IMG/VR virus record: IMGVR_UViG_3300027906_000029
Coordinates: 1 to 46,235 of that record
DNA from: a virus
Strand: one strand, 5' to 3'
Length of the DNA: 46,235 bases
Shown: one piece after another, positions 1-46,235 of the stretch
Layout: every line of letters starts with the position of its first letter
Position numbering within the stretch: the stretch's first letter is position 1
Notes under the pieces: generated by a model
What the model was told of the DNA's origin: nothing
Database searches by the model: none
The model's input: only the letters and a program-made list of their open reading frames with translations
Program-made: the position numbers and the translations under genes

Positions 1-231
1 ACAATTTTCTATACCATCAGAGATCATATCATCTCTAAACATATAGTTCACAAAGTTTGGTTTATATGATAGGTGTGTAGCAATCTTTAAAAAACACTCA
101 CCAAGATAATTTGTAATACGTGGTTTTGGAAGATCATTCTCCTTTGCATCGGCAACCTTTTCCCTATAAACAATTAGTGCTTCTAATAGTTGTTTGTTAT
201 TTACGTAGTGTTCTGATTTCTTTTTAGGCAT
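1..231 (-). CDS. 55: Late-transcription sigma factor gp55, N-terminal part
   Basis: The frame starts with the ATG at 231 and leaves the window after 77 codons without a stop. It reads MPKKKSEHYVNNKQLLEALI, then KPRITNYLGECFLKIATHLS and YKPNFVNYMFRDDMISDGIE. This matches cyanophage gp55 (T4: 185 aa), whose N-terminal and sigma region 2-like residues (YK.NF..Y.FR.DMI.DGIEN) bind the core polymerase and the late promoter. gp55 directs host RNA polymerase to TATAAATA sites. An earlier ATG five bases upstream is out of frame. It has its own strong early-type promoter. The C-terminus lies outside the window. Confidence 0.88.
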   Translation of the reverse strand, partial: MPKKKSEHYVNNKQLLEALIVYREKVADAKENDLPKPRITNYLGECFLKIATHLSYKPNFVNYMFRDDMISDGIENC

Positions 232-263
232 AGCATTGTTGTTCCCGTCTTAAACATGTAAGT

Positions 264-291
264 ATTATAACATATTTCTCAGGCTTGACAA
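264..291 (-). promoter_or_regulatory. Strong sigma70-type (extended -10) promoter for gene 55
   Basis: On the minus strand, -35 TTGTCA (286-291) and -10 TATAAT (264-269) are separated by 16 bases. The -10 is preceded by TGT, giving an extended TGnTATAAT. It lies in the only sizeable gap (232-340), about 32 bases before the gene 55 ATG. It is a host-type, hence early/middle, promoter, in contrast to the TATAAATA sites elsewhere. Confidence 0.8.
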
Positions 292-340
292 GTTATCAAA
301 TTGTGATTAGAATACCTTTGTAAGGGTTGATGGGAAATAT

Positions 341-772
341 CTAGCTTTCTTTTGTATTCATCTTAAAAATATCTTCTAGTTTTTTTCGAGCAGAGTCTAC
401 ACTGTCCAAATATCCCATATCACTGGATACATCAACTTTTCCTTGGATATGTGATGAATTAAACCTAACTGTCTCATTATGAGACTCTTCAATGTATTTG
501 TTGTAAATAGAAATTATTTTCTCATCTCTACTTTCAGATATAGTAACAACTTTGTCATATTTTAAAATAAAAATATCATCATCAGCTAGTTCTAACCAAG
601 ACTTAACTTTAACATAAGATGCTCCACCAGGATGATTAATCATATTCATCACTACAGGATTATGAAGAATAAGACTAGGATTTGGATCCTCACTTTCTTC
701 ATCAACACAAGTTAATGCTAGGATCTCTTCCCCTGATATTAATTTTATTATGGCGTAGAACTCTTCTCCCAT
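341..772 (-). CDS. Conserved phage protein of unknown function, LSm-like N-terminus (143 aa)
   Basis: The 143-residue product begins MGEEFYAIIKLISGEEILAL, and the first 80 residues show short beta strands with (I/V)(I)KLISGEEI.A.., LILHNPVVMNMI, SWLELADDDIFILKYDKVVT. That pattern (a 'sGeei.a.v' strand turn, then a late 'i.l...v' strand) is reminiscent of the LSm/Sm beta-barrel. The last 60 residues are charged and helical (YNKYIEESHN..., VDSARKKLEDIFKMN). A protein of this type between uvsW and gene 55 is frequent in cyanophage myoviruses. It could bind RNA, but that is inferred from a loose fold impression. The ATG overlaps the uvsW stop (TAATG). Confidence 0.65.
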   Translation of the reverse strand: MGEEFYAIIKLISGEEILALTCVDEESEDPNPSLILHNPVVMNMINHPGGASYVKVKSWLELADDDIFILKYDKVVTISESRDEKIISIYNKYIEESHNETVRFNSSHIQGKVDVSSDMGYLDSVDSARKKLEDIFKMNTKES

Positions 773-2235
773 TAGTTTTTCAGTGGTATGTTAACTATAT
801 CATAATTAAACTTTTCTTCGTTGTAAACTTTAATTCTTTCTATAAGATGGTTTAATGTGTAATTTTTTCTAGATTTATAACGAATATCATCAGCAATGTC
901 ATATAAGGTTGCTTTGGACTTATTATCTCCTTTTCTTAGAACTCTTCCGATAGATTGGAGATTTCTAATTCTAGACTTAGACGGAGAAGCAAAAATGACG
1001 TTGTGAAGGTTTTTAATATTAATACCTGTGGAGAATGTTCCATAAGACGCTACAATGATTGCATTATCTTCTCTTTCAGTGATATCACGAACCTTTTCTC
1101 TATCTTGGGTATCTACACCACCATGTACAAAAAATACATGACGACTATCACTTGTATTATTATTTATCATTTCATATAGTGGTTGCCCATGCCCTTCTAC
1201 TCTAGCATAAAGGATCAAAGTATTTCCTTTAAGATCAAGTGCTAAGTTTTTAATAAAATTATTTCTACGTGTGTGTCCGATAATATACTTAACTTCTTCT
1301 TCAAATGTTTCAAATTTATTCGGTGGGTGTTTCAATAGAAGCACATTGATATCCAGTTTCGCCAAATGCCCCTTCTTCATTAGCTCCTCAGTTTTTATGA
1401 TCTTATAGGAAGGTCCAAACAATCCCTCAAGAACCCATTTATGTGTCTGAGTTCCATCTAAAGTTCCTGTAAATCCATAACGATATTTTGCATCAGAAAG
1501 TTTTGTCATTATAGATATAAGTGATTTTGACTTAAACTGGTGAGCCTCATCCCCAATCACAACAGAGAATCTCTCAAAATACTTTCTGGGGAGTTTGTAG
1601 ATTGATTGCCACGTAGTAATAATGACTTGAGAGTTCGTCTCTCTTTCTTTACCAGCGTATATCTTGTGACAAAATGAGCCTACATTCCAGCCGTAATCTT
1701 CAAAGTCTTTATACATCTGCTCTACTAGCGAAGTCGTCGGAACAACTATCAGAATATTTTCTCCTTTCTCTACAAAATAGCGAGAAATCCCATATATCAT
1801 TAGGGATTTTCCAGAGGCAGTTGGGGATATTAACAACTTTCTATTATACCTTAGAGCGTCGTATATTGCTTCAATCTGATAATCTCTAGGTTTATGTCTT
1901 GATATTCCTTTGACGTAATCTTTTACACCTTGCTTTGAAATCATTTCATTGACTTCAAAGGGAGCACCATAATGTTTATTAATTAAAAATTCATAGGTAT
2001 ATTCATGATCTTTACAGAATTGAACTATCCTATCTAATAAACCAACATATATCTCTTTCGTATTAATATTAAACAGTCTTATCTTACCGTCCCAAAATTT
2101 CTTCTTATAAGCAGGTGAGAACTTTGCACCAGGTACTTCAAAAGTAAACTGATCTGCTAATTCATAATATACATGTGGTTCTGCCTGTACATACAGAAAC
2201 ACTTCATTTTTCTTTGTAATAACCAAGTGTGACAT
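772..2235 (-). CDS. uvsW: RNA-DNA/branch-migration helicase UvsW
   Basis: The 487-residue protein is a superfamily 2 helicase of UvsW type (T4: 587 aa with UvsW.1; core of about 500). Motifs seen: Q-like RDYQ (117-120), Walker A SPTASGKS (137-144), motif Ia VVPTTSL, motif II DEAH (229-232), motif III FTGTLDG (255-261), motif IV/V SYGTFSTGINIKNLHNVIFA and motif VI QSIGRVLRKG. The N-terminal 90 residues (FEVPGAKFSPAYKKKFWDGK, IRLFN) form the small substrate-binding domain. UvsW unwinds R-loops and branched DNA, switching replication from origin- to recombination-dependent mode. Its stop overlaps the next start as TAATG. Confidence 0.94.
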   Translation of the reverse strand: MSHLVITKKNEVFLYVQAEPHVYYELADQFTFEVPGAKFSPAYKKKFWDGKIRLFNINTKEIYVGLLDRIVQFCKDHEYTYEFLINKHYGAPFEVNEMISKQGVKDYVKGISRHKPRDYQIEAIYDALRYNRKLLISPTASGKSLMIYGISRYFVEKGENILIVVPTTSLVEQMYKDFEDYGWNVGSFCHKIYAGKERETNSQVIITTWQSIYKLPRKYFERFSVVIGDEAHQFKSKSLISIMTKLSDAKYRYGFTGTLDGTQTHKWVLEGLFGPSYKIIKTEELMKKGHLAKLDINVLLLKHPPNKFETFEEEVKYIIGHTRRNNFIKNLALDLKGNTLILYARVEGHGQPLYEMINNNTSDSRHVFFVHGGVDTQDREKVRDITEREDNAIIVASYGTFSTGINIKNLHNVIFASPSKSRIRNLQSIGRVLRKGDNKSKATLYDIADDIRYKSRKNYTLNHLIERIKVYNEEKFNYDIVNIPLKN

Positions 2236-2255
2236 GAATCTGTCTCATATGGTTT

Positions 2256-2264
2256 TATTTATCA
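2256..2264 (-). promoter_or_regulatory. Late-promoter candidate overlapping the uvsY stop, upstream of uvsW
   Basis: The minus strand reads TGATAAATA, where TGA is the uvsY stop and GATAAATA is one mismatch from TATAAATA. It ends 20 bases before the uvsW ATG. In T4 uvsW is expressed late, from a late promoter, which agrees with a site here. Confidence 0.5.
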
Positions 2265-2693
2265 CCCAAATCCAGACTGGAATTTATGCCATTCTATAGC
2301 ATTTTTTATTTGATAAGTTCTGTTACTAAGTGCTCTAATTATTTCTTCTAGGAATTTTAAAGTAGCATCATAGTATCTTATCTTCATATCTATCTTACTA
2401 AGCTTCTCATCTGCTTCTAAATGCCTCTGTACTGCGTCTTTTTCTCTAACCTTATACGGAAATGGTTCTTCGGCATAAACCTCTGCTGGTGCTTTACCAG
2501 TGTAGAAATTATATCGTTCTAATTTTATTTTACTATGCTGCTCTCTTGCACGTTCACGCATTAAAGTAATAGTATTATAGATCGTATAATACTTTGCGTG
2601 TAATTGAGGAGTTTTTAACGATTCATCATGTAGATTATCAGGGTCAATGACAGCATCTCGCTCCCACATCTCCTGAATTTTATCAAGGTTCAT
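2262..2693 (-). CDS. uvsY: Recombination mediator UvsY
   Basis: The 143-residue product matches T4 UvsY (137 aa) in length and pattern: MNLDKIQEMWERDAVIDPDN at the start, then TPQLHAKYYTIYNTITLMRE (about 28-47), KLERYNFYTGKAPAEVYAEE, and a C-terminal helix LEEIIRALSNRTYQIKNAIE with WHKFQSGFG. UvsY loads the UvsX recombinase on gp32-coated single-stranded DNA during recombination-dependent replication. It is helical and basic/acidic mixed as expected. The start overlaps the preceding stop (ATGA), and its own TGA stop is part of a candidate late promoter for uvsW. Confidence 0.9.
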   Translation of the reverse strand: MNLDKIQEMWERDAVIDPDNLHDESLKTPQLHAKYYTIYNTITLMRERAREQHSKIKLERYNFYTGKAPAEVYAEEPFPYKVREKDAVQRHLEADEKLSKIDMKIRYYDATLKFLEEIIRALSNRTYQIKNAIEWHKFQSGFG

Positions 2694-3235
2694 AAGGGTG
2701 TTCTATGATCTGGTTTTACTATATTATACACAGTATACTTGAAAGATGCCTCTGCTGTAAAGTAGTTGATATCTGTTTCTGTTGAATCAAATTCTAAAGA
2801 AGTTATTGATGTTGGAAATAAATCACTAAATTTTACAATAGCCATTGTTTGGAAATTAGAGTTTAATATCCTAAGAGATCCATCACTGAACTGTTCGTTC
2901 ATATCTCTTTGACCATCTTCATCAGTAGTCTTATTAGTAAACTGTTGAGGAGTTTCTGGAAAACCTAGACCAGTCAACCAATTATGAATAGACATATAAT
3001 TTTCTAAATTCTCATCAACTAAGAACCTAAGAGAGAAATCACCATATTGTAATTTCTCACCAGGAATGTCAATATCCTTTAAATAACCAGGTTGTATTAT
3101 AGTTCCAAGTACTATCTCTGGTATTCTAGCAGAATTTGAAAAGAATGATGCTTTTGGGAATTTAGCTAAGTCAAATTTAAATCCTACTGGTGCAAGGAAA
3201 TTCCTATTCTGTATCTGATTTACAAAGGCAGACAT
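2690..3235 (-). CDS. 3: Tail-completion protein with tube-like fold, probable gp3
   Basis: The 181-residue protein reads MSAFVNQIQNRNFLAPVGFK, then SARIPEIVLGTIIQPGYLKD, IDIPGEKLQYGDFSLRFLVD, MSIHNWLTGLGFP and MAIVKFSDLFPTSITSLEFD. In cyanophage myoviruses the gene at this place, between 23 and uvsY, is usually annotated as gp3 (tail tube terminator / sheath stabiliser; T4 gp3 is 176 aa). The layout also parallels gp19 in this window: a beta start, an IP..(L/I) strand, an 'iPG(e/d)(k/r)(l/t)(q/f)..(d/t)(f/w)' stretch, and a W in the helix after it. It is therefore a tube-fold protein; whether it caps the tube or forms another tail ring is less sure. Its stop overlaps the uvsY start (ATGA). 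Confidence 0.65.
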   Translation of the reverse strand: MSAFVNQIQNRNFLAPVGFKFDLAKFPKASFFSNSARIPEIVLGTIIQPGYLKDIDIPGEKLQYGDFSLRFLVDENLENYMSIHNWLTGLGFPETPQQFTNKTTDEDGQRDMNEQFSDGSLRILNSNFQTMAIVKFSDLFPTSITSLEFDSTETDINYFTAEASFKYTVYNIVKPDHRTPL

Positions 3236-3238
3236 TTA

Positions 3239-3511
3239 TTAGTTCCAAAGTTTATTTACTTTTGCTTCAAGGTCAAGAATTTTAGCATGATCAGAAGTTA
3301 GATCAACTACAGTACTACCACCGCCAGGTGTTTGAAGTTCTTTAACTGCTTTTTCAAGAGCATCAAGTCTATCATCAACTTTTTTCTGGGTAGCACCAGT
3401 AGGAGTTGGATGTGCTTGTGCTTCTAATGCTTTAAGTCTTGCTTCTACTTCCACATCATACTTAGACATAGATGCTCCAGTTGAAGAGACAGATGCTTTT
3501 CCTTTTGCCAT
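3239..3511 (-). CDS. Small coiled-coil virion-associated protein (90 aa)
   Basis: The 90-residue protein has a Ser/Gly-rich start (MAKGKASVSSTGASMSKYDV), two heptad-like helices (VEVEARLKALEAQ and KKVDDRLDALEKAVKELQ) separated by a Pro/Gly/Thr linker, then a Gly-rich break (TPGGGST) and a last helix (HAKILDLEAKVNKLWN). It looks like a short oligomerising rod, perhaps a structural or linker protein. I do not recognise a family name. It starts a new unit after the gene 23 terminator and precedes the probable gp3 by 3 bases. Confidence 0.6.
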   Translation of the reverse strand: MAKGKASVSSTGASMSKYDVEVEARLKALEAQAHPTPTGATQKKVDDRLDALEKAVKELQTPGGGSTVVDLTSDHAKILDLEAKVNKLWN

Positions 3512-3540
3512 TTTAATAACTCAAAATATTCTATATGTTT

Positions 3541-3549
3541 TATTTAGAC
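3541..3549 (-). promoter_or_regulatory. Late-promoter candidate after the gene 23 terminator
   Basis: The minus strand reads GTCTAAATA, one mismatch from TATAAATA. It lies directly after the terminator and ends 29 bases before the ATG at 3511, so a new transcript could begin here for the coiled-coil protein, the probable gp3, and uvsY. Confidence 0.5.
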
Positions 3550-3550
3550 A

Positions 3551-3581
3551 AGAAAAAAGACCCTCCGAAGAGAGTCTTTTG
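3551..3581 (-). terminator. Intrinsic terminator after gene 23
   Basis: On the minus strand an 8-bp stem AGACTCTC / GAGGGTCT (one T-G wobble) encloses a TTCG tetraloop and is followed by six T's. It starts about 22 bases beyond the gene 23 stop and separates the capsid transcript from the next unit, which has its own promoter candidate just downstream. Confidence 0.88.
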
Positions 3582-3599
3582 AGAAGTATGTAATATGAA

Positions 3600-4994
3600 T
3601 TACATTAGGTTGTTAACACGTACTCTTCTGTAGTATGCGTTAGCGTTGGCGTTAAGAGCACCTGAACCTTGAGTAGTTCCTTGTGCGAATGGGTTTGCTA
3701 CGATTCCGTAACGAGTCTTAAAGCCAATTTTTGGCTGGAAGGTGTTCTCACCAACTGCACGAACCATCTGTAGAGGAACGTAAGGGCAATAGAACAGACC
3801 AGCATCATAAGGAGATGAACCTTTGTAACCAGCAACGTAGTACTGAGAAGCAGCAACGTTAGCAGCATAAGGATCGATGTATACCTTGAACTTACCGCCA
3901 AGTACACCAGCAAATGTATTGCCTGTGTCATCAACGTTAAGGTTAGCGTTAAGAGCAGGAGTATAATCCAATACACCAGCCATAGTTAGAGCACTTGCAA
4001 CGTCTGCAGAGCAGAGGATTACATTACCCTTCCCACGACGAGTCTCTTGGGCGATTGCGTTAGCATCACGCTCAATTTGGAAGATTAGACCCTTGAATTT
4101 CTCAACTGACCACCTACCATTACTATCAACGTCTAGGTCGAAAGTACCAGCAGATGCTGTGTTTGCTTGAGCACCAGACTTAGCAGTTCTGTAGATAGTT
4201 CTGATAACTTCACGGTTAATTTCAGCAAGAATCTCTGTAGAGAGAATGTTTGCTAATTCCGCTTCAGCATTCAGACCATGAATTGCTTTCAAGTCTTGAG
4301 CGAGCTCTAGTGAGTACTCAGCCTTTAACGCACGAGACTTAGCGGTAACTGTGACCTTCTCGATTGAGAATGCCATCTGGTTGAAGTTATCACCAGAAGT
4401 ACCTAAATCTTCAGCGTCATCGGTACGCATACCTTGACCGACTGTGTACTGAGTTGCGGTCTGTGAACCTTGTGGGTTAAGTAGACCTGGGTTTGTTCCC
4501 TGTTGTAGGGTAGAACCGATACCAACTGAAGCACCAGTCATGCCGTTGGTAACGTCGAAGCCTTCATTCTGGCCAGAGAAGGCTGAATCTGCTTCATCGA
4601 AGAATGCTTCAGTTCCACTGTTAGAAGTGTAACGTGAACGCATTGCGAAAATAAGTCCTGTTGGTCCGTTCATTGGTTGAACACCAGCAAGGTCATATGC
4701 GACCAAGTTAGGCATTGAACGTCTGATTAGACTGATAAGCACTGGGTCGAAACCTGCGGTTGGACCTGTTGCTGTTGCACTAGCACTGAAACCTGCATTA
4801 GATCCAGATGCTGTACTGTTTGTTGGAGTCTCAGAAAGGAATTCTCTTTCTTCCTTAATTGACTGTTCTTGGTTCTCCAGAAGAACGGCTGTTACCATTC
4901 TACGATGACTGTCCTTAATTGGATCAAGACCTTCGTAGTCTAGTAGCGGAGCCCACTTCTCCTGCAGTGACTCCTGATTAATAGGGGCTTGCAT
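3600..4994 (-). CDS. 23: Major capsid protein gp23
   Basis: The 464-residue product is a gp23 major head protein. The N-terminal scaffold-proximal piece (MQAPINQESLQEKWAPLLDY, EGLDPIKD, VTAVLLENQEQS) precedes a probable gp21 cleavage site at FLSE (Glu55). Mature-domain signatures include LISLIRRSMPNLVAYDLAGV, QPMNGPTGLIFAMRSRY, EKVTVTAKSRALKAEYSLEL, AQDLKAIHGLNAEAELANIL, EINREVIRTIYRTAKSGAQ and VYIDPYAA with CPYVPLQMVRAVGENTF. The HK97-like fold forms the icosahedral shell. T4 gp23 is 521 aa; marine forms are usually shorter, as here. A clear SD-like AAAAAGGT lies before the ATG, and a strong terminator follows its stop by about 20 bases. Confidence 0.96.
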   Translation of the reverse strand: MQAPINQESLQEKWAPLLDYEGLDPIKDSHRRMVTAVLLENQEQSIKEEREFLSETPTNSTASGSNAGFSASATATGPTAGFDPVLISLIRRSMPNLVAYDLAGVQPMNGPTGLIFAMRSRYTSNSGTEAFFDEADSAFSGQNEGFDVTNGMTGASVGIGSTLQQGTNPGLLNPQGSQTATQYTVGQGMRTDDAEDLGTSGDNFNQMAFSIEKVTVTAKSRALKAEYSLELAQDLKAIHGLNAEAELANILSTEILAEINREVIRTIYRTAKSGAQANTASAGTFDLDVDSNGRWSVEKFKGLIFQIERDANAIAQETRRGKGNVILCSADVASALTMAGVLDYTPALNANLNVDDTGNTFAGVLGGKFKVYIDPYAANVAASQYYVAGYKGSSPYDAGLFYCPYVPLQMVRAVGENTFQPKIGFKTRYGIVANPFAQGTTQGSGALNANANAYYRRVRVNNLM

Positions 4995-5022
4995 TTTACC
5001 TTTTTAAAAGATTTGGGTTTGA

Positions 5023-5031
5023 AATTTATGA
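5023..5031 (-). promoter_or_regulatory. Weak late-promoter candidate upstream of gene 23
   Basis: The minus strand reads TCATAAATT, two mismatches from TATAAATA. It lies in the gap between genes 22 and 23 and ends 28 bases before the gene 23 ATG, the normal spacing. A 6-bp inverted repeat (ATGATT/AATCAT) overlaps it. T4 gene 23 has a strong late promoter, so one is expected here, but this match is imperfect. Confidence 0.35.
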
Positions 5032-5039
5032 TTTAAAAA

Positions 5040-6215
5040 TCATTTCTTGGAAACTTTACTCAAAGTCTGAAGATATCTGTCCATAGAAGCACTTGGTGCG
5101 TTCTGATATGAAGTAGATTCTTTTTCTTCAGATAAGTTCTCTGATTCGTCTCTCTGGATGCCAGCATTCTCAGGGAAATATGACTTCCGAAGAGTTACTA
5201 GTTTCTCACGATAGGATTCTTCACTTTCAAACTCAACGTTTTCTGCAAGAGATGCGAACTTGTCCTTTTGACTAAGGGCAAGACCTTCAGCTACATCAGC
5301 AAATATTACATCTGCAGATGATTCAGCTAATCTCTTATTGAGCGAAACATTTTTCTCTATTTGCTCATTGAGTTTTGCTTCCATTTCATCAAGTTTATCT
5401 ACCATGCTCTCGATAACATTGTATTTTTCTTCAGGGATAGTTACATAATGTTCTTCAAAAAGACTCTTCATTCCAACTAGGAATGATTCTGTCATTTCGG
5501 TCTTAAGACCGTGCTCAACTGCGAGTTGATTTTCAGCAACCCACTCGTCGGCAACATATTCTAGATATGAATCAACACGCTCTGTTAATTCATTTTTGAT
5601 TGAAGCAACTTGCTCAACCAAATTCTCTTCGTGCTCAGACTTAACTTGCTCTTTCATTTCAGCAACTTTAGCCTTGATAGCAGCTTCAAAGATAGTACGT
5701 GCTTTATCTTGATTTTCTTCAGATAATTCAAGACCAGCAACAAGAGCATTGAGGTCTTCTTCGACATCAATCTTCTCTTCTACTACTTCTGCTTCAGTAG
5801 TTTCTTCTTCAGCAACTACTTCATCCGTTGATGTTTCTTCTTCTGAAACAACTGTTCCTTCTTCATTAGCAGGATCTTCAGAAACAACCTCTTGGTCTGC
5901 TTCTAATTCTACTTGATCTCCAGCGTTTTGAAGTTTTGCACCTGGCTTAACATCTCCAGACTTCTCAGCAGACTTAGCACCTTTGTTTACAACATCTGAA
6001 ACTGTTTTCAGAGTTGCTCCAGGCGTTTTTAGTTTTGCTGAATCGTCATCAGGCTTATAGTTTTCAGGAGTAGGACCACCAAGGTCTTCTACTGATCCAC
6101 TATTACCAGGGGTAATACCAGCGACCTTTTCTTGAGGCATTGCTGGTTTAGCACCCTTGGTTACTACGTTTTCTTCGATGTTTTCCATGTCTTGTAAATC
6201 TGTACCAACGGACAT
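5040..6215 (-). CDS. 22: Prohead core scaffold protein gp22
   Basis: The 391-residue protein is longer than T4 gp22 (269 aa) but has its character: highly acidic, Ala/Glu/Lys-rich, mainly helical and coiled-coil. The N-terminal 130 residues are low-complexity (ENVVTKGAKPAMPQEKVAGI; long Glu/Val/Thr runs around 100-145). From about residue 150 on, it resembles gp22 proper: LNALVAGLELSEENQDKART, IFEAAIKAKVAEMKEQVKSE, LKTEMTESFLVGMKSLFEEH, and YNVIESMVDKLDEMEAKLNE. It forms the internal core around which gp23 assembles, and is degraded by gp21. It has a CTATAAATA late promoter and is followed by gene 23 after a 45-base gap. Confidence 0.88.
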   Translation of the reverse strand: MSVGTDLQDMENIEENVVTKGAKPAMPQEKVAGITPGNSGSVEDLGGPTPENYKPDDDSAKLKTPGATLKTVSDVVNKGAKSAEKSGDVKPGAKLQNAGDQVELEADQEVVSEDPANEEGTVVSEEETSTDEVVAEEETTEAEVVEEKIDVEEDLNALVAGLELSEENQDKARTIFEAAIKAKVAEMKEQVKSEHEENLVEQVASIKNELTERVDSYLEYVADEWVAENQLAVEHGLKTEMTESFLVGMKSLFEEHYVTIPEEKYNVIESMVDKLDEMEAKLNEQIEKNVSLNKRLAESSADVIFADVAEGLALSQKDKFASLAENVEFESEESYREKLVTLRKSYFPENAGIQRDESENLSEEKESTSYQNAPSASMDRYLQTLSKVSKK

Positions 6216-6246
6216 TGTTGTTATGATTAGTTAATTAATCTGTATT

Positions 6247-6255
6247 TATTTATAG
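6247..6255 (-). promoter_or_regulatory. T4-type late promoter upstream of gene 22
   Basis: The minus strand reads CTATAAATA, an exact TATAAATA core, starting 3 bases after the gene 21 stop and ending 31 bases before the gene 22 ATG at 6215. It would drive scaffold and capsid expression. Confidence 0.7.
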
Positions 6256-6258
6256 ATC

Positions 6259-6909
6259 TTAAAGATTTGATAGAAAATCGTTGAATAGTTCCAACTTCCT
6301 TTCATCTAGTCTTTTTTGATCAACAAGAGTATTAATTCTCTTTTGTGTTCTTTCTGCGAGTTGTTCACGAAGACTTCCACCTTCCCAAATCCACTCCTTT
6401 CCTTCCATGATTCCTGATACAAAAGCATCAGGTGCAGATGGATCTGCAACGATATCAGCAGCAGTTGCTAACATAAAGTCTTCACCAACTACTTTGTATC
6501 CTTCATTACTAGTTTGAAGTGATCCAACACCACGAGATGAAACTCCAAGTGTTACACCTTCACCAATAAGAGATTTTGCAATCTTACCCATAGGTGTATC
6601 AAGTAGTTGTGCTTTACCCATATAATTATTTCCTTCTCTACGAAGTTGTGTAATTTTATGAGAAACACGATCTAAGTTTACAGTAGGACCATCTGGATGT
6701 CCAAGTTCACCTAAAGCACGACCTTTATTAATAAAAGATTCGCTATAGCGACCAACTTCACGATTAAGAGTGTCTATAGGATACATACGACCATTACGGT
6801 TCTTTATATTTCCTTGTAAGAAAACACCCTCAATATACATTTTTTTGTTAGCACCTTTTCCTTCGGTGATAAACTTAACGTTAGATACTTCTTCTGTAAT
6901 TAGTTTCAT
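6259..6909 (-). CDS. 21: Prohead core protease gp21
   Basis: The 216-residue protein is a gp21-type serine protease (T4: 212 aa). His71 lies in GELGHPDGPTV and Ser124 or Ser125 in GVTLGVSSRGVGSL, the two catalytic motifs of this herpesvirus-assemblin-like fold. NGRMYPIDTLNREVGRY (39-55) and AADIVADPSAPDAFVSGIME (150-169) are also conserved. It degrades the scaffold and trims gp23 during head maturation, cutting after Glu in (L/I)xE sites. The FLSE sequence at gp23 residues 52-55 is a good substrate. The gene is followed by a CTATAAATA late promoter for gene 22. Confidence 0.92.
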   Translation of the reverse strand: MKLITEEVSNVKFITEGKGANKKMYIEGVFLQGNIKNRNGRMYPIDTLNREVGRYSESFINKGRALGELGHPDGPTVNLDRVSHKITQLRREGNNYMGKAQLLDTPMGKIAKSLIGEGVTLGVSSRGVGSLQTSNEGYKVVGEDFMLATAADIVADPSAPDAFVSGIMEGKEWIWEGGSLREQLAERTQKRINTLVDQKRLDERKLELFNDFLSNL

Positions 6910-6914
6910 TTTTC

Positions 6915-7184
6915 TTAGTTACTATATCCTATTGCAGAAGCTTTAACTCCAGCATTTGCAGCGAACACACCTTGAAGTGGTTCTTTTTCCAATTCAACCG
7001 AGTCACCACCTGCTAAAGTGAATGAACCAACGACTGATCCACCAACTGATGCTACTAGTGTGACTAGATGTGCATTAGAAGTTGTATTCACAACACGAAC
7101 TAATCGTGCATTACTAAAAATATTAGCACCAGCAGTATTAGTGCCTAATGCGGCCTCTGCACCTTTTATTAAAAGTCTAGCCAT
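6915..7184 (-). CDS. Small beta-rich protein in the gp68 slot (89 aa)
   Basis: The 89-residue protein MARLLIKGAEAALGTNTAGA... is rich in Ala, Val, Ser and Gly with alternating hydrophobic strands (ARLVRVVNTTSNAHLVTLVA, GGSVVGSFTLAGGDSVELEK). This predicts a small beta-sandwich, quite different from the charged helical T4 gp68 that occupies this position. It has no Cys and only one short acidic cluster. Lying between the core protein and the protease, it is likely a head protein (for example a decoration or minor capsid protein), but I do not recognise the family. The start overlaps the gp67-like gene by 8 bases; gene 21 follows 5 bases on. Confidence 0.6.
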   Translation of the reverse strand: MARLLIKGAEAALGTNTAGANIFSNARLVRVVNTTSNAHLVTLVASVGGSVVGSFTLAGGDSVELEKEPLQGVFAANAGVKASAIGYSN

Positions 7185-7356
7185 CTTCTTGTGATTCCTC
7201 TTCTGGTTCTACTTCACCGTCAAACATAGAGTTTGCGACTGAAGAACGAATTTTTTCGATCTTATCAGATGCTTTAGTGTACAACATATCTTTGATTTTT
7301 TCTGTTGTATCTGCAGCAGAACTATCAGTTGCAATCAAATCGACAACATTATCCAT
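7177..7356 (-). CDS. 67: Prohead core protein gp67-like (59 aa)
   Basis: A 59-residue frame runs from the ATG at 7356 to TAG at 7177-7179. The product reads MDNVVDLIATDSSAADTTEK, then IKDMLYTKASDKIEKIRSSV, ANSMFDGEVEPEEESQEDG. T4 gp67 (80 aa) also sits directly after gene 20 and has the same plan: a helical N-terminus (a 'xIIxAI..ND...A...F.eAl..r..d.I...k..iA..(L/M)F'-type pattern) and an acidic C-terminal tail. gp67 is part of the scaffold core and is cleaved by gp21 to internal peptides. The stop overlaps the start of the next gene by 8 bases. Assignment is by position, length and pattern, not by close identity. Confidence 0.7.
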   Translation of the reverse strand: MDNVVDLIATDSSAADTTEKIKDMLYTKASDKIEKIRSSVANSMFDGEVEPEEESQEDG

Positions 7357-7381
7357 GAATTTTAAGTATAGTTATATCTTT

Positions 7382-7390
7382 TATTTATAT
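7382..7390 (-). promoter_or_regulatory. T4-type late promoter containing the gene 20 stop codon
   Basis: The minus strand reads ATA TAA ATA: the gene 20 stop TAA lies inside an exact TATAAATA core. It ends 25 bases before the ATG of the gp67-like gene at 7356 and would start transcription of the prohead core and capsid block. Confidence 0.7.
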
Positions 7391-9061
7391 CTCGGCCAAT
7401 TTGGTATCTTTCTTTAATTGGTCGTAAGTCGTACCACCATCTAAAGGTTGATCCATTGGAGCACCCATAGACATTACATCTTCCTCAGTTCCAGGTGCTA
7501 ATGGTTCTCCCGTAATTGGATCTACTGCTGAAGGATCTGCTATAGTTCCATCTGCAATTTCTTTCTCAATTTGCTTATCAAGTTCTTCCATTTCTTGACT
7601 ACTTTGTCTAAGAACTTTAGTTCTTACCCATTCTTGAGAATAATATCTACCAATATAAGGTTCAATAGTAGCAAGGGTTCCAAGTCTTTCATTTAATAAT
7701 TCAGACTCTTTTAATTCTGCAAACTGATTGTCATATAAGAAGTCATATTGAATATGATCACTTAACTGTTCCCAATCTTCTGGGGCAATAATATTTTTAA
7801 GGATTAATTGAGTTTTTAAAAGATTACTAAACAAATTAGCAAATCTTTTTCTTAAACGTCCTACAAACTTAGCAAATTTAAGTTCATCTCTCAAGATTTC
7901 AGATGAACGTCCTAAATTGAATCCACCATCATTTGCAATTCTAGATTCTGGAACACCTAATGATCTGTATAATTTCTTCTGGAAATATTCAATATCAGAA
8001 AGTTCTCCAAGATTTTGTCCACCTGGAAGTGTAGTAATTTCAGTCCCTCTACCACCTTCTCTTCTTGGTAACCAGAAATCTTCCATCATAGACATGAACT
8101 TACGATCATCTCTAATTTCACCAGTTCCTGCATCATAAACTAACTTATTCCTATAGCGAGACATTACCTCTTTGAGGTATTGTTCTGCTTTAACTTTAGG
8201 TAAATTACCTACATCAATATAAAATATTCTTCTTTCTGGTGCTCTTGATAACCTATAAATGACAAGACTATCTTCAACCATTCTAAGTTGATTAAGAGAC
8301 TTAATTGCTTTATGAAGATATGAAAGACAAGTTCCTTTATTTCTATCAAACAAACCTGAAGTTACATAGCAAATAGAATCCTTTGCAATTTTTATAGATC
8401 CTTTACCACCAGCAGCACTTCCTGCAGAGAACATCTGTGTTGGGAAGTTTGGTTTTGGTGTATAAAGATAATATTCATCTATCTCAGGATAGACTGCTTT
8501 CTTCATATCATGACCACTATTGGCCATGTTATAATCATTACCCTTGATTTTCTTTTCTTGCCTGATGAATTTCATTTTCATCGGGTCGATATATCTTACT
8601 TCTTGAATACCGTCTTGTGGTCTTTTGGTATCAATTACTTTCATGTAATATAATCTACCATCTACATACCAATTTCTAAAAATTTCATGAGCTTTCTTAT
8701 CAAAGTCCATCATTTCTTTGATAGCTTTAAACTCTGCTCTTATAGCATCTTTTAAACCATCACTAGCATTAACATTAGATAATTCTATTTCAATAGGAGA
8801 ATCATATAAATCACTAACTAAAGCTTCATTAACAACATCCTCTACAGCAGAATCTGCTTCTGGATGAAGTACCATTTCACGATATCTTTTAATGAGATCG
8901 TATTCTGTTCTATAAACACCCTCTATATCAACATACTGACCATAAAAACCACTCGCAATATAGTTGTCAACCCCGTCCTCATTGGTTTTTGGGACAGGGG
9001 CAACTATAGAGGGTGGTTTCTTCTGGCTATCGTCAATTGAGAATCCAAAAAGTTTTGGCAT
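7385..9061 (-). CDS. 20: Portal protein gp20
   Basis: The 558-residue protein matches gp20 (T4: 524 aa). Recognisable parts are YREMVLHPEADSAVEDVVNE (around 62-81), VRYIDPMKMKFIRQEKKIKG, CLSYLHKAIKSLNQLRMVED, LVIYRLSRAPERRIFYIDVG, KLVYDAGTGEIRDDRKFMSM, DFWLPRREGGRGTEITTLPG, and GVPESRIANDGGFNLGRSSE. Twelve copies form the connector at the head vertex through which DNA is packaged by gp17. The C-terminus is acidic and Pro/Gly-rich. Gene 20 is widely used as a cyanomyovirus marker, and these motifs sit well with marine T4-like phages. Its stop codon is contained in the following late promoter. Confidence 0.95.
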   Translation of the reverse strand: MPKLFGFSIDDSQKKPPSIVAPVPKTNEDGVDNYIASGFYGQYVDIEGVYRTEYDLIKRYREMVLHPEADSAVEDVVNEALVSDLYDSPIEIELSNVNASDGLKDAIRAEFKAIKEMMDFDKKAHEIFRNWYVDGRLYYMKVIDTKRPQDGIQEVRYIDPMKMKFIRQEKKIKGNDYNMANSGHDMKKAVYPEIDEYYLYTPKPNFPTQMFSAGSAAGGKGSIKIAKDSICYVTSGLFDRNKGTCLSYLHKAIKSLNQLRMVEDSLVIYRLSRAPERRIFYIDVGNLPKVKAEQYLKEVMSRYRNKLVYDAGTGEIRDDRKFMSMMEDFWLPRREGGRGTEITTLPGGQNLGELSDIEYFQKKLYRSLGVPESRIANDGGFNLGRSSEILRDELKFAKFVGRLRKRFANLFSNLLKTQLILKNIIAPEDWEQLSDHIQYDFLYDNQFAELKESELLNERLGTLATIEPYIGRYYSQEWVRTKVLRQSSQEMEELDKQIEKEIADGTIADPSAVDPITGEPLAPGTEEDVMSMGAPMDQPLDGGTTYDQLKKDTKLAEI

Positions 9062-9091
9062 AGTATAAACCGTTTCCTATTATTATAGCAC

Positions 9092-9100
9092 TATTTATTA
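9092..9100 (-). promoter_or_regulatory. Late-promoter candidate overlapping the gene 19 stop
   Basis: The minus strand reads TAATAAATA, in which the first TAA is the gene 19 stop and AATAAATA differs from TATAAATA at one base. It ends 30 bases before the gene 20 ATG, the usual spacing in this window. Confidence 0.45.
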
Positions 9101-9685
9101 ATTTATGCTCTCGCCTCCAGCGTTAGCACCGACACCTTTAAGTGATTCGTAGTAAAGAACTTGTAGTTCTACTGTGAATTCTTCGATGGTATCTGTAGTT
9201 TCGTAAGAAAGATCCATCTGACTTAAGTTGGTTGGGAACACATCAAAGAACTTATATGTTCTAAGAGTTGAACCATCACGGTCTAGCTGGTGAATAAATG
9301 CATCCTGTTGATAATCTGCTGGATTATTAATTCCAGTAGCATCAGAAAGTCTGTTAATAACATTCATCCACTTTTCAAAAGCAGAACGAATTGCAAAGTC
9401 AGTATCGTTAATAACGGTAACTGTCCATGTATCAAAGGTTCTATCTCCAGCAATCTTCAGGATTCTTCCCCTGAAGTTTACGTCTATTGGAGTAATGTTT
9501 GAAGCAGGAAGTGCTGCTGCCTTTACTAAGAACCTAGACTTCTCTTTTACATCATTGTCGATTGCTATCGAATCTGGGAAAGCAAGTTCTACCTCAAATA
9601 GATTGGGTCTTGCACCACCACCGATTAACTTACTTTTAAAGTCGGTAATCTTTCTTAGTGGCGGTCTGTTAAGTTGGGTTGCCAT
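9098..9685 (-). CDS. 19: Tail tube protein gp19
   Basis: The 195-residue protein is a gp19-type tube subunit (T4: 163 aa). Signatures include ARPNLFEVELAFPDS, FLVKAAALPASNITPIDVNF, RGRILKIAGDRTFDTWTVTV, FEKWMNVINRL and QLDRDGSTLRTYKFFDVFPT. Hexameric rings of it form the inner tube through which DNA passes. The C-terminus (GANAGGESIN) is short and flexible. It follows gene 18 and precedes gene 20 as in T4. Its TAA stop is part of a possible late promoter (TAATAAATA) for gene 20. Confidence 0.92.
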   Translation of the reverse strand: MATQLNRPPLRKITDFKSKLIGGGARPNLFEVELAFPDSIAIDNDVKEKSRFLVKAAALPASNITPIDVNFRGRILKIAGDRTFDTWTVTVINDTDFAIRSAFEKWMNVINRLSDATGINNPADYQQDAFIHQLDRDGSTLRTYKFFDVFPTNLSQMDLSYETTDTIEEFTVELQVLYYESLKGVGANAGGESIN

Positions 9686-9709
9686 TTGTTTTTTATACCT
9701 CTAAGTTAG

Positions 9710-11866
9710 TTAAACAGAACCGATTACTTCATCGAATGAAATCCCAGTTCTTGTAGCAACAAAGGTTAAACCGATGAAGTTGATAGAACGTGCAGGTTTC
9801 ACAAAGATGTCTGCTACAAATTCATTGTTATCTATAACAGCAGCAGTGTTATTTGTTTCGTCACAAATAACTCTGAAGTCGTAAATACCTCTCTTTGATT
9901 GAACATCACGCATGAAAGGTTCAACAATGTTTACAAAATTAGTTCTTGTAATTTCGTCGTTGAATTCAAAGAGTTGGTCTTTTGCAGCACCCTTAATTGC
10001 TTGCTCAAGATAGATAAACAATCTACGAACATTAATGCGATCAAAGGCAGATGCCTTACCAAATCCAGTCTTGTCTCCAAAGAGAACAATACCAGCACCA
10101 GGTGAGAAGATAATTGGGTTTATTCTATTTGAATAAAGTGTATCTCTCTGTGCCTGATTAGGATTATAGGCAAGTTTTACTGCATTTAGAATTGCTCCTC
10201 TTGCAGTACCAGCAGGTGAGAACCAAGGGAAGTTGTTAATATCGTTTCTTGCACACAATCCAGCAATGTCTCCGTTCATTGGAACATATCTGAATGTATC
10301 GTTAAAACGATCATACATGTACTTGTAACCACTATCAAATACACCGTATGTGGTAGAAGTGATAGGAGCGTAGTAACTAACTAGATTATCTGTAATTTGT
10401 GAGTTTGAGTATACAGTTACTGCACCAGCAGCTGTATCATTCAAGAACTGATTTCTAGCAGGAGAAACAAATGCAACTGCATCCTTTCTTTGCTCTGCAA
10501 CAGAAATCACTTTATTAGCAAGTGCTTGAGAATCTTCCTTAGAATAGTTTGAAGCACCCATTAGAATGAAGTTTGCTTCATACTCATCTGGATTTTCAAA
10601 TAACTCATATCCAGTAGAAAGATCACCGATAGTAACAGTGAATGAACCAGGTGCTGTTACATCAGTAGTACCACCATAGTTCTTACCACCAGCAAGTGTT
10701 AATGTAGTAGCACCTATACCAGCAAAACTAATATCTTGTGCATCTTGATCCCATCCGTTATCAGAAGCATATGTCCAAGTTCCAGCAGCATAGTTAGTAG
10801 TTGTTATACCAGCAGGAGAAGAACCAGCAAAGATTTGTGATGAATTATTTGCAATGTACTTTCTCCAGTTAGAAGGAGTACCAGCAGAGAATTCAGCATC
10901 TTTTGCTTTAGAAAGACTTAAATGCTTCTCTAAAATAGATCCTGCATTACCAGTAATTGTTCCAAGATCATCAAAAAGAACAACATGAACTTCATCAAAT
11001 CTTGAACTTCTTGCTTCAGCATATCCTGAAGTTCCAGGACGTTCAGCAACACTACTCCACTTAAGTGTAGTATTGTTTAAAACAATTGTTTGTGCATCAA
11101 ACCAGTCTGCCTGTGAAGCAACTGTAGTTGTAGATCCACCACCTGCATTAGATGCAACTTCATAACTAAGAACTTGACCAGAATTAAACTTATAAACACC
11201 ACCTGGTTGATAGTCCTTATATGTTTCTATTCCTGCTGCAGATACATGAGCAGTGAATTTAACATCAACATCAGCACCAGATACTTTAGTAACAATTCCT
11301 TTAAAGTATCCATCAAGTACTGATGTTGAACCAGCACCAGCGACAACTGTATTTGGTGGAACCGCTTGGGTAACACCGACTCCAACAGTTAAAGTACTAA
11401 CACCAACTGTTAATGTTTGGTCTGATTGACTATCAATGATAGCAACCTTAACTCCATTTGACCAAGAACCAGGGTTCCTACCAGTAGCAACTACGTTAGT
11501 AATTGAATTGGAATCATATCCTTTATTATTATAGTCGTCTAAGCTATCAATTCTGACGCTACTTGCTGTTCCAACAAATCCATTTGTTAAATCAACGTCT
11601 GCAGCTCTTACGACTCTTAGTAAACCCCCGTATGCGAGATAAGAAGATGCAACTAGGAAATGTTCGTAGTGCTTATCTGTCTCTGCAGGTTCACCAAAAT
11701 TATCTAGCAGATCTTGCTCGTTTTCTACAAGAATTGGTGTGTTAACAGGTCCTTTTGCAAAGGGAGCGACTAAAGCACCAACATTAGCAGATGCTGTGTC
11801 AACTCTACCTATGGTAAGGTCAACCTCTTTTACGACAATCCCAGGAGATGCTAAATTTATAGGCAT
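9710..11866 (-). CDS. 18: Tail sheath protein gp18
   Basis: The 718-residue protein starts MPINLASPGIVVKEVDLTIG, the usual sheath N-terminus (PGv.v.E.d). The C-terminal third carries the most conserved sheath region: FSPAGTARGAILNAVKLAYN, NRINPIIFSPGAGIVLFGDK, INVRRLFIYLEQAIKGAAKD and FRVICDETNN, with RSINFIGLTFVATRTG at the end. T4 gp18 is 659 aa; the middle region here (about 140-420) is a Gly/Thr/Ser-rich variable domain that would lie outside the contracting core. The gene is preceded by a clear SD and a possible late promoter. The tube gene 19 follows after 24 bases. Confidence 0.93.
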   Translation of the reverse strand: MPINLASPGIVVKEVDLTIGRVDTASANVGALVAPFAKGPVNTPILVENEQDLLDNFGEPAETDKHYEHFLVASSYLAYGGLLRVVRAADVDLTNGFVGTASSVRIDSLDDYNNKGYDSNSITNVVATGRNPGSWSNGVKVAIIDSQSDQTLTVGVSTLTVGVGVTQAVPPNTVVAGAGSTSVLDGYFKGIVTKVSGADVDVKFTAHVSAAGIETYKDYQPGGVYKFNSGQVLSYEVASNAGGGSTTTVASQADWFDAQTIVLNNTTLKWSSVAERPGTSGYAEARSSRFDEVHVVLFDDLGTITGNAGSILEKHLSLSKAKDAEFSAGTPSNWRKYIANNSSQIFAGSSPAGITTTNYAAGTWTYASDNGWDQDAQDISFAGIGATTLTLAGGKNYGGTTDVTAPGSFTVTIGDLSTGYELFENPDEYEANFILMGASNYSKEDSQALANKVISVAEQRKDAVAFVSPARNQFLNDTAAGAVTVYSNSQITDNLVSYYAPITSTTYGVFDSGYKYMYDRFNDTFRYVPMNGDIAGLCARNDINNFPWFSPAGTARGAILNAVKLAYNPNQAQRDTLYSNRINPIIFSPGAGIVLFGDKTGFGKASAFDRINVRRLFIYLEQAIKGAAKDQLFEFNDEITRTNFVNIVEPFMRDVQSKRGIYDFRVICDETNNTAAVIDNNEFVADIFVKPARSINFIGLTFVATRTGISFDEVIGSV

Positions 11867-11901
11867 CTTTTACTCTCCGAATCTCAGATTATTTCTGAAA
11901 T

Positions 11902-11910
11902 TATTTATTG
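11902..11910 (-). promoter_or_regulatory. Late-promoter candidate upstream of gene 18
   Basis: The minus strand reads CAATAAATA, one mismatch from TATAAATA, ending 35 bases before the gene 18 ATG at 11866. The downstream leader carries a good Shine-Dalgarno (CGGAGAG, 6 bases before the ATG). The sheath gene is strongly expressed late in T4, which fits. Confidence 0.5.
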
Positions 11911-11947
11911 AAAAGCATATTTTCATTGGGGAAACAATACATGAACG

Positions 11948-12175
11948 TTACCAATCTGGGTATCCCCAATCTGTAAATGGCCTCTTTTTTCTATTTTTAA
12001 CTACTCTTCTTATTGTACATACTTTACATTCATACGCATAGGCAGATGGTAAAGCACCTCTATTTTTACGTGTCAGATAAAAATCTTCTATTAAATTTTT
12101 TACTTCTCCACATTCTCTACACTTTCTCTCAGTAAATAATAAATGTTCTAATTCAAGTTGATCATCTAAATCCAT
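11948..12175 (-). CDS. Small four-Cys zinc-ribbon protein (75 aa)
   Basis: The protein has two CxxC knuckles, Cys19-Cys22 (KCRECG) and Cys50-Cys53 (ECKVC), 28 residues apart, with FYLTRKNRG between them and a basic tail (RRVVKNRKKR) ending in TDWGYPDW. The layout KxCxxCgexK..(x)dFY......Y..xCKxC resembles the zinc module found at the N-terminus of some phage HNH endonucleases, but no HNH motif is present. It follows the Nfu gene without a gap (stop 12176, start 12175). A protein of this type between genes 17 and 18 is common in cyanophage myoviruses. It could bind nucleic acid; its role is unknown. Confidence 0.75.
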   Translation of the reverse strand: MDLDDQLELEHLLFTERKCRECGEVKNLIEDFYLTRKNRGALPSAYAYECKVCTIRRVVKNRKKRPFTDWGYPDW

Positions 12176-12415
12176 TTACACTGACAAAACTCTTTTAACT
12201 TCTGGGAATTTTTCTTTAACTAATTTTTCAATACCCATAGTCATTGTCTGAGCACTCATAGAACATCCTGCACAAGCACCTAACATTCTAACCATAACAA
12301 CAGGTCCTTCATCAAGGTAATCTATTGCAATGTATTCAAGATACCCACCATCAGCTTCGATATAAGGACGTATCTCATCCAATACATTATTCACATTTAA
12401 ATCATTTAGTTCCAT
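12176..12415 (-). CDS. Nfu/NifU C-terminal domain iron-sulfur scaffold protein
   Basis: The 79-residue protein consists of one NifU C-terminal (Nfu) domain: VLDEIRPYIEADGGYLEYIA (11-30), GPVVMVRMLGACAGCSMSAQ (37-56) and MGIEKLVKEKFPEV. Cys48 and Cys51 form the CxxC that, in a homodimer, assembles and hands over a 4Fe-4S cluster. I start it at the ATG at 12415, which overlaps the gene 17 stop (TAATG) and gives the normal domain start; a longer reading to 12430 adds five residues. It lies between terminase and a small Zn protein. Infecting phage may use it to supply Fe-S clusters to host or phage enzymes (for example photosystem I or nucleotide metabolism); that part is inference. Confidence 0.88.
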   Translation of the reverse strand: MELNDLNVNNVLDEIRPYIEADGGYLEYIAIDYLDEGPVVMVRMLGACAGCSMSAQTMTMGIEKLVKEKFPEVKRVLSV

Positions 12416-14079
12416 TACAGATAATCCCACATGTAGCTCATACCGCCACCTTTATCACCATACTCATCAGTATACCATCTTTCTCCATCTTTATCAACAA
12501 AACTTTCTTCATCATTAACACCATCTAAAACAAATCCAAATGGAGCCATATCTTGTTCTATTTGATTCTTTTGTTCTTCATAAATTCTTTTACGAACATC
12601 ATTATCAGTCATTTCCTTGAAATAGTCTTGTGCAACTAACCACGAAAATATAACAAGACACATTGCTAAGTCATCATTACATCCTTCTTCTGCTTCAAAT
12701 GATTGATGCTTCTGTGCAAATGTGGTTAATTCTGAAATAATATCATAATCACAAGTAATTATTTTATCATCCTCTAATAAAGTTTTTAGATTAGAACATC
12801 CTAATTTTTTAACAGCTGAAGTTGTTCTTACACCAAGTTGAGTCTTCTTTCCAGAGAATCCCTGACCAACAACTTGACCATTTCTTCCTCTCATAGAAGC
12901 CATTAATATGTTTTCATATTCAAGATCGTAAAATAATATTGATGCAACCTGGTCTCCAATATCATTTACCTCTACAAGAACATATGCATTATTATATGCT
13001 TTAGCAATATCACGAATAATATTTGGGAATAACATCGGTTTAATTTCATTATTCCTATATTTTGCTATAACTTTATACGGAAACTCAGTAACATCAGCAA
13101 CAATAAATGCAGAGTAATCATTACCCAAACCCCTTGCTACATCTACAGTAATTATATAATTATGATCTTCTTTAACTCTTTCATATATGTCTAAACCTGC
13201 ACTTCTTTGAATTGGTTCCTCATATACCAAATTTCTAAGTTTTGCTGGATTAATTAGAGTATTTACAGAACCTAAGAACTCACATTCAAACTCAACCTTA
13301 AACTGTTGCTCTGAAGTGTTTGCAATAGTTTGTGCTTTCCATTCAGCGTCTCTACCTGGAACCTGTGACCAATGTACTTCTGTATGTGTATATTCATTCT
13401 TACCTCTTTCGGCATCATGCCAATACCTATAGAAATGATTCATCCCATGAGGGGTAGATACCATTATTACTTTCGTTGATTTACCAGAAGTAATAGTAGG
13501 ATAAACAGAGGCAAAGAACGACTCAGCAATGTGATTCGGGACGAAAGCGAACTCGTCAAGAAAGAGGATATTAAAGGACATACCTCGGACAGCACTTGCA
13601 GACGTAGAAGCAGCCAGTATCTTTGATCCGTTTTCAAGTTCTAGACTCCCTTTGTTCCATGAGATTATACCCTGTTGCATCCATTTAGGCAAATTCTCAT
13701 ATGCAGTTTGTAATCTACCTAATAAATCACGGGCAGTTGCTGCTTTGTTTGCAAGAATACCAATGTTTGTACTATCATTAAAAACAGCATAATGTAAAAG
13801 ATAAGATACAGACGTAGTTGACTTACCAGTCTGTCTGGGCATCTTACATATGTTGAATCTGTTCTCATGGAAGTTTCTAATCAACTTCTCTTGGAAGTCA
13901 TATGGATGAAATTGAGTTAATCCTTCATCCAAAGAAACAATCTTAATATAGTTCTTAGCAAAATATACTGGATCCTTCTTACATTTAATAAATTCAACAA
14001 TCTGTTCTTGGGTAAACTCATGAGCAGTATTAGCCTTTTTTAAATTGGGATTACCAAGATAGACTTCTTCCTGAGACAT
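12415..14079 (-). CDS. 17: Terminase large subunit gp17 (packaging ATPase/nuclease)
   Basis: The 554-residue protein has the gp17 architecture. In the N-terminal ATPase, Walker A is PRQTGKST (residues 81-88), Walker B ILFLDE (171-176) with catalytic Glu176, and the coupling motif VSTPHG is at 207-212. The C-terminal RNase H-like nuclease begins at IITVDVARG (309-317), with Asp313 the first metal ligand and a further acidic motif (EVNDIGDQ) and a late Asp pair (NDDLAM) completing the site. It powers DNA packaging at the portal and cuts the concatemer. T4 gp17 is 610 aa, so length is ordinary. Its stop codon overlaps the Nfu-like start as TAATG. Confidence 0.93.
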   Translation of the reverse strand: MSQEEVYLGNPNLKKANTAHEFTQEQIVEFIKCKKDPVYFAKNYIKIVSLDEGLTQFHPYDFQEKLIRNFHENRFNICKMPRQTGKSTTSVSYLLHYAVFNDSTNIGILANKAATARDLLGRLQTAYENLPKWMQQGIISWNKGSLELENGSKILAASTSASAVRGMSFNILFLDEFAFVPNHIAESFFASVYPTITSGKSTKVIMVSTPHGMNHFYRYWHDAERGKNEYTHTEVHWSQVPGRDAEWKAQTIANTSEQQFKVEFECEFLGSVNTLINPAKLRNLVYEEPIQRSAGLDIYERVKEDHNYIITVDVARGLGNDYSAFIVADVTEFPYKVIAKYRNNEIKPMLFPNIIRDIAKAYNNAYVLVEVNDIGDQVASILFYDLEYENILMASMRGRNGQVVGQGFSGKKTQLGVRTTSAVKKLGCSNLKTLLEDDKIITCDYDIISELTTFAQKHQSFEAEEGCNDDLAMCLVIFSWLVAQDYFKEMTDNDVRKRIYEEQKNQIEQDMAPFGFVLDGVNDEESFVDKDGERWYTDEYGDKGGGMSYMWDYL

Positions 14080-14087
14080 AATAAAAT

Positions 14088-14537
14088 TTACTTATTAGGT
14101 TTTTCGTTATCTAATAATCCTTGTTTAAGCATTTTGGATAACTCGGATGTAGATCCTACAAATAGTGCATTATTTGTAACATTACTTGGAGCTTTATTCT
14201 TATCCTCATCAATATCTTTAACTTTCTTTTGAAGTTCCATCAATTTATCAGTTGTATCTGCAACTGATTTTATAATTTGTCCTGCAACTTCATATGCTCT
14301 TGGACTTGCACTTTCACCAGCAAGTTCCAGTATACCATTAAGAGATTCTTGCCCTTTCTCTATAAGTGAATATAAATTAGCACGAGTATAATCATAGTCT
14401 TTATCAATATCATCACTCACATTTCTAATCTGATCTTTTCTCTTAGCACAACCCCCTTCTGGAGTTGTACTCACATCAATAGCATTAGTTGTATTCAATG
14501 CCTTGTCGATAGAATCATAATTATCCATAACTTTCAC
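14088..14537 (-). CDS. 16: Terminase small subunit gp16
   Basis: The product (up to 149 residues) is a mostly helical, polar protein with RANLYSLIEKGQESLNGILE, LAGESASPRAYEVAGQIIKS and TTDKLMELQKKVKDIDEDK, the arrangement seen in gp16-type small terminases, followed by NALFVGSTSELSKMLKQG near the C-terminus. It recognises phage DNA and stimulates gp17. The longest reading uses a GTG at 14537, overlapping the gene 15 stop by one base (TAGTG). An ATG three codons in (14528, MDNYDSIDKAL) gives 146 residues and may be the true start; neither has a strong Shine-Dalgarno. Gene 17 follows with an 8-base gap. Confidence 0.85.
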   Translation of the reverse strand: MKVMDNYDSIDKALNTTNAIDVSTTPEGGCAKRKDQIRNVSDDIDKDYDYTRANLYSLIEKGQESLNGILELAGESASPRAYEVAGQIIKSVADTTDKLMELQKKVKDIDEDKNKAPSNVTNNALFVGSTSELSKMLKQGLLDNEKPNK

Positions 14538-15583
14538 TATACGTCTTCTTGCTGAGTTGGACTATAAGTTCTACCATCAGTATAGAAAGTAGTAGTTTCA
14601 TTGAATCCAAAGTTATCATCCATATCAACTAATAAATCATCTGCTGCAGTTAATACGTCAATTGATGTATTTTCTAAATGTGTTACTTTATCAGTACCAT
14701 CATAACCTCTAGCAACAACAAGTGTCAAGTTATCAGGTTTTTCTTTGACTAACATAATCTCATTATCAATAATAATTCTATTGTTAACTGCAAAGTTAGT
14801 AGAATCATTTACAGCAAATCTAGTCTTAGTCTTAGTTAATGCTTCACGTAAGGTAGCAGTATTATCATCATTATAATCCTCTCTTGCTTCAGGTACAGCA
14901 GTATATCTGACTTCTCTTTTTGCTGTAAGTGCTGTATCTGCAGCATAATCGACTTGAACCTTCTTAATAAGTCCTTCAGGTGTATCCTCAACTGGACCGA
15001 ATAGATGAGTCTTAGCACTAAAATTAAGTGTGTATATTAATGCTCTTCTAGTTGAAAAGTCTCCTTCATAATCATCTTGGAATGAAATATTATCCAAAAC
15101 AATTGGTACATCTCTCTTTTCATTAATTGCATTAATTAAATCAATAGTTATATTGAATGATGGTTGAAAATATGGAAGTATCTGTTCTACAATCTGTAAT
15201 GCGTCATCATTTAATTTAGTTAAAATATTTAATTCAAATCCTATATTATATGGAACAGGCATATAAACCCTTCTTATTTTTTTATTATCATCAAGTGCTT
15301 TGAATACTTGAGTTATACCAGACTTTCTTGTTGCATCATATGTAATATTAGTCATCTCAAAAGACATTCTTGGTAATGTAATTTGAACTGCTCTATTCAA
15401 ATCTGGATTTTGCTCCAGTCTTGCTAAGAATTTCTGCATTGGACCATAAGCCAATGGAACTCTTATTTCACCACCAGGAGCACTAGTAGAAGATTTGTGT
15501 CGTATGCGAATATCATTAAATATCGTACCGAAAGCAATAACTGTCTTTCTTAATATTTGATGATAATAATAAGTACCTAACAT
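14537..15583 (-). CDS. 15: Tail sheath stabiliser / tail completion protein gp15
   Basis: The 348-residue product carries the gp15 start MLGTYYYHQILRKTVIAFGT, then FNDIRIRH and VPLAYGPMQKFLARLEQNPD, LPRMSFEMTNITYD, and YMPVPYNIGFELNILTK, all classic gp15 motifs. T4 gp15 (272 aa) forms a hexamer that caps the tail sheath and binds the neck. The protein here has an extra C-terminal region from about residue 230 containing an LREALTKTKTRFAVND / IMLVKEKPDNLTLVVARGYD segment. A similar GYDGT/RG(F/Y)xG unit (element with ...I..E.m.V......l.V.RG..GT) also appears in the giant and DUF4815 proteins. The gene abuts gene 16. Confidence 0.88.
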   Translation of the reverse strand: MLGTYYYHQILRKTVIAFGTIFNDIRIRHKSSTSAPGGEIRVPLAYGPMQKFLARLEQNPDLNRAVQITLPRMSFEMTNITYDATRKSGITQVFKALDDNKKIRRVYMPVPYNIGFELNILTKLNDDALQIVEQILPYFQPSFNITIDLINAINEKRDVPIVLDNISFQDDYEGDFSTRRALIYTLNFSAKTHLFGPVEDTPEGLIKKVQVDYAADTALTAKREVRYTAVPEAREDYNDDNTATLREALTKTKTRFAVNDSTNFAVNNRIIIDNEIMLVKEKPDNLTLVVARGYDGTDKVTHLENTSIDVLTAADDLLVDMDDNFGFNETTTFYTDGRTYSPTQQEDV

Positions 15584-17001
15584 TAATATACACCGAATGG
15601 ATTGGATTCTGTAAAGTCTAATAAATCATCTGCTGCATCTTCAAATTCATCATTAGAATCGAACTCATCATATATATCTCTATTGTCCCATTGATCAACA
15701 ACATACTGAGCAAATTCTCCAGTAATTGTTGATGATGTACCAATAACAGTTTCACCTTGAATGAAGCCAGAAACTGTAGTTCCTATACCTACTTGAGATA
15801 TCTTAAGAGTTCCAGTATCTTCATCCCAATCTTTAACTCTTGCGTCAGTTCCTGAAGATTCTCCATGAACAACCTCATTAAAGTAGAATGTACCAACTCC
15901 AGAAAGTGCAGGTGCAGCAATAACAACATTAGGAACAGATGTATATCCTTGACCTGGATCTGTAATTCTTAAAGATGTAAGTACATTATCAGCATTAACA
16001 ACTGCTTCAGCAGTAGCAGTAGTTCCAGCACCACCTGGTCCTGCAACAGTTACTATAGGAGGAGTTGGATAACCAGCACCCTGATTAGTAAGAGTAATAC
16101 TCTTAACACCTCTCAAAGTTTTTTCTATTGTTGCATCTGCAGTTGCTCCTGTTCCATTACCACCAACAATTGTAACTGTAGGTGGTGAAGTATATCCAGA
16201 TCCAGCATCAGTTAATACAATTCTTTCAATAGAATGGACACCTTGCCTGACAGTAGTAATTGCAACGGCACTAGCGTCTTGTCCTGCTGCGTTACCTGTA
16301 GTAGAAATAGCAACTGTTGGAGTTGCTGTATAACCACTACCATCCTGAAGTAATCTAAGTTCTCTTATATAACCAGATGGTTGAGATAAGACTGCAGTTG
16401 CAGCAGCAGTAGTTCCTGCTCCAGTTACCTTAAGTGTTGTAATAAATCCTTCATCTTCGACAATTTCATCAATCTCCTCAATAGAAGTATCAATAACCTC
16501 ATTCTCATATTCAAAGAGTTCACATTTTAATTGATAAACATAAGTATTACCTAACTGATAGAAAGGATCTTCATGCTCAACAAATTTAATTTCAAATAAT
16601 CTACCACCTAATGGGAAAAATATTAAATCTCCTTCTTTTGGTCTACTATCTACTATAACTTCTTCATCTGGAAGAGCAACCAAAAATGCACCAATAAAAT
16701 CTTCAAATCTTTCTTTAGATATTGTTACACTTAATTCATCTCTAACTATACTCATACCAAACTTGGTCATAATATCAGCCTGGCCACCATATCCTTCATA
16801 ATTATTAACATAGACTTCTAACTGAAAATTATCATCAAATTTAGAAGTTTGAACTTCTTCGATAACAGTTTGCCTATTAACGAATTTTCTTGGTATATAA
16901 GTTACCTCAACACCAAAAGTCCTCAACTGTTCGTTGATTAAATCTTGAACAAGTCTTTGTTCACTATCTGCACCTTGTAGAAAATAAGAATTTAAAGCCA
17001 T
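15583..17001 (-). CDS. 14: Neck protein gp14 with an inserted four-fold GxGY repeat domain
   Basis: Residues 1-185 match gp14: MALNSYFLQGADSEQRLVQD, TYIPRKFV (35-42), GQADIMTKFGMSI (73-85), EGDLIFFPLGGRLFEIKFVE (123-142). The protein ends in the typical ESNPFGVY. T4 gp14 is 256 residues; this one has 472, because about 180 residues are inserted between roughly 186 and 370. The insert holds four units with GSGY (221-224), GSGY (267-270), GAGY (308-311) and GQGY (350-353), spaced 41-46 residues, each followed by (T/P)xxPxVxI. A further G-rich beta segment (371-430) follows. gp14 helps seal the head-tail connector; the insert is likely surface exposed. Its stop overlaps the gene 15 start (TAATG). 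Confidence 0.87.
   Translation of the reverse strand: MALNSYFLQGADSEQRLVQDLINEQLRTFGVEVTYIPRKFVNRQTVIEEVQTSKFDDNFQLEVYVNNYEGYGGQADIMTKFGMSIVRDELSVTISKERFEDFIGAFLVALPDEEVIVDSRPKEGDLIFFPLGGRLFEIKFVEHEDPFYQLGNTYVYQLKCELFEYENEVIDTSIEEIDEIVEDEGFITTLKVTGAGTTAAATAVLSQPSGYIRELRLLQDGSGYTATPTVAISTTGNAAGQDASAVAITTVRQGVHSIERIVLTDAGSGYTSPPTVTIVGGNGTGATADATIEKTLRGVKSITLTNQGAGYPTPPIVTVAGPGGAGTTATAEAVVNADNVLTSLRITDPGQGYTSVPNVVIAAPALSGVGTFYFNEVVHGESSGTDARVKDWDEDTGTLKISQVGIGTTVSGFIQGETVIGTSSTITGEFAQYVVDQWDNRDIYDEFDSNDEFEDAADDLLDFTESNPFGVY
15918..16360 (-). repeat. Four GxGY repeat units in gp14
   Basis: Four protein-level repeats of 41-46 residues lie in gene 14, with consensus (V/L)..(I/L).(L/I)(T/L).(A/P/Q)G.GY(T)..P.V.(I/V)..(G/P). 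They are diverged in DNA. Related units occur in the giant protein, the gp8-like protein and the DUF4815 protein. Confidence 0.75.
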
Positions 17002-17002
17002 G

Positions 17003-17857
17003 TTATCCTATGAAGTCCAGTGGTGGTAACTCATACTCAAGTTTAAACCTTTCTCTAAAAGATTCTAATGCTCTTTCTGCATCATCATATATTTCACGAC
17101 CATTCATTTCAATTCCACCAGGAAGTTTAACTCCTTTAAATTTAATCATATTCTGTCCCCATTGACGTTTAATCAATAAGGTAACATACTCCTTCAAGAA
17201 TATATCATTATAAATCTGATTAAAGTCTTCAGGATCTAATGCCCTAAAACAATCAAGAACTAAGTAATTATCTAAAGTTTGAGCACCCCAATCCATATCC
17301 AAATATAATCTACCCTGTCTTTTATTAAATCTTATTTGCTTATCTGGTGTTAATAAGAAATCAATATCTTCCAAATAAGTCTTAGTCATTGCATATTGCA
17401 TCAATTCAACAGAATTGAAATAATATAAATCATTTAAAAATAACTGATATTTAATACTAAACATTCCAGAAGATATAGAACTGGAATCAAACTTAAATAT
17501 TTTTTCTACACCAACTACAGAATCTGGAACCTGTATGAAATTAGATGTTTCATACCAATTACTAGTTGTAGCTCCATATCCAGTTATTGTACTAGATGTA
17601 CCTACAGTAGTAACTATACCTGCACTATTTGTACTACCACTATCATTTCTTGCTCTACCTCTATCAAGATCATCCTGACTTATTCGGTATTTGAGATACA
17701 TTCTCTCAACACCATCAAAATGCCTCTCATTAAACATCTGAATGCCGTCATCAACAGCATCTTCTATCTGTTCATCATCAACATTTATCTCTAGTACAGG
17801 AGCACCCAGCTTCCTTAAACAATATTCTATAAAGTCTTGTCTATTTGCTGGTTTCAT
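17003..17857 (-). CDS. 13: Neck protein gp13 (head completion)
   Basis: The 284-residue product has gp13 features: MKPANRQDFIEYCLRKLGAP, VLEINVDDEQIEDAVDDGIQ, MFNERHFDGVERMYLKYRI, and a C-terminal ITLLIKR-like segment with QWGQNMIKFKG and LPGGIEMNGREIYDDA. T4 gp13 (309 aa) joins gp14 in the neck that seals the head after packaging and docks the tail. The gene lies immediately before gene 14 with a 1-base gap, as in T4. No GxGY insertion is seen in this protein, unlike its partner gp14. Confidence 0.88.
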   Translation of the reverse strand: MKPANRQDFIEYCLRKLGAPVLEINVDDEQIEDAVDDGIQMFNERHFDGVERMYLKYRISQDDLDRGRARNDSGSTNSAGIVTTVGTSSTITGYGATTSNWYETSNFIQVPDSVVGVEKIFKFDSSSISSGMFSIKYQLFLNDLYYFNSVELMQYAMTKTYLEDIDFLLTPDKQIRFNKRQGRLYLDMDWGAQTLDNYLVLDCFRALDPEDFNQIYNDIFLKEYVTLLIKRQWGQNMIKFKGVKLPGGIEMNGREIYDDAERALESFRERFKLEYELPPLDFIG

Positions 17858-18062
17858 CTTCTTCTAATTCTTCTAGTAAATTGTCATGTTTTTCTTGCAA
17901 TTCTTTTAGACTTGCGAGAAGGTCATTTTTCTCATCCAAGAAATCTTGGGTTAGAGTTTGTACTTTTGCCTCTAATAAGACATTCTGATTTGAGAGTTGT
18001 GCTAATTTAGCATTATAAATTTGAATCAAAACATTAATGTCAACGTCAGTTTGATTAGCCAT
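17841..18062 (-). CDS. Small coiled-coil protein upstream of gp13 (73 aa)
   Basis: The 73-residue protein MANQTDVDINVLIQIYNAKL... is almost entirely alpha-helical by composition. Hydrophobic residues fall in a heptad-like pattern from about residue 10 to 68 (QLSNQNVLLEAKVQTLTQDF, then LLASLKELQEKHDNLLEELE). It is strongly acidic at the C-terminus, where 17 bases overlap the start of gene 13. A small coiled-coil protein at this place is common in cyanophage myoviruses; it may be an assembly chaperone or head-neck component. Function unknown. Confidence 0.65.
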   Translation of the reverse strand: MANQTDVDINVLIQIYNAKLAQLSNQNVLLEAKVQTLTQDFLDEKNDLLASLKELQEKHDNLLEELEEDETSK

Positions 18063-18072
18063 AGTTAGTTAA

Positions 18073-19851
18073 TTAAAAAGTTCCCCCGTCTAGGGTATCA
18101 GTCCAAGTTGGTGTACCAGCAGCAGTTGTTGTTAGAACATAGTTTGATGTACTAATACCAGAAGCAGGTGCTACTGTAGATTTTTGTAATCCAGTATTAT
18201 CAAAGTATACCACTCCACTGGTAGAAAAATCACCAGATTGATAGTATATACCTTTAATATCTAGGTAACCTTTAGTACCACTTACAGTACTATTAGTATC
18301 TGTTGCGTCTGGAATGAATGTCCACTTACCAGTAGAATCATCATATCCGAAGAATCCAAGCTTAGTATTTGCTGTACCAATACCAGTATTGTAGTTGTAT
18401 GAAATACCACGATCAGTATTGGTATCATACGCATGAGTAATGGTTATTTGAACTGCAGTTGCAATACCAGCAGTAGTTGTACCATCAATATAAACTGTTT
18501 TTGAACCAGTATTATAAGAATGAACTGTAGTTCTACCTGCTCCAGGTAATGAAGCATGAGTTAAAGTATCACCAGTATTAATACCAGTAAGACTATCAAG
18601 AACTATTGCAGAAACACCACTACCAACTGTTGTTGTAACAGTTCTACTACTTGTTACATCACCTAATTTAAAGATAGTCTCATTTGAAGTAACTGATGTA
18701 GAGTTAACAGTAGTTTGAGTACCATCAACTTGTAAGTCACCTTTAATAATAACAGTACCTTCATTACTTAAACCATCTGGATATGGGTCAATATATAATT
18801 GATTTCCTGCACCAGATCTGGTAGCAATAATATTGGATGAAATACCAATATTATCAATCTCAACTCCACCAGTAACAACCATCTTACCAGTGAAGTTTGA
18901 TTGTCCTTGATAAGTTGATACACCAGTAACTAATAATGCATCAGTTTCTAGTGTTCCAGTAATATTAACTCCATCTACACGAGTTTGAAGTTTATCTGCA
19001 CCATTAAAGAATAGATTAACAGATGAACCTTCATTAAAAACTGCTTGAGAAGCATTATCAGCAGCATTACGAATATCAATTTTAGTTCCTGTTACACGTA
19101 AATCACCTGTTCCAGCATCCTTAATATAACTATGTGATCCTGAATGTGATATTTGAAGATCTCCATTTTCTCCAAGAGAACCACCAAAATGTGCTACATC
19201 ATTATCAAGAAGATGAAGTTTATCTTGAACTGTAGCAATACCAGTTACATTAAGATTACGTGCAGTTAATTCATCAATATTTGTATCATCAGCAACATAT
19301 AAATCTCCACCTACATACAAATCTCCAGCAGAAGTAGTTACTCCAGTAAATTGAACTTCACTAGCAAATGTCCAAGGAGCACCAGTTACTCTTACTCTAT
19401 CTGTACCATCTTCATCATATTCTATCTTAGCATCTTTACTAGTACCAAAAGTTAAAAATGTATCATCTTCAACAATAACTTCACCACTTCCATTAGTAGT
19501 GAATATAATATCACCATCAGTATTTGTACTACCAAGATGATTACCATCTAATTTAAGATTATCAACATTCCACTGGTCTACCTTATTATTAGCATCTAAT
19601 ATAGGAACAAATCCATTTGCAACTGTAGTTGGGTTGTTTTGTCCTGCAACCAAACCTGGAGCAATACTTAATAAGTCTGTATAATATCTACCGCCAATTT
19701 CTTGTGGATTAGAAGAATTATCTCCAATAAATGTTCTACCACCTTTATTACCATGAGTACCTACACCAACAGTGTTTGCAACTTCACCGTAGTTAAGAGA
19801 CCCTGGTGCAGCAGTACCAGTCGATCTTTTTACTCGTATAATACTGGCCAT
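18073..19851 (-). CDS. Probable tail-fibre-like structural protein (592 aa)
   Basis: The 592-residue protein begins MASIIRVKRSTGTAAPGSLN and is beta-rich throughout, with low-complexity Gly/Thr/Ser/Asp segments. Around residues 170-320 it has stretches such as GDLYVGGDLYVADDTNIDEL, ARNLNVTGIATVQDKLHLLD and LQISHSGSHSYIKDAGTGDL, a pattern of phage tail fibres and needles that form trimeric beta-helices. No C-terminal chaperone or peptidase domain is visible. It ends TWTDTLDGGTF, similar to the end of the 77-residue neighbour. The first codon overlaps the preceding stop (TAATG). It may bind the host receptor, but this is inferred from composition and position. Confidence 0.7.
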   Translation of the reverse strand: MASIIRVKRSTGTAAPGSLNYGEVANTVGVGTHGNKGGRTFIGDNSSNPQEIGGRYYTDLLSIAPGLVAGQNNPTTVANGFVPILDANNKVDQWNVDNLKLDGNHLGSTNTDGDIIFTTNGSGEVIVEDDTFLTFGTSKDAKIEYDEDGTDRVRVTGAPWTFASEVQFTGVTTSAGDLYVGGDLYVADDTNIDELTARNLNVTGIATVQDKLHLLDNDVAHFGGSLGENGDLQISHSGSHSYIKDAGTGDLRVTGTKIDIRNAADNASQAVFNEGSSVNLFFNGADKLQTRVDGVNITGTLETDALLVTGVSTYQGQSNFTGKMVVTGGVEIDNIGISSNIIATRSGAGNQLYIDPYPDGLSNEGTVIIKGDLQVDGTQTTVNSTSVTSNETIFKLGDVTSSRTVTTTVGSGVSAIVLDSLTGINTGDTLTHASLPGAGRTTVHSYNTGSKTVYIDGTTTAGIATAVQITITHAYDTNTDRGISYNYNTGIGTANTKLGFFGYDDSTGKWTFIPDATDTNSTVSGTKGYLDIKGIYYQSGDFSTSGVVYFDNTGLQKSTVAPASGISTSNYVLTTTAAGTPTWTDTLDGGTF

Positions 19852-20084
19852 TAAAAGCTACCTCCGTTGATATCTAGATTCTGTGTTACACCAGGTGTTA
19901 ATGATAATGTTCCTTCCCATTTAGATAAAGTGGAGTTATAAACCAACACCATACCATTTTGTGGGTTATTAGCACTTACATCATTTAATCCAGACAAGTT
20001 AATAGTTTTTGATCCTGATAAGGATGATACAACTTTAACTGCTGGTGCTTGACCAACTCTTACTCTAATAGGCATAATTATCAC
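19851..20084 (-). CDS. Small fibre/adaptor-associated protein (77 aa)
   Basis: The frame opens at 20084, but the more natural start is the internal MPIRVRVGQAPAVKVVSS three codons later. The middle contains NGMVLVYNSTLSKWEGT, a motif (nGxvLvYn...kWe) often found in the proximal parts of phage tail fibres. The C-terminus NLDINGGSF closely resembles the end of the adjacent 592-residue protein (TLDGGTF), suggesting both end in a common interaction tag. Its stop overlaps the next ATG as TAATG. Likely a small virion structural protein; exact role unknown. Confidence 0.6.
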   Translation of the reverse strand: MIIMPIRVRVGQAPAVKVVSSLSGSKTINLSGLNDVSANNPQNGMVLVYNSTLSKWEGTLSLTPGVTQNLDINGGSF

Positions 20085-20428
20085 CCATGTGTAGTTACTC
20101 CAGCTCTAACCATTACAGATCCTTCAACTACTCTAGTTACCGTGTTTGCAGTGTCAGTAACTAAAATATCATACACATATCTTCCTCCTTTTATACCTGC
20201 ACTTGCAGTAGATGTTAAACCTACTTTAATTACACCTGTAGTTGGGTTTGGAATAGAGGCATCGAAAACAATTTTAGCTTTACTAGTAGGATGCTTTCTC
20301 ATAGATGATTTAACTGAATAACCAGTCAAATCCAATAGAGAAGCAGACTCACTATCTTCTAAAGTAAATGTTTGTTCAAATGTTGCTCCAGTATTAATTA
20401 CTAGATTACTAACATAAACAGCAGCCAT
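20081..20428 (-). CDS. Small beta-rich virion protein, BppU N-domain-like (115 aa)
   Basis: The 115-residue product reads MAAVYVSNLVINTGATFEQT, then a DLTGYSVKSSMRKH motif and an alternating beta-strand pattern with GRYVYDILVTD. This layout (tGAtf...f.l.d....dLtGy.v...(i/m)R) resembles the N-terminal baseplate-attachment domain of BppU-like and related phage receptor-binding adaptors. I infer an adaptor between baseplate and fibre. It is the first gene after a late promoter and overlaps the following gene by 4 bases (ATGA-type). The fold-level comparison is by eye; the family name is tentative. Confidence 0.6.
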   Translation of the reverse strand: MAAVYVSNLVINTGATFEQTFTLEDSESASLLDLTGYSVKSSMRKHPTSKAKIVFDASIPNPTTGVIKVGLTSTASAGIKGGRYVYDILVTDTANTVTRVVEGSVMVRAGVTTHG

Positions 20429-20457
20429 TTATTATAATACTAAGGGGATCTAGAATA

Positions 20458-20466
20458 TATTTATAC
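20458..20466 (-). promoter_or_regulatory. T4-type late promoter containing the stop codon of the preceding gene
   Basis: The minus strand reads GTA TAA ATA: the TAA is the stop codon of the 64-residue gene and also part of an exact TATAAATA late core. The element ends 29 bases before the ATG at 20428 and would start the adaptor/fibre and neck cluster. Confidence 0.7.
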
Positions 20467-20655
20467 TATTTTTGTTATCTGTTTTAGCATGGACTTTATT
20501 TCTTCAATATCCTGCTTAATCTTGTCTAATTCTTCTTTCTGAGTACGTTTAGCAGACCTCATCTGGATATATTGATTATATCCAGATATATCAGTATTTA
20601 CTATTGCACCAGACTTATCTCTATAAAGATTTTTATGTCCTTCAACTGGTATCAT
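20461..20655 (-). CDS. Small conserved phage protein with C-terminal coiled coil (64 aa)
   Basis: The protein begins MIPVEGHKNLYRDKSGAIVN, a form I associate with a small protein conserved beside baseplate genes in cyanophage myoviruses, and ends with a heptad-like segment (ELDKIKQDIEEIKSMLKQI, about residues 42-60). It has no Cys or membrane segment. The ATG overlaps the stop of the 2403-residue gene (TAATG). The stop codon TAA is embedded in the next late promoter. It could be a small assembly partner or a cap for the preceding protein; function is unknown. Confidence 0.65.
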   Translation of the reverse strand: MIPVEGHKNLYRDKSGAIVNTDISGYNQYIQMRSAKRTQKEELDKIKQDIEEIKSMLKQITKIV

Positions 20656-23600
20656 TATGCTAATGCTAGAACTCTTAAATCCTTAAATCTTGGTGGATTT
20701 GCTTCATCAGTTCCACTAGATACAATCTTAATCTTAAATCCAGTAAATTCTTCAAGATCATCAGCAGTAAACTGATACTCTGAGAATTCATCATCACGAT
20801 TTGCATTTACAATTGCATCTGAAGTACCATTGTTTAATTGATCACTAATAATAGTATCTCCAAATCCATCACCATCACGATCAGTCATATTAGCATATCC
20901 AGGGAATAATTCATATGATTGATCAACTTCACTTGAATCTGGTCTTGTAAGTTTATAAAGAACTCTAAAGTCAGCAGAAGAATGTCTATGTGCAGCAACT
21001 AATACTTTTAATGATCTTGCTGGTTGTTTCAAATCTATTTGATTTGAAATGTAAATTGCAGCATGAGTATCTCCAGAAGAAAGATTAGCAATAGATTCAC
21101 CAGTATAATTTGCAACTGGGTTATTCAATTTATTTCTCTGGAATACAACTGTACCATTCTGAGTATCTATTATTGGTGATAGATCTGCGTTTTGAGTAGA
21201 AAGTTGCATACTCAATGTAAATGATCTATTTTTAGGTAAATCAGTTAATTTTGATAGTTCATTAATTTCAGAACAAACAATTCTAGTTGATGATAGACTA
21301 TTTGGTTGATTTAATTCAACATTTTCATAACCTTGATCTTCAAATGATACTTCTACACCACCAGCACTTGTACCAGAAACAGTTCTTACTTGTGTAGAAA
21401 GATTTGTTTCACCAGGTGTAAGTACGTTAAATTGTGGAGCAACAGAGTTAAACTGTATGTTCTTAGATGAGAAACCTCTAGGTCCACCAACTGTATTTTC
21501 AGTAGTGAAGCTCATTTGTTTATCACCAGTCATTCTGGAATCATTAGTACCATTTCTACCTGCTTTAAGATAAAGTTTATCAATATCTTTAGAATTTCTT
21601 ACTAAAGCAGGAAGAGGTGCAAGACTGTGTGTTGTATTAATACCGACTAGAGAAGCACCATTTAATTCATATCTGTAAACAAGATCATCTACTTTATGAC
21701 TTTGAGCAACAGTACCGTTAAGACCTCTGGTTGAAACACCAATCACTCCATTACCATTAATACTATTATAGAACATAATTTCCTGTCCTATTTTCAAATA
21801 ACCGAAGGAAGTTGTTATACCTTCAAAAGTTGCAAATGTAGTAGTAGATGCTGATCCAACATTAATGGTATTATCTGTAGATGTTACATCTACTACCAGT
21901 TTTTCTGGAATAGTATCTGGTTCAATACCAGATATTACTACTTCATTAGTATCAGAATGCATACCATGACTATAAAGTTCTAACTCAAATACATCACCTT
22001 CATAAAGATCACTAATTACAGAACTAGTCGTTCTAACATCAGTATTACCCATAGAAACTGCAACACCTGCATCATCATAATAAACTAAATTTTGTCCTGA
22101 AGTAAATTCTTCACCTTGACAATCAGTTAGATATAGAGTATCTGAAGTAGCAGCAACATCGGTCAATGTAACTTTAGCACCTGAACCACTAGTCATGGAT
22201 GAAGTTGTAATACCCAAAACATCACCTTTAACATAACCAGTACCAGGAGAAGTAATATTAACTGTAGTTATTTCACCAGCAGTATTAGCAATAACAATTG
22301 CTGCTGCTCCACTACCATGTCCAGATATAGTATAAAGAGGAACAGCACTAAATTGACCAGTTGAATAACCTACACCAACTGCAGTAATATCTACATCAGA
22401 AGTACCAGTTGTTGCTGGATGTCCAACTTGTTCAATAAAACCACTTGGTCCTACATGATTTGCACCACCAGCACCTTCACTAATTTTTCTTCCAGTAGTT
22501 AATACGGAATTAGCAGCAGATGCAGTAGTAATACCAACCTTTAGTTTTCTTGGTAAACATCTTATTGGATTTGGTAATAAACCTGGAATTTGTCCAGTAG
22601 TATCATTAAGTTTAGGATTATAGAAATATGCACTACCTGCAGCAGAAGTAAATTGACACTTATTAAGTGTGAACTTAAGATCTTGGAATTGGTTTGCAGA
22701 CCAAATAGATCCGTTCTGAGACTTAAATAAACTACCACCAAGATACTGTTTAGAAATAATTACACTTTCTGTATTTGGAAGACTAAATGTATCAATTGTT
22801 GGTTCACCCATTTCAGCGATCCACATTTCATAATTATTCGTTGTTGGTGCAAGAATAACTACTGCATAAGTATCTTCTGGTGGTAAATATATTGGTGATG
22901 GGAATGTTACTCTTGTTGCAACAGAAGCATCATCAGAAACATTAACTTGAGTTGGTTCTAGTGATATTATAGCATAATCTACAATCATCCTATCGGTTGG
23001 AGTTCCTAACTCAGTAGTTCTTATTTCAATATGAACTTTCTCTTGAGTATCTTTTTTAGCAAAGAATAGATCTACAGAAGATAAGAATACACCATTTTCA
23101 CCCTCAACAACAAATGTTTGTGCTAATGGGTCTCTTCGGAATACCCTAGTAACCTGAGTAATATTGTTAACTTCAGTAATTTCATTAGTAACATTGGTAA
23201 TATTATTAATGATGGGGATTGGTGGTGGTGGTGGATTTCTTATACTAATAGTTTCTTGTAAGAACTCATCAACTACACCACTAGTTGTATAAACTGTTTC
23301 TCCACTACTTATAGATGGAGATCCTGGTAATGCAAGAGAATTAGTTTCGCTAGAAGATAACTTAAATGTTCTACTACCATTTCTAAACCTAAGTGGAGGT
23401 GGTGGACTTGCTAATGGATCTCTAAAGAAGAATGATCCATAAACATCTCCATAAGTATCACTAATCAATCTAATATCACTAACAGTTGCTTGAGCACCAC
23501 TTGTAACTCCAAGTAAACTTATATCAGTAGTAATATATCCAAAGAATCTTCCTTGTGCATCTTCACGTAATGATGCAATATCCACGTTCAATACACTTGC

Positions 23601-26600
23601 TGAAGCAGAATATGCACTGGATAGATTAACAGAAGTATTATATGGGTTATTTAAGAATGTAATATCTGGAGCACTTATATCTCCTGCTTTATGATTAGGT
23701 TGACAAATTCTGAATGTAATTACTCTTTGTCCATCAAGGAAACCTTCTACTGTTTCTCCTGATTCAAAAACACCAGAAGTCATTGATATTTCTATTAATT
23801 TAGGAATAATATCAAGTCCAGAAGTGCTATCAAAGAAAGGATAATATCTAGTAAATGGTTGAAGACCATTTGCCTCAAATCCTACGTTCCTTGAACGAAT
23901 ATGTTCATCTGGTCTACTACCATTTCTAATTTCTGTAACAAATGATCCTTCAACATCACCCAATACAGTTCTTTCTCCATTAGCAATGAAAACATTTCTT
24001 ACCCAACTATCAGAAGCAGGATTAAGTGTTACAAGACCAGTAAATTCAATAATATTGAATGGGTTTACATTTTCAGTTCTAGATGCTAAAGGTTGTTTGA
24101 GTAATTCAGCTTCCTTATAGTCTAGAGTTAACATATCACCAGTCTTTCTTACATTAGAATCTAATAACTCTAAATTAGCTGAGAAATCAGCAGTATCAGA
24201 ATTTATAGATGGGTTTAATGCTAATTCTGGTTTAATAGCAAAGAAATCATTAGGAGTAGTTAATTCTCTTAATCTTGTATTAACATCACATTTATTATCT
24301 CTATTTCTTGTGTCTATTAAATCAGTATTTTTAAAATCATCTACAAAGAATCCAGTTTTAAATCTACTGAGTCCATCAGCATCTTGAACCTGAAGAGTTT
24401 TTGTATCAAGTTCTAAAAGACTTAATGATGTTACTGTTTCTAAAACATCTAATCTATCTTCTAGATGACCGATATCTCGCATTGTATACCGTCTATTATC
24501 AACAAGACGAACATATGCATCATCGGGATTATAAAGATATGCTGGAAGTTCAATAGTTGCAAGAGTCATTGCATCTTCAACATTAGTAGGAGGTTTAGGA
24601 TCTATTGAAGAAACACCTTTAATTACAGAAAGTCTTTCTTGCTTATCAAGAATAACTTTATCAATTCTAGGTAGATAGAAACTATAACCTAATAAAGAAC
24701 TCTCATTAGGAGTAACAATTAATGTTGGATTAGATCCAGCAGTTCCAAAATTCCTAGCACCATATGCAAATGGTGATGCAGTAGTTAAAGTCCAATCAGC
24801 AACTCTTGGTCTAAAATCAAGAGTATCAGATGCTCTAACACCATTTTTTAATATTGGAATATGCTTATCAAATTGCTCTTTACCATAAGAATCAATAGTA
24901 TAAACATCACCAGTATCATTAGATGGAACTTGATAACAATTATATACAACTGTTATCTTTCTAGAAGGTGCAGAGAATCCACCATTTCTAATTATTTTAG
25001 AATAATCGTAGAATTGCTCTTTTTGTCCTTTATCTAAAGTAAACTTTTCAGTTATATTCAAATAACTACCAGGTGTCTTATCCTGTAAATTTGTAATAAT
25101 ATTCGATTCTTTAAATGTTAATGATTCACCTATCTTAAATCTTTCTGGTGTTAAATAGCATATTTCAACTTCAGTTGCAGATACTCTTGTAGTTAATTGA
25201 GCAACTGCTTTACTATCTGAACCAACTATTTTTTCACCTAAAATTGAATTTGTATCTAATCCTAATCCAGTTACAAATGAAAGTTTATCCAATATAGGTA
25301 CATTCGTATCTAATGATTCAAATACACCAACAACTTCTGCTACATCTGGTACATGTAAAGAAATTTCTTTATCATCAACCCTAAGACCATAAAAATTATT
25401 TTGTGTCAATCCAGTTCCATTAGTAGATCCTGCAGAAACACACTTATCAATAGTTATTTTCTCACTTCTAACATAATTCTTTTGCTTACTCTTAATATCT
25501 TTTTTCTTAACTGTTGTATTAACAACAATATTAGCAGCATTTCCAGATAATCCAGTAACAGATATTTGAGTTCCATCAGCATTTAGACTAAATTGATCTG
25601 ATGATAATGGAGCAACAAATGAACCATTTACTGCAGTTGAATAATGAACTGAATATCTTTCTGAATCATAATTTTCATAGAAAGCACTAGAAATACCTGT
25701 AGATGATATTGGTACTTCCATTAATCCAACAGAACTTGCACCTTCTCCAGTAATCTGTTTTGATACAAGTAAAGTTGATCCAGCTAAATCTATATCAGAA
25801 ACATTAGATGAACTCAATGGTGCATATAGTCCTGCATTCTCATTACTAACAATATTAGGTCTACCTACACTAAATGAAACTGTTTCTTGTCCAGTAGCAG
25901 GTATAGCACCATTACATACACCAGCAACAGTAGCTACTGCATCAAGATCCATTGTTAATCCATCAGGAGATACCCATCTAACTTTATTAAAGACCTCATC
26001 AGTAGAGTTTGGTCTTTGGTATCTAATAATAGTATCAGATTTAATACCAGCAAAATTCTGTCCTGCACAGCTAGTAATACCAGCAGAGTTAATAACTAAT
26101 TGATCAGTAACATTAAATCCTTTTGGAATAACTCTTTGTAATGTAGTATCTGCTGCAAAATCAACAGTATTTGTGTCTATAATACCACCAGATCCTCCAG
26201 TATTTTGATATACAGATTTAACATCTTGTATTCCAAAAATTCTAACAGATTTAAGTGATCTCTGTACAAAAACATCACCATTTATCTTAATTGGTTCACC
26301 AGCAAGAAATGTTCCAGATGTTTGTTCTATTGAAATTTCAGTATTTGCATTTGCTCCTGCTGCTACTGTGTAACCAGTAGCACCACTATGTAAACCTTCA
26401 ATATAAGAAGATGCTGGCAATTCAGCACTAGTACAACTAGAATTTAAAATAACGTTTGTATATGTTTGAACATCAAAGCAATATAAATCCCAATCTGAAC
26501 CAGCATTATTATATGGAGAATCACTTAGACTAAAGGAATATGCTCTTGCCTTTCCTATTATATCTCCAGCAGCTGCTGCAGCAGTTCCAGTTGCTCTTCT

Positions 26601-27866
26601 TTCAGAACATAAATCTACTGTATGATTATTATTTAAACCTATAAAGGGAGTTCCTTGAACATTATTAACCTTTATTTTATTTCCTAATTCAAGAGGAACT
26701 AATGATCCTTCTATTTTCTTTATATCTCTTGGTTTATCTACATCTACTACAGTAGTTCCTGGCTTATAAGTATCATATCCTCTAACATATGCTTTTCCAG
26801 AAGACACCTTAACTGCCATTAAATCATCAGTAGGAACATTTCCTTCATCTGTAGTAGATCCTGCAGAAAACACACCTTCATTAGATAATCCATCATTTAA
26901 TGAATTAGCGACCTGAATACCAAATCCATTTACGGTATAGTCTCCAGATTCATCAAATGTTCTACTAGCAAAGTAGTCTCTAATTAAATTATATTGTGGT
27001 TTATTTTCAAGTTTACGTATCTCTCCTTCATTTAATCTAAGTATTTCAACGAAAGTTTTATCATTATTATCTGTTAATGCCTTTTTAGATAATACTGTAG
27101 TTATCTTTAATCTATCAGCACCTGGTGCTGCATAGTTAGAAAATCCTTTAGCATTATCATATAAAGAATCATCATCTCTAGAAGTGATTAATTCTTCATT
27201 TATACTTAATCCTACTCTATAAGATGGTGTATTACTATATGGATCTAAAACTATCTTGTCAGCAGAAACATTTACAAAAGCACCTCTAATGAAATAGACA
27301 CCATCTCCAACTGCTGCTGCACAACCAACTGCAGAAGCATCTAAAGAAATAAGAGTAACTACACTATCTCCTTCATTAAAGACAGTATTACCATAAGCAA
27401 AAGCTTCTTGTGTTAATAGTGCTTCACCATCATCTAATGCTCCACCATTAGCATTAGATGTACCACTTACATATTTTACAAATAAAGTAGCATGTGTTAT
27501 ATCTGTACCATCAGCAGAAAGTTCTGCCTTATCAACAATTACAGTAGTACCAGAATTTTGTCCTTTTAATCTTTTTCCTACTAAATCTTGGATGTATAAT
27601 GAAATTGGAACACCTAAATGTTCATCATTTAATTTAATTGAGTAATATTCAGGATCATATGAAATATTACCTGGGATCACCATTGATCCCTCTTTAAACA
27701 TGTGACTACCAAAAGACTCTACTTGATCTTGTAAGATCGATTGTAGAGTTGATAATTCTCTTGCCTGAACTGGAAACCCTGGTTTGAATAAGACTTTATA
27801 AAAATTATTCGCCTTATCAAAATCGTCAAAATATGGGCTTATATTTAAATTAGTTTTCTGTGGCAT
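20655..27866 (-). CDS. Large DUF4815-type virion structural protein (2403 aa), gp10-like slot
   Basis: The N-terminus (NLNISPYFDDFDKANNFY, FKPGFPVQARELSTLQSILQ, MFKEGSMVIPGN) and the central RRYTMRDIGHLEDRLDVLE (near residue 1128) are signatures of DUF4815 phage structural proteins, common beside gp8 in marine T4-like phages. Near residue 1545 is a Pro run (PPPPP), then an Asn-Ile-Thr rich segment (NNITNVTNEITEVNNI), then DPLAQTFVVEGENGVFLSS (near 1578), which opens a conserved beta domain. Two GxGY units follow near residues 1830 and 1875. The C-terminus (FTADDLEEFTGFKIKIV) also looks conserved. It probably forms peripheral baseplate parts, comparable in place with T4 gp9-gp10. There is no room for its own promoter; its stop overlaps the next start as TAATG. 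Confidence 0.82.
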   Translation of the reverse strand: MPQKTNLNISPYFDDFDKANNFYKVLFKPGFPVQARELSTLQSILQDQVESFGSHMFKEGSMVIPGNISYDPEYYSIKLNDEHLGVPISLYIQDLVGKRLKGQNSGTTVIVDKAELSADGTDITHATLFVKYVSGTSNANGGALDDGEALLTQEAFAYGNTVFNEGDSVVTLISLDASAVGCAAAVGDGVYFIRGAFVNVSADKIVLDPYSNTPSYRVGLSINEELITSRDDDSLYDNAKGFSNYAAPGADRLKITTVLSKKALTDNNDKTFVEILRLNEGEIRKLENKPQYNLIRDYFASRTFDESGDYTVNGFGIQVANSLNDGLSNEGVFSAGSTTDEGNVPTDDLMAVKVSSGKAYVRGYDTYKPGTTVVDVDKPRDIKKIEGSLVPLELGNKIKVNNVQGTPFIGLNNNHTVDLCSERRATGTAAAAAGDIIGKARAYSFSLSDSPYNNAGSDWDLYCFDVQTYTNVILNSSCTSAELPASSYIEGLHSGATGYTVAAGANANTEISIEQTSGTFLAGEPIKINGDVFVQRSLKSVRIFGIQDVKSVYQNTGGSGGIIDTNTVDFAADTTLQRVIPKGFNVTDQLVINSAGITSCAGQNFAGIKSDTIIRYQRPNSTDEVFNKVRWVSPDGLTMDLDAVATVAGVCNGAIPATGQETVSFSVGRPNIVSNENAGLYAPLSSSNVSDIDLAGSTLLVSKQITGEGASSVGLMEVPISSTGISSAFYENYDSERYSVHYSTAVNGSFVAPLSSDQFSLNADGTQISVTGLSGNAANIVVNTTVKKKDIKSKQKNYVRSEKITIDKCVSAGSTNGTGLTQNNFYGLRVDDKEISLHVPDVAEVVGVFESLDTNVPILDKLSFVTGLGLDTNSILGEKIVGSDSKAVAQLTTRVSATEVEICYLTPERFKIGESLTFKESNIITNLQDKTPGSYLNITEKFTLDKGQKEQFYDYSKIIRNGGFSAPSRKITVVYNCYQVPSNDTGDVYTIDSYGKEQFDKHIPILKNGVRASDTLDFRPRVADWTLTTASPFAYGARNFGTAGSNPTLIVTPNESSLLGYSFYLPRIDKVILDKQERLSVIKGVSSIDPKPPTNVEDAMTLATIELPAYLYNPDDAYVRLVDNRRYTMRDIGHLEDRLDVLETVTSLSLLELDTKTLQVQDADGLSRFKTGFFVDDFKNTDLIDTRNRDNKCDVNTRLRELTTPNDFFAIKPELALNPSINSDTADFSANLELLDSNVRKTGDMLTLDYKEAELLKQPLASRTENVNPFNIIEFTGLVTLNPASDSWVRNVFIANGERTVLGDVEGSFVTEIRNGSRPDEHIRSRNVGFEANGLQPFTRYYPFFDSTSGLDIIPKLIEISMTSGVFESGETVEGFLDGQRVITFRICQPNHKAGDISAPDITFLNNPYNTSVNLSSAYSASASVLNVDIASLREDAQGRFFGYITTDISLLGVTSGAQATVSDIRLISDTYGDVYGSFFFRDPLASPPPPLRFRNGSRTFKLSSSETNSLALPGSPSISSGETVYTTSGVVDEFLQETISIRNPPPPPIPIINNITNVTNEITEVNNITQVTRVFRRDPLAQTFVVEGENGVFLSSVDLFFAKKDTQEKVHIEIRTTELGTPTDRMIVDYAIISLEPTQVNVSDDASVATRVTFPSPIYLPPEDTYAVVILAPTTNNYEMWIAEMGEPTIDTFSLPNTESVIISKQYLGGSLFKSQNGSIWSANQFQDLKFTLNKCQFTSAAGSAYFYNPKLNDTTGQIPGLLPNPIRCLPRKLKVGITTASAANSVLTTGRKISEGAGGANHVGPSGFIEQVGHPATTGTSDVDITAVGVGYSTGQFSAVPLYTISGHGSGAAAIVIANTAGEITTVNITSPGTGYVKGDVLGITTSSMTSGSGAKVTLTDVAATSDTLYLTDCQGEEFTSGQNLVYYDDAGVAVSMGNTDVRTTSSVISDLYEGDVFELELYSHGMHSDTNEVVISGIEPDTIPEKLVVDVTSTDNTINVGSASTTTFATFEGITTSFGYLKIGQEIMFYNSINGNGVIGVSTRGLNGTVAQSHKVDDLVYRYELNGASLVGINTTHSLAPLPALVRNSKDIDKLYLKAGRNGTNDSRMTGDKQMSFTTENTVGGPRGFSSKNIQFNSVAPQFNVLTPGETNLSTQVRTVSGTSAGGVEVSFEDQGYENVELNQPNSLSSTRIVCSEINELSKLTDLPKNRSFTLSMQLSTQNADLSPIIDTQNGTVVFQRNKLNNPVANYTGESIANLSSGDTHAAIYISNQIDLKQPARSLKVLVAAHRHSSADFRVLYKLTRPDSSEVDQSYELFPGYANMTDRDGDGFGDTIISDQLNNGTSDAIVNANRDDEFSEYQFTADDLEEFTGFKIKIVSSGTDEANPPRFKDLRVLALA

Positions 27867-27869
27867 TTT

Positions 27870-29453
27870 TTAGAATTCCAAGATGATTTTGATGTCTTCT
27901 TTCTGTCTAGAATTTCGTGCTATTAGCGGTCTATTATCTAGGTAGAGGATATCACCCGACCCTTTATTTATCTCAGGTGAAGACAACCCTATTGTGAATG
28001 ATGTTGCTAGATCAATAACTTTATTTCCTGTTGTTGTTACTTTACTCTCAGTAAATGCAGTATCAACTACTCCAGAGAAACCAAGTGTTGTTGTTATTGG
28101 ATCCGAAGCAGAAGAATTAAATGGATTTATCTTTGAGTTAGTTGATACACCAACGTAATCCTGTTGATCATCTGTAGTTGAGTTAAAATACAATGATCTA
28201 TCTTGAAAATATTTCAAGACCATAGTTTCTTCATCATATGAAGCAGCATATCCTTGAGCAGTACCACCAGCAACTGTTTGTCTAATTATAGTTCCTGGAG
28301 TTGGAAGAGTACCTGTAACAGAAGAGAATTTAAGTCCAGATAATGAAGAATACTGAGGTTCAACAAATGTAGCAGCAGATCCAGCTTGAGTTGGATTTTT
28401 TACTATACCAATTTGTGCAAATTTTGAATCTACTGGAAAATCCTTAGTAGTATCATCAAAACGACTGTATATAAGAACTTTATCAGTTCCTAACTCACTA
28501 TAAATGTCATATCCATGACCTCTAGATGGTGGAATAATAGGAATTAATTTTGCTGCATTTGCTGTAGAAACACCAGCATTAATAGTTCCTAAATCAACCA
28601 TTCCATAAGTATATCCTTGACCACCAGATGAAACAACCGCATTTGTTATTTTACCTAAACTATCAGTATCAATAACAACCTTTCCACCAGTACCATCACC
28701 AAGAATATTCACTTCTAAACCAGATTGGTTTACTGAATATCCACTACCTTGATTATCAATATATACCTTCTTAATTTGATTATTATTGTTGGTAGAATCA
28801 CCATTATCTCTTACTGCTTTTATTTGAGCAGTATCAGTAGTTAACCAATTATTAGGTACAGAAATATAATCAGTAGAATCAAATTTTATAATATCACTAG
28901 GAGGAACACTGAATAGATATTTCCAAATATATCCATCACCACTTTCTCCTGCCTTACTTGGTTCTACATCAGTAAATACTGGTTCATCCTTTGAGGCATT
29001 TCCTGTAGTATTAATTCCAGAAGATCCATTATCAACACAAAGATAGACATTATAGTCTTTATTCATTACATAATAATTTGCATCATATAATCTCGCTGAT
29101 TGAGTTAAAGGAGATGTTGAATCAACTCCATAATCATGACGATACATTTCATAAGTGGTTCCCGTTTTCCAGATCCTCTTTTTAATCAATCTTCTTATAT
29201 TTGCACTATTAACTTTCTTACCAAACATCATAGTATCTGACGTATGATTAATATTATTAATAGTGTCTCTGGGATCTGGAATATTAGAATTATAGCCCGC
29301 TAAATCTGCACCACTTCTACCAAAACCAACAGTAGCTGGAGCAGGATTAGGAAGACCCAGGAAGACATAATAAGAATTTGCAGGGTTATCTATTGACTCT
29401 ACAAAATTATTTGCGTTCTGTATTCTAAATTGATCGGTTACAATAGCAGCCAT
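27870..29453 (-). CDS. 8: Baseplate wedge subunit gp8-like
   Basis: The 527-residue protein starts MAAIVTDQFRIQNANNFVES and has gp8-type features: YYVFLGLPNPAP near the start, DTMMFGKKVNSANIRRLIKK, RIWKTGTTYEMYRHDY, DANYYVMNKDYNVYLCVDN, and GYIWKYLFSVPPSDIIKF. T4 gp8 (334 aa) forms a dimer in the wedge bound to gp7 and gp10. This copy is longer because of a C-terminal half holding two GxGY units (near residues 238 and 279) and further beta-rich sequence. It begins 19 bases after a late promoter, and the next gene starts 3 bases beyond its stop. Position and motifs support gp8; the inserted domain is not part of T4 gp8. Confidence 0.8.
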   Translation of the reverse strand: MAAIVTDQFRIQNANNFVESIDNPANSYYVFLGLPNPAPATVGFGRSGADLAGYNSNIPDPRDTINNINHTSDTMMFGKKVNSANIRRLIKKRIWKTGTTYEMYRHDYGVDSTSPLTQSARLYDANYYVMNKDYNVYLCVDNGSSGINTTGNASKDEPVFTDVEPSKAGESGDGYIWKYLFSVPPSDIIKFDSTDYISVPNNWLTTDTAQIKAVRDNGDSTNNNNQIKKVYIDNQGSGYSVNQSGLEVNILGDGTGGKVVIDTDSLGKITNAVVSSGGQGYTYGMVDLGTINAGVSTANAAKLIPIIPPSRGHGYDIYSELGTDKVLIYSRFDDTTKDFPVDSKFAQIGIVKNPTQAGSAATFVEPQYSSLSGLKFSSVTGTLPTPGTIIRQTVAGGTAQGYAASYDEETMVLKYFQDRSLYFNSTTDDQQDYVGVSTNSKINPFNSSASDPITTTLGFSGVVDTAFTESKVTTTGNKVIDLATSFTIGLSSPEINKGSGDILYLDNRPLIARNSRQKEDIKIILEF

Positions 29454-29472
29454 TTATTTCATATTTTTTATG

Positions 29473-29481
29473 TATTTATAC
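29473..29481 (-). promoter_or_regulatory. T4-type late promoter upstream of the gp8-like gene
   Basis: The minus strand reads GTATAAATA, an exact TATAAATA core. It abuts the TAG stop of the giant gene (TAGTATAAATA) and ends 19 bases before the ATG at 29453. This would allow gp8 and the following genes to be transcribed independently of the 13.3-kb gene upstream. Confidence 0.7.
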
Positions 29482-32400
29482 TACCCAAGATCTGGTTTTA
29501 ATGCACCACTATCATTCCAACCATAATCACGACGTTGAATTGGTGGGAATGTTGATATTCCAGATCCTGTTGTTAATCCAACAGTTAATCCAGTAATACC
29601 AATAGACACTGGGTTTACAGTAGTTCTTGCTATACCTGCAAGTCTACCCCATGAGAATCTACCAAGTATTTTATTTGTTGGTGCAGTTGATGTAAGACCA
29701 GCATGATTTGTATTTGTATGTATATAGCAGGTAGCTAATCCTGTATTACCACTAACACTCCATTGCTGTATTTGGTAGATATTATCAGCAAAACTAGTTC
29801 CTATTCCAACTGTATCATTATTATTCTTAGACTTAGCGATAGATGTTAATCCTGTTCCAACAGTAGTATCATAAATGTAAAGTGGTTGTCCAACTGCTAT
29901 TCCACTGTAACTAGAATTACCAGGTTTCTTTAACCAAAACTCAATTGCTAATTTTCCTGATGTGGGAGCACTAGTTGTAATACCAGTAACAATACCAGTT
30001 ACACCTTGAATAATATCAATAGATTCAATCTTTTCTCTATTCCATGATGGGAATGATGCAATAACAGATGGTGGGTTTGATTGAGTATATCCAAGTCCAG
30101 GATTTACTATCGTTGTATCAGTTATTACTCCATTAGTTAATGTAAGAGTTGCTGTAGCAGTAGATCCTATACCAACTCCAATATGAGATGGTGCACCAAT
30201 TGATACAGTTGCTGTTCCATATCCAACACCACCATTAGTAATTGATAATGATGATATTGTTCCTCCAGCAGAAACTACAGCAGTAATAGCAGCAGCAACT
30301 GGATCGCTAGAATCAGGTATGATCATTGCACTTATTTGATCAGTAATAACAATTGAAGATTCATTTTCTTCATAATTAAAGAAATGTGCATTATCTACAA
30401 AGATTTCTGATTGAGTTGTATTAACATCTCCAATAATCCTTGCTGTTGGATAAACATATGGTTCAATAGAATCTCTAGATTTATAAACAATTTCACCATT
30501 TATAACTCTATCATACTTCTGTCTATTCCAAGACATTGGTTTAAAGTTATTTTCATCAACACCTAACCCAGAATATATTTCTGTTTCTATAGTATCTGAT
30601 GTAGTAATACCAGAAAGTACTCTATGTTGTTGTTCTGTATGAAGACCAACCTTCTTAATTCTGAGAAGGTCACCCTGTTTAACAGTTTCTTTTACAGGAA
30701 ATATCTTACTATCATCACCAGCAGTTCCTCTATAGAAGAATATTGAAACATGATCATTAACTGTAGGTGCTTCAGTAAAGGTAAAGGTTGTTCCACCTGC
30801 AAAATTATATGCTTCACCAGGATTCTGTATTACACCATCTATGATGATTAATAATAATGAATTCATATCTACTAATGCAGAATCAGGATCAGTACCATCT
30901 ATTTCAAAACTTACTAATTGTGAATTATACATTAATGGGAATCTTGTTCTAGTTCCATTCTGAAGATCTTTTATAGAATCAATATAATCAAATTGTCCAA
31001 AATTCCAGCATGTAAACCTATCAGTAAATGTTTCAGTAACAGTAAGTTCAAAATCACTAATAAGTGATGAAGAATTAAGATATTTGCTAGTTACTAAACC
31101 AACTGGTTTAAATACATCTCCAACTAAGAATGAATGTCCACTTCTAGCAACATCAAAATCAGAAACAATCCAAGAAGTAGATCCAATACCAGTTGCATTG
31201 TCAGTTGGTGAAACTGCTACAGTAATTAATTGACCAGTTCCTGTATCAGTAGTATTTCCAATACCTCTTCTAGAAACACCTGTTATTTCAAGATTTTGAT
31301 AAGAAGGTTGTGGAATATTAATATGTGGATTAACATATCCAGTACCACCAGCACCAATAGCAAATTGTAGAGCACCACCAGTTCCAGTTGGTGATTGTCC
31401 AACATTAACAGAGATTTTATTCGTTGCTGGAACTGTAATTGCTAATGTTGAACCAGAAGCAGGATCAGTTGTTCTAGGATACTCGTGAATACTCTTACGA
31501 TTATCCTGATTACATGAGAACTTAAATGAATTATTATCAAGAGTTACTGTATTAGAGTTAGTTAATCCATGATTAGATCCAAATGTTATAGTAAGAATAC
31601 CAGTTGCTGGTTCATATGTTGCATCAGTAGGTGTTAATTGACTTCCACCAGTAACATTAACAGCATTAGCATCAGCACCTTCAAAGAAATGTGTATTATA
31701 TGGAATACTTGCGGTTACAACTGCACCATATCCACCACCACCAGCACTTCCTACACCAACAGTAATGGTATCAGTACTTACAGAAGATATTGCTAATGTT
31801 GCTGCGTTAGCAGGATCAGTTGTACGTGGATAATAATGATTAGTCTTAAAGTTATCTCTAGAACAACTCATTACCAAGAATCCAGTAGCAAGACCAACTG
31901 TATTAGATACCGTTAATCCATGATTAGGAATGGTTAATGTTAGATTTCCAGTATGTGATTCATACTGTGCATCAATAGCAGTGAATGGTCCACCTGCATT
32001 AGCAGTAATAGATCCAACACCAGCACTTACAAACTTATGTTCATATACATCATCAGTTACACCAATAGCAACATTACCATAATATCCAGAACCCCAATTT
32101 AAATCACTGTAGTATGGATATGCAGTTCCTGAACCAACGTAATTATGTCTAACTGTACTTGTACCAACATTCGCAACAAAGGTCTTATCTGTTAATGTCT
32201 CTACAATAGAGAATGGTCTATCATTTACAGCATTAGGGAATATTGTTGTTGTTACACCAACATACTGACTTCCATAGTTAACAACACCACCACTTACATA
32301 TTTGTGAAGTGAATCAGTACCAACACCTACCTTAATAGTGATATTTGTACTTGTTATATCAGTAATAGGAGTTCCAATACCAGCAATAGGGTCAACTCCA

Positions 32401-35400
32401 TGACGAGGATAACTATGCTCACTACCGTAATTATCTTGACTACACTGGAATACTAAAGATGAAGTACCAATTCCAACTTTTTCTCCAACCTGAAGTTCAT
32501 GATCTCCAATTGTTAATGTTAAATCACCAGTAGCAGCATTATAAGTTGCATCACTAACATTGTATGTACCACTACAAGTAAATTCTAAACCAACTAAAGT
32601 TACCACTTCATTTGAAGGTCTGAAGTTATGTGGTACATCTGTAGTTATTTCTAGATATCCTGTACGGTTATTATATGACGCTGTAGTAATACCAATTGCA
32701 TTTCCTATTGTCGGAATACCAACTATCTCTGAAATAGACTTTCCTGCTCCAATTACAGGGTGTACAACTGCACCATGTAAAGGTGCTACACCTAATCCAC
32801 CAGTAGATCCAAGAGAAACAATCATTCCTCCTCTTGGTAATTGATTAGAGTTTACATCAACATCACTCTTAATTACACTACCATCAGTAGAAGTAATACC
32901 AGTAAATATGATATCAGTTTGTGTGGTTCCTATTCCAACAAAATTATAGTTATTTCCAACATTATTCTCTGTAGTTGGAACCTGGAAGATACCATTGATT
33001 AAATTCATAGCATCACCAGTTGTTAATGCTGTTGATCCAATACCAACACCTTCTTTTGTTATTTCAAATGTTTGACCAATTCCAGTAAATTCATTAGATA
33101 TATCGTCAAATATTTCATTAGTTGTGTAATTATTTCTTAAGAATACTCTTCCATTAAATGTTGCTCTAGCATATTCAAGATTTAATTCATTTAATTGAGT
33201 TAAATTAGTTCCTAATGGTGCTTCAGTAAAATGAATCTTACTTCCAACCATATTATAAGAACCCTTGTAAATTCTAAGAGCAGCATTATTAGCATGTGCA
33301 GTTGCTGCACTACCAACAAATCCTCTTGTAACTTCTAGTAATTTTGCAGTTCCACCACCATCTATTGGTCCTAAAGCAGTTGTTCCTATTCCAACAGAAA
33401 CAACTTTCATATATTCATCATCAATTTTTACAATATCTGTAGGTATTATTGTTCCTATACCAGCAACTTCAAAAATTGTTCTAGATGTAGAAATATGAGC
33501 ACCATTATTTGTTATAGTGGTATTAATAGGACTCCACATTAATGGAGACTGAATTACTCCATCGATAGAGAGTAAACTCTTCTCCATCTTCTTATCCATC
33601 TCAAACTTATGAGAATTTCCAGAACCAGTACTTAAGAAGGTTACTGCTGTTCCAGCATTTGCATTTGCTGCTGTTGTAGCAATTTTAAAACTTTCCCTAT
33701 CAACTCTTATAGCATATACTTCATTAGGCAAATCTGTTCCAGAAACATGTTGCATTGCAGTACTACCAATACCAGTAAAGGTAGATCCTGGAGTATAAAT
33801 TAATTTCTCACCAGTCATGAAGAAATGATCACTAATGTTAAATTCTCCTGTTGCTGGATTTAATATAGCAGTATCTGAAGGATCAAATGTCTTTTCAAAG
33901 ATAGGAACACCATCATGTAAAATATCAAAGTCATACTTAGTTGATCTATCTCCATCAATAGCATTATATGATACTAATGCTACAGAATCACTAGCATTAC
34001 CATAGATTAAATCTGGTGATGTATTAAAACGATCACTTTCAGTATAAATTAATTCGTCAAATTGTTGAACTTCAATATTAGATCCATTAAAAGCAGCATC
34101 TGGTTTGAATTTTAAGAATGTCTTTCCACCAGATCTAGAAGTTATAAATGTACCAATTCCAGTAGTAGTTCCAATCGAAACAAATGGATAATGACTCAAA
34201 TAAGTGTCTACACCATCAAACATCATTAATGTCTGATGTAATGCACTAGTTGTTCCACATGAAACTCTTACAATACTCTTAACACTAGTAAATATTGAAG
34301 TATCAATACCAACACTATTACCATAAGAACTGCTTGCATTAGAATTTGTAATATTAAAATACTTAGATTCATATCTTGCACTTCTTTCTGTTCCTGCAGT
34401 TTGACCAGCATTATTAAAGTAATGTGTTCCTATACCAGCTGCGGTAGTACCAAATCCAACAATTCTAGATCTAACATTAACTTCATTTGAAGAGTCATTA
34501 GAATGACTGAATGATAAAATATTAGAACTAATGTCTGAAGTAAATGTACCAATAAAATTACCAGATATGGAACTTGTTATTCCACTATCAGCATAATATT
34601 GAGAAATATATGAATTTGTTCCATCATGAGTTACAAATAATTCAACAAAATTCTTTTCTTTAGTAACATTATCTTGAATTTCTACCGCAGCAAAATAAGA
34701 TTCAATTTTATCAAGAGTATTGGCAGTAATTTGTACAGTTGTACCTACACCAACAACTCTATTTGAAGATGTTAATTGAGCAAATCCAATAGTTCTTGTA
34801 GATATACCTGCTAAACTACTTGTAACAGCACTCTTTAAGATCTTAACATCAAGATCATCAGCAAATATATTATCAGGTGTTATTCTTAATAGATTATCTA
34901 CACCTTTTATTGTTGCATGTTCCTGAGATCCGTTAAATACACTACCCTTTTCAAAAGTAAATGTATTATCACCTTCTCTGTAAAGAACTAATTCAGTAAC
35001 CTGAGTATCATTATTATTTGGATTTTTAACCTGAATTAGGAATTTTGAATAATCCTCATAAACAACTTGTTCACTATATCCACTTAAATTAGACTCTGAA
35101 TTAGAAAATTCATCACTAAAGTCATCAATAGTTAAAACTCTATTACTTTTATTCTTTATATAATCTGCTAATTTTAAATTACCAAATTTTATATACTTAG
35201 ATTTATTGTTAACAGTATCAGTATCAAGAACAAAATCAAGAATGTTAACTGTATCTACTCTTTCTTCGTTTATTAAATCACGAACTATTTCAGCAGAAGT
35301 AGTAGCGGTAGAAATACCAGCTTGAGTTGTAGATGTTATTCCAGTATCTGCAAAATTCTTTAATCCACTAGTATGAACTAAACGATTTACTGGATTTATA

Positions 35401-38400
35401 AATTCATCATATGTAATAGGACTTTGAATACTATATGATAAATTCTGATAATAATCATTATCTGGTAGTACTTGGAAATCTTCGTTTAAAATACCAATAC
35501 TATCAGACCATCCTTTATTATTTTTTAGAGAATAATTAATATCAAATCTTCCATTATTATAAACGATGGTATTAATGGTGGCTACTGTTCCACTAATAGT
35601 ACCTCTTAAAGTATCATTTACAAATAACTTATACTTACCATATATTTTTAAATTGTCACCATCACTTTCTGCTACAGTTAATTCCTCATCAATATAAGCA
35701 CCATTAACTAATACAACAACTTTTTCACCAACTTTAAATTGTGCTTGTGATTGTGTTGTTTTAAATCTTGGATAATCGGTATATTTAACAACAGAAGCAT
35801 ATCCTTGCTGTGCAGTTTTAGCAATACCAGTAGCTGTAGTGAAATTAGTGTAATCAATTTGTATTTCAGTATTACCTTGAGCATTTGCTTGAGTATATCC
35901 TACAACTGTAAGGAATCTGTATCCAAGATCTGAAGAGTTAAATCCATCTCCTAGTGTACTGTGTTTTTGTATACCCTCAACATAAACTATATCACCAACA
36001 GCAAGAGGTGCTGGATTAGTAGAAAAACCAAGAATTGGTGTTCTTAAAATACAAGTTAATATACCAGTTATAGTATCAGTACTTGGTCCAACTACAGTAT
36101 CAATAGTAAATCCGTTTGTATTGTTAGTTGCAAAAATTAAATGCTCTGATGGTTTTAATCCTACTGAATTTGTAATTATATCAACAGATTCAATAGATGA
36201 TCCCTGCATTATTGGTGCAATAGCACCAGTAGTTATTTCTTCTTTTGTTTCAGGATCAATAATAATTAAATCTGGAGCACTTATATAATTCTTTCCACCG
36301 TAAAGAACTTCTATATCATCAATTTTATCAGAATCTCTTACAGTTATTGTAGGTGAAATTGAAGCTTCTGGTCTTAAAGTTTTATCTGATGGATATTCAA
36401 ATCCAGGATCAAGAATTGAAACATCGTCAATAACATTAATAATTCTAGATTTTGGTACAATTTGAGCGTCCTGACCAGTTGTGGAACCCATACCTGTAAA
36501 AGTAGGTAATGATTGATATCCAAATCCACCAAAATTAATTTTTAAACTATCAATACCACCATCTGTTAATTTTGAATCAGTAGTGTACTTTATAGTACCT
36601 ACACCTATATTTGCTGCAGTATATGATAAATTTTCTGGTACTTTAGGTACAGATATATTAAACGTAGTCGTACCAACTCCAAATACATCATAGTTACCTG
36701 TATATGTACTATCAATATAGACAATTTCTGATCTATTTTTAACATCTATATCAGCAGTGCTAATATATCCAGCCTTCTCAACTGAATAATATATCATTGA
36801 TGGATTATCTTTATGATAATTGTATGTTGTAGTTGTTGTTCCTTGACCAGTTAATATGAAATTACTAGTACTTCCAGTAGATATAAATTCATTTTTAAAA
36901 TCATTATCATAGAATAATTTTAATTCATATCCACTAAGAGAACTATGATTTAAATCAAATACTAAATTATTATTTTTAAGAACTTCTATTCGTGGATTAA
37001 TTAATGATAACTCTTGAGTAGAACCACCAAAATCGGTTATATTTACAACATTTGGTGGATGATTAACTACATCATATAATGTTTCACCAAGATGAATACT
37101 ATCATCATCTATTCTATAAACAAAATAAGAAGTATTAGTTGTCAATCCTGCAGCAGGAACATTACCAGTATAGAAAACCTTTTCACCAGTTTTAAATTTA
37201 TGATTACCTAAACTTATAGTATTTGTAGTTGTATTAATACCTGTAGTATTAAATCCAACTGGATTAATTAATAACTTATTACGTTCTGCATTATATCTTA
37301 CTGTATTAACTCCCGATTGACCAGGTTTGATAGTTAATCTAACAGAATCTTTATTTACTAGATTATGTGAAGTAGAAACAGCAACTTGAGCTGTTATTTT
37401 CTGTGCTTTAGCAGTTACTTGTGTATATTGAGATTCTAATGCATAATTATTATCATCACTTGCATTATATACGAAGAATAGACTTCCTGTTGTTCCTAAT
37501 CCAACTTGAGTAGTAAGTCCAATATGATCTTTTGACTTATTAACAACATAAAGTGTTTGACTATTTCCTAGATATGGAATATTAAAGAATGGTCCTCCAT
37601 CATTATCTGTTACAGTTAATGCTAACCCAGGACCAGGCTTACTGAATGTTACTGCTTGATTTGTTTCAAATGGGTGGTTTGGAAGGTATATACTTTGAGA
37701 AGGAACATTTACATTTTTAGTAAATCCTTCTATTGTCATACTTACTTCAGTACCAACTCCAACTTGAGTACCAACACCAACTGATTGTGCAGGGTTAAAC
37801 CATACTTTTTTATTTACTTTTGACTCAAAATAATCACTCTTAACTGGAAGTGTAAAGTACTGTGGAATTAAATCTACTCGACTTGATGCTGTATGTGCTA
37901 CTCCAACAACACCTCTCTTAACTCTTAATACATTTCTATCAGGGAATGTTTGTAATACTAATAGTTTTTCTGTTCCAATACCAATACTACTACCAATAGA
38001 AACTACTTTTGGTATTAATGAAACATGTATATCAGTAACAATACCAGAATTTGAATTAGCAGGAATATCCTTATAAAGAACAGTTACTCCAGTTTGTACT
38101 CCTATCTGATGAGTATCTGTAAGATTATTAACATAGGTAGATACACCAGCAACTGCTATATGATCATTAGTCTTAAATGTATGTGATGTTGAGATATATC
38201 CTGATATCTGATTTTCATTATCCCAGACAAAAACAACATCTTCTTCAGTTTGTACTGTAGTATTAACATCAACAATTGCTTTACCTATAACCCTGTTAAC
38301 AGAAACATCTATTCCACCACCTCTAGTATCAGTATTATCAAAAATAGCAACCTGTCCAACTGTATATCCAATACCTGGATTAACAATATCAAATGAGTCT

Positions 38401-41400
38401 ACAGAACCCCTAGTGACTGATTCTATAATTGCAGCTTGATCAACTAATTCATTAGATTCTACAAGGAAATCATTATCTGCTCCCCTATCTGCTACTTTAT
38501 GTGGGAATGTATTTCTAATTAAATTTGAATTATTAAAATCAAAATTATTTTGATTAATTGAGAAATTCTCATCAATTGGATTAGATCTATAAGTATGACC
38601 AATAAAATATGGGAATTTTGTTTCTAATTGATTGTTATTTGGATTAACTGCAAGACCTGCAAAATATGCGTATGTACCATTAGGAAATTCTGGAGTTTTA
38701 CCAAATCTTCCATTATTTTCATCTAAATCTCCAGATCCATCCCAGAAGTAATCTTTTACAAAGAATCCAGTGTTAAATCCTACTGGTCTATCAGAAATCA
38801 TTGAAGCACTAGCAGCATATCCAACAGTAACTAAACTTGATGCTGAGTTTACATCAGTAGGATCATCATATCCATAAGGACCATAAATTGGATTTCCATC
38901 ATATGCCCATCCAATAATAGGAGAATGTTGTGCTCCAGTATCACCAAAAGCAACTTGAATATTAGTTGAATATCCAACAACACTATATTTTAATTGATCA
39001 GAATTAAGTTCTGATGGAGATAATATTTCATTTCCAAATCTATTATAATTGTTAATCTGTAAACCTCTAACATCTGGTTCTAAAATACATCCATATCCAG
39101 GTGCAGTAACTTCAATACTTGTTGTTGATTGTGCATATCCAACACCAGGTTTAAGTATTACAACTTTAGTAATTACACCATTTTCAACAACTGCTCTTAA
39201 TTTAGCACCTATTGCAGTTCCAACACCAACAACTTCTAAATCTGGTGCTGCATAATAATCTTTACCTCTATTTTGTATTTCAACAGCAGTAATCTGTCCA
39301 TTACCAATAATTGGTCTTAATTTACCCTTTTCACCAACTTTTATGGATACTAATGGTTTTTTCTCAAAGTTAAGAATAGTTGATCCATATCCAGTTCCAC
39401 CTTCATAAACATAAGTCTGAACAATTTCTCCACGAACTCTAGGTGTAAGAGTAACTAATCCTACAGGATTAGTAATAATACCACTTGCACTAGTTGATAC
39501 ACCAACATATTCAACATCAATATTAACTTCAACTGGTGGATATGCAAAACAATGTGATCCTGTACCAACACCATTTAAATAAACATATTTTTTACGTGTA
39601 TAGTCAGAAGTTGATGTTCCAGCAATTCCAGCATTAGTTAATCTAAAAGTATCATTATCTAATTTAATAACTTGATAATATTGTGATGTTTTAGTAACTC
39701 CTGTAGTAGTTGTTAATCCAGTTATTACTGTACCTGATGTAGAATATAAAATTTTGTCACCATTTTTAAATCCATGATTTTCAAATGTAATTGTTGAATT
39801 AACTGTAGAAATTCCTACTGGTTTTACATATAATTTTCTATTCTGATAACCACTACCTGGATTAATGACTTTAACAGATGCTAAAGTCATTTCTGGTTCA
39901 TAAAGTCTGAATTTATGAAGACCACTACAATTAAATGTGGTTAATCCTACTGTATTAATTCCTGATTTATAATCTTCTAATGTTTCATATAATCTAACTG
40001 AACTAGGTCCAACTACTGATGGATAGTATATACTTCCTTCAACTAAAACACTTGAGATACCAGCAGTTCCACCTGTATATGCATTACTTCCTTGATATGT
40101 ACTTGCACCAATAGGATTATTACCATTAGCATCATATACGAGAGGTTGTCCATTATATAAATTATGCTGATTTTTAAATATTATTTGATCATTTTGTACA
40201 TCAACTCCACCATCACCTGGGAGGAATGTAGCACGACCAAAGAAATCTAGGTTACGATATCTTTTATTAAGAAAAGGTTTTAATACAGCACCATCACCAT
40301 TTCCTCCAATAACAGTAACTGTTTTAACAGATTTAATATCAAAATTTTGTGGATCAATATCTATAGAACTAATATTACCACTAACAACTGGTTGAATTAA
40401 TGCAGTTGTTCCTGCACCAGCAGTTAATGTAGTAGAAGGTCCAGTAAGAGTAATTGATGGTATACCAAGAACATCATAATTATATCCACCATTTAATACA
40501 TTTAATTTTGAAATTGGTCCGCAGAATATTTTATCATCCGATTTATAATTTAAAATCTCTACACCATTAACCATCATCCCAGTTGACCCAGGAATAGTTT
40601 CACTTCCTTGACCAGTTTTAATATTTGCTTCTATTGGAAATTTTTTAAGAACTTTCTCAGGACCAATTAACCTATTTGCATGAGAATCTAATGTAAATGC
40701 ATGGATAGCAGTTGATCCAAGTCCAACAGGTTCTGAAAATCTAATAGGTTCGTCAGTTACAACAAATGCTAAAGATCGATATAATTTTATTTGTTTTGGA
40801 TCATCTAATACTCTTACGTTATACTTAGCACCAGTAACTAAACCAACTATACCATTTTCTTCTGGTAAATAAACTACCTCATCTCCAGTAATAAAAGGAA
40901 CTTTAGATGGGAATGAAATAATAGAATAATTATTTAAATCAGTATCATATCCTTGTAATACAGTTCCTGGACTACCAGCAAGATCATTACTTTCTGTTCC
41001 AATAGCTTCTGGAATACTGGAACTAGAAATTTTCTCCATAATGTCATATGAAGGTAATGAATTTGATGCTACATAAAAATCTTTATCAAAATCATTATAA
41101 ACATTCTGTGTATCAGAAGTTAAAACATCATTTCCATATCTAAGTGCTGTTCCAGAACTAGTCGCTTTATTTAAAATTCTTCTTAAATCATGCTCATATT
41201 TTTCTATAAAACCTTCAGTACGTATACCAACAAACGTTAAATTATCTAATTTTACTTCTTTAGGGTTATTAAGAGCAATTTCTTTAACAACAGCAGTAGC
41301 ACTAGCAGTATAATCTGCTCTATAGATAATTTCTACATTATCACCCTGCTTTAAACTTGATTTATCAGTATTTGACTTAAGAACATAAGATGATCCAGAA

Positions 41401-42791
41401 ACAGAGTCAATTTCATAAGTAGATGATGTATTATAGATCCATGAATTAGCAAATACTTCTTTTTTAGATGGATTATTTGATAATGATGGGTTAGGAATAT
41501 TTTCACCTAAATTCCTTACACTTATTTTTTCACCAACAGAAGAAGAATTAATATTTGAAATAGGTACAAAACTATCAATTACACCAGTAATTCTTAGTTC
41601 AACTTTCTTAGTTAAATCCCCATGTTCATATCCAAAAACAATTTCATCTGATCTTAATTTATCAGTAGATTTAATTGCTGATGTAATACCAGTACAACCT
41701 AAGAATTGATTAACAGTTTTGCCTGTATATGTTACGGCAGTATTAACTCCACATATAACTGTTCCAGTTGCACCAAAACCAATAGTAGAATCTACAGTTA
41801 TAACAGAAGAACCAACAGATACACCCCCTATAACTTTAGTTTTACCAGGAACTGTGAAATTACCTTCAATTGCATCATTACCATACCCAACAAATAGATT
41901 TATTTTATAGTATGTACTAATTCCAGTTCTACCAAAAGACCTACTAAAGACCTCAACTTCAGATACAGATCCTTGAGTTGCTGTATCTACTGAACTTTTA
42001 ATTGTTTGTCCAACTAAGTTATTAGGATTTCCAGAGATTTTTTCTGCAACAATAAGTTCTCTTCTAATAAATTCTGCTGATGATGGTTTAACTAAATGTT
42101 CTTCTAAATCAATAATTTTAGGATCTACGCCATATAATGCAGAAAATAATATTTTAAATGATTCTTCAGTACCTTTTGACCTATAAAGAGAAGTGGATTG
42201 CTTTATATAATTACTAACATCTAAATTTGGAACAAAATCAGTATCTTCTAACCCAGGAGTAAAAGTAAATTTAATTTTATTATAAAATTCTTTTAAAAAA
42301 TGAGCACTTAAATTAATAACAGTTGAATCAACTGCATGTGTTGTAGGAGTTGTAGTTGTAAAAACTAATTCATTTGGATTATTATCCTGTCTATATGAAG
42401 TAATTCCACTAAATCCACGAGTAACACCAGTAAATGTATTGGTTGTTAATCCACTATATGTAAATATTTCATTATTAATCTTGAATAATCCATCTTTATT
42501 TGGAAATCCTTTTGTGCTAGTAACATTAATATCACCAACAGCAGCAGTAGTTCCAATGCCAACAGAAAGAGTTGTTATACCAACAATAACTTCTGGTGTT
42601 AAATTATCTAATTTTATATACTGGTCTAAATTATCTACAAGGTCAGTAGGACCACCTCTATGTTCCTGAGAAATATAATATTGCTTTAAAAATTCACCAG
42701 CTTTCGGATTTTCTGAAATAAGAAATTCTGGTAGCTGATTTTCAATTATCTGCTGTACTTGTACTCTAGCATCAATTCCAGTGCCTATCAT
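29481..42791 (-). CDS. Giant baseplate/virion structural protein in the gp7 slot (4436 aa)
   Basis: One uninterrupted frame of 4436 codons fills about 29% of the window. It occupies the place of T4 gene 7 between 6 and 8. Residues 1-280 look like the conserved N-terminus of cyanophage gp7-slot proteins: QVQQIIENQLPEFLISENPK, FLKQYY, then TSLYRSKGTEESFKILFSAL and YGVDPKI. The rest is beta-rich and repetitive: many GIGT/VGVGT strings; GxGY or related motifs near residues 771, 980, 1133, 1178, 1218, 1475, 2088, 2169, 3817, 4190 and 4230; and three copies of a unit with F.C(S/N).DN...H.YPR near residues 3407-3490, 3600-3685 and 3717-3800. No membrane segment or catalytic motif is obvious. It is probably a wedge protein extended into fibre-like or host-contact arms. 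It is far longer than T4 gp7 (about 1030 aa). Its start overlaps the gene 6 stop (ATGA). Confidence 0.85.
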   Translation of the reverse strand: MIGTGIDARVQVQQIIENQLPEFLISENPKAGEFLKQYYISQEHRGGPTDLVDNLDQYIKLDNLTPEVIVGITTLSVGIGTTAAVGDINVTSTKGFPNKDGLFKINNEIFTYSGLTTNTFTGVTRGFSGITSYRQDNNPNELVFTTTTPTTHAVDSTVINLSAHFLKEFYNKIKFTFTPGLEDTDFVPNLDVSNYIKQSTSLYRSKGTEESFKILFSALYGVDPKIIDLEEHLVKPSSAEFIRRELIVAEKISGNPNNLVGQTIKSSVDTATQGSVSEVEVFSRSFGRTGISTYYKINLFVGYGNDAIEGNFTVPGKTKVIGGVSVGSSVITVDSTIGFGATGTVICGVNTAVTYTGKTVNQFLGCTGITSAIKSTDKLRSDEIVFGYEHGDLTKKVELRITGVIDSFVPISNINSSSVGEKISVRNLGENIPNPSLSNNPSKKEVFANSWIYNTSSTYEIDSVSGSSYVLKSNTDKSSLKQGDNVEIIYRADYTASATAVVKEIALNNPKEVKLDNLTFVGIRTEGFIEKYEHDLRRILNKATSSGTALRYGNDVLTSDTQNVYNDFDKDFYVASNSLPSYDIMEKISSSSIPEAIGTESNDLAGSPGTVLQGYDTDLNNYSIISFPSKVPFITGDEVVYLPEENGIVGLVTGAKYNVRVLDDPKQIKLYRSLAFVVTDEPIRFSEPVGLGSTAIHAFTLDSHANRLIGPEKVLKKFPIEANIKTGQGSETIPGSTGMMVNGVEILNYKSDDKIFCGPISKLNVLNGGYNYDVLGIPSITLTGPSTTLTAGAGTTALIQPVVSGNISSIDIDPQNFDIKSVKTVTVIGGNGDGAVLKPFLNKRYRNLDFFGRATFLPGDGGVDVQNDQIIFKNQHNLYNGQPLVYDANGNNPIGASTYQGSNAYTGGTAGISSVLVEGSIYYPSVVGPSSVRLYETLEDYKSGINTVGLTTFNCSGLHKFRLYEPEMTLASVKVINPGSGYQNRKLYVKPVGISTVNSTITFENHGFKNGDKILYSTSGTVITGLTTTTGVTKTSQYYQVIKLDNDTFRLTNAGIAGTSTSDYTRKKYVYLNGVGTGSHCFAYPPVEVNIDVEYVGVSTSASGIITNPVGLVTLTPRVRGEIVQTYVYEGGTGYGSTILNFEKKPLVSIKVGEKGKLRPIIGNGQITAVEIQNRGKDYYAAPDLEVVGVGTAIGAKLRAVVENGVITKVVILKPGVGYAQSTTSIEVTAPGYGCILEPDVRGLQINNYNRFGNEILSPSELNSDQLKYSVVGYSTNIQVAFGDTGAQHSPIIGWAYDGNPIYGPYGYDDPTDVNSASSLVTVGYAASASMISDRPVGFNTGFFVKDYFWDGSGDLDENNGRFGKTPEFPNGTYAYFAGLAVNPNNNQLETKFPYFIGHTYRSNPIDENFSINQNNFDFNNSNLIRNTFPHKVADRGADNDFLVESNELVDQAAIIESVTRGSVDSFDIVNPGIGYTVGQVAIFDNTDTRGGGIDVSVNRVIGKAIVDVNTTVQTEEDVVFVWDNENQISGYISTSHTFKTNDHIAVAGVSTYVNNLTDTHQIGVQTGVTVLYKDIPANSNSGIVTDIHVSLIPKVVSIGSSIGIGTEKLLVLQTFPDRNVLRVKRGVVGVAHTASSRVDLIPQYFTLPVKSDYFESKVNKKVWFNPAQSVGVGTQVGVGTEVSMTIEGFTKNVNVPSQSIYLPNHPFETNQAVTFSKPGPGLALTVTDNDGGPFFNIPYLGNSQTLYVVNKSKDHIGLTTQVGLGTTGSLFFVYNASDDNNYALESQYTQVTAKAQKITAQVAVSTSHNLVNKDSVRLTIKPGQSGVNTVRYNAERNKLLINPVGFNTTGINTTTNTISLGNHKFKTGEKVFYTGNVPAAGLTTNTSYFVYRIDDDSIHLGETLYDVVNHPPNVVNITDFGGSTQELSLINPRIEVLKNNNLVFDLNHSSLSGYELKLFYDNDFKNEFISTGSTSNFILTGQGTTTTTYNYHKDNPSMIYYSVEKAGYISTADIDVKNRSEIVYIDSTYTGNYDVFGVGTTTFNISVPKVPENLSYTAANIGVGTIKYTTDSKLTDGGIDSLKINFGGFGYQSLPTFTGMGSTTGQDAQIVPKSRIINVIDDVSILDPGFEYPSDKTLRPEASISPTITVRDSDKIDDIEVLYGGKNYISAPDLIIIDPETKEEITTGAIAPIMQGSSIESVDIITNSVGLKPSEHLIFATNNTNGFTIDTVVGPSTDTITGILTCILRTPILGFSTNPAPLAVGDIVYVEGIQKHSTLGDGFNSSDLGYRFLTVVGYTQANAQGNTEIQIDYTNFTTATGIAKTAQQGYASVVKYTDYPRFKTTQSQAQFKVGEKVVVLVNGAYIDEELTVAESDGDNLKIYGKYKLFVNDTLRGTISGTVATINTIVYNNGRFDINYSLKNNKGWSDSIGILNEDFQVLPDNDYYQNLSYSIQSPITYDEFINPVNRLVHTSGLKNFADTGITSTTQAGISTATTSAEIVRDLINEERVDTVNILDFVLDTDTVNNKSKYIKFGNLKLADYIKNKSNRVLTIDDFSDEFSNSESNLSGYSEQVVYEDYSKFLIQVKNPNNNDTQVTELVLYREGDNTFTFEKGSVFNGSQEHATIKGVDNLLRITPDNIFADDLDVKILKSAVTSSLAGISTRTIGFAQLTSSNRVVGVGTTVQITANTLDKIESYFAAVEIQDNVTKEKNFVELFVTHDGTNSYISQYYADSGITSSISGNFIGTFTSDISSNILSFSHSNDSSNEVNVRSRIVGFGTTAAGIGTHYFNNAGQTAGTERSARYESKYFNITNSNASSSYGNSVGIDTSIFTSVKSIVRVSCGTTSALHQTLMMFDGVDTYLSHYPFVSIGTTTGIGTFITSRSGGKTFLKFKPDAAFNGSNIEVQQFDELIYTESDRFNTSPDLIYGNASDSVALVSYNAIDGDRSTKYDFDILHDGVPIFEKTFDPSDTAILNPATGEFNISDHFFMTGEKLIYTPGSTFTGIGSTAMQHVSGTDLPNEVYAIRVDRESFKIATTAANANAGTAVTFLSTGSGNSHKFEMDKKMEKSLLSIDGVIQSPLMWSPINTTITNNGAHISTSRTIFEVAGIGTIIPTDIVKIDDEYMKVVSVGIGTTALGPIDGGGTAKLLEVTRGFVGSAATAHANNAALRIYKGSYNMVGSKIHFTEAPLGTNLTQLNELNLEYARATFNGRVFLRNNYTTNEIFDDISNEFTGIGQTFEITKEGVGIGSTALTTGDAMNLINGIFQVPTTENNVGNNYNFVGIGTTQTDIIFTGITSTDGSVIKSDVDVNSNQLPRGGMIVSLGSTGGLGVAPLHGAVVHPVIGAGKSISEIVGIPTIGNAIGITTASYNNRTGYLEITTDVPHNFRPSNEVVTLVGLEFTCSGTYNVSDATYNAATGDLTLTIGDHELQVGEKVGIGTSSLVFQCSQDNYGSEHSYPRHGVDPIAGIGTPITDITSTNITIKVGVGTDSLHKYVSGGVVNYGSQYVGVTTTIFPNAVNDRPFSIVETLTDKTFVANVGTSTVRHNYVGSGTAYPYYSDLNWGSGYYGNVAIGVTDDVYEHKFVSAGVGSITANAGGPFTAIDAQYESHTGNLTLTIPNHGLTVSNTVGLATGFLVMSCSRDNFKTNHYYPRTTDPANAATLAISSVSTDTITVGVGSAGGGGYGAVVTASIPYNTHFFEGADANAVNVTGGSQLTPTDATYEPATGILTITFGSNHGLTNSNTVTLDNNSFKFSCNQDNRKSIHEYPRTTDPASGSTLAITVPATNKISVNVGQSPTGTGGALQFAIGAGGTGYVNPHINIPQPSYQNLEITGVSRRGIGNTTDTGTGQLITVAVSPTDNATGIGSTSWIVSDFDVARSGHSFLVGDVFKPVGLVTSKYLNSSSLISDFELTVTETFTDRFTCWNFGQFDYIDSIKDLQNGTRTRFPLMYNSQLVSFEIDGTDPDSALVDMNSLLLIIIDGVIQNPGEAYNFAGGTTFTFTEAPTVNDHVSIFFYRGTAGDDSKIFPVKETVKQGDLLRIKKVGLHTEQQHRVLSGITTSDTIETEIYSGLGVDENNFKPMSWNRQKYDRVINGEIVYKSRDSIEPYVYPTARIIGDVNTTQSEIFVDNAHFFNYEENESSIVITDQISAMIIPDSSDPVAAAITAVVSAGGTISSLSITNGGVGYGTATVSIGAPSHIGVGIGSTATATLTLTNGVITDTTIVNPGLGYTQSNPPSVIASFPSWNREKIESIDIIQGVTGIVTGITTSAPTSGKLAIEFWLKKPGNSSYSGIAVGQPLYIYDTTVGTGLTSIAKSKNNNDTVGIGTSFADNIYQIQQWSVSGNTGLATCYIHTNTNHAGLTSTAPTNKILGRFSWGRLAGIARTTVNPVSIGITGLTVGLTTGSGISTFPPIQRRDYGWNDSGALKPDLG
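31390..32570 (-). repeat. Three protein-level repeats with Cys/YPR motif inside the giant protein
   Basis: Within the 4436-residue protein, three units of roughly 80 residues share the layout Y(N/E)..TG.LT(L/I)T....H.L....V.....(L/F).F.C(S/N).DN...H.YPR..DP, followed by I....V. They lie at about 32330-32570, 31740-31990 and 31390-31640. Each carries one Cys and the motif YPR(T/H). A partial upstream unit (YNNRTGYLEITTDVPHNF...F.CSG) precedes them near 32640. The copies are diverged at the DNA level, so this is an old duplication of a structural domain. Confidence 0.75.
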
Positions 42792-44716
42792 GTTCTTATT
42801 AAATCTCCGTTTGAATAACTAGAAGTTGCTTTAAATCCAACACCTGATATCTTTTCACCTGATGTAATGGTATCTTTAACCATATTTATTGTAGTATCTG
42901 AGATGCTAAAATCGAGGTATAAATCCTTAAGACCCACAACATCATTAGAATCTGGGAATGCCTGAATTTCAACAATATTATTTCTTGCTATTGTTGAGGT
43001 AATATTAGTTGTAGTTAGCATAACTTCACCTTTATAATAATCAACTGTTCCAGCAGATTTAACAACAACAGTTGCTTCATCTACATTTACATTCAATTTA
43101 ACGATTGATAAAACACCCTTTCCAGATCCATCCAGATTACCATCAGCATCTTTATTTGGTATATCAGTTATATAAACTGTATCCACTTCACCTTCTATTT
43201 TAAATCCTGTACTCTTAATATTACGCCCTTGAGCATTAATATTGAATTTATTACCAAAACATAACTCATATTGAGCAAAAGAATTTAATATTGCTTTTAA
43301 ATTTCTTCTAATTTTAACTCTTGTAATATTAGAAGTAATAGCATTATCAATTTTATCAATAATATTCAGTGCCTTACTATACTTAAATCTACCACCGAAT
43401 TTATTAATTTCGGTTGAATCTGAATAAGTGGTTAATCCTTCAGTAATTCTTGTTTTTAATCTATCAACACTAGAGACTTTTGCAGTATCATAATAAACAT
43501 AAGAATCAAGTTCAACATATAACAATTTAAGGTCTACTATCTTTTGGTTAATTCCTGCAAGAGAATAGTTTTTTAAATCTGACAATATTAACTGTTTATC
43601 AAAGTCAGACACATATTCACCATTTTTTGGTTTAATTGTTATTAAAACAGTTCCAAATTGTGGAGGATCTAACTCTTCACCACCTACAACAGACACACTT
43701 TCCGTATTTGGATATACTTTTTGTATTATTGCTTCGTAATCCCTGCCTGTAACCGCCCTGTGCTGTGCTGAATACAGTCTAGGAGCAAAATACTTAACTG
43801 AGTCAATAGACTCAATCTCACCGCCATTAGCAGCAGATGCGGTTGTGTTGATAATTGGTAATGATTGTGGTGGAATAATATTATCAAGAGTATCACGAAT
43901 TGTTCCAGCATAGTTAAATTTAGATGGACCATTACCTGATTTACCATCACTAATAATATAACCTACTGTTATTTCTGTACCATCCTCTAATTTTTTACCA
44001 AATACCCCATCACCAAACAATAATTCATACTTTTGGTCTTGTACTTCTTGAATTAAATATGTTTCTGAGTCTTTATTAACACCAACAATATTATCAACTA
44101 AAGAATATTGTTTACCCATACCTGTATCAGACGGACCTTTTACATATACAACTATAGTTGAAGTATCAATAAATGCATTTTCTAATAAGAATCTTTGGTC
44201 TAATGATCCATCAACCTGGAATGATTGATTAATATATGTACCTTGATATACTGTAATTGGATCAGATAATGTTCCAAAGTTCGCTATACCATTATTAACT
44301 GTTGTTGTAATGTCTTCAGAAATAGCAAATGTAAATGCTTCATCAGCAGAACTCGCTACGCACACTAGACCCGCCTTTAAGGTCAATGAAGTCGTAGAAT
44401 AGGTATTTGTGTCGATATAGACTGGAAAGTACACCTGTGCTCTTGCAGCAGTCCTAGAGCGTGGTACATAACCTATATTTCTTGCCAATGATACAACATT
44501 CTCACGCAATACTGCAGAATCTAAGAAAGATTCATTTACAATCATGTTTGCATTGAATGCAGTAATGTAAGTATTATATGCTAAAGTATCAATTAAGACT
44601 GAAAAATTAGATCCTTCATAATCAAAATCCGTAAAATCAGAGTTAGCACGGAGATAATCTTTGATCGAAGTCTTAATTTGATCAAAATCTAGGTTTGAAA
44701 ACTTGGTAAAAGGCAT
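42788..44716 (-). CDS. 6: Baseplate wedge subunit gp6
   Basis: The 642-residue protein has the gp6/BaseplateJ-like signature: an N-terminal IKTSIKDYLRANSDFTDFDY, then LIDTLAYNTYITAFNANM and LRENVVSLARNIGYVPRSRTAARA. T4 gp6 (660 aa) forms the inner baseplate ring through dimers. The middle (QHRAVTGRDYEAIIQKVYPN, about residues 316-335) is the segment conserved among J-like proteins. The stop overlaps the start of the giant downstream gene as ATGA, indicating coupling. Length and order (25, then 6) agree with the family, so I am confident of the call. Confidence 0.92.
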   Translation of the reverse strand: MPFTKFSNLDFDQIKTSIKDYLRANSDFTDFDYEGSNFSVLIDTLAYNTYITAFNANMIVNESFLDSAVLRENVVSLARNIGYVPRSRTAARAQVYFPVYIDTNTYSTTSLTLKAGLVCVASSADEAFTFAISEDITTTVNNGIANFGTLSDPITVYQGTYINQSFQVDGSLDQRFLLENAFIDTSTIVVYVKGPSDTGMGKQYSLVDNIVGVNKDSETYLIQEVQDQKYELLFGDGVFGKKLEDGTEITVGYIISDGKSGNGPSKFNYAGTIRDTLDNIIPPQSLPIINTTASAANGGEIESIDSVKYFAPRLYSAQHRAVTGRDYEAIIQKVYPNTESVSVVGGEELDPPQFGTVLITIKPKNGEYVSDFDKQLILSDLKNYSLAGINQKIVDLKLLYVELDSYVYYDTAKVSSVDRLKTRITEGLTTYSDSTEINKFGGRFKYSKALNIIDKIDNAITSNITRVKIRRNLKAILNSFAQYELCFGNKFNINAQGRNIKSTGFKIEGEVDTVYITDIPNKDADGNLDGSGKGVLSIVKLNVNVDEATVVVKSAGTVDYYKGEVMLTTTNITSTIARNNIVEIQAFPDSNDVVGLKDLYLDFSISDTTINMVKDTITSGEKISGVGFKATSSYSNGDLIRT

Positions 44717-44718
44717 TA

Positions 44719-45120
44719 TTATCGTGTTGCTTCAAGCATAAATGTGAATTCTTGTGTGGGAAACTCTTGTCCTATGATATCAAAATATATATTCACTTCA
44801 AATTCATTATTATCAGGTATTGCTGTTGCTTCTACCTGAAGATTATATACTCTTGGTTCAAAATTCTCTATTGCAGTTGTTATTTCTTTCTGAATTACGG
44901 ATGCTGTACCAAAATCAACGAAGTCAAAAAGACTAGAACGGACATCTGAACCTAAAATTGGATTAAAAAAACGCTCACCAGGAATAGTTTGCACTATATT
45001 CCTGATAGAACGCTTAATTGCATTAGCATTTTTTATTACAGTAATGTCTTTTGTTACTGGATGTGGCTCAAAAGATAGGCTAATATCCTTAAAAGCCTTG
45101 GATATTCTCTTAACTGCCAT
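44719..45120 (-). CDS. 25: Baseplate wedge subunit gp25
   Basis: The 133-residue product is a gp25-family (lysozyme-like fold, non-enzymatic) baseplate wedge protein, matching the T4 protein (132 aa) in length. Key signatures are PGERFFNP followed by GSDVRSSLFDF (residues 47-67) and the conserved EPR motif at 88-90 (NFEPRV). In contractile tails gp25 binds gp6 and gp53-like proteins in the inner wedge and helps initiate sheath assembly on the baseplate. The start codon is 23 bases after a TATAAATA late promoter. Gene 6 begins 2 bases after its stop, the same 25-6 order as in other T4-like cyanophages. It is the first gene of the baseplate block. Confidence 0.93.
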   Translation of the reverse strand: MAVKRISKAFKDISLSFEPHPVTKDITVIKNANAIKRSIRNIVQTIPGERFFNPILGSDVRSSLFDFVDFGTASVIQKEITTAIENFEPRVYNLQVEATAIPDNNEFEVNIYFDIIGQEFPTQEFTFMLEATR

Positions 45121-45143
45121 AAGAACATGGGTTTTCTTACGGT

Positions 45144-45152
45144 TATTTATAT
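45144..45152 (-). promoter_or_regulatory. T4-type late promoter upstream of gene 25
   Basis: On the minus strand the sequence reads ATATAAATA, containing the exact T4 late promoter core TATAAATA. It lies in the 50-base gap between ycf35 and gene 25, with its 3' end 23 bases before the gene 25 ATG at 45120. That spacing matches the other late-promoter candidates in this window. It would be recognised by gp55-bearing RNA polymerase and would start the whole baseplate transcript. Confidence 0.7.
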
Positions 45153-45170
45153 GAAATATTAATAATTACT

Positions 45171-45554
45171 TCAAACCCACCTATTTACCGTAATTTCTAT
45201 CGAATTATCGTCCATTTCCCACTCTTCAGCGACCTGAAAACCCATTTTTTTAGTAGAATTATGAATTGTCATACGTGCATACTGCTGTGTGACCTTATCA
45301 ATGAACCTTTCTGGGGGTATTGGTTGGTTCCATGTTTCAATATCGGTAACTAATTCATAAGATTCTGTAATTTTGTTCCATCTGAATCCAATATCATCAC
45401 TAATAGCAACATCAACACTCCATTCTTTGTGCTCATGGTCTAAAGGATTCTCTAATTTAACGTCTTGAACGACATTATACTGTAAAAGTTCTAATGCTTC
45501 TACAAGTTCTGGTTTATTTTTAATTTTTGTTTTAATTGTACTAAAATGAGACAT
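45171..45554 (-). CDS. ycf35: Ycf35-like protein (DUF1257), host-type auxiliary gene
   Basis: The 127-residue protein begins MSHFSTIKTK, the hallmark start of Ycf35/DUF1257. It keeps the family's core: DIGFRWN (residues 54-60), YELVTD (66-71), WNQPIPPERF (75-84), QQYA (90-93), a GFQVAEE stretch and a C-terminal IEITVNRWV. Ycf35 is encoded in cyanobacterial and red-lineage plastid genomes; its molecular function is not established. The phage copy is of normal length and has no obvious lesion, so it is probably functional and host-derived. It overlaps DUF2997 upstream and is followed by a late promoter and gp25. Presence of this gene is the best single indication of a cyanobacterial host. I am confident of the family, not of the role. 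Confidence 0.85.
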   Translation of the reverse strand: MSHFSTIKTKIKNKPELVEALELLQYNVVQDVKLENPLDHEHKEWSVDVAISDDIGFRWNKITESYELVTDIETWNQPIPPERFIDKVTQQYARMTIHNSTKKMGFQVAEEWEMDDNSIEITVNRWV

Positions 45555-45753
45555 GGTTAGTGTTAATTGTAATATCTTGGTTTAAATTGGGTTCTTTATA
45601 ATAATCAATAGTATAAGTCCTTTTATCCAAGTCACCTAGACTAATTTCCATGTCTTCTGTTAGTTTTATACATGCATCTCCTGCGACGTTAATAACTTCC
45701 TGAGTTACATTACCATCTTGTTTAATGGTATATTTAATCGTTTCTTGTGGCAT
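45541..45753 (-). CDS. DUF2997-family small protein
   Basis: The 70-residue product starts MPQETIKYTIKQDGNVTQEV and continues with VAGDACIKLTE and a final E-x2-LG around residues 24-40. The pattern TI.(F/Y).I.(Q)DG.V.E.V..V.G..C..LTE..E..LG is that of DUF2997, a family of short proteins found mainly in cyanobacteria. The single Cys (residue 28) and the GDAC motif are kept. The last 25 residues (TYTIDYYKEPNLNQD...) are an extra tail that I do not recognise. The stop overlaps the downstream Ycf35 start by 14 bases, so the two proteins are probably made together. DUF2997 has no established biochemical function; its pairing with Ycf35 here suggests a joint role. Confidence 0.7.
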   Translation of the reverse strand: MPQETIKYTIKQDGNVTQEVINVAGDACIKLTEDMEISLGDLDKRTYTIDYYKEPNLNQDITINTNHVSF

Positions 45754-45779
45754 GATTCAATATTTACTCGTTGTGATAT

Positions 45780-45923
45780 TTAGCCCTGTCCTCTGTATCT
45801 TTTACGAGCCGAGTTACGGGACGTAGCGGAGTATTTTGAGTGTTTTCCTCTTCCTTGACGAGTTTTTTTCGGTGTTGCCTCAAGTTGTTGAGTTCCCCAT
45901 GCACCAGTTTTTGCTTTAGCCAT
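45780..45923 (-). CDS. 47-aa highly basic protein (MAKAKTG...), conserved in T4-like cyanophages
   Basis: The reading frame from the ATG at 45923 to the TAA at 45780-45782 gives 47 residues starting MAKAKTGAWGTQQLEATPKK and ending ARKRYRGQG. It is very rich in Lys, Arg, Ser, Thr and Gly with almost no hydrophobic residues, so it is probably unstructured or nucleic-acid/RNA-binding. From memory, cyanophage myovirus genomes carry a near-identical small protein (MAKAKTG.WGTQQ.EATPKK), which is why I prefer this frame over a longer overlapping 66-codon frame (45764-45964) whose predicted protein looks random. The start lies 3 bases after the previous stop. Its role is unknown; the basic character and late-gene neighbourhood would fit a DNA- or RNA-binding or packaged protein, but that is inference. 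Confidence 0.75.
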   Translation of the reverse strand: MAKAKTGAWGTQQLEATPKKTRQGRGKHSKYSATSRNSARKRYRGQG

Positions 45924-45926
45924 TGT

Positions 45927-46091
45927 TTAGTCTGTTTCTTGTGTAATTTCAGTAGAGAGTTCATCAGGTTTGGGTGATCCAGTCTGATAAAACTCTATAG
46001 ATAGGTCTTCCATACGCTCAAAGTACTCAAATTGCGATAAATCAGAAAATAAAGGATAACCATTTAATAGAATAGAGTACTTATCAGCCAT
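45927..46091 (-). CDS. Small conserved phage protein, function unknown (54 aa)
   Basis: I do not recognise a function. The frame can be read upstream to 46139, but I chose the ATG at 46091: it overlaps the previous stop as TAATG and has a purine-rich AAGGGTGAT just before it. The extra upstream residues overlap the glycosyltransferase frame and are basic, unlike the rest. The protein starts MADKYSILLNGYPLFSDLSQ, carries a short acidic amphipathic stretch (EYFERMEDLSIEF) and ends in an acidic, polar tail. It has no Cys, no membrane segment and no signal peptide. It sits between the glycosyltransferase and a very basic 47-residue protein. Gene reality is supported by start context and tight packing. 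Confidence 0.6.
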   Translation of the reverse strand: MADKYSILLNGYPLFSDLSQFEYFERMEDLSIEFYQTGSPKPDELSTEITQETD

Positions 46092-46235
46092 TAGATCACC
46101 CTTGTTTTTTCGTGACCAACTCTTACACGAGGGTCGCACCAGATTTCAAACCCTGCTTCTTTCGCATCAAGGCAGAAAGATACGTCTTCGCCACACATAT
46201 CCTGCACTTCTCCTGACTCGAATACCTGCATTTTA
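46091..46235 (-). CDS. C-terminal fragment of a probable glycosyltransferase
   Basis: An open frame enters from the window edge and ends at a TAA at 46091-46093, leaving 47 residues. The visible part contains CGEDVSFC followed by AGFEIWCDPRVRVGH. This arrangement, an acidic GED(V) motif and then a (W/I)xDPxxxVxH motif, is typical of the C-terminal half of GT-A fold family 2-like glycosyltransferases, where the Asp/Glu and the final His help bind metal and nucleotide sugar. Such an enzyme would transfer a sugar to virion proteins, DNA or host surface glycans; the acceptor cannot be told from this fragment. Its stop codon overlaps the next start by one base (TAATG), so the two are probably translationally coupled. 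The N-terminus lies outside the window and the assignment rests on one motif region only. Confidence 0.55.
   Translation of the reverse strand, partial: KMQVFESGEVQDMCGEDVSFCLDAKEAGFEIWCDPRVRVGHEKTRVI

Follow-up and report, generated by a model that had tools for sequence, protein, structure and literature searches.

The window, i.e. the whole stretch of DNA that was analysed, is a virus record of 46,235 bases. On sequence grounds it is part of a P-SSM2-like cyanomyovirus. The order of its genes (gp6, a giant protein at the gp7 position, gp8, a DUF4815 protein, gp13, gp14, sheath and tube genes) is that of P-SSM2 and other Kyanoviridae. Four proteins of the window carry a repeat with the motif Gly-x-Gly-Tyr (GxGY). 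All four are of virion type according to PF11649 (gp14), PF09215 (gp8), PF16075 (DUF4815 protein) and phrog_2885 (giant). Their genes and all features of the window described below are located on the minus strand.

The neck protein gp14 (head closure Hc2) with 472 aa is encoded at 15583..17001. It was assigned to the T4 gp14 family by PF11649 (106.8 bits, curated cut-off 25) and matched phrog_460 with 424 bits; the T4 gp14 structures 9mkb and 9lu4 matched residues 13-176 (E 2.6e-22 for 9mkb). The DUF4815 protein with 2,403 aa (20655..27866) was identified as a PSSM2_113-like virion protein by PF16075 (206.8 bits), phrog_358 and synteny with P-SSM2. For the gp8-like baseplate wedge protein with 527 aa (27870..29453), matches to phrog_438 (510.7 bits) and PF09215 (47.5 bits, cut-off 25) were detected, and the T4 gp8 structure 1n7z matched both ends of the protein (residues 3-200 and 494-527), in line with membership of the gp8 family. 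The giant baseplate wedge protein with 4,436 aa (29481..42791; phrog_2885, 3,517 bits) is placed between gp6 and gp8 like gp7 of P-SSM2 and was classified as wedge initiator of the gp7 position. It was also matched by phrog_4406, phrog_701 and phrog_460. A YHYH domain (PF14240, 82.4 bits) lies within the giant at residues 1286-1383 (38643-38936); this domain is predicted to be a tail-associated metal-dependent hydrolase (PMC7824862).

In gp14, a core of T4 type (residues 1 to about 184) is followed by the four GxGY units, then by a second module, a small barrel, and finally by the C-terminal arm. By HMM, the units comprise residues 208-250 (16252..16380; predicted strands 211-222, 229-232 and 244-252), 254-292 (16126..16242; strands 255-265, 276-279 and 284-293), 295-335 (15997..16119; strands 299-306, 316-319 and 330-335) and 337-378 (15868..15993; strands 340-348, 358-361 and 377-380). 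The sequence-only reading, from which this work started, had placed Gly-x-Gly-Tyr at residues 221, 267, 308 and 350, and these positions are exact. It had further counted two units each in gp8 and the DUF4815 protein and at least eleven looser ones in the giant, and the HMM led to the same numbers: two, two and, with degenerate units included, about 11. The units of gp8 are located at residues 223-263 (28665..28787; strands 229-234, 246-252 and 255-263, pLDDT about 80) and 267-292 (28578..28655). Four strict GxGY motifs occur in gp8; the count of two is nevertheless right, because the motif at residue 172 is the ancestral SGDGYxWKYLF motif of T4 gp8 and that at 312 lies outside a unit. The DUF4815 protein carries its units at residues 1818-1859 (22290..22415) and 1862-1900 (22167..22283), both with approximate borders, the latter in a GxGYxxGD variant; both were found by HMM, family profiles and homologues.

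The units of the giant are scattered over the protein. The HMM detected them at residues 758-797 (40401..40520; degenerate, GYNY), 970-983 (39843..39884), 1461-1498 (38298..38411), 2077-2108 (36468..36563), 2156-2192 (36216..36326; degenerate, GKNY), 3809-3830 (31302..31367; weak, 2.2 bits only), 4175-4215 (30147..30269) and 4219-4245 (30057..30137). The unit at 4175-4215 was the best of the giant with 29.4 bits without composition correction. A tandem run at residues 1118-1238 (39078..39440), seen by motif and HMM, contains GxGY at 1132 and 1216 and a degenerate part at 1164-1196. The match of the gp14 family phrog_460 to the giant (residues 1159-1232) falls inside this run. Two further strict motifs at 3567 and 3685 are probably unrelated to the module.

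The significance of these counts was determined with 2,000 shuffles per protein. For gp14 (four strict motifs, shuffle mean 0.16) and the giant (ten, shuffle mean 1.89) no shuffled sequence reached the count, and for gp8 (four) one did. The two motifs of the DUF4815 protein were reached by 219 of 2000 shuffles and are not significant by motif alone. A further HMM was built with 414 units of bacteria and archaea only, so that neither cyanophages nor the window contributed to it. Without composition correction it scored the full-length proteins with 172.8 bits (gp14), 132.7 bits (giant), 24.5 bits (DUF4815 protein) and 20.8 bits (gp8); the 200 shuffles of each protein all remained below these values. 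With composition correction, 0/200 shuffles reached the scores of gp14 and the giant, 1/200 that of gp8 and 58/200 that of the DUF4815 protein. The remaining 21 ORFs of the window were at or near background. The HMM from the four gp14 units of the window, as had been proposed, was too weak to decide. The HMM obtained with 273 gp14 units of cyanophages matched the giant (103 bits), gp8 (20.8 bits) and the DUF4815 protein (18.3 bits), each with 0/200 shuffles; a failure to hit these three proteins, which the sequence-only reading had named as evidence against a shared module, was not seen. With the same HMM, gp6, the sheath and a 592-aa protein were no different from shuffles.

In profile-profile comparisons against the gp14 units, the DUF4815 family reached 91%, the gp8 family 84% and the bacterial units 98%. 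Five control segments stayed below 1%, and column-shuffled decoys did not exceed 6%. The pair of DUF4815 units was kept in 49 of 49 representative homologues. For the putative homology of the DUF4815 units this family-level evidence is decisive, as the signal of the single sequence was gone after composition correction. The GxGY repeat family, as defined here, comprises proteins with scores of the phage-free HMM above shuffled controls; all four proteins belong to it, the DUF4815 protein by way of the family level. Cross-matches between PHROG families were also obtained: the gp14 insert matches gp7-like, gp8, gp5-lysozyme and fibre families, because the GxGY module is common to them. T4 gp14 and gp8 had been said to lack the module, and no unit was found in gp7, gp8, gp9, gp10, gp12, gp14 and wac of T4.

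The structure of gp14 was predicted with AlphaFold from 40 sequences. The insert (residues 200-365) was obtained with a pLDDT of 84-92, and the core was poor. In each gp14 unit of about 41 aa, the GxGY turn connects a long strand to a short one behind a conserved Pro, and a Gly-rich turn then leads to a second long strand. Along the gp8 chain, the model first becomes confident at the GxGY stretch (blocks at 71-88, residues 220-300), and most of the rest is poor. The predicted order of strands is alike in gp14 and gp8, the two of the four host proteins that were modelled. The structure prediction called for by the sequence-only reading gave a confident three-strand repeat in gp14, and at the GxGY sites of gp8 no unrelated fold was seen. 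The good prediction of the module within largely poor models suggests that it is able to fold independently.

When solved structures of the repeat were sought by profile, only chance-level matches resulted (best E 0.047). Foldseek with the gp14 model gave no significant match in the PDB, a result that neither proves a new fold nor excludes a shared one. Two candidates from VIA-align were rejected. The parts 184-206 and 368-440 of gp14 resembled small barrels (domain 3 type of EF-Tu/eIF2-gamma, JBD30 baseplate) with Z of about 5, and unrelated models reach the same; the likeness of the GxGY repeats to domain II of T4 gp18, also with Z of about 5, is within the range of unrelated models. In BFVD, 49 matches to the gp14 model were found at E<=0.001, with low TM-scores, because the targets are mostly long multidomain models. 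Matches to A0A6J5L2T0 and A0A6J5SB35 (P22 gp10-like, uncultured phages) and to A0A3G5AH46 (Sylvanvirus) had E values of 1e-4 to 1e-9. Judged by these predicted models, the module may be present in podovirus tails and a giant virus, too.

The most conserved columns of the HMM are Gly, Gly, Tyr, Pro, Val, Ile and Ala. No conserved acid, His, polar or aromatic cluster besides the structural Tyr was found among the 38 columns. The invariant residues (Gly, Tyr, Pro, small hydrophobics) are thus of structural type, and a polar ligand site is not conserved. A calcium repeat of RTX type (GGxGxDxUx) was considered and rejected: none of the 38 columns holds a conserved Asp and no such Pfam match was obtained.

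Comparison of homologues revealed occupied and empty sites in three protein families. T4 gp14 with 256 aa has no unit. Syn19 gp14 (306 aa) also has no GxGY unit and keeps the second small module ahead of its C-terminal arm. In gp14 of the window and of P-SSM2, core and second module are separated by four units, and gp14 of S-CAM9, S-8S53 and S-PRM1 has eight units. In Pseudomonas phage PseuP_224 and several Pseudomonas genomes, two units are located in one shared loop of a lambda-type tail tube (loci L189, L199, L212, L226 and L349; the copy in L189 has phage head and tail genes as neighbours). Phages D3 and SC_8_H2H8_2017, which are close relatives, have this tail tube without the two units; between the tubes with and without them, 109 of 164 aligned residues are identical. 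The third case is the sheath of Nostoc foliaceum (L241:2861-4972) with six units (about 235 aa), for which three congeners have a short loop instead; the flanks are 49% and 64-65% identical. This sheath belongs to a contractile injection-system cluster, and tube genes follow. The pairs of occupied and empty sites in gp14, tail tube and sheath support the view that the module behaves as an insertable domain.

The second gp14 module (residues 366-437, 15691..15906), a small barrel-like beta module according to alignment and the weak barrel matches with Z of about 5, follows the GxGY array with the pattern F..GE.(V/I).G.tSGt.A.V..wd..T..L.v. It is kept in Syn19 and absent from T4. A short and weak profile match (68%, 16 columns) was found in gp8, possibly at residues 366-424, so that by sequence this module may also be present there. 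An equally wide distribution of the second module was rejected as weak, with 10.1 bits for the DUF4815 protein and 9.0 bits for the sheath (0/200 shuffles, no clear domain) and 1/200 shuffles for the giant. Furthermore, gp14 homologues of 544-566 aa (L031, L032, L045, L052, L053, L080 and L085) contain about 70 extra residues between the second module and the C-terminal arm; this is a further insertion at a different site.

Outside the window the GxGY repeat was found in many bacterial phyla and in archaea. The bacterial examples match 17-19 PHROG families, and all of these with an assigned function are head, connector or tail proteins. Carriers of the module are tail tubes, sheaths, baseplates, fibres and bacterial surface proteins. 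A DUF2589 protein of Kordia (L172:3761-4612) contains two units, and a pseudopilin-like protein of Dehalococcoidales (L228:3521-4225) carries two at its C-terminus. The giant of Syn19 has 21 units, and giants of 4,436-6,483 aa carry scattered units. In P-SSM2, units also occur in the tail lysozyme PSSM2_019 and the tail-fibre-like PSSM2_293 (L253:285-2543, L252:1875-3728). Pfam and NCBIfam contained no model covering the repeat in the proteins scanned, and the plasmid collection gave no match. With tblastn, pure repeats from Nostoc detected nothing in phages, most probably because such queries are masked as low-complexity sequence. No paper naming the repeat or holding its consensus strings was found among the 5.39 million searched, which lacked most subscription papers and bioRxiv preprints, so that a prior description is possible. 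In sum, the module looks like an overlooked interchangeable building block.

With regard to its age, units at the same position of gp14 are 50-65% identical between different phages, and units at different positions 29%, both within a protein and between proteins. Therefore, the array of four gp14 units was formed once, before the clade radiated. The gp8 units are present in every homologue compared, Syn19 among them. A recent insertion into the DUF4815 protein was considered and rejected, as all relatives carry the pair of units. The modules were thus inherited in place within the clade of the window and current mobility is not seen here. The sequence-only reading had described a mobile beta domain that spread among neck and baseplate genes of this phage. 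One homologous, insertable beta-structural module in neck and baseplate proteins was indeed found. In contrast, a spread as an event of this phage has to be given up: 17-19 PHROG families as well as bacteria and archaea are involved, and the units of gp14, gp8 and the DUF4815 protein are old. The outward-facing carbohydrate or surface binding suggested in that reading may be a role of the module. The dN/dS of gp14 is 0.39 for the module and 0.12 for the core, i.e. selection is relaxed but purifying, with no positive selection over the module as a whole. Variability is highest in the turns between units, and the GxGY loops are conserved. Relaxed purifying selection fits an exposed accessory part and does not by itself identify a ligand.

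As best explanation, to which our analysis leans somewhat, we propose a self-folding beta cassette which is displayed outwards and works in the mode of Ig-like domains by weak multivalent contacts. Its unit of about 40 residues would run strand, GxGY turn, short strand, GGGGxGA turn, strand, and would be used in tandem. The cassette would be gained or lost over long evolutionary times in surface loops or linkers, with changing numbers of units. Neck, baseplate, hub, tube, sheath and fibre proteins, injection systems and other exported proteins would be its acceptors, and in this phage it would decorate gp14, gp8, the giant at the gp7 position and the DUF4815 protein. Homology, insertion into known folds and, as a prediction, the repeat structure are results of this analysis. 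We further infer an outward display in permissive loops of virion proteins, which would add bulk as well as numerous weak contacts, be it to the cell surface or to neighbouring virion parts. In gp14 the cassette lies behind the core beta-barrel and ahead of the C-terminal arm, which in T4 binds gp15. In T4, this arm (residues 178-256) is disordered as long as the neck is free; in the virion it is bound to gp15 (PMC12270204). With the cyanophage cassette at the start of the arm, a gp14 hexamer would therefore carry 24 units as a ring where head and tail join. The virion proteome of S-SM1 includes gp14 and the cluster T4-GC969 (PMC3037559). This supports the location in the virion, because T4-GC969 is the cluster of the Syn19 giant, in whose copy units were counted. 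A wider version, which we put forward tentatively, is an uncatalogued, interchangeable and pan-prokaryotic beta cassette. Inserted into neck, tube, sheath, baseplate, hub and fibre proteins, it would provide tailed phages and contractile injection systems with a second way of decorating virions, independent of Ig-like domains, and with multivalent weak adhesion to host surfaces.

The same observations can be read in other ways. The module may be a pure spacer or cement, i.e. rigid beta repeats that lengthen arms, thicken rings or make contacts within the virion with no affinity to the host surface. The conservation confined to structural residues, the freely varying tandem number (0, 4 or 8 units in gp14) and the position of the gp14 module next to the arm that binds gp15 in T4 agree with this, and units scattered over giants of 4,436-6,483 aa are expected of spacers. 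Loss or gain of the whole cassette between close homologues of tail tube and sheath makes a structural contact that is essential less likely. The role of a pure spacer is a real possibility and nearly as likely as the Ig-like working mode; both overlap, since a spacer can be displayed outwards, too.

Alternatively, the units may be ordinary, lineage-fixed domains of cyanophages with no mobile element of any kind, and the likeness to bacterial repeats may reflect old common descent only. The 50-65% identity of gp14 units at the same position against 29% between positions, the 49 of 49 DUF4815 representatives and the presence of the gp8 units in all gp8 proteins compared, that of Syn19 among them, agree with such inheritance. 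However, homologues of gp14, tail tube and sheath have the module or lack it at one and the same site, and it occurs in many unrelated protein families, which makes this reading improbable. A chance or compositional convergence of Gly/Thr/Val-rich beta proteins that happen to hold GxGY would suit the DUF4815 protein when taken alone (58/200 shuffles with composition correction, 219/2000 by motif). It is contradicted by gp14, the giant and gp8, with 0/200 shuffles without and 0-1/200 with correction, by family-level profile-profile values of 84-91% versus at most 6% for column-shuffled controls, and by the agreement of the gp14 and gp8 models in strand order. We regard it as very improbable.

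Naming the repeat would account for much of the unannotated length of the giant baseplate proteins of cyanophages. Many PHROG cross-matches are due to the repeat, which is a warning against false orthology. The cassettes are isolated and testable and offer a handle on what accessory domains of virions do.

Among known systems, gp7, gp8 and gp14 of Kyanoviridae (P-SSM2, S-CAM9, Syn19 and others) are orthologues of the window proteins with shared gene order. Their number of units varies among clades, and the records annotate these proteins but do not name the repeat. Carbohydrate-binding modules of 936 siphophages are likewise accessory domains on neck-passage and other virion proteins (PMC6669499). 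No sequence or fold link of the GxGY module to a carbohydrate-binding module was found, and conserved residues of ligand type were not present in it. Ig-like domains are the textbook example of promiscuous accessory domains of phages. They are described as accessory beta domains of several unrelated virion proteins (Fraser et al. 2006, cited in PMC9230969). Like the GxGY repeat they are present or absent between close homologues and sometimes in tandem. The extra domains of type 2/3 tail sheaths are located outside the conserved core, as is the six-unit array of the Nostoc sheath; they are described mainly as Ig-like beta-sandwiches, and a search of the text gave no mention of a repeat (PMC9230969). 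A unit of the GxGY repeat has about 40 aa and three predicted strands; an Ig-like domain is a sandwich of 7-9 strands and about 90 aa. Ig-type Pfam models (Big_2, I-set and similar) gave no match to E 0.1 in the window proteins and to E 0.01 in ten bacterial examples. The repeat is not classed as Ig-like, since it is too short and has no match to an Ig-type model. The comparison with Ig-like domains of a different motif, drawn from the sequence at the outset, is sustained by the accessory presence or absence at one site in gp14, tail tube and sheath together with the lack of an Ig-type match. The GxGY repeat, for which Pfam and NCBIfam have no model, is used in a way that resembles Ig-like domains.
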